Of a stretch of 64,000 nt of DNA, positions 1-64,000 are shown one piece after another. Made by a program: the position numbers and the translations under genes. Every line of letters begins with the position of its first letter. The stretch's first letter is position 1. This DNA is from Utricularia gibba (taxonomy: Eukaryota > Streptophyta > Magnoliopsida > Lamiales > Lentibulariaceae): contig NEEC01000029.1 of the NCBI GenBank assembly GCA_002189035.1, positions 248,001-312,000 of the forward strand. Reading direction: 5' to 3'. The notes below the pieces were generated by a model. That model had not been told where the DNA came from. It searched no databases and saw nothing but the letters and a program-made list of their open reading frames with translations.

Positions 1-254
1 ACTCCCCCTTCATGGAACCCTGGTCTATAGAAACTGGAAGCCTGCAGAAACCCTGAGCCTCGCGTTTCGGTATCACTAAGAAGAGGATCTCTAAAATGGA
101 TAAACGGGTCCCCGAACTCCTCATCCGGGTAAGCTAGAAAGTTCATCGGAAACTCCCATGACCCCGCTTCTTCCGCTCCCCAGCTTCCTCCTCCGCCGCC
201 GCCGTTGCCAGCTCGAATGATATCGGCCAAATCCCCCTGATATTTATTCTCCAT
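1..254 (-). CDS. WRKY transcription factor, group IIe (WRKY14/35-like), N-terminal fragment
   Basis: The minus strand is open from an ATG at 254 to the window edge. It begins MENKYQGDLADIIRAG and later has EEFGDPFIHFRDPLL. These match the N-terminal signature of group IIe WRKY factors (Arabidopsis WRKY14 has NFQGDLTDVVRG and FGDPFVSMDDPLL, recalled family knowledge). A Gly run follows the first motif. The DNA-binding WRKYGQK and zinc-finger region would lie beyond position 1, so the class is inferred only from the N-terminal region. The product would be a nuclear W-box-binding regulator. The gene runs off the left edge and no stop is visible. The 255-912 gap is its 5' flank, shared head-to-head with the OMA1-like gene. 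Confidence 0.7.
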   Translation of the reverse strand, partial: MENKYQGDLADIIRAGNGGGGGGSWGAEEAGSWEFPMNFLAYPDEEFGDPFIHFRDPLLSDTETRGSGFLQASSFYRPGFHEGG

Positions 255-763
255 CCAATGACCACACACGAAGAAGAAGAAGGGAGTAACTATTCAGTAA
301 CAGACAAAGGAAAGCAGAGCTTGAAGAACTCTAACTCATACGCAAGCCAAAGGTTCTATTTATTTAAATCATTTAAAAAATAAATTGGTCAAATTTTTTA
401 ATTTGTCTTAACTGGACTTCCTCCCCATGTGACACCAAACCATTATCCAATCCAGTTTGTTGAAAAATATGACGATATATAATTATTTAATCACGTAATA
501 AATGATGTAATGACCACATCAACCACTCGTCGATTACTACGTCTCACCATTTTTTCCATTTAATTAACCTAATCTAAAGAATTATCAACGCCATTAGTTT
601 AATCCTAAAGTAATATTTTGAAAGCATTCGAACGGCCTGGAACATCATCCTAGCCGACACTATCCGACCACAAAAATTCGGGTTCATCGTCGATCACGTT
701 TCCGGGTAAGGATGGTGCCGGCGAGCAGAGGCCGTGACGTGAGGCATTTCGAGGTAACGGTAG

Positions 764-814
764 TGGGCCGTTGCACTTCAATGGGCCCCAACAAAATTGA
801 ACGTGGGTTGGGCC
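764..814. promoter_or_regulatory. Cluster of three site II (TGGGCC) elements
   Basis: TGGGCC occurs at 764-769, 782-787 and 809-814, about 100-150 bases before the ATG at 913. Site II elements bind TCP factors and are common upstream of plant housekeeping, mitochondrial and translation genes. Their place suits the OMA1-like gene that follows. The rest of 255-912 is AT-rich and holds no other recognised element. Confidence 0.5.
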
Positions 815-912
815 TTTAAAATATTACACATGCTCAAAGTGTGGCGGCCACCATCCTTCCCTCACTTTTTCATCAAACGAAAACCGAAAGGTAGGGCCAG
901 AGATTACCATCA

Positions 913-2360
913 ATGGCTTCTTGTTACATGAAAGGTTCAAGATTGATTTTTTATGGTGCATTCCCTCGAGACTCTGCCAACATCGTACCCACAAACCTAT
1001 TTTTCTATCCCCGTCGTCGGCCGTCGAACCCCTTGTCCAGTTCTTCAAATGTGCTCCCAATTGGGCGACAGATTTTCAGGGACACTAGGATGCTGGCTGC
1101 GAAAAGCCTATGGAAGAGCCATGATGCTGGTGGGTGGAAGAGATTTTTCGACGGCCGCCAGACACAACTTAAGCACTTCGATAAGCCCAACGGATGGTTT
1201 CCCATTGTTAGGAATACTTTGATTGTAGTTGCCATGTTTGTCGCAGTCTCATGCGTGATCATATGCCGTGGGATTGTAGTGATTACCCCTTATACGAATA
1301 GAACCCAGTGCGGGCTTTTACCTCGTAGTTTCCTCAGGACGGTCGCGGACGTTGCGGTTGAGTGGATAAAATATGAATACGGAGACCGAGTTTTGTCTCC
1401 TCTTCATCCAGATAGTGTGAGGGTTGGGGCCATAGCACAGCGCATAATTGATGAATTGCCCAGGGCGAGAAAGGTGCCCGTTTTGAGCTACTTAAGAAAG
1501 GCGTTGGGGAGAGATACCAAGGATGATACTCTAGACGCATCAATGAGTAAGAGTACTGTGGTTGGTGACCGAAAAAATAAGTATTTGGAAGGGGTGGCTT
1601 GGGAAGTTATTTTGGTTGATGATCCTTCTGATGAGGCTTATTGTTTACCCAATGGTAAGATATTTATGTATACCGGTATGCTTGAGTTTTGTCGGACAGA
1701 TGCTGAAGTTGCAGCTGTTCTTGCACACGAGGTAAAAAAGCAAACAAACACATTGGCTCTCTAGTGATATAATTACATGTTGGATTATGGGACATTTTTT
1801 ATGTGCAGGTCGCGCATGTCTTCGCTGGCCACTCTGGCGAGAAGATATTGTTGTGGTTGATTATACGATGCTTTCTTGTAAATGAACTTGCTATCGAAGT
1901 GGCTAATGTGTTGTTATTTCTTCCGCTTTCTCGAAGGTTGGTGATTTTATTACTTGTTTGGTGGTTTGCTTGCAGTGGATTTGATTCCATGGTGTTTGGC
2001 AATCCATGATAAGAGAGTAAATGACCCATTCTTGATGTTTGTAGGAACGAGATGGAGGCAGATCATATAGGGCTCATGCTAATGGCGTCAGCAGGTTACA
2101 ATCCTCGAGCGTCTCCCAACTTTTTTAAGAGGGGGGGGGGGGGGGGGGGTTCAAAAGGCTTTGAAGACTTCCTGGAAACTCATCCCTCAGGAGAGGAGAG
2201 AGCTGAAATACTTTCTCGAGACGAAGTTATGAAAGAAGCTGAGGCCATATACGATAAGAAAAACAGAGGAGTCCACCCATGGCTCCCCTATGTAAAAAAA
2301 TTTTTTGAGGGGGCGTGTGCTTGCGTTCTTTGTGTTGTGCTGCTGCTGTTGGATGCTTAA
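913..2360 (+). CDS. OMA1: OMA1-like mitochondrial zinc metallopeptidase (M48 family)
   Basis: Exons 913-1731, 1809-1936 and 2045-2360 join in frame to 420 codons. The N-terminal ~95 residues are basic and Ser/Arg-rich, as in a mitochondrial presequence. A hydrophobic segment follows at about 98-124. The zinc motif HEVAH falls exactly on the first splice junction (residues 272-276). The third-ligand region is NEMEADHIGL, around 317-326, and the substrate-region motif THPSGEERA is present. OMA1 is an inner-membrane quality-control protease. Here the loop before the THPSG motif is replaced by six glycines encoded by a 19-base G run, not seen in family members I know. The last residues, rich in Cys and Leu, may be read past a missed splice site, so the C-terminus is uncertain. 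Confidence 0.82.
2131..2149 (+). repeat. 19-base poly-G run inside coding exon
   Basis: Nineteen consecutive G lie in exon 3 of the OMA1-like gene and encode Gly residues. The frame is open on both sides, so the run length is compatible with the reading frame. Such runs are prone to polymerase slippage and basecalling error, so the true length is doubtful. Confidence 0.9.
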
Positions 2361-2861
2361 AATATTTTCTTAATGTCATACATCATAGTTTATGATACTG
2401 TCAAATCTCTGCAAGCCGCTTACCTTTCTGCGTGCACCCTTTGTAGAGTGCATCAGCAACCTGGTGACTGACTCTCACAATTCACAAATAATTATCTTCT
2501 TCTTTGAGACAAGATTCAAAATGAGTTAGAATCTCTAACAAAGTTGGTTTCTACATGAATACATCATTAGTGTTCTGTTTCTGGCAATGAAGAATTGGTT
2601 TGGGGAGAGCTGAAGGGAATTAATATTTGTTGATGGCAAGTTGAGGTGTATAACTCTCACCGTCAACGATGAATTTCAGATCTCACCCGAGTAATGGAGC
2701 AAAGGTAAGCACTGCCAACATGCACACCAATTCAAAGTATTTAATTTAAAATATTTTAAAATCTGGTACCAGGCTGGGGTGGGGTGGGGTGGATAGACTT
2801 TGGCGGAGGAGAATCTAAAGCAAGCGACTAACGGGAACAATGGCTTCCAATCATGCTCCTC

Positions 2862-2883
2862 CACGTGAGCACCACATCTTATC
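2862..2883. promoter_or_regulatory. G-box and I-box-like light elements before PsaF
   Basis: CACGTG at 2862-2867 is a perfect G-box. CTTATCC, the complement of GGATAAG, follows about ten bases later and is an I-box. This pairing is typical of light-induced photosynthesis promoters. It sits about 100-125 bases before the PsaF start codon. The rest of the 2361-2985 gap holds a G-rich stretch near 2770-2790 and the 3' end of the OMA1-like transcript. Confidence 0.55.
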
Positions 2884-2985
2884 CACACCGCCAGCCATCA
2901 GATCTCTTCATGCTTCATCTCTTCTCCGGTCTTGCTCTCCACTCACAACTCAGACTTGCTTCATCTCGGTGGAGGAGCAACAAAA

Positions 2986-3741
2986 ATGTCTCTCACCATC
3001 CCCACGAACTTCTCCAAATCCATTTCGACTCCGAAGCTGGGATCCCAATTCACAGTCAAGCGGAAATCTGCAGCCATTTCTTGCCAACTCAATGTTCCCA
3101 GTCAATCAGACGAATCCTCTTCCCCTGCCGCTCAGCTTAAAGCTTTGACTGCTGCGGTTGCGCTTTCTTCGATCATCCTATCCGCTCCGGTGCTTCCGGC
3201 GTCTGCAGATATCTCCGGGCTGACTCCTTGCAAGGAATCCAAGCAGTTTGCTAAGCGTGAGAAACAGGAGATCAAGAAACTCGAGTCGTCTCTCAAGTAT
3301 TACGCTCCTGATAGTGCCCCTGCGCTTGCCATCAACGCAACCATTGAAAAGACTAAAAAGAGGTATCATTTCGCTGTAGCTTGAATCATTTGATTTCCAA
3401 AAAGAACGCACCTTGACTGATGAGGATGCAGGTTCGAGAACTACGGGAACCAAGGTCTGCTCTGCGGATCCGATGGGTTGCCGCATTTGATTGTGAGCGG
3501 TGATCAGAGACACTGGGGCGAGTTCATCACTCCCGGAATCTTGTTCCTCTACATCGCGGGATGGATCGGGTGGGTCGGCAGGAGCTACCTTATCGCGATT
3601 AGGGATGACAAGAAACCAACTCAAAAGGAGATCATCATCGATGTGCCACTTGCTAGCAAGCTTGTCTGGAGAGGATTCAGCTGGCCTGTTGCTGCTTACA
3701 GAGAGTACTTGAATGGAGAGCTCATTGACCCCAATGTCTGA
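2986..3741 (+). CDS. PSAF: Photosystem I reaction centre subunit III (PsaF)
   Basis: Two exons, 2986-3362 and 3432-3741, give 228 residues (Arabidopsis 221). The start [12 protein letters not shown] begins a stromal transit peptide. A hydrophobic, Ala-rich thylakoid-lumen signal follows and ends near [11 protein letters not shown], the usual start of mature PsaF. Conserved blocks are [57 protein letters not shown] and [18 protein letters not shown]. PsaF docks plastocyanin on the luminal side of photosystem I and spans the thylakoid membrane once. An in-frame ATG at 2932 would add 18 residues but does not fit the family start. The upstream G-box and I-box fit light regulation. Confidence 0.97.
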
Positions 3742-4223
3742 TCCCTCCAGGTATTGCCCTGGGATATGTTTTCCCATGTCCAGGATGACTCCTTCATGGT
3801 ATTTGTCTGCATATAAACATGAGCAAATGTGTTTACCTTCAACCCAACTTGACATACCAAATATCGGAACGATCGAATATCATGACGCTAGAACATCACG
3901 GAAATCACTACACCTTAGCCTCGAAACAAACAAACGAGTTCATCAGTTAGACTTATAGCCACTTTTCCATCTAGCAACAACCAAGTGATGCCCCAATGGC
4001 CATATCCTATTACTTTAACAAAAAGAAGAAGAACAAGATAGTGAATATTGGGGATTTTACATAGGTTGCTCCAGCATCTCGTTTTAAATCATTTTTTGGA
4101 TGTATGGTTGCTTGAGGAGCGAGAATTAGTGTAACTATAGGTGGGATAATCTGATGAGAGATTTCAAGTAAGTATGGGAGTATGAACGCGGAGCAACAGC
4201 CGAAAAAGGAGAAGAGAAAGCAT

Positions 4224-4760
4224 CTAGAAGATCTTACTGGACCATGGATAAGAACTAGAGGAAATACAGCAATTTACCTTCTTATATGTTACCGTTGATA
4301 TACGAAGCCTCGGTGGAAGCTGTCGACAGAAAAACTCAGAGATCAACGACGGTCGACGGCGGAAGTAATATAGTAGAACTTCAGTCGCCTCTCGAACCAT
4401 CTCTAGTGCAGCAGTATCCCAATAATCAATAGAACCATCAGCTGCTACCACTCTCGCCGCCGCCAGAGCTTCCTAGTTTCCAATTTCCCCTAAATCCATC
4501 ACCAACACCGGAAATCAATCGGAAAAAAATGCAAAAAATTCCTCAAATCATTCGGTTTCACAAACAACCGAGTACTCAGACTCCGCTGCGAAGAGTAGAA
4601 AAACGAACGTCGATGAAATAGGGGCCGATCGGCAACATAGAGAATCAGCGGCACTGAATGATAGACTGTTGAGAACGTAGGAATCGAACGCCGAACGGAA
4701 AAGAAAGGCGATCAATGGACTCGTCGACGCCATCGACAAGCTCGCATACTCCATTAGTGT
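4224..4760 (-). other. Unidentified minus-strand transcription unit (doubtful)
   Basis: A minus-strand ATG at 4754 opens a 68-codon frame to 4548. A second open stretch after a possible acceptor near 4470 reads AADGSIDYWDTAALEMV and runs to 4224. A site II element (TGGGCC on the complement side of 4798-4803) lies just upstream. I do not recognise either peptide, and the two stretches do not join convincingly. It could be a small gene, a decayed gene or a noncoding RNA. The 3742-4223 stretch next to it holds only the PsaF 3' end and nothing else I can name. Confidence 0.25.
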
Positions 4761-4882
4761 TAATTAATAATAATTCTTTATTATCCGATTCTCCTAGATT
4801 GGGCCTCAGCCTACTAATGAGCCGGATCAGAATAAATAATAAATAAATAAAATCAAAACCAATTTCATCTCTGTACTGTACG

Positions 4883-6284
4883 TTAAACCTTCATCTCTGT
4901 TTCTCTTTTCGCCAGTGTCTTCTTCAATCCCTTGAGAATCTTCCCAAACCACATTACATTCATCAACGCGAGGGCGATCGGGACGAGGATCACCAACATG
5001 AACCCGAAGGTATGCATCTTCATCACCTGTTGTTCGTTCGCTGATATGAGTTCACTACCAGAACCAGGCGCATCATGGTCATATGGAGGAGTGGCTGGTT
5101 TATCAGGTTACCTGAGTCTGGTGGAGGTAAACATGGCGGAATATGTAAACGAAGAGGAGGATTCTGGCAACCTGCATTGGCATATCGTCGAACAGTATCA
5201 AGACGACCATAGGAGCAGCGAGTTAGTGCTGTCGAGACTACTTACCAGCCACCCCAGAAAGATGGCTACTCCGTTTGCGAGATACACGTTCGTCTTCTTC
5301 AATCCGCTTACGTCGAGGAACCTGCAGGGAGATCGAATGGGAGCCATTTAGCACGAACGGAACGGAAAGGTTAGATCCTGAGTAAAGGGACTTGCCATCT
5401 CAGGTTGATCCCTGGCGTTGTCACCTCAGACAGGAGGACCATGAATGTGTAGAGCTGCCCTTCTCCGGTGAACATCGAATAGGCAACTGCCACCGCCGAA
5501 AGAGAGTGATGAATGATCTGAAAGGGGAGACGAGATACTCAGCTCATTTAACAAAGTATCATTCCAGAAGCCGTTCAGTCGCTTACGTATTCAAAGCCAC
5601 CCAGAGAAGGAAACAGCCAGCAGATCATCGCAAGATCCGCAATGAAGTAGCCGACGGACATCTGCCCGGAGGTAAAGGGTTAGTTACAAATGAAAAGAAA
5701 CTGAGAATCACCAAGAGGGAATCTCAGCAACATGATCATCAATGCAGAGTGGCATGTCTATGAGCAAAACAATGATCCTTACCCCGAGGGAGAATGTCGA
5801 GAGATGAGACCTTCGGAATGTAATGAGACTGGTTGAAATGCGACTAGAGAAGAGTTCAGAACAGAAGACAAAGTAAAATGACATGGCTGTCACAAAAAGT
5901 GCATGAACGGTGGACATTCCTCTGCATCAAAGTGAACTTCTTGAAGTTAAAACCGTAGCCAGATTGAATACAAGTGCAAAATAACATCACCCAGAGAAGA
6001 TGAAGCACCGGTTATTCCACTCGATTCTTTGGATCTTAGTGAGGGCAGTGTAGAACCTGTTGTGGGATGTACTGAACAGCTTAACCAGATCATACACCTG
6101 TTGAAACAACAGATGGCTACATGACAACAAAGGTTGCGGCATTCGTGATGGTAGTATGAATGTATACCATTTTGCAAGCCAAGATGCCGCAGAGAACTGA
6201 AGCCAAGGGAAGAAAACCATCAGCAACAACATAGGTTTTAAGGAACACCGCAGCTTGGCTTTGATACCCTGCGCTGGAAGGCAT
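4883..6284 (-). CDS. TLC (TRAM/LAG1/CLN8) domain membrane protein
   Basis: Eight minus-strand exons: 6168-6284, 6009-6097, 5783-5921, 5587-5661, 5396-5517, 5246-5321, 5112-5171 and 4883-5026. They join without a break to 273 residues. Family blocks read in order: GILACKMVYDLVKLFS, LTKIQRIEWNNRGMSTVHAL, LSTFSLGMSVGYFIADLAMI, IIHHSLSAVAVAYSMFTGEG, TTPGINLRWFLDVSG and a basic tail KGLKKTLAKRE. The length and blocks match plant TLC-domain proteins such as At1g31300 (recalled). About six to eight membrane spans are expected. The intron between the fifth and sixth exons uses a GC donor (GCAAGT at 5395-5390). The biochemical role of this plant subgroup is not settled. The start ATG at 6284 gives a family-like N-terminus. 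Confidence 0.9.
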
Positions 6285-7015
6285 GTCTCTTCTGGGTTAC
6301 GTGATTCTCCAGGTTTCTGCAACAGCTCACAACTGATATTTATGAAGTAATCAACTTTGAAAAACTCATGATGTGCAGTACACATTGCTGATTGAGAAAA
6401 CCCTTGTAAAAGCTCCCTCATGAATAATTCTTAGCGAAAGAATACCTTCACCAGAATCTGTGAGTCACGCCCATCTTCAACCCAGAATCTCTTGAGTCTC
6501 CCACTGATTTCTGAAGCAGAAAAAAAAAACAAGGAAAATGAGGGATCTAGGGAAGCAAATACAACTCTGCTGACTCCATTGCTCGTTAAAACTCGTGGAA
6601 ATGAATTCGAAAAATGTCCCAGGATTGAAGAAAGAGTGGCTAACAGCGAAAAAATCGCTGAATCATGGAAACAGAAAAAAAGGAAACAGCCCCCAGATCG
6701 CTAACTACCAGACAGCAGCAATCCAATAGCGTCACCGAATCGGAAAATGAATAGTAGTCGAATTCATGGGACCATGTGAACGAATGCGCGTTGATGTTTT
6801 ATGTAAACTTTTTTAGTCTACAACTGGGTCTTGGCCAGAAGCAGCAAAACCCACCAACAGAAACCGCTGGTAAACGTAAAGAACGGTGTTTCGGAAGTAA
6901 CAACGATAAAGGAAGGTTGAATCAAGTAAGACTGTAGGTGGGCTGTTACTTTTTGCTTCGTTATCGCCAAACCAGCAACGATTAAAGCGATAATCGTGAC
7001 TGGGAGGAGCAATAA

Positions 7016-7058
<43 letters not shown>

Positions 7059-7065
7059 AGAGCTT
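6285..7065. other. Intergenic: 5' flank of the TLC gene and 3' flank of the RNase H-like gene
   Basis: The stretch holds the presumed leader of the TLC gene and a GA microsatellite at 7019-7057. Short open frames here, such as one rich in Leu-Ser, come from the GA repeat. I see no further gene. Confidence 0.5.
7019..7057. repeat. (GA)n microsatellite, 39 bases
   Basis: An uninterrupted GA dinucleotide tract just past the 3' end of the RNase H-like gene. Read on the minus strand it gives alternating Ser-Leu, so open frames across it are not gen­uine proteins. Confidence 0.95.
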
Positions 7066-7854
7066 TCATTGATCACAAACCCAAATTTCACCAACTAACT
7101 TTAATGGCGGCTCACGGAATTTGTGGGAGCATTTGATTGTGAACATCATCCCTAAGAGCCTCTGCTTGCCACAGAGAGTGCGAATTTCGGTCCATTCGTC
7201 CCACCCATCTGGGGTGGATACAAAGCCAACAGCCACTCGGGCTAAATTCAAAGCCTTTCCTACTGTTGTTGTAGGGACTAATTTCAACACAAAAGATTCG
7301 ATATCATTGGCTTGTTCAAGTATTCTTTTCCGGAGTGCCCTTACCAGCGGAATGTCAACAACTTCATCGTCATTCATAAGCTGGGAAACATTAGCAAAAC
7401 ACGTTAGTTTTCACATCTTAATCTGCATCATTGAAAAAAAAAAGGCAGCTAACAAAGATATGCACTCTATGGTGTTCCTCCAAATTATATCAATTTCCCT
7501 AACAAAAAAAAACTTCCACTTTCATTATTCTTTATAAGCAATCTACTGAAAAAAACTCATCACCTGAGTATGCATGACTTCAGAATCCGTTAACACAGAA
7601 ATCTTGCGGACATATTTCTGGATAGCCAAAGCCAGGCCATCCAGCAAAGCTAGATATTCTGCAACTATTGCTTCTTCATAAAAATCAAGCTTTTTTTGGA
7701 TTCGGAGTTGAGTACCATTCCAGGGTCGATCAATAACCACCCCAATTCCAGAAATTCTAGTGCCAGCATCTCCAGGGTCGGGTACTGAAACACCCTTGAC
7801 GTACATCTTTGCATGACCATCATCAACAGAAATGTTTCCTTTGAAATCCACCAT
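7066..7854 (-). CDS. RNase H-like (RVT_3-type) domain protein
   Basis: Exons 7564-7854 and 7066-7380 join in phase 0 to 201 codons. The core reads GIGVVIDRPW, then LDFYEEAIVAEYLALLDGL, then ISVLTDSEVMHTQ. This is the shape of the RNase H-like RVT_3 fold found at the N-terminus of plant RSL1/RNF144-type RBR ubiquitin ligases. No RING or IBR cysteine cluster follows; the frame stops soon after KCSHKF. It is either a stand-alone RNase H-like protein or a ligase that lost its C-terminal half. In-frame acidic sequence continues upstream to about 7960 (LRLKFEEDEEEFKSC), so the true N-terminus is probably longer, with an unrecognised first exon. Function is unknown. Confidence 0.6.
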
Positions 7855-8884
7855 ATGGCACTCTTCTCTATCCCTCAATTCATCCTCGTCCTCGAAGCAA
7901 CTTTTGAATTCTTCCTCGTCTTCTTCGAACTTCAGCCTCAGAGCTTCATTACCACAATTTTTGTCAGCAAAAAAACAGTATTTCCTCCATTTCAGTGATC
8001 ACGGAGAACCATAGACTACAGATTCCCACAAAAATTGAAGTTTGAAGAAATAGAATAGATTATGTTCAATACTCAACAAAAAACAAGAATTGGGGCTCAA
8101 AGAAAATATGGTCTTGCAGCAAACTCCGAACTGGCAACATTAATCAAGTACCCATCCCTTGAAGATCCAATTTTTTTTTTAAAAAAAGTACACACTCAAA
8201 GCAACTTCCTCGCTTTACTTAAGAAAAATCAACCATAAAAAGTCGATTCCACCAGAGACAAAGAAGGGGAACAACAGTTTTTCTTTGCTCTCAAAAGAAA
8301 AAAAAAAAGAGGCATAAAAGAAACACCCACTTCTTGACCTAATGATTCTTCCCTCAGCCACACACCCATTATAAATCATAATATACTAACATTAACGAAT
8401 ATACGGTTGCCTACATAAACGGGGAATATTAACACCAGTATCTAAAAAGCAATCTTTGATATTCGATTTTCATACACTTTATATTTAAACTCAGCATATT
8501 AAAAACAATTTATTTTTCCACAATTCAAAATCTCTCTAAATTAAAAATAAAAAAATTAATGTATTCGAAGATTTGTCATTAGAGAAAAATCCATGTACGT
8601 AAATTACTTAATGACTATTTTAATTATTATTTAAAAATTAAAAAGAAAAAATGCATTAAAAAATAAACAAGCTCCCGTTTCCAAAGTGCATGGCTTTGCG
8701 TTCGTCGGAAGTGTGGGTTTCAGTTTGGAATCTCAAGATGCCACCGCCGCTTTTTAATTGCCTGTTTTTTAATGCCGATTATGTTAAGTATAAAATCATT
8801 TAAACATGGAAAGAAAGAGAAGCGAAGCTATAGCGATGGCAACAAAATGCATGAGCTCTTGACATCTGCACTGCATTTTTGTTG
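7855..8884. other. AT-rich intergenic region
   Basis: About 1 kb of A/T-rich DNA with homopolymer tracts. The first ~150 bases may be coding as an N-terminal extension of the RNase H-like gene. The remainder to 8884, with a likely 3' trailer of the GDC-H gene at the end, shows no gene. Confidence 0.5.
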
Positions 8885-9884
8885 TCAGTGTTTGTTGTCT
8901 TCTTCCTCGCAAAATTTGGAGTATCGATCTGCATCCATCAAGGAGTCGACTTCCTGAGCATCCTTCACCTCCAACTTGATGATCCATCCATCCTCGAATG
9001 GACTGCTGTTCACCTACACCCCACGAGGTTCCAAGATTATCGTAAGAAGGCAGCTTGATGGGCTGACAAGAGGGAGTTACGGAGTTTGAGTACAGGAAGC
9101 AAAAGCGGAGCCATAGCCATCTCAGCCAGCTCTAATAAAAATACTACGTTGGCTTCGATAATCAGTCAGCCTAAATGAGATTCAGCAACATTAGCAGGAT
9201 ATGGGGATCAAGCAGGAAACACAGGGACAACAGTAATTTCTGGGATTTGGGTGAAAGAGGAAAGTAAATATCAAGTTCCTTCTATGGACATTCAAAATCT
9301 GCAGTTAAGAATAGCCACGCCGGTTTAGCCTGAGCTTACCAGATTAGGGGATTCACTGAGTTTAGTGTTGACATCGGTAACTTTCCCTGAGACGGGAGTA
9401 TAAATATCGCTGGTAGCTTTGACGCTTTCCACAGCACCAAAGCTCTCACCTTTTTTCACCTCGGCTCCCTCTTCGGGTAATTCAACGTACACGACATCGC
9501 CAAGGTGATCCTGGGCATGATCAGTGATACCAATTGTCGCCGAGTTACCCTCAATTTTTACCCATTCGTGCGAGTCTGCGTACTTCAAATCTTTGACAAC
9601 TGCATTCATTCAACAACGTGCATGAAAACTGGCATGGGTGTTGAAGAGATCTAAATGAAACCACAGAAAAATGAGAACTTGAACACTGCAAAAAAAATTT
9701 CGGAACAAAATTGGTGGCAGAGGAAATAGATCTGTGATTACAAATTGTTTCGAGAATCAAAGATCCTAAGCAAGAAGCAGAGAAAATGAAGTGAAGATCC
9801 GAAGTTACCGGTGGCAAGATTTCTGGAAATCATGGAGACCCTGAGATAAGAAGCGGTCCTAGCAGCCCAATATCTTGACGCCAT
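8885..9884 (-). CDS. GDCH: Glycine decarboxylase complex H protein, mitochondrial
   Basis: Exons 9809-9884, 9340-9599 and 8885-9013 encode 154 residues. A short presequence ([17 protein letters not shown]) leads into [14 protein letters not shown]. Then come [20 protein letters not shown] and [20 protein letters not shown]. The Lys of ESVKATSD is the lipoyl attachment site. The C-terminus ends [13 protein letters not shown] protein shuttles the aminomethyl and reducing groups between P, T and L proteins of the photorespiratory glycine cleavage system in the matrix. The sequence is nearer the Arabidopsis GDCH2 (At2g35120) type than the leaf-abundant H1/H3 type, judged from recalled motifs such as LVNSSPYE. 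All splice sites are GT-AG and the frame is intact. Confidence 0.95.
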
Positions 9885-9980
9885 TGTTCTCTTCGGCGGT
9901 CAGATGGTTCTGGGTTGGCGGCGATTCCGAACTTTAAAACATAGAGGCTGGTGACCGTGATCATATTCGACACGTAGGTT

Positions 9981-10004
9981 GAGAGAGAGAGAGAGAGAGA
10001 GAGA
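9981..10004. repeat. (GA)12 microsatellite
   Basis: A GA tract in the ~350-base gap between the divergent GDC-H gene and the membrane protein gene. GA tracts in such leader regions are common in plants. The gap probably serves as a shared bidirectional promoter. Confidence 0.9.
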
Positions 10005-10231
10005 AGCCAAGCTTTCTTTTTAAAAGAAAATGGCGTTTTTAGTTGTTTACGTACGTGAAGAAAGTCGCTGCTCTCCTTGACGCGTTGGCGTTTGCAGACG
10101 CGTTTCTTGGAAGAGGAATTTGCGTCGGCATGCCACCGGCGTTCTTTTCCTCGAATTCTCATTTCAAGCATTTGGAATTGATCCTGTTGATTTCGCGATA
10201 GTATCCGGCGGGTGAAGAATTTAATTTTCCG

Positions 10232-11188
10232 ATGGCCCTGGCGGCGGAGCAGCTCCAGTTCTTGACCGTTTTGGATGTTCTCAAGGAGTCGATTGAGATC
10301 CCCAAGCAATCCCCAAGAACTTTCTGTCTCATAACCCTAACGCTGATCTTCCCCCTTTCTTTCGCCATTTTGGTTCACTCGCTTTTCACAAATCCAATCC
10401 TCACTCAGCTTAGAGAAGATACCACCGCTGTGCATTCCTCCGTTTGGTTCAAACTCTTCGCATTTCAGTTCTGTTACCTAATTTTTCTCTTTGCTTTCTC
10501 CCTCCTATCAACCTCCGCGGTCGTGTTTACTGTCGCCTCGCTTTATACCTCAAAGCCAGTGTCTTTTTCCTCGACCATTGCGGCGATTCCGAAGGTGCTG
10601 AGGCGCCTATTTATTACCTTTTTGTGGGTTTCTCTAATGATGGTTGTTTACAGCATTATATTCGTGGCGTCGCTTGTGCTTCTCATCATTTCTGTCGACA
10701 TAAACAGTGTGCTGCTGTTTTTCATCTCTTTTGTGATTGTTATCACGTTATTCCTTGGTGTGCACGTCTACATAAGCGCACTATGGCATCTCGCTAGCGT
10801 GGTGTCTGTGCTTGAGCCTGTATATGGTTTTGCCGCAATGAGGAAGAGCTATGAATTGTTGAAGGGTAAGGCTAGGATGGGGTTCTCACTGGTTTTCTGT
10901 TACTTTCTGGTGTGTGGCGTGATCAATGGCCTCTTTGGGACATTTGTGGTGCATGGAGGAGGCGAATACGCAGTTTTATCGAGAATGATCATCGGGGGAT
11001 TTCTAGTTGCCATGTTGGTGATTGTGAACCTGGTTGGGCTTCTGGTTCAGAGTGTCTTCTACTATGTCTGCAAGAGTTATCATAACCAGAGTATTGATAA
11101 GTCTGTTCTTCACGATCATTTGGGTGGATACCTTGGGGAGTATGTACCACTTAAGAGTAGCATTCAGATGGAAAACTTGGATCCGTAA
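10232..11188 (+). CDS. Polytopic membrane protein of the At4g19950/At5g44860 family
   Basis: A single exon gives 318 residues. After a soluble start (EQLQFLTVLDVLKESIEIPK) come about six hydrophobic segments, roughly at 30-52, 75-105, 125-155, 160-185, 225-245 and 255-285. The pattern, the QSPRTFCLITLTLIFPLSFA opening and the terminal VFYYVCKSYH region match an uncharacterised plant family sometimes named polyadenylate-binding-protein-binding. I recognise the family but no reaction or transport activity is established. It is divergent from the GDC-H gene. The frame is intact and the start is the first ATG after an upstream stop. Confidence 0.75.
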   Translation: MALAAEQLQFLTVLDVLKESIEIPKQSPRTFCLITLTLIFPLSFAILVHSLFTNPILTQLREDTTAVHSSVWFKLFAFQFCYLIFLFAFSLLSTSAVVFTVASLYTSKPVSFSSTIAAIPKVLRRLFITFLWVSLMMVVYSIIFVASLVLLIISVDINSVLLFFISFVIVITLFLGVHVYISALWHLASVVSVLEPVYGFAAMRKSYELLKGKARMGFSLVFCYFLVCGVINGLFGTFVVHGGGEYAVLSRMIIGGFLVAMLVIVNLVGLLVQSVFYYVCKSYHNQSIDKSVLHDHLGGYLGEYVPLKSSIQMENLDP

Positions 11189-12683
11189 TCCCATGCTGCA
11201 TCTGCAAGTCCTGGCTACTTCACTACAACAAAAAGATTGAAAATTTTCCCTACATACTCTTGTGCATACTCTTCTCCCCTTTGCTGAAACTTGTACAATA
11301 TTTATCCTGTTTTTGTTGAAATGTTGAAACTTCCGTACTTGATTTAGCTGTTGTTTGGAAATCTGGTTATGTCACTACAAAGGACCACACACATTTGAAG
11401 CGTTTTGACTACTAATTCTTTATGCATAGTACTTTTACTGAACATTGTGTCTTATTGTGCATTCAGTACGCTAAGCTTTGTGTTCCCTGTCTCTTTTCTG
11501 TTCGATTCCATTATAAGTCTGCAAGTTCTTGCTACAAGCAATGTGTTGAGAAATATTGCCTATTTTTCCTTTGGCTGAAGGGCTGGCTGTATCCAGTCCT
11601 TTGTCTTAATATTGTGCTTGCCCATGTCACCAGAAGGAGAGATTTTGCATATGGAAAGTGGCTTCACTCCAACTCTGCAACACTGGGAGTATTCCTTTCA
11701 TAGCCGTTGAGCTTTTGTAAATTCGTTATCTTTCAACAGTTACCGTATGTTCTTTACAACTTCATCCCCTGGTGAGACCTATGGCTGCGATTGAAAGGCT
11801 TTCCAAGGAGGTGACACCCTACCAGACAGCAGGGACCACTTTGCAAATATTATTCTCAGAGCAATCGCATCCGAGGCCCTTACCATGTGAACAAGCAATG
11901 ATTCGTCATCACACACTGCACGTACGGCTTCCTGCTACAGTATGGGTAGGGTGAGGTAGGGTAGTTTTGCCTGCCAGGGTGAATTCAGTACTTGCTGACC
12001 AGCCGACCTCAGTGAAAATTGGCAAGTAAATGTGTTTTTACTGCATGCAACTCCTCTGTGGGAAAGCGGTGTCGTCGATGGCGGACACGGCGGACACGTT
12101 TTGAAATATGAGTTTACGTGGTATTTCACGGAACTCGGTATTCGGTGGCGATAGAATGCGTTGAAAACTCGATGGAGCCTACCCAGATACGACGGACACT
12201 CGTCCACAGACTAATGGTGGTTAGGAAGTAAAAGGCATGAGATATAGTACTAGCGGCATTGAAGGTTGTACCGAGGAGGATGCACGCGAACCGGGGAAAC
12301 AGGATGATGATTTATATTCTCGCAAAGTTGACATTTTTGCTAATAGGGAATTTCTGTTCAAGGCGGCTCTCTTTTGTTACCGTTCATTATTTTTCTTTTG
12401 TTTAATGATGAGACAAAACGTGACCGGAATGCTACTGGCATGATGGAATTTGTACCCTCCTGTGGAAGAATATAATCCATAGAGATTGATTGAGTAATAA
12501 AGCTGTGTATCTTTTTGCTCTTTTGTGAATTTGTGAAGTATGTCGTTCATTAGACCATGTACTTGAAGTTTAGTCAATGATGAAGAGTTGAGCGGCTTCT
12601 TTTGTTAGAAGAAGAGAATTAGAGTTCTGTTTCTGAGAGTTTTTTTTCGGGATAGTTTCTGTTTCCTTCGATTTTGCTGCTGA
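11189..12683. other. Long intergenic/5' leader region before KUP gene A
   Basis: About 1.5 kb with only short open frames that resemble nothing known. The first ~150 bases are the trailer of the membrane protein gene. The part nearest 12684 is probably the untranslated leader of the potassium transporter, which in plants often has a 5' UTR intron. Confidence 0.4.
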
Positions 12684-15600
12684 ATGGCATCTGGGAGCTG
12701 GAATTCTGTAGAACAGGGTAATGGTTCCAAGGGAGGTATGTGGGTTCTTGAACAAAAGCTTGATCAACCTTTGGAAGAAGAAGCTGGAAAACTTACCAAT
12801 ATGTACAGAGAGAAGGTACAAAAAAATGAATCTTTATTTCCTTGATTCCATGCTTGTCGACTGTAACAGTAGTAGTTTAAGTTCATCAGTGAATTGCCAA
12901 TCCTGAAGACTTAGATTCTCCTTATCTTCATATCGTTCTTCACTTGGCTGATGGAAAATTTGATGGCTTGAGTAGGGGAGTGGGTAGCCTTCCTTCAACT
13001 GTCTTCTGGTTTTTTATCTTCTGTATAACATGTGCGTTTGCTGCTTTATTCTCACACTTGATATGATGCATTCTTTAAATACTAGAATCCATACTCCTTT
13101 GAAAAGATTGTTATTAGAGCAAAAGCCTAATATGTTTATGTTGCTACACAATGGCTGCTGCATAGTTCAGGATTCAACTAATATGTTTCACTCCTATGAT
13201 GATGCAGAAAATTTCTGCATTTTTTCTCTTGCGGCTTGCATTCCAGAGCCTCGGAATTGTATATGGGACCTTGGGACATCTCCATTATACGTGTTCTACA
13301 ACACTTTTCCTCAGGGAATTGACAATACTGAGGATATTATCGGAGCCCTTTCATTGATCCTATATTCCTTGACACTGATACCTCTACTCAAGTATGTCTT
13401 CATTGTCTGCAGAGCAAATGATAATAGCCAAGGTTTGGTCTCCTTCCCACTGATGACACCTCTCTTTCTTCAATGGCTTGTGTGACAATTCCTATCTTCT
13501 TTCTATCTCGAAGGAGGAACTCTTGCACTCTACTCACTGCTTTGTCGGCACGCTAAACTGAAAACAATCCCAAACCAACACCGGACTGATGAGGAGCTGA
13601 CTACCTACAGCCGTAGCACCTTCAGTGAGAACTCATTTGCAGCTAAAACGAAGAGATGGCTGGAGGCTGATTCTTTCAAAAGGAATGCTCTTCTCGTACT
13701 GGTTCTTGTAGGAACTTGCATGGTAATCGGTGATGGAATCCTCACTCCTGCAATTTCTGGTACTTTCCTTCCTATAATTAGTGTCTGTTTTGATGTCCAT
13801 TGCCCTGGCTAACTGCAAAATAATGTGAACAGTTCTTTCTGCTTCTGGAGGGATCAAAGTTGATCACCCAAAGATGTCTAGTGGTATGACACCTGATTTT
13901 GCAGTACATGTGGTTTCTGATTCTCCCTTATGATCATCGATGCATCTGCATTCAGGGGTCGTTACGATTGTAGCTGTTATCATACTTGTGGGGCTGTTCA
14001 GCATGCAGCACTACGGCACTGATAGGGTTGGCTGGCTTTTTGCTCCCATTGTGCTGCTGTGGTTTCTTGTCATCGGAGGCATTGGCATTTTCAACTTATA
14101 CAAGTATGATAGCTCGGTTCTGAAAGCATTTTACCCTCTCTACATTTATCGATACTTTCGGCGGACGAAGAAAAAAGGGTGGATATCTCTTGGTGGGATC
14201 ATGCTATGCATCACAGGTCTGAAGCCTATCTCCATTCTCCTCTTGTGGGTTATGCCTGTTTGTTGGTGTTTTCAAGTTCTGTCCAACTGTGCCAGGAACG
14301 GAAGCCCTGTTTGCTGATCTTGCCCATTTCCCAGTTCTGGCGATACAGCTCGCGTTTACCGTCATCGTGTTTCCTTGTCTCCTTCTAGCTTACTGCGGGC
14401 AAGCAGCTTACCTGATGGATCACAAAGAGCATGTCTACGATTGCTTCTATCGCTCCATTCCTGGTATGGTTCGGCTTGATCATCCCCCTTGATTCTCTGG
14501 GATGCCTTCACCTCCTCCATGTTTCTGCTTTCATTCCATGTAATGTGATGATGACTCTCGAACCATGTTTGCAGAAAGTATCTACTGGCCAGTCTTCTCG
14601 CTAGCAACCCTGGCTGCCATTGTTGCTAGTCAAGCTACCATATCTGCAACATTCTCGATAATCAAGCAGGCTCATGCGCTCGGCTGCTTCCCCAGAGTCA
14701 AGGTTGTGCATACCTCAAAAAGGTTCCTGGGCCAGATCTATATCCCTGATGTGAACTGGATCCTAATGGTTCTCTGTATTGCCGTCACCGCTGGATTCGG
14801 GAACCAGAGCCAGATCGGCAATGCTTACGGTACGGCCGTCGGTGTCGTCATGCTGGTTACAACGGTTATCATGACCTTGGTGATGCTTCTGGTTTGGCAC
14901 TGTCACTGGATGATAGTCCTCATCTTCACCTCCTTGTCGTTGCTCGTTGAATGCACCTATTTCTCAGCACTGCTCTTCAAAATCGACCAAGGAGGATGGG
15001 TGCCGCTCGTCATCGCTGCCGTGTTTCTCCTCATCATGTATACCTGGCATTACGGCACACTCAAGAGGTATGAGTTTGAGATACACAGCAAGGTTTCCCT
15101 GGCCTGGATTCTAGGGCTTGGACCGAGCCTCGGCCTGGTGCGTGTGCCCGGGATCGGACTTGTGTACACGGAGCTTGCCAGCGGGGTGCCTCGTATCTTT
15201 TCCCACTTCATTACAAACTTGCCGGCGGTGCACTCCGTCGTGATCTTTGTCTGCGTCAAGTACCTGCCGGTGTACACAGTCCCTGAAGACGAACGGTTTC
15301 TGGTTAAACGTATAGGACCCAAGAATTACCACATGTTCCGGTGCGTTGCGAGGTATGGCTACAAGGATCTCCACAAGAAGGATGAGGACTTCGAGCAGAA
15401 GCTGTTTGAGCACCTGTTCAAGTTCGTCCGCCTGGAGTCGATGATGGAAGGATGCTCTGACTCCGAGGAATACAGTGTGTACAGCAGCCATAAAACAAGG
15501 CGTTCGAGAGACTTCCAGATGAGAGACATCCCACAGACATCTACTGCAAATACAGATACCCTTTCACCAGGAGACTCGATTGTCCCGGCGGGATCACCCC

Positions 15601-15875
15601 TTCGTGCGCAGACCACCGGCACCTCCTCTGGGAATGACAGTGGGCACACGGAAGGTAGTGATGAGTTGGAGTTCTTGAGCCGTTGCAGGGACACCGGGGT
15701 TGTTCATATTCTAGGAAACACCCTGGTGAGAGCACGGCGCGAGTCTTGGATCGTGAAGAAGATAGCTATAGATTATATTTATGCGTTTCTTAGGAAGATG
15801 TGCAGGGAGAATAGTGTTATATTCAACGTGCCTCATGAGAGCCTACTGAATGTTGGCCAAATCTTCTATGTATAG
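12684..15875 (+). CDS. KUP/HAK/KT potassium transporter A (POT9/10/11-like), one-base frameshift
   Basis: Seven exons: 12684-12815, 13208-13432, 13514-13759, 13833-13883, 13956-14216, 14296-14463 and 14575-15875. The N-terminus [19 protein letters not shown] and the C-terminus [16 protein letters not shown] place it with Arabidopsis POT9-11. KUP proteins move K+ with protons across plasma or vacuolar membranes through about 12 spans. Conserved blocks include [46 protein letters not shown] and [20 protein letters not shown]. The summed exons are one base short of a multiple of three. The missing base is in GGG at 13265-13267, inside the family signature [11 protein letters not shown], where GGGG is needed. 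With it the protein would be 794 residues and complete. Either a consensus error or a very young pseudogene. Confidence 0.88.
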
Positions 15876-16056
15876 AACCATGAGTTTGAACTGCTGTTCC
15901 TTAATAAACAGTCTCAAATGCTCAGCAGCTTTTGGGCCATTTTTTCTGTACCCACGCAGAAACAGAAAACAGGGCAGAAAGAACCACATTTTCTGGGAAT
16001 AGTTAGGATAAGCTCAAAAGCAACGATAACAGACCATGAAAAACGAGCTCAAAAAG

Positions 16057-16543
16057 CTAATCCTTGATAACAATGGCACCAACAGCTTTCATTTTCTGTA
16101 GTATTTTTTCTGCATCTTCCTTCGGCATCCCTGTCTTGAGAACTGCAGGCAACTTCTCAACCAAGTCCTTGGCTTGTCAGGTCGGCTGCAGTTGCTGCCG
16201 TTTTCTGTCCCAATCCTGCTGCTCCAGCAGCACCTGGCTTCAGAACTCCTACAAGCAGGGCCTCCTTCATGCCCAATTTTTGGCATCATAATCGAGGATA
16301 TTTCCCCTGCTTCAACAAGAATTAGTCGGAGATTCCATCAACAAGTTTCCAAACCCTCTCACTCGGAGGATTGGTATGCTCTGTTGGATCAACATTTGCA
16401 GGATGATAATTGGTTGGGAGCCTTCTCTGGTCTATATCCACTAGCTCTTCATGCTCTACATCCCCCACTCTCGCAGGCTGAGCAAAGTTCCTTGTTACAC
16501 CAGTGGACATTCCAGGTAAACGCCAGTGATCACCAGAGAACAT
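16057..16543 (-). pseudogene. Mitochondrial ribosomal protein bL12m (L7/L12) gene, disrupted
   Basis: The minus strand encodes a recognisable mitochondrial L7/L12: DIDQRRLPTNYHPANVDPTE and ERVWKLVDGIS from 16543, then LILVEAGEISSIMMPKIG, then VGVLKPGAAGAAGLGQK, then AKDLVEKLPAVLKTGMPKED to a stop at 16057. The parts lie in different frames, with shifts near 16325-16328 and 16271-16273. About 40 codons that form most of the globular C-terminal domain (normally KTxFDVKLE to DLGLKEA) are absent at a junction near 16175. bL12 binds translation factors, so the product could not work as usual. A leader exon, an intron (16649-16789) and a ribosomal-protein-type promoter remain upstream, so this is a decayed resident locus, not a processed copy. 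Confidence 0.75.
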
Positions 16544-17229
16544 AACGATTTCTTAAGTACTCGAATGATAAAAAAATCATCTTCAGCACCCAAACGGAAC
16601 CTTTCCGATATAAAGTAATCAACAATGTCTACCATTTCTACCTGAATCCTGCAAATCAATCAGGACGAGGAGGATGATTGGCATTTCCAAAAGATGAACC
16701 CTTTCAGGAAGTAGAAGAACTCAATCATCATACATAATGCAGTAACCAAAAAAATTACCCACTAAAACGGCGGAACAAGGGCAGCGTACCTGCGGAACCC
16801 ACCGACGGCGACAACAACAGGCTCTCGAGGAAGAGAAGATGGGAGGAGAAACAAATGAAGAAGATTTGATAATGGGCCATACAATGAAGTCTACGGCCCA
16901 AACCCTATTGTGGAATGGGTCACATTATCGACTGTGGGCCCATCAACTATTCTCAAACTATGTTTCTCATGCATGGTGACAGTGATGGCATCATCTCAGG
17001 AAAGGGTAATTGTGTAATTTCATACTGACATGGGGCCCGGGAATCTGATGGGATCCGGGTGCAAGCAGACACGGGATAAGTGTATTTAGACACCATCGAA
17101 TTGAAAACTAGCGGCTGTCGCTTGCCTCTGTAGGTGGCGCTTGTGCTTTGCAGGCGACGTAGTTCCGTGCATCAATTGATTCCTCCTCTCCTGTCGTCGT
17201 CTTTGCGGAGCCGCCGTCACGGCGCCGTC
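16544..17229. promoter_or_regulatory. Bidirectional promoter region with site II and telo-box elements
   Basis: TGGGCC at 16873-16878 and 16935-16940, GGCCCA at 16895-16900 and AAACCCTA (telo box) at 16900-16907 cluster between the minus-strand bL12m locus and the plus-strand allantoate deiminase. Site II next to a telo box is the hallmark of plant ribosomal-protein promoters. On the minus strand a leader exon ends at 16790 (CGCAG|GTACGC) and the intron closes at 16649, as in live genes. Confidence 0.6.
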
Positions 17230-19709
17230 ATGCCGATGATCACCCACCTTCCCATTCTTCCTCTTGTTCTTCTCTACTCCTCTCTTCTGCTTCATTTCTC
17301 GCTCTCTTCTGCAAATGGGATCGATCCTCGTGGTAATTTTCCCCAACCCTTCTCTGATTCACTTTTATTTACGATTTCTTGATGTTAAAAACCCGTTTGT
17401 GTGATTGTTTGTGAAACTGGGTGTTTATAATACCGTAGAGAATGACGATGTGCACTCGGAAATACTCAGGGATGAAGCGGTTGCACGACTTATCGAGCTT
17501 GGGAAGGTAATTGATTCAGCTCTAATTGATCTTGCCTATAAAATTTGGTTCTTTGCTTGTATTGGAGAAGTGCATGTTGTTTAGATTTAATGCTTGTTTC
17601 TTCCATGCAGGTTAGTGATGCCGAAGATTACCTTGCTAGGACTTTCCAATCTCCCGCTTCAACCAGAGCTGCAAGTCTTATCCGGAAGTGGATGGAGGAA
17701 GCTGGGTTGCGCACGTAAGCTGATACAGCTGATGTTTTTTTTTCCATCTGCCACCATGTTCAGGGTCATGTGTTCACCTTGTTATTTCTTTAGCTGGGTG
17801 GACGGGATGGGGAATGTGCACGGACGGTGTGACGGGAGTAATCCAAGTGAGAAGGCTCTGCTGTTTGGGTCTCATTTGGTGAAGCAATCTCGTTCTTGAC
17901 TCCTTGATATGAATTCCTTTATGTCTTCTACTGGCTATGGTAACTAAATGTTTGATTCGTTTTCGTTAGGATACTGTTATTGACGCTGGGATATTTGATG
18001 GAACACTAGGAATTGTTACTGCATTGTCAGCATTGAAGGTTCTTTATGCTAGAGGAATGCTTGATAAACTTAAGCGGCCAGTGGAGGTACTAGACTCTTG
18101 GCTCATATGTATTTAGATGTGATTCCTTTTCTTCTCCGACATAGACATGGGGGCAAATTTTTTGAATGAAGTTCACTCTGGCATGCTAGACTTGAAGCTG
18201 ATTTACTTTGAAAAGCTTCATAGATGCTGTCATAAAGCTCCTTTTTTTTCGATAGAAAGATAGTCTGGAAAAAATAACAGGATGTTCCTTGTCTCCAGGT
18301 AGTAGCATTTAGTGATGAAGAAGGTGTTAGATTTCAGTCTACTTTTCTGGGTAGTGCAGCAATTGCCGGTGTGTTGCCAGTGTCGACATTGCATGCCCAT
18401 GACAAGAGGTTCTGCGTAACTCACTGAAGCAGCTGTGCTTAATTGCAATATACTGATCCTGACATCTAGCTGGATGCATTCAGTGGGATCACAGTGCAAG
18501 AAGCTCTGAGAGGCAATTCTATCGAAATTACAGAGGATGAACTTTCAAGGCTTAAATATGATTCTTCTTCCGTCTGGGGATATGTAGAGGTTGGCATTAT
18601 TATACTATTATGGATGAGTAAGATCATATACCATGATTGAGTATGTGTGTTTCGCAACACAGGTTCACATTGAGCAGGGCCCTGTTCTTGAGAGCGTTGG
18701 CCTCCCTCTTGGCTCAGTAAAAGGAATTGCAGGGCAGACTCGGTTAAGGGTAACTCCTTTTCTTTTAGTTGCATAATGAAACTGTAGGATGTAAAAACCA
18801 CAAGCTGCTTAAATCTAAATACGGCTTGTAGGTCACCGTAAAAGGCTCACAAGGGCATGCTGGCACCGTCCCAATGACAATGCGGCAGGATCCAATGGCT
18901 GCAGCTGCAGAAATGATTGTGTTACTGGAAAGTCTTTGTAAAAAACCAGAGGAGTATTTATCCTATGACGGTGGGTGCACTTCATCAGGATTGCAATCTC
19001 TTTCTAGCTCTCTCGTTTGCACTGTAGGAGAAATATCAGCTTGGCCAAGTGCAAGTAATGTGATTCCGGGGCAGGCAAGTGACAAAGATATAACCTTTAA
19101 GCACTGCGATTCTGATCTACCCACGAATGTGAGATGTGGCTCCAATCCATGTAGGTAACCTTCAGTGTTGACGTACGCACCATCGATGATCCAGGCCGAG
19201 AAGCTGTTATCTACGAACTATCAAATAGAATGCATCGAATATGTGACAAACGCTCAGTGCTCTGCCTCATAGAACGCAAGGTCTGAGATATGCATCCAAG
19301 CAGATTGTTTATTTACAAGTGCTGAAGTTACCTCATAGAAAGTTTTGATCTTTCAGCATGATGCAGATGCGGTGGCATGTGATTCAGAGCTGAGCTCACA
19401 GCTAAAAGCCGCCGCTCATATGTCATTGAAGCGAGTAACCGGTGAAGATATAGATGGCGTGCCGGAGCTGGTCAGTGGAGCTGGACATGATGCAATGGCG
19501 ATGTCCCATTTAACCAAGGTGCTTTTTCTTTCAAGAAGTTTTTGCCGTGCAGGTGAATGCAATATGCTAATGGTAGCATTTCGTAGGTGGGAATGCTGTT
19601 TGTCCGATGCCGGGGCGGTGTTAGCCATTCTCCGGCGGAGCACGTCGGAGATGAAGATGTATGGGCTGCCGGAACGGCAATCCTCGCATTCCTGGAAACA
19701 CAGCTCTGA
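17230..19709 (+). CDS. AAH: Allantoate deiminase (allantoate amidohydrolase)
   Basis: Twelve exons: 17230-17332, 17439-17506, 17611-17714, 17794-17878, 17970-18086, 18299-18408, 18484-18589, 18663-18749, 18832-19074, 19155-19280, 19357-19518 and 19587-19709. They join to 477 residues. A hydrophobic N-terminal signal directs it to the ER, as for the Arabidopsis enzyme (At4g20070). M20-family metal ligands sit in GSHLDTVIDAG, FSDEEGVRF, the VHIEQGPVLE block and SGAGHDAMAM. The enzyme splits allantoate to ureidoglycine, CO2 and ammonia in purine catabolism, using Mn2+. The intron after exon 9 has a GC donor (CAG|GCAAGT at 19075). The ATG at 17230 is the first in frame that gives a signal peptide. 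Intact throughout. Confidence 0.95.
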
Positions 19710-19838
19710 CGATTTGTGATACATGGAGTATGAATAAACCTGTATATCCATTTCTCAGCATTCTTCCTCTAGTGGAGTGCCCTTGCTTTACGAAAAAAGA
19801 AAAAACATATATTATTTTTTAGAAAATAAATGCTATAT

Positions 19839-19862
19839 TGGGCTTTATTATGTAAGTGGGCC
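19839..19862 (+). promoter_or_regulatory. Site II pair upstream of SF3A1
   Basis: TGGGCT at 19839-19844 and TGGGCC at 19857-19862 lie about 120 bases before the SF3A1 ATG. A TAGGGTTT telo-like motif follows in the leader near 19950. This is the usual arrangement for plant housekeeping RNA-processing genes. Confidence 0.45.
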
Positions 19863-19980
19863 TTTAGTGATTTTTGGGGTCATCGGAGGTACCGTTTTTT
19901 CTGAAACATTTTCCTTCCGAATTTCCGATCTTGGTGCTCTCGCAGACTAGGGTTTCGAGAGTTTGGGCATGTTGTAGAAG

Positions 19981-22439
19981 ATGCTGGGTTCGCTGCCGAT
20001 ATTGCCACTCCCGGCTCCGCCGGTTGACGGGGATTTAGGTCCACTCCCGCCTGCGCAGGTCACTGCGGATTCCGATGATCAGGGAAGAAGCGAGGATGTG
20101 GTTAGTGATAGAGTTAATTCTGCTGTTCCTTCGGTAGCGACTCATACGAAGGCAATAGGGATCATACACCCGCCTCCTGATATCAGGAACATTGTAGATA
20201 CGACTGCTCAGTTCGTTGGTAAAAATGGGCCGGAATTTGAGAAGCGGATTATCGCCAACAATGAAGGTAACGCCAAATTCAATTTTTTACGGCCTTCTGA
20301 TCCCTACCATGGCTACTATCAGCATCGTTTGGCTGAGGCTCGAGCCCAGAGTCAATCTTCTGCACCTGAGCAGGCTGAAAGTGCTCAGGAGTTGCCTGCT
20401 GCTGCACCAGCGTCTGAGGCGAAAGTTGCAGCATCTGCTGCAAAACCCGACCCTTCGGCTCAATTTCGGACTGTTCGGAAAGTTCTTGAGCCGCCAGAGA
20501 CAGAGCAGTATACTGTTAGGTTACCGGATGGGATTACTGGGGAGGAGCTGGACATAATTAAACTTACTGCTCAATTTGTGGCTAGAAATGGGAAGTCTTT
20601 CTTGACTGGTCTATCTACCAGGGAAAGCACCAATCCGCAATTCCATTTTCTGAGGCCAACTCATAGTTTGTTCAGTTTCTTTACTTCACTTGCTGATGCC
20701 TATTCGAAGGTGTTGATGCCACCAAAAGGCTTGAATGATAAGTTGAGGAATAGTGTTGTTGATAGGACAGTGGTTTTGGAGCGCTGCTTGCATCGTCTTG
20801 AATGGGAGCGTTCTCAAGAACAAGCTAGGCAGAAGGCTGAAGATGAGATAGAGGAAGAACGGCTACAGATGGCTATGATTGATTGGCATGATTTTGTTGT
20901 TGTTGAGACGATTGATTTTGCCGATGATGAGGATGAGGATTTGCCATTACCAATGACACTGGATGAAGTGATCAGAAGAAGCAAGGTGTCTGCAATGGAA
21001 GAAGAAGAGATTGTTGAACCTGGAAAGGAAGTTGAAATGGAAATGGATGAAGAAGAGGCGCAACTTGTGGAGGAGGGTATGAGAGCAGCCACTCTGGAAG
21101 ACAATAGTCAGATTAAGAGCAATGGAACGAAGGTGATTTCTGACGAACAGGAACTGCCTATGAGAATTGTGAAAAACTGGAAGAGACCTGAAGAAAGAAT
21201 CCCTGCTGAGAAGGATCCAACAAGATACGTTGTATCTCCTATAACTCGCGAGCTAATTCCCATTGGTGAGATGTCAGAGCACATGAGGATTTCTCTTATT
21301 GATCCTAAGTACAAAGAGCAGAAAGACAGAATGTTCGCCAAAATCAAAGAAACAACTCTGGCTGCAGATGATGAGATTTCAAGGAACATCATGGGTCTTG
21401 CAAGAACTCGACCTGACATTTTCGGTACCACAGAAGAAGAAGTTTCAAATGCTGTTAAGGCAGAGATTGAGAAGAAGAAAGATGATCAACCTAAACAAGT
21501 AATATGGGATGGCCACGCAGGAAGTATGGGTCTTACAGCTAGCCAGGCCATGTCTCAGACCGATGAAATGTCTGATGCTTTGGTTAGTGATGGAATCAGC
21601 CTTCCAGGTGCAGCACCCCCTCCACCTAAACCTGGAATTTTACCTCTTAGACCAATGCCTCCACCGCCTGGGTTAGCTTTAAACATTCCTAGACCCTCAT
21701 TAGTCCATTATTCTAATCAATCTGGCGCTGGGATGATGGCTCCACCAGTACCTGGGCCACCAACAATTCCGACTCTCCATCCTCAGCCTTCAATGCAAAT
21801 GATGCACGGACAGCAATTCATGCCCAATGTTGCTCCGATGCCTCCATCAATGCAGCTTCCCGGCATGTCAATTCCTCCACCACCTGGATCACAGTTCAAT
21901 CCCATGAGTGTTCCACGGCCTTTTATCCCATCTCAGCCTGGCATGCCTCTGTTTCCTCTGCCTCCCATGCCCCAAGGAATGCCTCCCCCACCTCCATCCG
22001 AGGAGCCTCCACCGCTCCCCGATGAACCACAGCCCAAAAGGCAAAAGCTGGATGGCTCCATACTCATTCCAGAAGATGAGTTTCTTGCTCACCATATGGT
22101 ACGTTTTGCATAGGTTCTGCAACAAAAAACCTAGTACTTGTGGTGAATGAGATTTTTGTTGTCGTGCAGGGTCCTGCTAGAATCACCATAGCCGTGCCAA
22201 ACGTTGATGAAGGAAATCTGAAGGGGCAGATACTGGAAATTACAATGCAATCGTTGTCTGAAACGGTTGGTAACTTGAAAGAGAAAATTGCCGGGGAGAT
22301 TCAGCTTCCTGCCAACAAACAAAAGCTGAGTGGGAAGGCTGGTTTTCTCAAAGACAATTTGTCACTTGCATATTACAATATTTCTTCTGGAGAGACTCTC
22401 GCGCTGTCTCTCAGAGAACGCGGTGGACGAAAGAGGTGA
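19981..22439 (+). CDS. SF3A1: Splicing factor 3A subunit 1 (SF3a120)
   Basis: Exons 19981-22098 and 22170-22439 give 795 residues, like the plant orthologue (~785). Two SURP modules are clear: one around 65-125 (TTAQFVGKNGPEFEKRI) and one around 190-245 (LTAQFVARNGKSFLTGL). A charged middle with Glu-rich tracts follows. The RPEERIPAEKDPTRYVVSPI block is the conserved core that meets other SF3a subunits. A Pro-rich stretch lies at about 540-690. The C-terminal ubiquitin-like domain spans the intron (GPARITIAVPNVDE to RERGGRKR) and ends in the RGGRKR tail that contacts RNA in the human protein. SF3A1 belongs to the U2 snRNP that recognises the branch point. No defects. Confidence 0.96.
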
Positions 22440-22784
22440 AGCTCGAAAATTACTAGAAAAGTAACCGCAGTAAGTTTTTGGCGCGTGAAGAAACAACTGA
22501 TCTTGTTGTAGAGATAGGAGCTGGGCGGTGTTAGGTAGCCTTCATGTATAAGAACACCCAAGGAACCTGTAAGTGTTTTTTACCTTCCTGATTTTACTGG
22601 ATCCGTAATTCTCGTTCAATTTGTAGTTGGTGATTTTTTTACCTTTAAGAATATTATTAAAATGAATAAATTTAGCGGATAATGTGAGTGGGACTCCGAA
22701 TCTAAAAAATGAACGTTGTGAAGTTTGGAAGCTCCTTGGAGGCCACACAGAGGGAGGCTGTGAGAACTGAGAGGACACCGCACG

Positions 22785-24194
22785 ATGGCAGCTACCGGCG
22801 CGTTTCAGCCACCGCGGTTGGTGATACCGTCTCCATTACACTGGTATTATACCCGCGCGCCTTCGTATTCTTGCAGCAGCGCAATCAGGCGGAGGATCGA
22901 AAACGGACGTTCTACAGCGCTCGTGCTCGCGAGCAATGAAGCCGTTTCCTCTTCATTCGTTTCCGACTCGGTACGCTTCGAAGAAGAAACGGAAAGAGAA
23001 GGCGGTGATCAGGATCAACGGGACATGGAATACGTCTCACAAATCAAACGAGTTACTTAATAGTTGCTAATTTTGTCTTTTCGTTTTGTGCTTTTGCTAT
23101 CTATTGGCTAAATTGACGAATCAAAATTGTTTAGGTTTTGGAGCTTCTTAAGAAGAACAGGGACATGATGTTCGATGAGGTTAGGGATTTGCGTCTTTTT
23201 GTTGTTTCATTCAAATCCTGGGTGATATGTGTGTTACTCTACAGGTGAAACTTACGTTGATGATAGAAGACCCTAGAGATGTGGAGCGCAGGCGTTTACT
23301 TGGGATTGATGATGAAAATGCTCCGACCAGGGATGATCTTGCCGATGCGTTAGTACAGGTAGCTTCTTTCTTTTTCCCCTTCTTCTATTCTGTGAATACT
23401 GTTATTCTGGCATTCCATCACTTGGTTTATGGTTGATAGATAGCAGGATCTGCTTCAAATTCATGTAGAAGTGAAAATTCTAAGATTATTTCACTGATAG
23501 TGTTATAATGGGAGTTAAGGAATGATTTTTTGTTTAAGGTAAATGAAGGACAGATCCCTGATAATCGTGCGGCTTTGCGGATGTTGGCTGAGGAAATGAT
23601 CCAGTGGCCTAATTTAGAGGTGATATTCAATATGAACCAATTACATGGTGCTGTAAGGCCTAGGAATGACCAGAGCAACCCTCTTAATAGAAAGAGCCGT
23701 TTTTTTCAACCGAATGTGGACTTTGTGCTTGTTTGGTTTTTCTGTGTTAACCGAATCTGGATTCATTTTTTCCTGTTTTTATGACCGTTGTTCAGGTGGA
23801 AACATCGAAAAAGAGAAAACCAAGCAAATCCCAATATGCAAGCGTTACAAACACCGGTGTGGATCCGCAGGAAGTAGCACAGAGGTTAAAGATCGACTGG
23901 GATTCAGCAACTGAGATTGAGGACAGTGCAGAAGATGAAACAGACGCCCTCCCTCCAGCTGTGGTACGTTTCTTCAAACCTCAACACTTTTAACCCGTTC
24001 TCTTGATCCCCCAAAATGGTCCCTCATGGTCACTCTGAATTTAACATTCCAAAGTTCATGCGTCTGCTCGTGCAGCGCTCTGATCTCCTACCATCTGATT
24101 GCAGGGATATGGAGCTCTTTACCTGGTTACTGCGTTTCCTGTCATTATTGGTGTTTCCATTGTCCTAATCCTGTTCTATAATTCTCTCCAGTGA
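22785..24194 (+). CDS. Y3IP1: YCF3-interacting protein 1 (Y3IP1/CEST), chloroplast
   Basis: Six exons: 22785-23051, 23135-23179, 23245-23358, 23539-23619, 23796-23963 and 24105-24194 give 254 residues. The first ~45 residues form a transit peptide. Conserved blocks follow: YVSQIKRVLELLKKNRDMMF, MIEDPRDVERRRLLGIDD, NRAALRMLAEEMIQWPNLEV and TGVDPQEVAQRLKIDWDSA. A single membrane span ends the protein (LYLVTAFPVIIGVSIVLIL, then FYNSLQ). Y3IP1 is a thylakoid protein that works with Ycf3 in photosystem I assembly (Arabidopsis At5g44650, recalled). The small exons and all GT-AG sites agree with the family. No frame problem. Confidence 0.9.
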
Positions 24195-24628
24195 TTGTAA
24201 ACATACAACAAAATCTTCAGATCAGAAAGCTGACTGTTGTAACTTGGGATTATTCCATTTTAAAAGGTTCCAGTGCCTTGCTCGAATGGCAATAGCTTCC
24301 GTACATGTTTGGTCTTTGACAGGGAATACTTCCACCGGCTTCAACTGGTTCCCGGTGGCGTCGGACTGAAAGCTTGCATCGGAAGTGCAATCTTTTTTCT
24401 TAATCAGCAAGGTTGAAATTGATCAATTAAAATTAAGAATATAATGATATGAATAAAACAATTTTGAATTTTCCTTGTCGGCGAGGCGTTTCTTAATGCT
24501 TAATTCTGTTGTATGGGCAGAAGACAAAATAGGCATAAAAAAATAGATATTTTTCGGGCCGGCGATTTATAGCGTGGTGCTCGGGGTCCTTCATCTTCAT
24601 TTCGCCCCTCTGGAGCTCTGTGTTGACG

Positions 24629-25083
24629 ATGAGTTATCCCAACTACCCTCCGCAGCCGCCTCCAGGTACCTTCCTCCACCACAATCCTTGCGATTTTTGT
24701 ACGTTTTGATATCTTCCGATTCGGATTTCATCGATATATTCAGGTTACGGGACCATGGGATGGCCGCAGCCGTCTGCTCCGCCGTTCAATCCTGGATCTG
24801 GGAGTTATCAAGGGTACTACAATCAGGGATATCCGCCGCCGGTGCCGGCTGACGTTTATCACACGGATCACCATCATCACCATCATCATGGGCATCATCA
24901 TCATGACCATGATCATCATTCCCATGGCTGTTTATCTTTCTTACGCGGCTGGTAATTTCACAAAATCGCCTGAAATCAAGCGTTTCTTCATCCTGATCAC
25001 TCCAATTTTTTCTTCGGGTGTGCAGCCTCGCTGCGCTGTGCTGCTGTTGCCTATTTCAGGAATGCTGTGGCTGCTGCTTCTGA
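24629..25083 (+). CDS. His-rich CYSTM (cysteine-rich transmembrane module) protein
   Basis: Exons 24629-24665, 24744-24951 and 25026-25083 join to 100 residues. A Pro/Tyr/Gly-rich head (MSYPNYPPQPPPGYGTMGWP) leads to a run of about 20 His mixed with Gly and Asp at about 54-74. The tail GCLSFLRGCLAALCCCCLFQ and ECCGCCF is the CYSTM signature, with a short Cys-rich membrane helix at the C-terminus. CYSTM proteins are small stress-linked membrane proteins. The His tract could bind metal, but that is inference. The last exon is only 58 bases, and without it the Cys tail would be lost. Confidence 0.85.
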
Positions 25084-26319
25084 GACGAATGAATTAATGG
25101 ATCCCAGGCTTGTGAACGTCGTCGTCAATCGCCGTTGTGTTTTCAGTGTACTGTTCTTGTTCAAAATCCTTCCGTTGTGTCCCATCATCGTAGGTAAGAT
25201 TCTATCGTTTCCCATTGTTTTACAAAGCCAAAACCTTGTATTTTGTACATTTGGGTCTACTGTTATGCACACTCGATCTGTTGCTTCCCCTGTGAACCGA
25301 ACCACCAAAGAATCGATCTTGTTGCGCCTCCCCAGGCCAACTATGTAACTAAAAAGGCTGCAAGAGAACAAACCTCAGTATCGTTCAGTCACCTTATTTG
25401 CCAGCCAAGTGTTTTCATGAATGCTGTGGAATTCTGACAGAAGAATCATCGATGGGCATCTTGTGACCCATTCCTGGACTGCAGCCGAGTGGGCTGGCCA
25501 GCAGCCATATGATCGGAATTGGGTGGCTGAAAACTCCGATGCAACAAGCTGCAAGAGAGGAGTTGCACCTCTGGTTCCTGTTTTCCTCCTCGGCAGGGCC
25601 TGTCGGTCTCTGTTTAATGAATCGCGGCGGGAAGCTGCTAAAGAACATCCTATCTTTCCCAATGGCCGTAGCTCAAGAAACTCGCAATTATGTTAAAGTT
25701 TCAGACATTAACCGCGGCTACACCTCCGACAATCCCCAATCGTTGTCCTAGAAACTCTGCGGGGAATGCGGCGGCTCTAGAAACTGAGGGGCCGGAGCAA
25801 GGATATTGTACGGATCCCCAACTGAAGAGGACCCAATCACAGGGCATTTCCGGCTCCTGCTTCAGAGTCTTCTTCGTCATCGTCAGCTTATCCCCTGTCG
25901 GCGCGGGGCCGCCGTATTCGTCCCCTTCACCATCGTCTTCGTGGGCCATCTTCGCGTGAAAAGTATTCGAGGCCCATTCCATTCTTCACCGTGTAAATAT
26001 AAATTAATTGATGATTAAATTAAATTAATATGTATTTGTGTGGTGCGGGGCCCTGGGCGGTCAAGTGAGGCATATGGTAGTAAGATTGGTTCAACGGTCA
26101 ATGAGTCTCATGTTTGAATATCCAGAATGAAGCTGAGTATTCAAAGTTGGAGTTTCCAGATCTTCAAAGTCACATTTTGATTCTCAGGACATTAGCTGTT
26201 TCGCTTTTCTTAACGCTTCTCGTACACGTATTATGAACCCATAAATCCCTTCTTACAGGCTGCACTTCTCTTTTGTGCGCTTTTACGTGTGCTTTTCTTC
26301 TTCCCGTGTCGCAGTTTGC
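25084..26319. other. Intergenic region with unassigned open frames
   Basis: About 1.2 kb. Minus-strand frames at 25701-25982 (starting MEWASNTFHAKMAHEDDGEG) and 25415-25648, and plus-strand frames over the same ground, are open but resemble no family I know and lack matching splice sites. A decayed gene is possible. The first ~250 bases are the CYSTM 3' trailer. Confidence 0.3.
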
Positions 26320-27608
26320 ATGATGCTCTTCCCATGGAGGCGTAACAGAGGCGGAGGAAGAAGGCGAGATTTTGGGTCGAAAGGGGGAATGGAGATCACC
26401 ATTCCGCAGCATTTCATTTGCCCAATAACCCTAGATTTGATGCGGGATCCGGTGACGCTGTGTACGGGTGTAACCTACGATCGCGAGAGTATTGAGAGAT
26501 GGATTGAGTCTGGGAACGTGAATTGTCCGGTTACGAATCAGGTTGCCACGAATTCGTATCCGATTCCGAACCATGTTATACGAAAGATGATTCAGAATTG
26601 GTGCGTTGAGAATAAGTCTCACGGATTTGAGAGGATTCCAACGCCGCGGGTTCCGGTTACGCCCCATGAAATCTCTGAGGTTCGATTGAAAATGGCGGCG
26701 GCTGCGCAAGATGGGGATGGCAGGAAACTTGGGGAACTGGTTTTAAAGGTGAGGAATTGGGGAATGGAAAGTGAAAGGAACAAAAGGTGCATTCTTGGAA
26801 ATGGGGTAGGTTCTGTCCTAGCATATTCGTTCAATTCTTTCGCTGGCGTTTCTGGAATGCGGATTTGGGTCTTTTGAAAGAGATACTCTCTTTATTGACA
26901 TGGCCTTTTTCATTTAGTTCAAAAGATGTTTCGCATTTGAAGTCTTCAGTTTCTCTGGGATTCATTGCTGGGTTTCTGAAGGAAGATGATCTATCAGCAA
27001 AACAGAACGCCATTTGTTTACTTAAGCATCTGGTTTCTGTGGATGATAAAATCCTCTTGGAAATCGAAGGTATTGAAGAAACGTTAGTCAACATCCTCAA
27101 GCTCCCAATTTCCTCCCAGTCCACCATTAATAGCCTCGTAATCATCCACCACATCCTATCATCATCTTCTTCTCAAAAGACTGCTACTGCTTTCATCGAA
27201 TCTGGACTGATTGCCTCGCTCCTCGAGATTCTAGTCGATGGAGACACACTCGTCTGCGATAAGGGTCTATCGATTTTGGATAAGATCCTCAGCTGGGAAG
27301 AAGGAAAAGCAAGTGTTTGTCAAAATGAGTTGGCGGTTCCGTTGCTCGTGAAGAAGATTTCCCGCGTGTCAGACGCGGCAACGGAGATGTGCGTGTCGTG
27401 TATTTGGAAGATGAGCTCGGTGGATGATGTTCTGGATGAAGCCGTGAGGCTTGGGCTGTTCCAGAAGCTGCTGGTGGTGCTGCAGATTGGTTGCGATGAA
27501 AGAACCAAGGAGAAGTCGAAGGAACTGCTGAAAACCATGAATTTGTTGTATGGAGACGATCTTGATTGCTTTGAACCGTCCATGGCGTTACAGTATGTGA
27601 AAAGGTGA
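26320..27608 (+). CDS. U-box E3 ubiquitin ligase, PUB20/21-like, one-base frameshift
   Basis: An intronless gene of about 430 codons. The U-box is at about residues 24-95: MEITIPQHFICPITLDLMRD, then TLCTGVTYDRESIERWI and CPVTNQV. The inter-domain block ERIPTPRVPVTPHEISEVRL is typical of PUB20/21. An ARM-like helical repeat region follows to the stop at 27606. U-box ligases take ubiquitin from an E2 to a target protein; PUB20-22 types act in stress and immune signalling. The frame breaks at 26855-26859: TCT GGA ATG should read TCT GGA AAT GCG, so one A of AAA is missing. Both halves match the family with no residues lost, so an assembly error is likelier than decay. Confidence 0.87.
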
Positions 27609-28422
27609 ATTGATTGCTTTGAAAACCATGAATTTGTTGTACAGATGATTGTTTACAGATTTAGACAACAACCTCGTCCTTGGGCCACCCCTGCCATTTC
27701 CATCGTACGTTGTAGCATACATACGGTTTTGGTTTCATTGTAAAGACGTGGACTTTTCCGCTTAACAGTGATGATCATCGAATTATCGCATTTTCTGATT
27801 TTAACTCCAAAATCGCTTGTTTTCGACACTGCAGATTTTTCTGATAACTCGGTATATGATCATCCAAATTGTCTTTATTCAGCTTTTTTCACATCTTTCT
27901 CGATTAGGACAAGCAGAAAAAGATTTCAAGACATTCAACATGAGAAAAGTTTAGGAATTGGGATAAAAGGATGGTAAGAGAACAGTTCGATTTCAAATAG
28001 AAATCACGAACCTGCTTTTTTTAGTGAAAGCTCGGAGGTTGAAACGTAAGACATTTCACTTGCTGTAAAAGCAGCTATTAATTCCAGTTGGACACGGCAC
28101 GATAGCATGTGAATCCGCATAATAATTGTCCGGATAAATAAGATGCAAAGAACAGGTTTGGAGGATCCGGGTGGAGGGTTCCAGATTTCCCTAATCTTGT
28201 AGCAGTATTGATGCTTGTAAGTTTGTTTTGATATGTTTAATCACTTGGTTTTTCTGGGCACCTTGAAATTTCCATCTTTGAATCATTCCGTGTTGGAAGG
28301 AACAAACCCAGTTTCTGAATTTTGGTATTCCCCATTTTTTTTCTCCGGCAGCTGATCCGAAGAGCAAGAACACATCTTCTTTTTGCTTCTGGATTCTGGA
28401 AGTTTAGAAATTGGGATGAAAA
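27609..28422. other. Intergenic region
   Basis: About 0.8 kb of AT-rich sequence between the U-box gene trailer and the DUF593 gene leader. I see no gene, repeat or promoter element that I can defend. Confidence 0.5.
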
Positions 28423-30204
28423 ATGGCATGCGATCTCGCGCAGATGTGGAATTTGAGCGGTTTACTAGCTGCTTTTCTTGATCTTTGGATTGCTTATGTC
28501 CTGCTCTGCGCATCATCATTAGTTTTCTTGATTTCAAAACTAATGGGTTTCTTCGGTTTGCACTTGCCATGCCCTTGTAGTGGGATTTTCTGCAGCAGAC
28601 GCTTATGCCTGAACAGACTCTTAGTTGATATCCCAACATTGAAATTAGCAGAAGTTCAACTCGCTGTTAAGCAGAAGTTTCCATTCTGTGGTTCTGCTAA
28701 TCAACAATGTAACAATGATCAAAGACCAGAGAATGACACTTTCGGGAATAGGGTTTTTGGCGTGGAACATGAAGCATCTTGCAGTCCTTCTGATGGCCTA
28801 GATCCAGGGGATATGGAGAAGTATGATATGAAGCGTAAAATCGGAGACACGCATCAGTCGAGGAGTCGGTTGAGTTTGCTGAGAAAGGGAAGCTTTCTTC
28901 AAGGGAAGCGCTCCTTAGCTCCTGTGGAGAGCACCTCGAGGGTTGATGACAGTGACCTTGGAACTAGTGATTCTGTGAGCGATTCTTCGGATGATGATTG
29001 GTACACGACGCAAAAATCCGAATCACAGATGGGTAATCTGGGAGACACTGGCTGTTGCAGTGGAGACGAGAGAAATTATGTGAAAATTTTGAAACAGGAA
29101 CTTGATGCAGAGCGTAGGGCTCATGCTGCTCTTTATGCAGAGCTTGAAAAGGAGAGGAGTGCGGCTGCAAGTGCTGCAGAGGAGGCCATGGCAATGATTT
29201 TACGGTTGCAGGAGGAGAAAGCATCCATATACATGGAAGCTCAGCAATCCCATAGGATAGTCGAAGAAAAGTATGCATATGATGCTGAAGAAATCAGCAT
29301 TCTCAAGGAAATCCTTGTGAGAAGGGAGAAGGAAAAGCATGTTTTGGAAAAGGAAGTGGAAGCATATAGGCAGATGGCTTTTACTGATGACACCGATCCG
29401 ATGTTGTTTCTCCATGACATTGTTGCATCTCCTAACAATAAGGTAACACAACTTACCTGGTGGCATGTTGTTGTTGTTGTATCCAAGATCCTTGTTTTTA
29501 GCCTTTTTATTGATTGGATCTTGAATCAACTCCAGGATCCACAGTATACTTCGAACAGAAGAGACTTCGATGGAAAATCAGAAGGGATGTCAAGTTGCAA
29601 CAGTGGAGGCCCTGAACTTCACGAGAAGGAGATCATATCTGTAAGTAATCCCATTCAGTATACCTCAATGGAGGCTAATGAATTAGAGCAAATTGTAGAA
29701 ATCAACGTTGGCTGTGAAATGGGTGAGAAAATTATAGAAACATGTAGTGGAGGCTTGTACTCATATCCTGGTTTGAAGCCAGCCGAAGTCTGTGATTTAA
29801 GCACCCATATTAGTAACTCAAGTTTCAACAAAAGCAGAGAGAATTCAGAGATGGTTCATGGTCTCCCACATATTGCCTCCAATCTTTTACCACCTTCATT
29901 GGATAGAAAAATGGGTGAGATCCATGGTGAACTAGGACTTCTTCAAGAAAGACTAGAACTTATTCAGAAAGGAAAAGGGAGACGTCGGTTACCCGGTGAT
30001 ACTCAAGCTCGGGATAACATGCTATCAGACGATTATGCTACGACGCTTCGAGCAGCTCAACCAGTAACTGAGCCTCGACAAGCTGTGAGGCCACGGTCTT
30101 TGTCTCTTCCTTCCACAAAGGTAACCTCTCATGTGCTGTTTAGTTAATACGCCTCCCCGTGGTTTGCTGAGATTATTTCCCCATAGGCATACTCGAGAAA
30201 ATGA
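28423..30204 (+). CDS. GTD-binding (DUF593) domain protein, myosin-binding type
   Basis: Exons 28423-29442, 29536-30120 and a short last exon 30187-30204 give about 540 residues. A hydrophobic anchor lies at about 10-45. The GTD-binding coiled coil runs at about 220-325 and includes VKILKQELDAERRAHAALYA, RLQEEKASIYMEAQQ and EEISILKEILVRREKEK. Such proteins bind the globular tail of class XI myosins and sit on vesicle or ER membranes. The intron 29443-29535 is 93 bases, has no stop and keeps frame, so retention would give a longer protein. The 3' end is uncertain: acceptor 30186 gives an early stop, while an AG at 30197 would open about 71 more codons. Confidence 0.8.
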
Positions 30205-30891
30205 TGGAGCAGAAGCCTTTCCTTGAACATCAAAGGCTGGCCAAAGATGCATTCCTTCATGTTCCTCAGGAGGAAAAGATGCAGCGCATTCACTTTTCAT
30301 TGTCCTCAAAAAATAGAGGAAGGTACTACAACAGACTGATGGTAATGACATGGAAGATGAGCATACCGAAGGAGCATTTATTTGTGTTCTCATACCTTCG
30401 TCTTATTCTGTAGTAGTCAACTGAAATTGTGCAGTTGCTTGGTGTCTCACGGTGGCCTTGCTGTGTTCGATGGAAGCTTCCACTGATCTCTGTAAATACA
30501 TGGTGTGTACAGAAAATGCACATTTGAGACCTCAGCGTTCCTCCGCGAGGTGTCTACGAATCTGCAAACAGCAACGGAAACTTAAATAGGACATGATATC
30601 ACGAAGCCATGCCAGAATCAGTAGAATCTGGGGGCGGATTTGGGCGATCACAGATATCGCCAATGGCGAAAGTCTTCGCTGCGTGCCACATACGTACGCT
30701 CTAAGCTCTATGGCGCGGCGCGTGAAGCGAAACCGACGACCTTGAAAATATAAGAAAACCTATGATGCCTTATCAAGGAAAAAAACCTTTTTTTGTGAGT
30801 AGGGTATGGTGTGTCTTCATTAGGATTGGCGTCTGTCATTTCACCACTCATACTCCGGTGTCGTCAAATCAACTCTCACAGGAACCGGGTG
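30205..30891. other. Intergenic region
   Basis: About 0.7 kb. An open frame to 30413 may be the alternative C-terminus of the DUF593 gene. The remainder is the kelch gene's 5' flank, with no element I can name. Confidence 0.4.
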
Positions 30892-32318
30892 ATGGCGCTT
30901 CCGAAGGGGAACTGGGTTAAGGTAAATGTTCAATCCCCTTCAGATTTAACTCTTCTATGCTTTGATTGCAAGATTTGGGGCTTTCCTATGCTGGGTTCCT
31001 TCAAAAACTGGATCTTTGTGTTTCTTCTGCTTCGTCGTGAGTTGGGTTTTTGTTCAGAATCTGAGTAAATATTGAATTGGTATCTTGATAAGGAAAAAGT
31101 GCGTGTTCGATCGGTTGATTCATGATTGCCTTAGGATTTGCTTCGCAATGCTTATTTTATATCGCTTGTTGCATCTCTTCCTACAAGCAGACTCGTCCTT
31201 GTTGCATGAATGTAGATTTTTCGTGAATAAGACTTTAAAAAGTGATTTTGTATAAAACTGCGTTATCAGCGCAATGTAATTCATGCTATAATCTATAAGA
31301 AAGATGCAGATTTGGCACATACTATCTGCTCTCGCTGAATTCTTCGTATTGATCGAATGTTTGGTGGCTATTGGTATCTAAATACGCAGCTGGAACAAAG
31401 AGGGACTGGCCCTGGAGCTCGAAGTTCACATGCTATAGCAGTTGTGGCAGACAAGGTTTATGCATTTGGTGGGGAGTTCAATCCCAGGATCCCTGTGGAT
31501 AACCATCTCTATGTCTTCGATCTCGCCGATCAAACATGGCGCATCGCCGATGCTAAAGGGGATATTCCTCCACCTCGTGTTGGAGTATCCATGGCATCTG
31601 TTGGGAGACTCTCTACGTTTTCGGAGGGAGAGATCGAGATCACAAGGAGTTGGGCCAACTCTATAGTTACAACACTTCAACTGATACATGGACCCTCCTC
31701 CCCTCCGGTCCACCTCCTCGAAGCTACCACTCGACGGCGTCTGATGATCGACGGGTATATGTCTTTGGAGGGTGTGGAGATGCAGGAAGGCTAAAAGATC
31801 TTTGGGCTTTTGATGCCCTCGACGGAAAGTGGATCGAGTTCCCATTACCGGGTGAGGGGTGTAAGCCAAGAGGCGGACCAGGGCTGGCTGCAGTGCTCGG
31901 CAAAATCTGGGTTGTGTACGGCTTCTCCGGCGTGGAGCTTGATGATGTCCATTGCTTTGATCCCAGTGAAGGAAAATGGGTCGAGGTCACAACAAGTGGC
32001 GAGAAGCCGACTCCTCGAAGCGTATTCTCGACTTTCGGATCGGACGAATACATCTTCGCATACGGCGGAGAGGTTGATCCAAGTGACTTGGGCCATCTGG
32101 GAGCAGGAAAGTTTGCGCAGGAGGTCTACGCACTCAACACTAAAACGCTTGTGTGGACAAGGTGGGATGACGGCGCCGGCGAGCATCCAGGGCCACGAGG
32201 ATGGTGTGCATTCTCCGGCTGCCAGCACAGCGGCAAATGGGGGCTACTGGTCTACGGTGGGAACTCGCCCTCCAATGATAGGCTTGAAGACCTGTTCTTC
32301 TTCAGCCCGGGTAACTGA
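30892..32318 (+). CDS. Kelch-repeat protein, nitrile-specifier-like, one-base frameshift
   Basis: Exon 1 (30892-30921) encodes [10 protein letters not shown]. Exon 2 (31390-32318) continues [19 protein letters not shown]. Five kelch blades follow, each with a GG pair, such as [21 protein letters not shown] and [10 protein letters not shown]. The closest family I know is the plant At3g07720/NSP group, about 320-330 residues; this model gives 319. Outside Brassicales these proteins have no known glucosinolate substrate, so the role is open. The frame breaks at 31603-31605: GTT GGG AGA should be GTT GGG GAG ACT CTC, one G short. Restoring the frame gives the expected blade YVFGGRDRD. The rest is intact, which suggests consensus error. 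Confidence 0.85.
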
Positions 32319-32755
32319 AGTGCCGGTATGGAAGTAAAGATGGTGTTTATGACTCGCTGTGTGGTGCGTGAGACTGGTTCTTCATTATTACATGTCCGTG
32401 TGGGTGGTGCAAGAATAAAGGACAAGACAAACCGGGAGCGTTGCAGCCACTTGATCAACTAAACCTCCCCCTGTTCCATACATCTCTTCATTTTAGCAAA
32501 GAACCTAGATGTATTTACCGAAGCACCCTTCGTGTTATACAACTGAGAAAAACAAGGATCGGGGCATTTAGGTAAAACCGCATGTTAATGAGCCATAGTT
32601 TAGCACTTTCCGAAATTAAAACAAAAAAATTGAGACAATATCTAGCCGTTGAAGATGGGGGAGCAGAGTTAGCTGTGGTGTACCGGAGGGAGCAAGGGAA
32701 CTAAGAAAATTTACAATGGCGGAATGAGCTTGGGAAGAGAAGGCGTTCATCTTCT
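32319..32755. other. Intergenic region between convergent kelch and RALF genes
   Basis: About 440 bases holding the 3' trailers of the two convergent genes. No further gene is visible. Confidence 0.5.
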
Positions 32756-33093
32756 TCATTCTCCTCTAGCACATCTCGTGATGACCTGGCAACCGCGGTT
32801 GTAGAAATTGGCGACGCCGTGTTCCCTACAGTTGTAATACGAAGCTCCAGGGCGATCGCACGGCACCAAATCCCTGATCAGAGTATCGTAGCTGATGAAT
32901 CTCCTCCCCATTTCCAGCAGCCTCCGCCGATTGCTCTCGGGATCCGCTGTCTCTACTTCCTCCACCGCCGCCGGGGGGGCGCGGGATCGAATTTCTCGCA
33001 TTTCATGGGTAATCCTCCGATTTGGAGGAAATAAAGCAATGCGAACAAGACGGCGAAAATCGATCGCGTTTTGAGCTTAACGGCGGCGCGCAT
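32756..33093 (-). CDS. RALF (rapid alkalinization factor) peptide precursor, one-base frameshift
   Basis: An intronless minus-strand gene. From the ATG at 33093 comes a signal peptide (LKTRSIFAVLFALLYFLQI). The propeptide is acidic. A subtilase site RRLL precedes the mature peptide, which reads FISYDTLIRDLVPC, then PGASYYNC, then the last two cysteines in RGCQVITRC. The four cysteines and YYNC are RALF hallmarks. RALFs are secreted ligands of CrRLK1L receptors such as FERONIA and raise apoplastic pH. The signal peptide and the mature part are in different frames. The break is at the G run 32973-32979 (seven C on the coding strand), where eight would join them into a 112-residue precursor. In other frames either part is alone, so neither would yield a secreted peptide as written. 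Confidence 0.85.
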
Positions 33094-33652
33094 TCTGGAG
33101 AAACGGACGACTTCCTGGTTGGAATGGAGATCTCTGAGCGCTTGCCTGTGGAGGATAAAAAAAGGGTGACAGTGTGAGAAAAACTGGATATTTCTTTCAA
33201 GGCATGAAGGGGTAAATAGAAGGAACTCATAAAGACGCTGCAGAGATGCAGAGCAGGGTACGCGCGTGCCTCCACCGCTCTCTCTGATTGGATTGCCATG
33301 GGCCTCACTTGCAAGTTTGTTAATGGGCTACCGACACTCGTACCATATGGCCCGTGGGCCGAAGAAAACTATATATACGCCCCATATATTCGAGTATAAA
33401 AAAATATATTATCGCGTTCCATTTTTAAATTTATCAGTATCAGAATTAGAAGTAAAAAAATAAATTTATATAAATTCAATAAATTATTTTTTAGAAATAT
33501 TATAAAAATATTTGTATTATTTTTAAGATTTTAAAAATAATAATTATTTTTTATTATAAAACACGTGAGGTGAATCTTCACCAGCCAAATATTTTTACCT
33601 ACCGCACGGGGCTATAACGTCCATTCACTGGAAACCTTGATCCTCTTCATAA
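33094..33652. promoter_or_regulatory. Shared 5' region of RALF and SHMT genes, with a G-box
   Basis: The 560-base gap separates divergent RALF (-) and SHMT (+) genes. A G-box CACGTG is at 33562-33567, about 170 bases before the SHMT start. The stretch 33400-33560 is very AT-rich. Confidence 0.4.
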
Positions 33653-33733
33653 ATGGACGCCATTCGTCCCACTCTTGCGTTTGCATCGCCACGATATTTA
33701 TCACCCAACCTTCGTCCACCGCAGTCGCTGAGA

Positions 33734-35806
33734 ATGGATCCTGTTTCCAAGTGGGGAAACGCTCCTCTGTCCACCGTCGATCCGGAGATTCACGATCTCA
33801 TCGAGAAGGAGAAGCGCCGCCAATGGCGAGGAATCGAGCTCATTGCTTCCGAGAATTTCACTTCCTTTGCGGTTATCGAGGCTTTGGGAAGCGCCCTCAC
33901 GAACAAGTACTCCGAGGGGATGCCTGGTAATCGATACTATGGGGGAAATGAGTATATTGACGAGATCGAGAATCTCACTAGGTCACGCGCTCTTCAGGCT
34001 TACCGTTTGGATCCAACCAAATGGGGAGTCAATGTGCAGCCCTACAGTGGATCTCCGGCGAATTTCGCTGCCTACACGGCGGTGTTGAATCCCCATGATC
34101 GGATTATGGGGCTTGATTTGCCGTCCGGTGGGCATTTGACACATGGCTATTATACTTCTGGAGGGAAAAAGATCAGTGCTACTTCCATATACTTTGAGAG
34201 TTTGCCGTATAAGGTGGATTCGAAGACAGGTTACATTGATTACGATAGATTGGAGGAGAAAGCATTGGATTTCAGACCCAAGCTGATTATCTGTGGAGGC
34301 AGTGCTTATCCCAGGGATTGGGATTACAAGAGATTCAAGGAGATCGCTGATAAATGTGGAGCGCTTTTGCTCTGTGACATGGCTCACATCAGCGGGCTTG
34401 TTGCTGCTCAGGTAACCATTCATTGTTTTCGGATCTGCGTGTGGTTGGAATCAGAGATCTGGTCGTGATAATGGCTAGTATTTCATCCTTCGCGTCTTAT
34501 ATGGTGTGTGATCTGGACGTGGGTTGCATGCTGTGTGTTTTGTTGCAAAGTCGTAGTTTATGCATGACGCCGTATCGGTTCACTGTCTGACATTATCCAA
34601 GTTTCAAATTTGAATCCAAGATCCAGTATTTGATCCTGAGATATATCTTACTGTCCCATATCGGATTATGCATAAAATGCATCATCAATCGAGTGTCATT
34701 ATGTGATTGTGATACTGCGTGGTTGTAGGAAGCGGCGGACCCTTTTGAATATTGTGACTTGGTCACAACTACAACTCACAAGAGTCTGAGAGGTCCAAGG
34801 GCTGGAATGATCTTCTACAGGAAGGGTCCAAAGCCAGCAAAGAAGGGACAGCCTGAGGATGCGGTGTATGACTTTGAGGATAAAGTCAACTTTGCCGTTT
34901 TCCCCTCTCTCCAGGGTGGTCCACACAATCACCAGATTGGTGCTCTTGCTGTTGCTCTGAAACAGGCAATGACGCCTGGATTCAAGGCGTATGCGAAGCA
35001 AGTGAAAGCCAATGCTGCTGCACTTGGTAACTACCTCATGAGCAAAGGGTACCAGCTTGTAACTGGAGGAACTGAGAACCATCTTGTTCTCTGGGATCTT
35101 AGACCTCTTGGATTGACTGGTAAGATTCAATATCCTGGCTTTTTCCAATAGGGGTTTCATCTATATTTTTCCAATGTGCTCATCGGCTTTTGTTCAACTC
35201 AGGAAACAAGGTAGAGAAGCTCTGCGACTTATGCAACATAACTGTTAATAAGAACGCTGTGTTTGGTGACAGTAGCGCATTGGCCCCTGGTGGTGTTCGC
35301 ATAGGTAAGAATGACCATGCACTTACTGTCTGTTTCCTTCTCCTAATTGTATGGAAGTAGTGACCGTGAGTATTTGATTTGTATCTGCGAATGGTTTCTA
35401 GCTGCCAGAATCTGTGATTGCTTTCGTAGCATCTAGATCAACTAGTTGGAGTCATCATGCTACTATGATGGATTCGCTGCATGAAACATTTGGTTGCTTT
35501 TTGGCGTCCTGATGAGCATCTAGCTTAAACCGCACCTCTTTGTTCCTATTTGTTGTTTGCAGGTGCCCCAGCCATGACATCCAGGGATTAGTGGAGCAAG
35601 ACTTTGAGCAAATTGCAGAATTCCTCCATCGTGCTGTGTCCATCACCTTGAAGATTCAGAAAGAGCATGGGAAGTTGCTGAAGGACTTCAACAAGGGTCT
35701 GGCGAACAACAAAGACATTGAGGAACTGAAGGCAGATGTGGAGAAATTCGCGTCTTCATTCGACATGCCAGGTTTCAATGTCTCCGAGATGAAGTACAAG
35801 GACTGA
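33734..35806 (+). CDS. SHM4: Serine hydroxymethyltransferase, cytosolic type, one-base frameshift
   Basis: Exons 33734-34411, 34729-35119, 35203-35304 and 35563-35806 encode about 470 residues. The start [20 protein letters not shown] is that of the cytosolic isoform. The PLP lysine is in [14 protein letters not shown]. Other blocks are [40 protein letters not shown] and [16 protein letters not shown]. The enzyme interconverts serine and glycine and feeds one-carbon folates. In the last exon ATG ACA TCC AGG GAT TAG should read AGG GGA TTA (TSRGLVE); one G is missing at 35584-35586, and the sequence as written stops there. The remaining exon is normal. An in-frame ATG at 33653 could add 27 residues rich in Arg, Pro and Ser. 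Confidence 0.93.
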
Positions 35807-38137
35807 ACAGATCCTGCTGCTACTCACTCACCACACATTTCAGTCTCCCTTTTCTGGTCCATTTATTTGAGTTTCCAGTTCAACTTCCTCTAGTTTTGCT
35901 TTGGTTTTGGTAACTCTGTAGCTTTTTAGCTTCGGTTCGGAATGATGATTGATTACTTCAGCAACAACTACTTCTCTTGGGATGATGATCCATCCGTGTT
36001 CAACCAATGGATTTTTTTTACTCTGAGTTCAACCACATAATTCAAGATCTGGTTTTCTTTTTTTTATGGGAAATCACTCTTACTTAATCCTACCCGATCT
36101 CCTTTTTAGCCCAGATTGCTAGAAAAGAAAAAAGGGATTAAATGCGGAGTGGTGGTTTGTCCCTTGTTCCCTGCCATGTGCGCCCGCCTCTCGCAAGCAG
36201 GTGATGGATGGATGGATGAGGATCCAGCTGCAGCCCCAGGGAATGAATAGCCGCCCAAGGCTTCTTGCTTTCCCACTGCACGTCGCTTTCAACTCCCAGA
36301 CAAAACTCACATCCTCATTAATACCACCACCCTTTCCCTTTCCCTTTCGCTTCCTCCCCTGGGTTTGCGCCACTTGTATCTGGTTGAGAGGGTGCCCTGT
36401 GCATCTGTGTGATCCGATCCCATCGCACTATTAAAACAAAAAAAAAGTAATTTTGAGTGAACAACAACTACTCTATTCTTGCATCGGACCGGACCATGCA
36501 TGGGTTGTCTTAATTTGGTCCCCCTTAGACCACACTTACGCTAGCGATGATTTTCACACAACACTCTCCTAAAAAAAGGCCGTTTACTCTGCCAGATCAT
36601 CGAAATCACCCTCGAAACCCAATGATGGAAACCGCACGATGCCATCCACGTTCACGTAGCTTGCCTTCTAAGTGCTAGTACTAGTAGTTTTTCCCTTTTT
36701 TTTTTTTCTTGTTACATAATGGGTTAGACAATTCGGCGCACAAATATGTGGTTTATAGAAAAACCACGTGGTAGTTCGAAAAAAAAAATAATTTCATAAA
36801 AGGCTTCACCAATCTGATACAACTCTGTCGAATTCGAAGAAAGAGGAGGAGAAAAATATCCTATTTTTATAGTGAGGGCAAGCAGTAGAAAAAACTTCCA
36901 TGCCGACATTCTTCTCCCCATGCCTCTCTTGGACTGGCCTGCCCTTCAACTCCACTGGAAGATTCAACTTCGGCTGTGGCTATCTTGTCTCATAGCTGTT
37001 TCTATGTTACAAAAATATCTCAACCACATATCAACTCTTAATTTTGAAATAACTCAATAATTGGGGGGCCACTACATTCAACTTGCACTTTAAAATAATG
37101 ACATTATTGGGAAACGATGATGATTTTTTTTTGGCTCATATCAATGTATAATACATTAGAGCAAAACAAATTACATATTAAAATTTGAAAATAAAGAAAT
37201 TAAATATATAATAAATTACAGATTATTAATACTAATTTTTTAATATAATTTATGTTTATTGTGTATTTAGGTTTCATATGTATTCATCCGACTAATCGAA
37301 TCTTTCATTTCAACATAATATAAGAGCCGGCCTTGCTTATGCATATTCTGGTTTATGCCTCACCCTATTTAAATTATTCAACCCATCTTGTAGCAACAAC
37401 TAGATGATGATGAGTAGTAATGAAAGAACAAAGCATCATACTTGAATGGAGTTTAGATGGTTTTCCTCGGACTCGTTGGTTCTAGAAGGCAGGCCGAGTG
37501 TCATAAAAACCTTCTCTTTGTCGCACTTCAACATGTGGGGGATTTGCAAAAGGAGATTAAAAAAAGTAGAGGGGTCAATGTGTAAGGCAACGGGGTCAGA
37601 GTGTAATTTTAGGTAACATTCGGTCGCATGGACAACACACCCCCTAACATGATTGGTTGATTCTTCCTTCTGCCTTGTCTGAATAAACGGCACCGACACG
37701 ACAGCTGGCCGGGGGTGGTTTCCACGACAGTTTATTTAGAAAAAAAATAATATTAATTAATTACCTGATTGCGGTTTACTTTTCTCAATCACTCTCAACA
37801 CTATCTACCATCTTATAAAATAATGATAAATAACTAAAAAAATTGTTTCCAAAATTGACAGCGTAACGATACTGATTAGACAGACATTGGGTAAGTAACA
37901 AGGGAGGATTAGGCCGTGTACGGATGGGATGTTCCCGGATAGAGATGGTGGAAATGGAATACATGTATTTCTTTTTTTTTAATTAAATATTTATTTATAG
38001 GTAATTTTGGGCACCGACGCTCTTCCTTCTTCTTATTTATAGTGGCGGTGTTTGGTTGGAGAGGGCAGGGGTTTCGAAGAAGCCCCAGGATTTTGTTTAT
38101 TGGTTTTTTTAGAAGGAAGGGAAAAGGGAGAACCACG
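35807..38137. other. Long AT-rich intergenic region
   Basis: About 2.3 kb. It starts with the SHMT trailer. The stretch 37080-37320 is strongly AT-rich. Short open frames here have no family match. I see no transposon ends or tandem repeats beyond short GATG runs near 36200. Confidence 0.45.
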
Positions 38138-39486
38138 ATGCAATACCACGCGATCATCGGAGGTGGGGTGTCGGCGGCGGATAGCAGCAAAACGGCGAAG
38201 CTAGAGAGGTACAATAGCTACCTGCGCCGCCTCAACACCACCAGTTTCCTCAACGCTTCCTCTAAGCTGCTCTTCCGGGTCACTCTCATCGCCACGCTCA
38301 TCCTCATCTTGTTCTTCACTCTCAACCATCCGCCGCTGTCCGGAAACGACGGCCACCACATTCACGCCACCAGTAGCCTACTCTCGTCGGCGTTCTACGG
38401 AGGCGGAGCGGCCTGGGAGAAGCAAGTGCGTCACTCGTCGACGCCACGGCGACCGGACGGGTTCTCTGTGCTAGTTACTGGCGCCGCCGGATTCGTTGGA
38501 TCCCATTGCTCACTCGCCCTGAAAAAGCGCGGCGATGGCGTTCTAGGGCTGGATAATTTCAATTCCTACTACGATCCATCGCTGAAGCGAGCGAGGCAGA
38601 ACCTGCTCAGCAGACATCAAATCTTCGTTGTCGATGGAGACATCAACGACGCGCAATTGCTCCAGAAGTTGTTCGACATCGTGCCGTTTACGCACATCCT
38701 GCATCTCGCCGCGCAGGCCGGAGTCCGTTACGCGATGCAGAATCCGCTGTCGTACGTGAATTCCAACATCGCCGGCTTCGTGAATCTTCTGGAAATCGCG
38801 AAAAAAGCCGATCCACAACCAGCGATTGTCTGGGCTTCTTCGAGCTCCGTCTACGGATTAAACACACAGGTGCCTTTCTCGGAGCTCCACCGCACAGATC
38901 AACCGGCGAGTCTGTACGCCGCCACGAAAAAGGCGGGCGAGGAAATCGCCCACACCTACAACCACATCTACGGCTTATCCCTGACCGGGCTCCGTTTCTT
39001 CACCGTGTACGGACCTTGGGGGAGGCCGGACATGGCGTATTTCTTCTTCACAAAGGACATCCTTCAGGGGAAAGGGATCAACGTGTACGTGACGCAGGAC
39101 GACACCGAGGTGGCGCGTGACTTCACCTACATCGACGACGTGGTAAAAGGCTGCATCGGCGCCCTGGACACCGCCGAGAAGAGCACCGGCAGCGGCGGAA
39201 AGAAGACCGCGCCGGCGCAGCTCCGCGTCTACAACCTCGGGAACACCTCCCCGTGTCTGTGGGGAAACTCGTGGGTATCCTGGAGAGCCTCCTGAACGTG
39301 AAGGCGAAGAAGCGCGTGATCAAAATGCCCCGAAACGGCGACGTTCCCTTCACCCACGCCAACGTCACCCTGGCGCAGAAGGAGCTCGGCTACAAGCCGA
39401 CCACGGATCTGGCTTCAGGACTACGGAAATTCGTCAAGTGGTACGTTGGGTATTACGGGGTGGAAACGAGGGCAAAAAAGGAATAA
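38138..39486 (+). CDS. GAE: UDP-glucuronate 4-epimerase (GAE), Golgi, one-base frameshift
   Basis: An intronless gene of about 449 residues, as in the plant GAE family. A basic cytosolic head precedes a signal anchor at about 44-62 (LLFRVTLIATLILILFFTL). The NAD Rossmann motif TGAAGFVGSH is at 114-123. The catalytic SSSSVYG and YAATKKAGEE follow. The GAE block HLAAQAGVRYAMQNPLSYV is intact. The enzyme turns UDP-glucuronic into UDP-galacturonic acid for pectin in the Golgi lumen. The frame breaks at 39251-39254: TCC CCG TGT should be CCG GTG TCT (SPVSVGKLVGILE), one G short. The C-terminal part to AKKE is otherwise normal. The start ATG at 38138 is the first after an in-frame stop-free region with no earlier ATG. 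Confidence 0.92.
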
Positions 39487-40440
39487 GAGATTCCTTTCTT
39501 CTTTTCCTCCTTTTTGTTTCGTTTTCAGTGGGGCAGCGCTGTGTTCCCCATACCACCCGCCCATGTGCATTATTGCTGGCCTCAAGGTCCCAGTCGTGTT
39601 GTTGTTGTAGTAGGGCTTAGCGGGTGATTACGATAGATTACCAGTCACACACTCATACGGACTCCTCCTTCAACAACGAGGAGTAGAAGGCACAGACAGG
39701 ACGACAATGGGGTCTGCTCCAAATACTGGAAAACAAACAAACACTACTAATAAATGGAGCTGCTGTTTATCTCAGCAACTGTATAATTTACTGCTCTGTC
39801 TCCTTCTCCACCCTTTTCCGCATCACATCACTTGCTCTGCTCTGCTTTTGGATGGAGTTGAAATCAAATCCCATCACTGTCATTTACACCAGCTTTCCCC
39901 CCATCATTGAATTGCATTGCATTGCATTCCTCGACCGGCTTCCTCGGAGCTTGACTTCCACACGTCTTGCACAAAACTGCAGCCAACTTCTCCTTCATTA
40001 CCTCAGCAGGTCCCCCATCCATTTCCAAAAAAGAATCGGGAAGCTCCTATGGGATAAAAATATTCCAAGCCTCGGTACCCACTTTTCGTATGGAGGATTT
40101 GATCTCTTCAAAGATGTCCATTTCCTCTGGAGATGCCCACAAACACAGCAGCACGGTGGAGGCTAACCAGCAGAAAAGGACATGCGCCATATCGAATTTG
40201 AAGTTAACAGTCTATCAAGGAGTAACTAACTAAGGAGTACGATCAGCCCGATGGGCATACCTACCCACAAGCAGTTTGAGGCCTAGACACACACAGTATA
40301 GTCGTCGAGATCTAAATGGTAACAATTACCACAGCCAAATACCACCACAGTATCTGCATTTGTCTGATGACGAAAGGTAATGGTGATGCGAAAAGTGGTG
40401 GGTGCACACATACATATGTCTCATCCGAATCACAAAAAAA
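39487..40440. other. Intergenic region
   Basis: GAE trailer followed by about 0.9 kb without a recognisable gene. The end meets the inverted gene fragment at 40441. Confidence 0.4.
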
Positions 40441-40559
40441 CAGGTCTTCAATTTGTGCTCAGAGAGAACGTCGTCACCATTTTGGAGGACGAATCCCTCG
40501 GATCGGGGCTCAAAATCAAGAAACCTAAAAGCGTTGAACGCTGGGTTCTTCCTCAACGG
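40441..40559 (-). pseudogene. Inverted fragment of the 3beta-HSD-like gene's first exon
   Basis: On the minus strand this stretch repeats the leader and first codons of the gene starting at 43421. Both contain TTTCTTGATTTTGAGCCCCG, followed by the same GGGATTCGTCCTCCAAAATGG and then CTCTCTGAGCAC/CCTCTGAGCAC and TTGAAGACCTG. The copy matches roughly 43362-43476 with a few substitutions and a short gap after the ATG. It stops in a T run, so only a few coding codons were copied. It lies about 240 bases before glyoxalase II, pointing away from it. Confidence 0.8.
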
Positions 40560-40798
40560 AGATCGCTGTGCGTTGTTACCGATATTGAAAATGCGCCTAA
40601 TGAAGTACCGTTGCACGCGACAAATCATAAATAGGCCGTTTGGTTGGGCCGAAATAAATCACTAGAAGCTCATTGTCATGCGGAGAAAAGGTCCAGGCCC
40701 AAAGCACACAAAAAAAAATAGAGAAGCGCATTGTTGTGGGTTCCAATTGTTTTCCTCAGTTTGTGGCCTGTGAGTCGAAGAAAATATGAGTTGACATA

Positions 40799-42761
40799 AT
40801 GCTTTGTGGAGCACCGAAAGCCATTGCTTTCTTCTTGGTATGTTGTGCTTCCACCAAATTTATAGCTCAATTATCCATACACGTTGCTGATTAATTTAAT
40901 CGAATTCAGTAGTAGTAGGAGTTCCAATTTCCGCAAGACCCTGTTCTTGTTCTTGAATGAATGCCCTACTTTTGTCATTCTTCTGATGATTTTATTACTG
41001 TCATTCCCTTTGTATTATCTTAGTTGATTGTATATCCAAAGGTTGGCATATCTTCTTCATCGGTTTTGTTGCAGAGGGAACCAGTTCTACGCCTACGGTC
41101 TGGTTTGGGACAATCACTTAAAGGAAAGAATCTGTGGAATGGCCTACGTTCAGTAAACTTAAAGTCCATGAGCAGCCAATCAGCTAAGGGAGGAGTTTTA
41201 TGCTTTCATAGCATTGCTGATAAGGCATCAACGTTGCAAATTGAGCTTGTAAGTTGAACTTTTACGCATTTCAACATGTGTGTGTGTGTGTGTCTGTGTC
41301 TATGTGTGTTATGAAGGTTTTTGAGGTAGCCTTACTGAATGTCTTTTGCGCTTTCTTTCTCCAACTGCAGTGCAGTTTACCTATATACACAGTGGTGACT
41401 TGTATTCTGTTGTCTAGGTTCCATGTCTTAAAGACAACTATGCTTATCTCTTACATGATTCGGACACTGGATCAGTTGGAGTTGTTGATCCCTCCGAAGC
41501 ATTACCTGTGATCGATGCCTTGAGCAAGAGAAACTGGAAGTTGGATTACATACTCAACACACACCATCATTATGATCACACTGGTGGAAACATTGCCTTA
41601 AAAGAAAGGTATGGGGCAAAGGTATGTGTGCATATCTTTGCGTTTGCATTAAGCTTTGAAAGGCTTAATATAATAGATTTTTCCCTACGCTTGCATCATT
41701 CTAGGTGGTTGGATCAGGCGTGGACAAGGAGAGGATTCCTGGTATCGACATAATCTTGAAGGATGAGGATAAATGGATGCTAGCAGGCCATGAGGTGTTC
41801 ATCTTGGAAACCCCAGGTCACACAAGAGGTTGAATTTCATACTTGAATGCCTCCTATTGTTCTGGATCAATGATCAATTTAACTTTCTTAAATAATTTCT
41901 CTGGCAACGAACTGCTGATCTGTTATTGTTTGTGCCCTCAGGGCATATTATATTTTACTTCCCGCAGTCAAATGCAGTTTTCACTGGAGACACCTTGTTC
42001 AGCTTATCATGTGGTAAACTTTTTGAAGGAACTCCAGAGCAGGTATTTGAACAATCATCTGAACTTTGAACCTTTCGCTGTTTTGAAATATGCAGACATG
42101 GCTTGTGTTGATTCATGTTTTAGTGGTTGTTAAGTTTGAAGTTCTTGTTTCTTCGGAGAAACTCAAACTCACACTCGTCGTTACAATAGATTGTTCCTTG
42201 TTTTTTTCTTGCTATCTCATCCATCTCTGCCAAGATCAATTTTTCTTGAAGTTTTCCTTTCCTTATGATTGGAATACAACAGATGGTATCCTCACTGAGG
42301 AAGATTGCTTCTCTACCAGATGACACTAACATATACTGCGGCCATGAGTATACCCTGGCAAGTAAATCATTACCTTTTTTCCTTTCATTATCGTCCCACA
42401 TGTATCTCTGATGGATTTACAACTGCTCTGCACAGAGTAACTCCAAATTTGCTTTGTCGATAGAGCCAGGAAACGAGGAGTTGAAGTCGTATGCCACTCA
42501 AGTAGTTGAGATTCGCAGCAAAGGCTTACCAACTGTACATAACTTCATTTTACATTCTCCCACACGCATGACTCTGAACTAATCTAATGTTGCTAAACTT
42601 GTAAACTCTTTCAGATACCAACCACGTTGAGAAGGGAGAAGCTTTGCAACCCATTTCTTCGAACATCAAGTGCAGAGATCCGAGGGGCGCTGAGCATCCC
42701 GGAATCAGCCGATGAAACTGAAGCCTTGGCTGCCATCCGTCGAGCCAAAGACAACTTCTGA
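40799..42761 (+). CDS. GLX2: Glyoxalase II (hydroxyacylglutathione hydrolase), organellar type
   Basis: Exons 40799-40837 (tentative), 41075-41248, 41418-41621, 41705-41828, 41942-42042, 42283-42357, 42436-42534 and 42615-42761 give about 320 residues. The binuclear metal motif [11 protein letters not shown] is in exon 3. Other family blocks are [60 protein letters not shown] and [16 protein letters not shown]. The enzyme releases lactate and glutathione from S-lactoylglutathione. The Arg/Leu-rich N-terminus fits mitochondrial GLX2-4/2-5 types. The first exon ([13 protein letters not shown]) is chosen because it ends in phase at a GT donor; it is the weak part of the model. The intron after exon 6 has a GC donor (CTG|GCAAGT at 42358). 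Confidence 0.92.
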
Positions 42762-42957
42762 ATGCGTTCGGCAGTCCTGTTGTAAACAAGAGTCGCCGGC
42801 ATTCCAAGTGCCTTGTCACAGACAGTTTTGTTCAAAGCAATCCAGCCCTCGTTGTATATCCGATCAGAAAGGGGAAAAAGGTGGAAGCAGCAACCGCATA
42901 TGCGCTTCCATCACCACCTGGTGGCCATTTCCATCCCAGCAATGCTTACCACCTTCA

Positions 42958-43180
42958 CATCACATTCTCCCAGACTCTGAACTAATCTTCTGGTGCTCAG
43001 CTGTAAACCCTCTCTCAGATGCCAGCCACGTCGTGAAGGGTGAATCTTCCATGTCTTCGAACATCAAGCGCAGAGATGTGGCCGGCGCTGAGCGTTCCGG
43101 AATCAGCTGATGAAACCCGAACACGGGAGGCGGGGTATCCAAGTGCCGTGTCGTAGAAAATTCGATCAAAAAGGGGAAAT
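42958..43180 (+). pseudogene. Degenerate tandem copy of the last glyoxalase II exon
   Basis: This stretch repeats the end of glyoxalase II intron 7, exon 8 and trailer (about 42548-42870). Shared pieces include CATTCTCCCA, GACTCTGAACTAATCT, TCTTCGAACATCAAG, GGAATCAGC followed by GATGAAAC, and CCAAGTGCC. The copy has several indels and lost the coding frame, so it is an old partial duplication. It lies between glyoxalase II and the 3beta-HSD-like gene. Confidence 0.8.
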
Positions 43181-43420
43181 TTTTTATTAAATTAAATTTT
43201 AGGGTTCTTTAGACGTACCAATTCGACCGTTTTGAAGAGCTTTGGGCCCCGGGTGTGCAGCTAACTGCGTCGATCTTTCCTTGTCTAATATTTATTTATT
43301 CGAATCTGGTAACTAATGTGATGAATACAACATCTGAAAAGCGACCAAGTGGAACCCAGGCTTCAACGCTTTTTACGTTTCTTGATTTTGAGCCCCGATC
43401 CCAGGGATTCGTCCTCCAAA

Positions 43421-46400
43421 ATGGCCAACGAAAATGGTGGCGACCTTCCCTCTGAGCACAGCTTGAAGACCTGTGCGGTACTGGGCGGAAGAGGATTTGT
43501 TGGTCGTGCATTGGTGGAGAGGCTACTGAGGCTGGGTCACTGGATCGTGCGAGTTGTTGATTCTTCCAAGTCCTTGGAACTCAACTCTTCTGAGTCGCTT
43601 CTTTCCGAGGCCTTAACCTCTGGTCAGGCCTCTTATCTTCATGCTGATGTGCGCCAGGAATCCCAGATCGTCGAAGGTAGATTAGGAGATTGTTTGTTTG
43701 TTTCCTTTTCTTGATCGTGGCTGCTCTGGATTTTGGACATTGCCTATGGGTATCTAACGCTGGCACGGGATTCAGTGGGAAGTTAAAATTGAGTTGTTGG
43801 TGTCTTGTTCATCATTCGATTTCAAGAATTTAAAATTCATTTTTTGACACGGTGTTCTTTCTTTCCAGCTATAAAGGGTGTTTCGATTGTGTTTTACACT
43901 GACTGTGCGGAAACGCTTCCCCAGAATTCATTACTCTGCTACCAGATTGTGGTTCAAGGTATAGTCTGGGAAGAGGGTAATGTTATGAATAAATTTGCTG
44001 TACTGCGTATTACTGTGTTGCCCTGATGTCGCAGGTACAAAAAACGTAATAAAAGCTTGTCGAGAATGCGGTGTTAAAATTTTGATCTACAACAGTTCAG
44101 CTGATGTTGTATTTGATGGTATACATGACATACGTAATGGAAATGAATCTTTGCCATATTCAGGTCAAGTAAGTATCTTACTGGGGTGTGTATGCATACT
44201 GTCATTTTTATCTGGGTTGTCCGGTAACTTTCCCTTTCGAAACGTTGTCATACAGTTCTGGAACGATGTGTCTGATTTTAGAGCCCATGCCGAGGCACTC
44301 ATCTTACTGTCAAATGACTTCAGTGGCCTATTGACATGTGCACTTCGACCTTCCAATGTGTTTGGTCCTGGAGACCAATTCTTACCCATGCTTGTGAATG
44401 TGTCAAAATCCTTCTGGGCTAAGGTTGGAGCATTTTCATAGACGTATGCATATTGGTGGATACTGTTTAACATTCCTTTCTCTATATGTGCAACTTTGTT
44501 GCCATCGCCATTCTTCCTTTATTTTTACCATTCTCCTGTGATTACTGCACTACTTAATACTTCTTTGAATTAGTAATAGATTTCTCATTTCAGTTTATTT
44601 TAGGAAGTGGGCGAAATAAGTCTGATTTCACCTACGTGGAAAATGTGGCCCATGCTCACATCTGTGCCGTAGAATGTTTAAATTCTGAGGTGCCATCTGC
44701 AGCTGGGAAGGTAATTTTAAATTTCAACGTTTTTTGTTTAAAATTATTTGGATTTACTGTCAAGGTTTATTTATCTCAATGTGTTACGTAGGCCCTTTTC
44801 ATAACGAATCTCGAACCAGTAGATTTCTGGGAATTTTCATCTTGTATGCTTGAGGGCCTGGGCTACCAAAGGTATAAACAAATGTGTTTTGATATGGCAA
44901 GCCTGCTTTAAATAACTTTTAGTTTTTCAGGTTACATGCTGAGTTTCAAGAATGAGCCTCTTTTATATGTATATATATATATTTTTGATAAAAACAACTT
45001 TATACCTTTTTCCTACATGTGAGTTCCACCTTGCAATGACTGTTTGGTATGCAAAAGATAAATAAAGTTACTGTAAGTAACTTCTATGCTTTTGTATATT
45101 CATTCCTCCTTGCTTCATTGCAGACCTGTTATCCACCTTCCAGCTTGGGCAGTCCCTTGGGTTTTGTATCTTATGGAATTTTTGAATGCTATGCCAACCT
45201 CGAGAGAGGCTGATACTGGTGCGAATTTTTTTAGACTTGCTGCATTAGCTTCGCGCACCAGGACATTTAGCTGCTCAGCAGCTCAAGAACGTATTAACTA
45301 TTCACCAGTTGTCCAACTGGAGGTACTTGTGATCCTTGATTTTGGTATAGTGCTTGGCGTGATTTACATCAATTTCTGTCTTCTTTTTAAATTCCCCGAT
45401 TTTTTTCAACTTCAGAATGTGCATTATATTTTAGAGAAGTAATGCTATGTCGCTGAATAGAAACCACTGCTTGACACACAGGAAGCAGTGAAGTCAACTG
45501 TAGGCTCCTTCTCTCATTTGGCAGCTAACTCCCCGCTAATGAGAACCGTGGATTCTATCAGACAGTCAAAATTGGAGAGGCTGTTAGGAGGTGGAAAAGG
45601 TGTGAATCGATGTTTTTTTCTCCTCATTTTTGCTCACTTGAACATGTTATATTTACCTGTCCATGTTCTCTATGGAGACTAGACCCTGAACATTGTGAGG
45701 CTAATACATGTCTCATTCTTCGAAAGGTCAACCATTTTTGTTGATGTTCTAACCAGTTGAGGCCCTTACTTCTAAAGCTTATTCAGCATGAACCAGTTTT
45801 CACATAAAGAGTCAAGGCTTTGCGTTCCACTATAATTTTCAATCGACAACAACTGACAGCATGTGTTTGCTACAGTTGCAGATATTTTGCTGTGGAGAGA
45901 TGAGAAGAAGACCTTCATTTCCTTCTTATTGTTTTCTCTACTCTATATTTGGTTTTTCCTCACGGGTCTAACGTTTATCTCCTCAACTGCTGGGCTGCTT
46001 ATGCTGACTCTGATATTACTTTGCGGACATTACCATCTGCCACTAGCAGGGTAGTTTATCATTTCGCTTTGTTATCCACGTCACTAGTTCTAGTATGATA
46101 GTCATTGCCTCTTCAGGTACGGCTCCATGCTTCCCAGACTCTCACCGTCATGGTTTGAAGTCTCGGAAGCGGACATGAGAAACTCCTTCCTGGCAGTGAG
46201 GTGTCTGTGGAATAAAGTGGAGGATCTAGTGAATTCACTTGCCCGGGGAGAAGATTGGCCCACCTTCTTCAAGGTAAACATTGGAAGATACTTCATTTCT
46301 GCATCTGGGGCGGGGCGCTTCTTCTTTTTGACCTCCTCCTACTCATGCAAACGCAGGTTTCAAGCTTCCTGTACATCTGCAAGTTGACGATTCCCAAGCA

Positions 46401-46772
46401 CTTGGGCACCGTCGTCGGTCTGGGTATGTAGCAAGCAGTGTGAGGGGGGGGGGGGGAGCATCAGGAGGGAGGGTGATAATAATTGTTGTGTACCTTTTTT
46501 GTGCAGCGCTGATCCTCTCCTTCACCCTGTGCTTTGTGTACGAGCAATACGAGGATAAGATCGAGGGGATGGCCGGAGTTGCGTTCCGCGTCGGGAGCAG
46601 CGCCATGATGCGGTTGATCGGGGCCACAAACCGACCCAAACCCCCTACTTTGCATTGCTTTTGCTCTAGCTCTCTCTATTTTGGAGGGGATTTCTACTTT
46701 CAAGGACTACTCAACACTAAATTATTAAAAAAATTATTCTTCTTTATTCATCAAGAAGCAAAAGAGGGGTAA
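43421..46772 (+). CDS. 3beta-hydroxysteroid dehydrogenase/decarboxylase-like protein with reticulon tail (D3 type)
   Basis: Twelve exons: 43421-43676, 43869-43958, 44035-44168, 44256-44423, 44594-44710, 44792-44871, 45124-45322, 45482-45599, 45876-46050, 46117-46273, 46357-46423 and 46507-46772. They join to about 608 residues. The NAD motif is CAVLGGRGFVGRALVERLL. Other blocks are IYNSSADVVFDG, LRPSNVFGPGD and SDFTYVENVAHAHICAV. A reticulon-like membrane region starts at VADILLWRDEKKTFISF. The best match recalled is Arabidopsis At2g43420. Sterol C4-decarboxylases use a YxxxK pair; here that place reads NDVSDFRAHAEALIL, with neither residue, and At2g43420 also lacks it. The last ~40 residues after RPKPPTLHC look like read-through trailer, so the stop is uncertain. 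An intron carries 13 G at 46444-46456. Confidence 0.87.
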
Positions 46773-47531
46773 ATAATCTCAAGTAAACTTGTGGCTGATT
46801 TATCATCATATTATTTTCAAATGTTTGACATAATTTAGCTCCTCCTCGTCTTGATACACCCTAGATGCCATAGATTTTGCAGTCACAGGCGTCCCTTGTG
46901 CTCTTGTGGAAAGTGCTCTCTCCAGTCTCTCGTGTGATTTGTATTATTTTATTCACAAATGGCGACATAAACAGCGGGCCTGGTTGGGCCGGCTCTGTAA
47001 TTTGGATGCTTGAGAAGCGGGCCTTTTGGGCCGGCCCCAATTAATGCAAGAGTATGTGTGGACGAAAGAGTCTTGGGGAGGGAGCATTTTTAAAGGATTA
47101 GTAATGATGATATTATTTGTATTTTAAATTTTGAAGACCATTTTTCCATTTAAAATAATTAGGCATTTTAGAGTAGCATTGAAGTTACTAGTTCACAAAG
47201 GGGGTTCCACAGTGGAAATGTGCATTCATGCAATGCACCATTTCTTTTCTAAGTATTAGGATGCAGTTAGTTCATGCACCATGTTGTGGCTGTACGGTAC
47301 CGCATTTGGCAAACCCAAAATCCTCTTCCGAATCTCAGAAATGAAAAGGGAAGCTGATGTGATGAAGGGCACGTATTAGAACATGTTCACATAGACTGTC
47401 GTAAGAAAAACCACACTCCGTAGGCAACACAAAGATACAAGCACGATATACCACCCACTTTTATTACACACAGAAGAGAAGGAGAGGAGAGCATGGATCA
47501 TGGATGGTTGTCCGTCCACCTACATTCTTCC
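46773..47531. other. Intergenic region
   Basis: About 0.75 kb between convergent genes. It holds AT-rich sequence and the trailers of the HSD-like and GRP-A genes. GGGCCGGC-type pieces near 46977-47035 are not assigned. Confidence 0.45.
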
Positions 47532-47958
47532 TTAGTCCCATCCACCGGGGTAACCGCCTCCCCACCCGCCGTACCGGGGATATCCGCCTCTCCACCCGCC
47601 GTAGCGTGGATACCCTCCCCCGTAGTAACCACCGTAACGGGGGTACCCGCCGTAGCCGTAGCGTGGATAACCTCCCCCGTAACCGCCGTACCCGGGGTAG
47701 CCGCCATATCCGCCGTACTGGGCATTCTCACGGAACTCGCCTTCAGTAGGGTTCGCGGTTTCCTTGGCTGAGCAACCATCAAAACAATGCGTTGAATAAC
47801 CAATAAAAGAAAAAACGATTTCGAGATTGCATAAAGAAAGACTCACATGCATCCAAAGTGTTGGAGGTCTCCGCGAGATCTCTAGCAGCGGCCTCGGAGG
47901 AGACCAGGAGGAGCACGGCCACGAAAAGGCCGACGAAGAGAGCTAACTTGGAAGCCAT
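47532..47958 (-). CDS. Glycine-rich secreted protein A (GRP family PF07172)
   Basis: Exons 47847-47958 and 47532-47767 give 115 residues. A signal peptide (MASKLALFVGLFVAVLLLV) and the family block SSEAAARDLAETSNTLDA are coded by exon 1. Exon 2 begins KETANPTEGEFRENAQ and then has Tyr/Gly/Pro repeats of the type GGYPRYGG. Such GRPs are cell wall structural or signalling proteins. Exon 1 and the leader are almost the same as in GRP-B, in opposite orientation, so A and B are inverted duplicates with divergent transcription. Confidence 0.9.
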
Positions 47959-49387
47959 TTTGTGTTTTCACGCAGAGGAAGTTTGTGTGCTGTTCGTGTC
48001 TCACTTGGCGAGGATGAGCTCGAACCAGGGCGCCCATTTATAGGCGAGAAGGAATGATTGCACATGGGACCAGCTCTTAGTTGTTCGAGTATCCACGCAA
48101 ACCACTCATTTCTTTGAGAAGACACAGCACCAGGATAATGAAGAGAATATGAACGCGTTGACCTCAAACGCGCCAGCAGCGGTTGGCGGTGCAGCTGCAT
48201 CAAGTTAATGATGCTCGATGATTGCTTCCAGTGAGACCATGTCAACGGGCTCGCACATTCCCTTTTCTAGGGTTTCGTAGTTGGGGTTTGACCTTTTAAA
48301 CCTGCTAACAAGAATGCCTTACGGACCAAGATGAGGTTTAACCGCGATTCGGGAACAACTATTTTTACCCAATGCACATGAACTGCACGTATCTCTCTTA
48401 CACCTCTTGTCATCAATCCATACATTTAGTTCCTCGTAGGCGATTCGTATATGGCATTAGCGAGACATTTATTTCATAGGGCGTGATATTATGTCAACAG
48501 GCAACGCGCACCTACTCGCATTATTGCCTGAAGTAGGCCAGTAGTTGCCGCCAACACCCTCCTTTATTCAAGCCTTGGGGAGTTAGGGCTACATGAGCAC
48601 TCAACAAGGACAATCTTCTGCAATAAAATCAATCACTAAATATATTGTGATGAGGCAAACCCGCAGACCCTTGAGTAATTAACATTAAAAATCACGACTT
48701 GTTCTTCTGGTTTAGTATTTGTCTCACTTGTTTGACGAGGTCTTCACTGAGTAGAAAAAACAGGGAGCATTAACTGGACAGAACTGCACAATCATCAACG
48801 CATTATGTCAACATGTTGACGAAGTCAGCCGCATTTCCCTATGTCGGCCGTGTTTCGGATAACTTTCTTTTTTGGTTCAGATAACCCCTTGTCTTGGTTT
48901 CGGACCATCTGTAATTCTTACAAGTAGATCTGGTTGTGTGTTCTGTCACATACATTTTTCTGAATTGGGATGACATGAATTTTTTTTTTTTTTTTGAGGG
49001 ATGGGTTAGAGATGTCGAATTAAAACTCTTTTCTTCCTAAATCGAATAAACACACACGCAAGCTGTTGGAAATATGGTTTATTATAGGCTTGAAGCTACT
49101 GCACAACCAACTTCCGCGAAGAAGAAAGTGTCAACGCGTTCATACTTTCTTCATTATCTCGTCTCGTGTAGGTGTTTTCTCGAGGAAACGGGTGGTTTAT
49201 GTGTATACAGCATTCTGCGTGGACTTGTGAGCTGCATTTAAACCCTACCCAACGATCAACTAAGGGCTGGTCCCATGCAATAATTTCTTATCTTCTATAA
49301 ATGGGAGCCCTGGTTCAAGCTCATCCTCGCCAAGTGATACACGAGCAACATACAAGCTTCTCCTGTGTGTTCTGTTGAAAACACAAA
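47959..49387. promoter_or_regulatory. 1.4 kb bidirectional region between divergent GRP-A and GRP-B
   Basis: TATAAAT is at 48036-48042 on the minus strand (GRP-A) and at 49296-49302 on the plus strand (GRP-B), about 80-90 bases before each ATG. Both are followed by near-identical leaders (CCTGGTTC-AGCTCATCCTCG, then AAAACACAAAATGG). The centre is unique AT-rich DNA with no gene. Confidence 0.6.
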
Positions 49388-49809
49388 ATGGCTTCCAAGT
49401 TAGCCCTCTTCGTCGGCCTTTTCGTGGCCGTGCTCCTCCTAATCTCCTCCGAGGCCGCTGCCAGAGATCTCGCGGAGACCTCCAACACTTTGGATGCAAG
49501 TAAGTCTTTCTTTATTGAATCTCGAAATCGCTTTTTTCTTTTATTGGTTATTCAACGCATTGTTTTGATGCTTGCTCAGCCAAGGAAACCGCAAACCCTA
49601 CTGAAGGCGAGTTCCGTGAGAATGCCCAGTACGGCGGATATGGCGGATATGGCGGCTACCCCAGGTACGGCGGCTACCCTAGGTACGGCGGATATGGCGG
49701 CTACCCCAGGTACGGCGGTTACTACGGAGGAGGGTATCCACGCTACGGCGGGTATCCCCGGTACGGTGGTGGTGGGTGGAGACGCGGTTACCCCGGTGGA
49801 TGGGACTAA
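49388..49809 (+). CDS. Glycine-rich secreted protein B (GRP family PF07172)
   Basis: Exons 49388-49499 and 49580-49809 give 113 residues. Exon 1 encodes the same signal peptide as GRP-A, with few changes. Exon 2 opens with KETANPTEGEFRENAQ and then has GYGGYGGYPRYGG-type repeats, ending RGYPGGWD. It is the inverted twin of GRP-A. A polyadenylation-like AATAAA follows at about 49859. The frame is intact and the protein is predicted to be secreted to the wall. Confidence 0.9.
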
Positions 49810-50551
49810 GGAAGAATGTCGGTGGAAAGCCATCCATGCTCTCCTCCTATCCTGTGTGTAATAAAAGCGGGTGGTATATGGTGCTTGTATCTTTGTGTTT
49901 GTGTGTGTTGTGGGGTGTTATCGTAATCTATGTAACACATAATCATCCTGCTATGGATTCATAACCCTATCAAAAAAATGAAAAAACTTGATTTCATCAG
50001 CAACATCAACTCATCAACACTTGCAAGCCAGGGCCGACTTCTATCTAGTCTTGCCTCCAAGGGTGTGTGAAGTTACTCTCACGCCCTTGCATACATATGC
50101 AGTAGAAGCAAATTCCGCTAGATGCGTAGATGGCAGCAACTGTGGAGCTCTGTCTCAGGTTCCTGATGAACACGACAGGACAGAGGGCGTTTCTGTGATG
50201 TGGGGTTAATTTAATATTATTCTTCTGCATGGAGATCAGGGTCTGTGGTTGAATGATGAAGAAGGCGATGAGTGGACACTAAAATGCCAAAGAGTTCACA
50301 TGCTTGGCGTAGTGCCAGAAACCCTTTGGATCTGATGATGGGGATACGTAGACTTATACTGGATGGGTATGTGAGAATAATGTTGGGTTTTTATTTTTCA
50401 ACGTACACAACACAACATCAAATAACCACAACTTGAATTAAAAGCACTGCATCAAATAACTACAACTTGACACGGCGTTTGGAGATACACATGGCACCAT
50501 CATCAGCATTTATTCGATGCCATGATCCATTGGATGGTGGTATCGCATTCT
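49810..50551. other. Intergenic region between convergent GRP-B and GRP-C
   Basis: About 0.74 kb with trailers of both genes. Nothing else recognised. Confidence 0.45.
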
Positions 50552-50938
50552 TCAGTTCGCCGGCTCATTTTCTACTCCTCCTCCCCAACCGCCGCCGCGG
50601 CGACCTCTTCCCCATCCGCGGCCGGGGTACCTGCCGCCGGGGTACCCACCTCTTCCCCATCCGCCTCCAGGATACCCATACCCATATTGAGCACTTTCAT
50701 AGAATGCACGTTCATCAGGGCTCACATCTTCATCCGCTGCATATACAAAAAAAAAAAAAAAAGAGCATAATCATGTCCTATGCGAACACCATCAAATCAG
50801 CGAAATAGAAAGCGAAGATGGGTTACATGCAGCGAGGGAGTTGGAAGTCTGAGCCAGATCTCTTGCAGCAGCATGAGAAAGAAGAAGAAGGAAAACAGAA
50901 AAGAAAATCCCCACAAAGAGAACCACCTTGGAAGCCAT
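50552..50938 (-). CDS. Glycine-rich secreted protein C (GRP family PF07172), diverged
   Basis: Exons 50827-50938 and 50552-50736 give 98 residues. Exon 1 has the same length (112 bases) and phase as GRP-A and GRP-B and encodes MASKVVLFVGIFFSVFLLLL, then AAARDLAQTSNSL. Exon 2 differs: an acidic start (DEDVSPDERAFYESAQY), then Gly/Arg/Trp repeats such as GGGWGRGGYPGGRYPG, and an acidic end. It is the third and most diverged member of the local family. A TATA-like element lies near 50995. Twelve to thirteen T in the plus strand directly flank the start. Confidence 0.85.
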
Positions 50939-51443
50939 TTTTTTTTTTTTGCGGTGCCTGGTATGCTAGAGTGTGTCTATTACTTATAGCTGAATAAAAC
51001 CCCAAGTTTACCTTCACTTAGTGGCTGGGCACTAAAGACAATGGACCCGTGTTAGGTGCTTGTTTCACTGATAACATTGAATGCGGCCACACTGCCGTGT
51101 GATTTTTTTTATCATGGCGAGCTGTCACTCTCGCGGTTACCATTGTTGAAATTCGGTCTGCTGCTGCATGGATTGAGAACACTTTTACTGCTAGTTTACA
51201 TGAAGTTCTACATTCGCAGCTACCTCTTCATTTGATCAAACATCACATATGCATGCAGTAATGTATCCAGAGTAGCTTCCCCGGCTATTTGGTACCAGAA
51301 CCAGAGAGGCGTTGAAGGGTAGTCGGTGGCAACTGCTGGCATCCCATCAATGGAATTAACTGCAGTTTCTATTCCGGACGCCCAGGCCCATGTGACGGAC
51401 GGTATGCAACCTTGGGAGCAGACCGAACCCTCGTTAGGGTGAA

Positions 51444-51510
51444 GCCCATTAACGGCCCAATTGTATTTTTTTTAATAAACTGGCCCATTTATTGGTCCTT
51501 CGTAACCCTA
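51444..51510 (+). promoter_or_regulatory. Three site II motifs and a telo box before the CGR1-like gene
   Basis: AGCCCA at 51443-51448, GGCCCA at 51454-51459 and GGCCCA at 51482-51487 are site II elements. AACCCTA at 51504-51510 is a telo box. Together they mark ribosome-biogenesis promoters in plants and fit the nucleolar protein that starts at 51556. The remainder of 50939-51443 shows nothing else. Confidence 0.6.
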
Positions 51511-51555
51511 TTTCATAGTTTTTTGTCCCGGATCTCTCAGGTCTATCGGCGGCAA

Positions 51556-52176
51556 ATGGCTTGTACGATCGACTTCCGGCGGCTGGACGAGGGCTTCGGG
51601 GGCAAAACCTTGAAGCGAAAGAGGGCTGAGCAGGAATCAGAGAAGTTCAACAGTGTCCTTCCAGATGATTCTTCTTCCGAGCCTCAATCCATGGACCTGG
51701 ATGCCGAAATTCACCAACAGGCTAAGCGTCAGGCTGCCTCGTCTTCGGAAAATCCCGATCGGCCCATTGCCGTCCGTCCGACTTACGCCGGTGTGATCGC
51801 CGGGAAGGTATCTGGTAGGAAGTGGAAAGATGTGAGGACGCGAAGAGCGTCTGCTGTGCAAGTCAGCCGGAAGGGGACAACGGTGGAGCAGAGGATGAAG
51901 GATAGGGAGATAAAGAGGGCGTATAAGGAGAGGATGACAGAACTGAAGGAGGAGATTCGGCGGAACAAGCAAGAGAAGCGGCAGCGGCGCGAGGAGCGGG
52001 AGAAGAAGAAACAGGAGAACATACTTCGGACGGGGACTAAGCTTCAGAAGATCACGAATCCGAAAACCCTGAAGAAGATCGCTAAATCAAAGCAAAGGAA
52101 ACTTCTTAAAGTTGTTCCAGAGGATTTTCTCAGCAAAAACAAAGCTTCTTCCGGATCCCAGAAGAGCAAGAAGTGA
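51556..52176 (+). CDS. CGR1: CGR1/CCDC86-like rRNA-processing protein
   Basis: A single exon of 206 residues. The first half is mixed and charged (MACTIDFRRLDEGFGGKTLK). The Cgr1 core is in the second half: GRKWKDVRTRRASAVQVSRK, then a very basic coiled coil with EEIRRNKQEKRQRREEREKK. The tail TNPKTLKKIAKSKQRKLLK is also typical. Cgr1 is a nucleolar protein needed for 60S pre-rRNA processing. The frame is open back to 51412, but the ATG at 51556 gives the family-like start and the upstream frame crosses the promoter elements. No defects. Confidence 0.88.
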   Translation: MACTIDFRRLDEGFGGKTLKRKRAEQESEKFNSVLPDDSSSEPQSMDLDAEIHQQAKRQAASSSENPDRPIAVRPTYAGVIAGKVSGRKWKDVRTRRASAVQVSRKGTTVEQRMKDREIKRAYKERMTELKEEIRRNKQEKRQRREEREKKKQENILRTGTKLQKITNPKTLKKIAKSKQRKLLKVVPEDFLSKNKASSGSQKSKK

Positions 52177-53477
52177 GTAGTCTCTTAAACTCGTTCTTGA
52201 AATTTGTTTTGACAATGAATCGATGGTTCTGCTTAGAAACTTGCTATAATCTCTACCAAAATGAATCAAAATTTACTTCTTTTGGAGCTTTCCTGTCCTA
52301 TGGATGAGTTCTGGGTGCCAATATAGCAATATGAAGCCATTGATGCATCTAAAAAGCTGTGCTTTACTTGGTTTTACGCGCTTAAGAAATCTTGGATTCG
52401 AGGATGGTTTTGGATTATTGAGATAACTCGTAGTTGCGACAACTTATCGGTGAAGGATATCCAATTCATCAAGATGAAAATCCAATACGTGTAGAAGATA
52501 TTTCAACATGCAAAGGTTAAAAACATTCCAAACGTGATTGAATTTGAAGATGGAGGAGGTATCAAAGATCAGGTAGGATTCTACGTGTTAATTTTTCCTT
52601 TTGGTAATGAAATCGTAGTTGTATGGAGGATGATCATGAGTGAATGCGTGGGGGTGTAGAGCGTAGACGATGACACGAGGGGGTGTCAAAGATCAGGTAG
52701 TATCTAACCAATTAAACCCCAGCCAGCCAAAACAGCCATTTTTCTTCACCTATGTGTTTGCCATTGACAAATGTTTTAACTGAAGAACAAAAAACAAATC
52801 ATCAAGAGTTACGTTTTTCAAAAAAGATTGATTTTTATCCCATTTAGATTTCTTGGTTCATTTAAGGTTCTTCTCCAAAATTCAAAGTGGTAGTTAAGAT
52901 ATGGTCTGTACCCATAGAAATTATAGGGGTCTAACCTAGAGTTATGATGCGTTTTACTCAACATCACATGAACCCCAGTAATATAAATATGGATATCGAT
53001 GTTCAGTTACTGCACACTACCGAGATTACATCCTTACGACGTAAATCTTGGCTTGTCATGTGAGTGGCAGGATGGAAAAGATAAATGTTTCTGGGTGCGT
53101 CTGATCGCTGGTTCTATTTCATTGATCTTTGTTCGTTTCATTTCATTGTCGGGAACATTGAGTTAACACGGATTGCTCGCACAGTTCATGTGTCATGTTT
53201 GTAGGGTGGTCGATTGATATGCGGTTCTGAGTTTCTGTTCCCGAGACTGGATTTGAATTTTACTTTCTTGGGTTACTTTCCAAGGTACTGATTCTGCTGA
53301 AGATTCAAGCTTTGGTGGTATGGGTTATCGTTGACCTGCATAGAGTGTGGGTGTTTTGTTTTTTAAATAGAAAATATGCTGAATATCTTCCTTGCAAATG
53401 GGTAGTAGAACAACCAGGATAATTTAATCAGTTATCCGTGTTATCTTCATGGAACTGTTATCTTTATAGGCGAATAA
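52177..53477. other. Intergenic region before KUP gene B
   Basis: About 1.3 kb with no recognisable gene. The last part is probably the leader of the potassium transporter. A short repeat, GTATCAAAGATCAGGTAG and GTGTCAAAGATCAGGTAG, occurs at about 52559 and 52683. Confidence 0.4.
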
Positions 53478-56400
53478 ATGCACCAAATTGACATCAACCC
53501 TGCAGAAGAGATCCATGAGTTGCCGCAACAAAATGCTGTGGGAAGGAGTCCAGAATCGATAGACACGAGCGCACATGCTGAACAAGTGCACTTCGATGAC
53601 AGCAAAAACATGTTGGCACCAAAAGTATGCGTTTTTGAATAAAATGTCATGTGCTGTAGATCAGTGATCAAACACTTCATCTCTAAATTCGCATATGTTT
53701 TGTGTATTTGCAGTATTTTCTAGAAAGAGTTCCTGCTTCTATTCTACTCGCATACCAAGGCTTTGGTGTAGTGTATGGAGATTTGGGCACTTCACCACTC
53801 TATGTGTTCAGAAGCATATTTATTGGAAAATTGCAGGATCATCAGACCCCTGATACCGTACTTGGGGCATTTTCTCTTATCTTTTGGACCTTAACATTGA
53901 TTCCTTTGCTCAAGTATGTGTTTATTGTTTTGACTGCTGACGATAATGGAGAAGGTATGATAAAAATCTTTTTTGTGAAGGTTGCGATCAACCCTTCTTA
54001 TTGATAAACTATTCATTCACTACAGGTGGAACATTTGCTTTGTATTCTCTGCTTTATAGAAATGGAAACTTCAGCTTGCTTCCTAACCAGCAAGCTGCAG
54101 ATGCGGAGCTTTCAGCCTACAAATATGGAGTCTCGACACAGCGTTCATCAGCTTCGGCAGTAAGGAGGTTTTTCGAAAAGCACAAAAGGAATCGGATTGT
54201 ATTGCTGCTTGTTGTATTATTAGGGGCTGGCATGGTGGTTGGTGATGGTGTGGTTTCTCCCGCTATGTCAGGTATTCTTTGATAATTTTGATATGTAAAA
54301 TCTGTATGCTGTATTCTGATGATAGCTTCTCAGACCATGTCAAGTGTTTTTTTTTTCTTTTTTACCGAAAGTTCTATTATCAGGTTATTTTTTGTCAAAC
54401 CTTTGCGAATGATCCTGCTCCTACTTTCATTCCTGCAGTCATATCAGCAGTGTCAGGACTTGAGGCTGCTGAAGAGTATTTGCCACCAAGTAGGTCCTTG
54501 TATTTGATATTTCGTTTTCCCAGACCCTCAGTTGTCTAAGTAAATAATGTGTTCCTGCTGGCAGGTGGAGTACGAGCACTTGCTTGCACTATATTGATTG
54601 GTCTTTTTGCTTTGCAACACTGTGGAACACATAAAGTCGGTTTCCTCTTTGCCCCAATCGTTATCCTTTGGTTATTGTCTATTTTCGCTATTGGAATCTA
54701 CAATACCATTAAGTGGAACCCAGCAGTTCTGTATGCCTTTTCTCCACATTACATCGTCAAATTTTTCCATCAAACTGGAAAAGATGGATGGGTTTCACTT
54801 GGAGGGGTCCTTCTTGCCATAACGGGTACGTGAGTTGGACTTTGGATTCATAGTGTTGGTGGTGGGGTGACTTTACAGTCTTTGTGATGGCCATCAGGTA
54901 CTGAAGCAATGTTTGCAGATCTTGGCCATTTCTCTGCAAAATCAATAAGGGTTGGTTTTTTATCTGTCTTGATTTCAGTCTTGATGCATGCCTTCTCCTC
55001 TGGGCGACCTGAAAAGTGATTTTTACTTGTAACTGCTAGCAAGGAAGTATGAAACTTATGGAATGATACTGCATGTTACTAGCTATAGTCGTTCCGAGTC
55101 GATCGCTATCTTCATTTTATCTTGACATTTGGCATCCTTTCTCTCTTTGCAGTTGGGATATGTGTTTCTTGTATACCCCTGCATGGTCATTCAGTACCTT
55201 GGACAAGCTGCTTATCTGTCAAAAAACATCTCTTCTATTCCTAATAGCTTCTATGCTTCGGTTCCTGGTGAGTTCTCATCCATTGTATGAGGTGTTTGGG
55301 AGTGTCCCTTGCTGATCCGTAGCGTTTCAATACTTCCCCTGCAGATCATGTATTTTGGCCGATGTTTGTCATTGCGACTCTTGCAGCAATTGTTGCCAGC
55401 CAGGCGATCATTTCAGCCACATTTTCCATCATCATGCAATGCAGTGCTCTTGGCTGCTTCCCCCGAGTGAAGGTGGTACACACCTCGAAGCAAATCTATG
55501 GCCAGATCTATATCCCTGAAATTAACTGGATCCTGATGATTCTTACGCTTGCTGTGGCGATTGCCTTTGAAGATACAACGAAGATAGGCAACGCCTACGG
55601 TAAGCAAACGATGCACCAAAATATTCTTACCCGGAACTCCGCTGTGTAAGTTGAGCTGTAATGACTGTTTTCCAGGTCTTGCTGTAATGTCGGTCATGTT
55701 CATTACGACGTTCCTAATGGCCCTCGTCATGGTTGTTGTCTGGCAGAAGAGCATATTCGTGGCTTCTTGCTTCCTGGTTTTCTTCTGGTTCATCGAAGGG
55801 TCGTTTCTTTCCGCAGCTTTTATTAAAGTTCCACAAGGCGGATGGGTCTCTATCGCTCTCTCCCTCGTTTTCATGTTCGTCATGTTCGTATGGCACTATG
55901 GAACTTGCAGGAAATACAGCTTCGACTTCCACAACAAGGTGCCTGTCAAGTGGATTATGGGTCTCGGCCCCAGCCTCGGCATTGTTCGGGTTCCCGGAAT
56001 TGGCCTCATTTACTCAGAACTAGCCACTGGGGTGCCGCCGATCTTCTCTCATTTCGTCACTAACCTCCCTGCGTTCCATAGTGTTCTGGTGTTCGTCTGT
56101 GTGAAGTCTGTTCCGGTGCCTAATGTAGTGGCTGACGAACGCTTCCTCATCGGACGCGTCTGCCCTCGATCGTACCGAATGTATCGATGCATCGTGCGGT
56201 ATGGTTACAAGGACGTGCAGAAGGATGATGGGGACTTTGAAGACCTCCTGATTCAAAGCATAGCAGAGTTCATACAAAGGGACGCCATGGAGCCTCATTT
56301 CTCTGGTTCGGAGGCTGTGTCTTTTGATGGGAGGATGGCTGTGATCAGCTCCAGGGTATTTGAATCCAGCAACAACAGTCTGATAGTCTCTGAGCTCGAG

Positions 56401-56769
56401 CAACTTGATGGCTCTGACATCATCCCCAGCTGCAAATCCTCAACTCTACAGAGCTTGAGATTAGATCATGATGAGGACGAGAGTCCGGGGATCAGGAGGC
56501 GTCGTGTGAGATTTCAGCTACCGGAAAGTCCTGCGATGGATCCACTCGTCAGGGAAGAACTTGCAGACCTGATCCATGCCAAGGAAGCAGGCTTCGCGTA
56601 CATAATGGGGCACTCGTATGTGAAGGCTCGAAGGTCATCCTCGTTTCTGAAGAAGCTCGTCATCGACTTCGGCTACTCGTTCCTCCGTAAGAACTGCCGA
56701 GGTCCGGCGGTGGCGTTGAACATTCCCCACATCAGTCTCATTGAAGTGGGCATGATATATCATGTCTGA
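53478..56769 (+). CDS. KUP/HAK/KT potassium transporter B (KUP3/KUP4-TRH1 clade)
   Basis: Nine exons: 53478-53624, 53714-53954, 54026-54271, 54439-54489, 54565-54825, 54898-54950, 55153-55267, 55345-55599 and 55676-56769. They join without a break to 820 residues. The signature [19 protein letters not shown], then [33 protein letters not shown] and [20 protein letters not shown] are clear. The C-terminus [16 protein letters not shown] places it with the KUP3/KUP4 clade. About 12 membrane spans and a long cytosolic tail are expected. KUP4 (TRH1) types carry K+ and affect root-hair growth and auxin transport. A short exon-1 tail of 49 acidic residues is unusual for the clade. [10 protein letters not shown] replaces the usual [10 protein letters not shown]. 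Confidence 0.94.
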
Positions 56770-57158
56770 GAAAAAAATGCTGTAGAAATATTTGATGCTA
56801 GTTGCTCTTCTTCACCCCTCATGTAATGTAAACCAGTGTTGTAGTACCTTCTTTTTCAAAATGCTACTGATGAGAAGAATGAATAGAAACCAGAGACGTG
56901 AAAGAGTCACGGCTTTGGGTCTCCGTTGCTATTGCAGCAAGTGCAGCGGAGCTCGGCCGTGCCCAAACGTGACGTTTCAGGATATCGATCCGGCGTCCAG
57001 TGGGCCGGACGGCAATATCACCGCCGCGTGAAGATTTCGCACGCCGCCGTAAATTGCGAATTATATTAACTGCCTAATAGCAAGGTTGCGAAAAGTATTT
57101 AATCTTTTGTTAAATATTAATCAATTTTGATCGTTGGGTTTTGGAATTTGGATGTCAA
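56770..57158. other. Intergenic region
   Basis: About 390 bases, the KUP trailer and the PARG 5' flank. A small GC-rich patch near 56950-57030 has no assigned function. Confidence 0.45.
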
Positions 57159-59406
57159 ATGGAGGCAAGGGAAGATTTGCTGTCAATTCTGCCGCACTTG
57201 CCGCTGATTTCCCGATCCTCGGCGTTGTTCTGGCCCCCGCCGGTGGTGGCGGCTCTCAAAGATCTCTGTAAGGGCCCCGATGTTAGTAACGTCAACTCCG
57301 GTAGGCTATTCGCCGTTGCTATTGCCGACATGAGGGATCCTCTCCGATTGCCGCGTCTTCACAACTCCGTATCACTTGGTTTTTCCCTTTTCTTCGATGA
57401 GGTAAGTTTGAAATCAATCTGATCTATTCAATTGTTTTTTGGGGATAGCATGATGTGCTTCAGCGTCTGTTAATAACGATATTTGCCTCGATGAATGGAT
57501 ACTAGGGCAAATCTTACTGCAGAAGAACAACCACAAGTTCTTCTCTACTTGTTTAGTCTTGCATGATTCTTGAAATGAGAAATTAGTTCCAGTTTGGTAG
57601 GAATAGGTTTGTGCCGTAATCGCAATGAACTATTCCTGCAGCTGATGAATAGGGATAAAGCTGAAAAATGGTTTAGAGATGTGATTCCGAACCTCTCTGG
57701 TTTATTGTTGAGGTTGCCAACTTTGCTGGAGACTCACTATCAATCGACAGATGCCTCAAAAATGAAAGCCGGTCTCAGATTGTTGAATTCGCAGCAGCCT
57801 GGGCTTGTTCTCCTTAGTCAGGTACACAGATTGATACAACTGTTTTGTTTCCTCTGGAGCAGTGATTTCTCTTGAGAATCTGGTGGCTTGGATAACTCAA
57901 TTGATTCAGTACTGCCTGAACTCCATCTTCCTCCGGGAAAATGAGGCTCAAGATGGGTAGATGAATCGATAGAAAGAGCTGCTACCAATAAGAGCTGTTG
58001 TGAAGTTTGTTTGATTTTCATCCTTCTCTCAATATGTGAAAAGAAAAACATTACCATGCTTAGTTTAACTTCAGTGAAGTCAAGTTGCCAGAGTGAGGCC
58101 TGATGACCATTTCAGGAACTGATCGCTGCTCTGCTACCCTGTGCTCTCTTCTGCTTGTTTCCATCCGCTAATAGAGACGCCCTCCGTCTTCAACCTATCA
58201 ACTTTGATGGTTTATTTCGGTATGCTACTCACGATTTCCTAATACTGAGACCGAGCAGATTTACTTTTCTTGTTACTAACGATTACATTTGCCATCTATT
58301 CAGTCTTCTGTACGAGTCCTTTGATTCGATTCTGGAGCATAAAATTAAATGCATTGTTCACTATTTTGAGAAGATTTCAATGGACATGCCACGAGGCTAT
58401 GTATCATATGAGAGAAAAGTACTGCCTTGGAAGGGCAAGGAATCGGAGGTAGCTTACCCTGAAGCAGGTTTCTGGGCAACTCTACTGCATCTCTCTCGTA
58501 CATGGAGGTAATGGATGAGCAAAAAGAGTGCAAATATTTTGCGATCTTCTCTAATGTGTATGATTGTTTTTGTAGGTTATCAGTTCTGGTCTTATTGAAG
58601 ATCACCCCATGGAAGCTCTTGAAGTAGATTTCGCAAACAAGTACATTGGAGGAGGTGCTCTGGGCAGGGGCTGTGTGCAAGAAGAAATACGTTTCATGAT
58701 CAATCCAGAATTGATTGTTAGCTTGCTTTTCTTACCCGCAATGGAAGACAACGAGGCTATTGAGATCGTCGGTGCAGAGAGATTCTCAAGCTACTCTGGC
58801 TACGCCTCTTCATTCCAGTTCACTGGAGATCATTCAGACACAAAAAGCATGGACACAATGGGAAGACGCCGAACAAGGATAGTTGCAATTGATGCGCTTT
58901 GCTTCCCTGGGCAGAGACAGTACAAGGTTGAATGTCTTCTTCGTGAAACTAACAAGGCCTTCTGCGGCTTCTTGAACCACTCACTTGATAAGAAGGATCA
59001 TCACATGCCAGCTCGCCCTGATCAAGCTGAAGATGCCTCCACTTCTATGCAAGGAGAAAGTAGAGGCTTCGAAGGCAAGATCGGCATTGCGACTGGAAAC
59101 TGGGGTTGTGGTGCCTTCGGCGGGGATCCACAGGTGAAAGCTATGATTCAGTGGCTGGCGGCTTCCGAGGCGCAGAGACCATTCATCTTGTACTACACAT
59201 TTGGATTGAAGAATTTGGAGAAGCTGGGAGCAGTCGTAGAATGGATTCTAGATCACCAATGGAGTGTTGGTGATCTTTGGAACATGTTAGTGGAGTATGG
59301 GTATCAGAGATTCCAGGGACAAACGTCTGATCGTCTTTTCAAATGGCTCATTCCCTCACTTCAATTTATTTCTGATAATGAATTGTCTTCCTGTCAGGTT
59401 ATTTAG
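57159..59406 (+). CDS. PARG1: Poly(ADP-ribose) glycohydrolase (PARG), one-base frameshift
   Basis: Exons 57159-57401, 57642-57821, 58116-58219, 58304-58507 and 58576-59406 give about 520 residues (Arabidopsis PARG1 548). The start MEAREDLLSILPHLPLISRS matches. The catalytic loop is in exon 5: GGGALGRGCVQEEIRFMINP, with the QEE glutamates. VATGNWGCG-like IGIATGNWGCGAFGGDPQVK is also present. The enzyme removes poly(ADP-ribose) chains and acts in DNA repair and immunity. The frame breaks in exon 4 at 58474-58476: TTC TGG GCA should be TTC TGG GGC AAC TCT, one G short. Only then do exons 4 and 5 join in phase. A GT at 59398 suggests a further C-terminal exon could exist. Confidence 0.9.
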
Positions 59407-60686
59407 AAGAAAAATATTCATCTATCCATTGATGCTTTTTTATTTATAATTACTATAATAATATAATTAATATAAAATTTTCAATTTGGGAAAATTTGTA
59501 CCGTAGGTATCCAGTGGAATACATATAAGAATGTTGATGTGGTGTTTTCTCTAAAACCCGATCGGTGAATCTAGGGTATTCTGATCATCGACGATAGTAG
59601 TGGCGCACCGCAAGTTCATGATTGTGTCGCCGCTGGAGCAAAAGGCTGGGATCTTTTTGGAATTGGTTGGTCGAAACTTCGTTTGACATTGCAGTATGAT
59701 AGTGATAGCATCATTTTACTTCACAAAGCATCTGCAAGCTGCTTGATGATTTTTCTTCACCAAGTATTGGAATATTCGTTTTTTGTAAGTCAGAAAGTGG
59801 GAGAAGAAGGATTATGTAGATGTAAAATTTGTTTGTAATAGTATGAAGACTTCATATTTAACCTACTTACTATAGCTGAATTCTATTAGTTGAAAAAATT
59901 ACCATTAGGGAAGAACAGTTGCTTCATTAGTAGTGCATCGCAGCCTTTCCTCTCACGATTGATTTCCTCAAGCAAGCGGCTCTTCTTCGATCCTGGGCTG
60001 ATCTTCCAATGCTGTTCTGTGAACTTTATTTGATGGATCATATTTTTTAAATCTATGCGTACTACCTTCTAATAGTATCCATCTTAATACTATAGCTACT
60101 GATACCATTTCGACTCTGATATCTGGAATATTGTCTACAAACACATCATTCGAAAGTACTACAAATTTAAGGTTGACTATGAAGTGAGCCTCGGATTCTG
60201 GGTACGTTTGACTTTTCTTTTTATGTACATCACTGTACCTATTTTGCCATCAATTTGATGCCCTTAGCTTAATTTGAAGTATTTTGACCTCGACTGAGTT
60301 TCTTTTCCATTCAAAAAGTTATTCAAGCATTGTGCATATTCTAATCGCTGCTACGGGAATTCATAAGGTTGGGGATGAAGACGGGAAAGCAAAGTCCGTC
60401 CCAATGAAACTCAAGATGCAGTTCATGTTCCCAGTTCCTGAAGACGATATAAAGTCATCAGTTTTCACGTTCCGAGTGAAGAAGAGGTGGGACATATAAT
60501 CCTTCCTGTCCGCAGTCCACACCGCACAAAAACAATTAGTTGGATTTATATTGTTCCAGCAGTTCCACTGCCGTGGTTGAAGGTAACTTTGATTTTCCCA
60601 AATGCAACTTAACTTGCCACTATTAACACACCTCACATACTGGGATTGAAAGTGCCCAACATTCTCCACTTTTCTTAGTTCAGTCA
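59407..60686. other. Intergenic region with unassigned open frames
   Basis: About 1.3 kb. Plus-strand pieces near 60095-60205 (DIWNIVYKHIIRKYYKFK) and 60284-60499 (MKLKMQFMFPVPEDDIKSSV) are open but match nothing I can name and share no consistent splice phase. A decayed gene is possible. Confidence 0.3.
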
Positions 60687-62088
60687 CTAGAAGCAACTGG
60701 ATGGCTCGACAGCACCACCAGTCGTGCCTGCGGCATTAGAGCACGATGATTGAGCTGGTTCCTCATTGTAAGTCAGGTGAACGTTTTCCAATCTGATCCC
60801 CTCACATGGGCTGGTGTGGCTGCAATCAAACTTCATAGCTACTTCCGTTGCAGACGTCCCTTGGATATCTTCATACAACACATCACTGATCTTTATCCCT
60901 GATCCCTGGATGACAAACAGCACTTGCTGGGTAGTTAAAAGCGCAGGTTCGAAAAAGACAAGATAGTTACCTCTGTGGGGCAGTTGATTTCGTAAGGACA
61001 GTAGTGCTGGTCGATGATGATGGGATTCCTGACGTTGGCCATGAGCGCATGCTTGAACACAACGTCCCTAACAAACCCGGTGCTGGCCTCGCCCATGCCT
61101 TGATCCTCAACCCGTTTTCGGTGTCCCTGAATCTCACTGATTTTACCACCACGTTCTGCACTCCTTCCTCGTAAAACTCCTTGCCTAGGCTCCCAATACT
61201 GCAAGGCGTTCACATCTTTTAGAAGGAAACAACGGTGAGTTTGATGAGATTTAGGAGGGGGGAACCTGATGCCGTGACCAGGCCCGCACCCAATGTCCTC
61301 GATCCAGAGCCCCACCGTCCCGGGGCCGATGGAGATGCAGTCGTCCCCGGAGCTGATCTGGGAGTTCAAAATGACGACTTGTTTCGAGTACTGGACGTGG
61401 ATCCCATCGGTGTTGGGACTGTTCCCTGATGCGGATATCAACACTTGTTGCAGCTTGACATTCTCGCAGCCGTTGATCACAACGTGAAACATTTGGCTGT
61501 TGTACGATCTCAGTCCGATGATCTCCACGTTTCTGGAGTTCCAAACCGCTATCGTCTTCAAAACAACAACAAAAACCGTACCAAGGTTAGTGCTTTATGT
61601 ACAAGTTGGAGGATGAATTTTCCATGCAAAAATGGACTTGGAATCAGACTCACGGAGGCGCCGCCGGGGCATCTGGCGCGGGATTTCTTACAGGCCCACA
61701 AGGCGTGCCCCCGCCCATCGAAAGTCCCTCCGATTATGGAAACTCCATCGACGGCGTTAAACAGCATCCAATTCCCATCGCCACCGATCGCATAGTAATC
61801 CGCCGGCGCCACCAGGTAACCGTCGATACGGACCACCAAATCTCGATTGCTACAGGGGCCCTGAAACCGCAGCGCGTTTCTAATAAAAAATCTCCCCGGA
61901 GGAACATACATCATCCCACGGGTGCGGGAGGCGCAAGCTGCAGACCACGCGGAGAGGAAGGCGGCGCTGGAGTCCGTCTCCCCGTCCGGGATCGCCCCGA
62001 AGTCCAACACATTAGCGGAAACCGGCGCACTCCGGCGGAGGGGGAGAATGAGAATGAGGAGGAGAATGAAAGGGTTGGCAGAAGACAT
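60687..62088 (-). CDS. Polygalacturonase (GH28), secreted, one-base frameshift
   Basis: Minus-strand exons 61654-62088, 61266-61555, 60971-61198 and 60687-60905 give about 390 residues. A signal peptide (MSSANPFILLLILILPL) starts the protein. GH28 motifs follow: NSPNTDG, SSGDDCISIGPG, GCGPGHGI and NGLRIKAW, which hold the catalytic aspartates, His and RIK. The enzyme cuts pectin homogalacturonan in the wall. The frame breaks in exon 3 at 61076-61078: the coding strand has CCG GGT TTG where GGG TTT GTT is needed, one G short. Beyond it FVRDVVFKHALMANVRNPII continues normally. An upstream ATG at 62241 would add 51 residues ahead of the signal and is not favoured. Confidence 0.9.
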
Positions 62089-62143
62089 GGTAGTAGTGGG
62101 CGTTGGTAACGGTGGGGGCGTGGGTGGGAGTGATCCTCGCACA

Positions 62144-62169
62144 AGTAGTAGTAGTAGTAGTAGTAGTAG
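62144..62169. repeat. (AGT)n microsatellite
   Basis: An AGT/TAG trinucleotide tract about 60-80 bases before the polygalacturonase start codon on that strand, so it lies in its leader. The rest of the 62089-62834 gap holds the two divergent 5' flanks and no further gene. Confidence 0.9.
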
Positions 62170-62834
62170 CAGTCGTCGTAATGGAGGTGGAAGTTGGACG
62201 GTTGCATGCAAATCAACACAATTGCAATTAACAACTTTCATGGCTCTTGGTCTTCGTTCTCATTAATCAAAATGCTTCCTAACCATCATGACGACTACCC
62301 CACTATTCTGCATGAAAACAAAAACAAAACAAAAAAAAAAAATAGTTAATTCATTCTCCCTCTCCTACGTGTGTAACCGTCAGGAGTCGTCTAGAACTCT
62401 TCCACCATTTACGTTCACTTTGTAGAGGGGGAGAAGGTGGACTCACCGGTGAGGCTGAGGCAGGGTTCCACTTCCACCGGTAACGGAGTCGCGGCGGCCT
62501 TTTTCTATTCCATCACGCAATTTCTTGCTGGTCTTTCTTCTTACCAGAACCTTTGTATTTTATTGAATAATTCGTGGATGGGCTTTGGGGCGTCACGACA
62601 AAATGGAATGTCGAATCCCTGTCACGTGTTTAAGAGGTAGGTGGGAACTCTCTCGCTCTCCCCTCACCTCCCCCGGTGCCGTGTTCGCACTTCGCCGATG
62701 GTATCCCGCCAATACGACAACCCAACTTGAAAAATCTCCCCCAAACCTTTGAATTTTCCCAGGAAAAGTTCAAGCCATGAGGTTTCCTATATAAATAAGT
62801 CATCCCCTGCCATGTGATGAGGAGGAAATCCTAA

Positions 62835-64000
62835 ATGGCGTCCACTCTGCTTTTGTGTTGCATCCTGACGACGTTGTTAGCTCTGGCTTCCGTCACCTCT
62901 TCCCAGATGGCCGTGTGCCCCTACGACTACGTCTACCACTTCGGCGACGGGGTTACTGACGTCGGTAACTCCGTCCGGATTCTTCCCTGGGGGCCGCATC
63001 TGCCCGCCGCGAACCCGCCGTACGGCGTGACGAATCCCGGGTATCCCACTGGTCGCTGGAGTGACGGCCTTATCGACTTCGACTTCGCCGGTAGTTCAAA
63101 ACTGCTCTGCTCATTCGTGACTTCTCTCTAGTAGCACAAGTGTTGCATCAGATTGATTTTCCCATGTGTTTCAGCGGCGGATACCGGCTACCCGACGGTG
63201 ACGCCCTACTTGTCCGGCAATACCACCGATAACCGTGCCATCATCTTCTCCGTGGCGAGAAGCCCTGTGCTTGGGCATGAATTTTTTGAGGAAAGAGGCG
63301 TTGAAGTGCCCCCTTCGCTGTGCCTGTCGAGGCTCAAGCACGTTGGTTCAGGCAATACCTCACTCAGGTCTGCTCCACTCCAGAGGGTACGTAGCGTACA
63401 TGCCACGTTTAGTTGGTGTTTGCCATCCACAGACCAAATTTCCGATCAACTGCTGGTTGGTGTTTGCAGAGTGCAGAGACAGGCTTGAGCGCTCGATCAT
63501 ATTCTTCGGCGACATCGAGGGGAACGACGTCGGCTACGCTCTGCGTCAGGGGAGGTCGATCGAGGAAGTCAGGACTTACGTACCCTTGATCATCGAAGCC
63601 CAGCTCAACATCGCCAGAGTACGTACTGCCGCCGACGTGCAGCAAAAACAAAAAAAAGTACTATGTAACTAAGTAATCATCCGTCGGATTCGCTTTGTAG
63701 GAGCTGATTCAGATGGGCGCGAAGACCTTCGTGATTCCGGGAGCTCGCTGATCGGATGCTACCCCCATCTTCTCGAAGCATTACAGAGCGATGACCCTGA
63801 AGATTACGATGAATACGGTTGCTTGAGAAGAGTGAACGAATTCATTGACTGGAAAAACGACCGTTTAAACGAATCCGTACAGCTCCTTCAAGCTGAGTTC
63901 CCGGAGACGCTTCTTCTTTACAGCCCATTTGCGTCCGGGTTCCGTGCGTATCTCCAGCAATACCTCGGTACGCCTTCCTCTCTTTCCTTCTTCTGACTGT
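62835..64000 (+). CDS. GDSL-family protein without the nucleophile Ser, 5' part, two one-base frameshifts
   Basis: Exons 62835-63090, 63175-63386, 63470-63618 and 63701-63967; the last exon(s) lie beyond the window. A signal peptide (MASTLLLCCILTTLLALASV) leads to YHFGDGVTDVGNS. In active GDSL esterases this block I is FGDS(x)xDTGN; here Gly (GGG, codon 39, 62949-62951) replaces the catalytic Ser. Other family blocks are present: FEERGVEVPP, ARWFRQYLTQVCSTPEECRD, FFGDIEGNDVGYALRQGRS and ELIQMGAKTFVIPG. The frame slips at 63309-63313 (CCCCC, six needed) and at 63739-63741 (GGG, four needed). With both repaired the exons join in phase. Family members are secreted acyl hydrolases; this copy is probably inactive. 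The catalytic Asp/His block is outside the window. Confidence 0.88.

Follow-up and report, generated by a model that had tools for sequence, protein, structure and literature searches.

One-base losses in nine conserved genes of Utricularia gibba are probably consensus errors of a long-read assembly

Genes of the window and their one-base losses

The window discussed here is a stretch of 64,000 nucleotides of the Utricularia gibba genome (C508:248001-312000), taken from an assembly of 100.09 Mb in 516 contigs. It bears nine conserved genes that are each interrupted by a change of reading frame, one of them twice. An earlier note on this DNA had claimed ten shortened runs of identical bases, each a loss, and all ten are present at the positions given below; translation around the sites gives a net −1 shift in ten out of ten, after which the conserved protein resumes in the frame expected. 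The further claims of that note, that every loss falls in a homopolymer and nearly all of them in runs of G or C, hold for the most part: six sites show a clear homopolymer and the remaining four are ambiguous (those in the SHMT, GAE and polygalacturonase genes and the first site of the GDSL lipase), and the run in the PUB gene is one of A.

The lost base is well placed in KUP-A, PUB, the kelch-repeat gene, RALF, PARG and the second site of the GDSL lipase. KUP-A, a potassium transporter gene on the + strand, is shifted in a G run (13265..13267) within a conserved protein motif of ten letters; its homeolog on contig C213 is one base longer at the break, and a K_trans Pfam match spans the joint, in agreement with the frames. 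The PUB gene (U-box/ARM protein, + strand) is shifted at an A run (26856..26857) according to its frames, with a single unbroken ARM_PUB match at residues 151-436 running over the joint. The frames likewise place the shift of the kelch-repeat protein (+ strand) in a G run (31603..31605), where the joint lies at residue 89 of a profile match covering residues 30-244. The RALF peptide precursor is encoded on the − strand, which was read separately, and shifts in a seven-base C run that appears as G on the + strand (32973..32979). Two frames here make up one precursor and support comes from the intact homeolog, a single open reading frame on C213. In PARG (+ strand), with its shift in a G run (58474..58476), PARG_cat_N lies 5′ and PARG_cat_C 3′ of the joint, such that support comes from the frames and these flanking domains rather than from a single match through the joint.

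At the four ambiguous sites the identity of the lost base as originally assigned has to be loosened. SHMT (35584..35586, + strand) breaks within APAMTSRGLVE, where the window reads AGGGA and the homeolog AGAGGA, so either a G or an A may be missing. In GAE, a UDP-glucuronate epimerase-like gene on the + strand, the shift lies around CTCCCCG (39247..39253) and the exact base is ambiguous, perhaps C or another base rather than G; the sequence is one base longer in seven paralogous loci, and a GDP_Man_Dehyd match spans the joint. The polygalacturonase (GH28, − strand) shifts at a C run or nearby (61076..61086) by its frames, the run being not unique; the joint is residue 45 of a Glyco_hydro_28 match over residues 4-89, and two paralogs are one base longer close to the break. 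The first shift of the GDSL lipase (63309..63315, + strand), also placed by its frames, has lost a C or a T. One paralog, L038, is one base longer there, and another, L040 (C412:1700 kb), has a −1 shift of its own in the same C run (complement of about 2185-2240). The second shift, defined by the frames in a G run (63739..63741, + strand), is accompanied by one more base in both L038 and L040. A Pfam match was sought on SHMT and on the two short GDSL pieces and none was found; support for these thus comes from paralogs at the DNA level.

No frameshift was found in the other Pfam-supported exons of the window that were checked (PsaF, SF3A1, zein-binding protein, glycine cleavage H and KUP-B), apparent frameshifts in PsaF and KUP-B having been rejected as introns. 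Ten losses and no gains have a probability of 0.001 under equal odds. A sample of 19.4 kb of coding sequence contains 95 runs of at least four G/C bases, which make up 2.1% of bases, compared with 156 A/T runs of that length (3.5%). Owing to this scarcity of G/C runs, random deletions would seldom land in them.

Homeologous copies and selection past the breaks

A duplicated block at about 233-342 kb of C213 aligns with the window at 67-92% DNA identity and is collinear with window positions 12139-61086, a homeologous relationship in line with whole-genome duplication. At the KUP-A, SHMT and GAE sites this block has one base more than the window. Duplicate copies provide a longer or intact form for KUP-A, SHMT, GAE, RALF and both GDSL sites. 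For three of the nine genes (KUP-A, SHMT and GAE), synonymous and non-synonymous changes were counted against the homeolog, giving dN/dS values past the break that are at or below those before it: 0.052 and 0.079 after the break in KUP-A against 0.259 in the short piece before it, 0.040 downstream in SHMT against 0.076-0.090, and 0.047 downstream in GAE against 0.049. No gene-internal stops were found in the aligned exons of these three genes. The downstream values of 0.04-0.08 imply that the protein encoded past the break is still under strong purifying selection, or was until very recently.

These data bear directly on the reading that the nine genes are recently dead pseudogenes, broken by real one-base deletions from deletion-biased mutation in a shrinking genome. 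Shrinkage of the U. gibba genome is documented, every event in the window is a deletion, and several of the genes have duplicates that would make their loss tolerable. Pseudogenes are expected to display relaxed selection and further lesions past the first break; KUP-A, SHMT and GAE display neither, and nine genes within 64 kb would all have to have died so recently that no other lesion has accumulated in the parts checked. The reading is made very unlikely by this, by the low dN/dS past the breaks, by the rarity of G/C runs as targets of random deletion, and by the appearance of the same pattern in unrelated families, with paralogs hit at the same G/C run.

The persistence of conserved downstream parts, taken alone, would also suit real frameshifts whose effect is undone by transcriptional slippage or by programmed frameshifting. 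Most runs involved are of three or four G/C bases, and runs of that length are, to our knowledge, too short for known slippage, the ground on which transcriptional slippage was rejected. Moreover, the genes hit are unrelated and their duplicates need no rescue, leaving this rescue with scarcely any credibility.

Recurrence of the losses across the genome

Gap lists taken from DNA alignments at 65-75% identity are too noisy for counts of shifts. The genome was searched with five Pfam families (GRAS, Exo70, KCS, HSP70 and GT47), and a frame change was counted where two matches abut but lie in different frames. The matches cover 144 kb of coding sequence and contain 26 such changes, 24 of them net −1 and two net +1. 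Both of the latter display an excess of −2, and the DNA of the one on C244 contains two separate short spots, a pattern that fits double losses. The genome sample yields a lower bound of about one loss per 6 kb of coding sequence, roughly a third of the rate in the window (10 in 19.4 kb, or about one per 2 kb of coding sequence). The higher rate in the window may reflect the way in which the window was noticed, reduced coverage, or shifts close to domain ends that went uncounted.

Where the DNA was inspected, most of the GRAS and Exo70 breaks coincide with short G/C runs. About 12 of some 40 GRAS genes are split by such shifts, and in four GRAS paralogs the break lies at one and the same motif, GGPP (L071 at C375:1928 kb, L072 at C142:1759.7 kb, L075 at C1:4158.4 kb and L070 at C244:1855.1 kb). 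This conserved, G/C-rich motif is apparently a repeat victim of consensus error, as judged from the recurrence of its break among paralogs. One further GRAS candidate, at C4:1155 kb, was rejected as a real intron.

Near-identical contigs

The 38-kb contig C316 shares 99.6% identity with C412:846-857 kb over 11 kb, beyond which identity falls to 92% or less, so that C316 may represent a recent duplicate or allele and not a second assembly of one locus; an alternative assembly is the other candidate. The 11-kb alignment contains 12 substitutions and 16 gaps, and of these gaps 15 lie in C316 and one in C412, some of them in A/T-rich non-coding tracts. Between real alleles or duplicates, losses would be expected in both sequences, and the one-sided gaps point to bases missing from C316.

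A second pair comprises two HSP70 copies (L087 at C241:16598-18511 and L088 at C304:2235549-2237462) that are identical over about 2.5 kb, share a −1 shift and diverge beyond this length, so that the pair yields no error spectrum. The common shift could stem from a systematic error or from shared reads, and a real mutation would account for it as well. The two copies are possibly part of a tandem array or a misassembly.

The presence of near-identical copies in the assembly lends some substance to a variant of the artefact in which a single consensus was built from two haplotypes or from two near-identical copies; such merging is known to cause indel errors when PacBio assemblies are unphased (PMC5632298). 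A near-identical second copy of the window from 24 to 64 kb was sought and not found, and merging does not predict a bias toward G/C runs; this variant is accordingly judged unlikely, with a small but appreciable chance of being correct.

Long-read consensus error and its precedents

The explanation favored here, to which a probability of about 0.93 is assigned on comparison of sequences, is that the ten shifts arose as errors in the consensus of an assembly made from long reads only and are not the marks of dead genes. Short runs, for the most part of G or C, would come out one base too short in the consensus, irrespective of gene and throughout the genome, and wherever the missing base falls in coding sequence, a net −1 frameshift would arise in an otherwise intact gene; the true molecules would then carry the longer runs. 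Such an artefact is expected to produce overwhelmingly one-base losses, located at homopolymers, in any gene and in non-coding DNA alike. Losses do indeed dominate in both the window and the genome sample; homopolymers are involved clearly at six window sites, ambiguously at four, and in most of the GRAS and Exo70 breaks; and the shifts extend to five families and, with the caution that C316 is possibly a duplicate, to the non-coding gaps between C316 and C412. The preference for consensus error over gene death expressed in the earlier note is thereby supported by the genome-wide −1 bias, recurrence among paralogs, one-sided contig gaps and purifying selection.

The PacBio genome of U. gibba was assembled by HGAP at 88x with a contig N50 of 3.4 Mb, and Quiver polishing is part of HGAP (review PMC5793159). 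The assembly studied here appears to be this genome, and its polishing probably relied on the same long reads, through Quiver, and not on accurate short reads. The original wording, a consensus error in data "without polishing", is therefore retained as regards consensus error and corrected as regards polishing (PMC5793159), for which "without short-read polishing" is the better phrase.

The artefact is of a kind already known, and its biological novelty is low. The Quiver-polished genome of Enterococcus faecium ATCC 700221 retained 561 single-base homopolymer deletions (PMC4888979), a bacterial case verified by reads, whereas the errors in the U. gibba window are deduced by comparison. An HGAP assembly of Plasmodium falciparum contained 25,352 indels before short-read correction with iCORN2 (PMC5964635), and resembles the present case in that its consensus, from long reads alone, carried thousands of indels and good genes seemed frameshifted; its errors, however, fell mostly in long homopolymer tracts (>14 bases) and TA repeats, in contrast to the short and mostly G/C runs of the window. 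False frameshifts at runs of nine G bases remained in Xanthomonas oryzae after Quiver (PMC4853030), again at G runs, but of a length more than that of the window, where most are of about four bases. In T. brucei, more than 500 protein-coding genes were corrected (PMC8445201).

That the cited failures of Quiver mostly concern longer runs is a counterpoint to long-read consensus error at runs of about four bases. Were the shorter runs real, G/C runs throughout the genome would have to have lost single bases in a very recent burst, with intact duplicates or correction at the RNA level keeping the genes alive, a combination that is highly improbable.

Consequences for annotation

The warning that nine good genes would be mis-annotated if left uncorrected is upheld as an annotation risk, and one that concerns many genes, which may be recorded as broken, split or lost. 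Because the same break recurs genome-wide, the gene list of this assembly is not to be trusted without correction. The small genome of U. gibba figures in arguments about gene loss, and counts of pseudogenes or lost genes drawn from the assembly could be inflated.

Other features of the window

Two small reading frames, at 47501-47842 (− strand) and 49379-49858 (+ strand), resemble each other and lie in inverted orientation; they possibly constitute an inverted gene pair. An RNase H-like (RVT_3) fragment is located at 7546-7998 on the − strand (E 1e-7).
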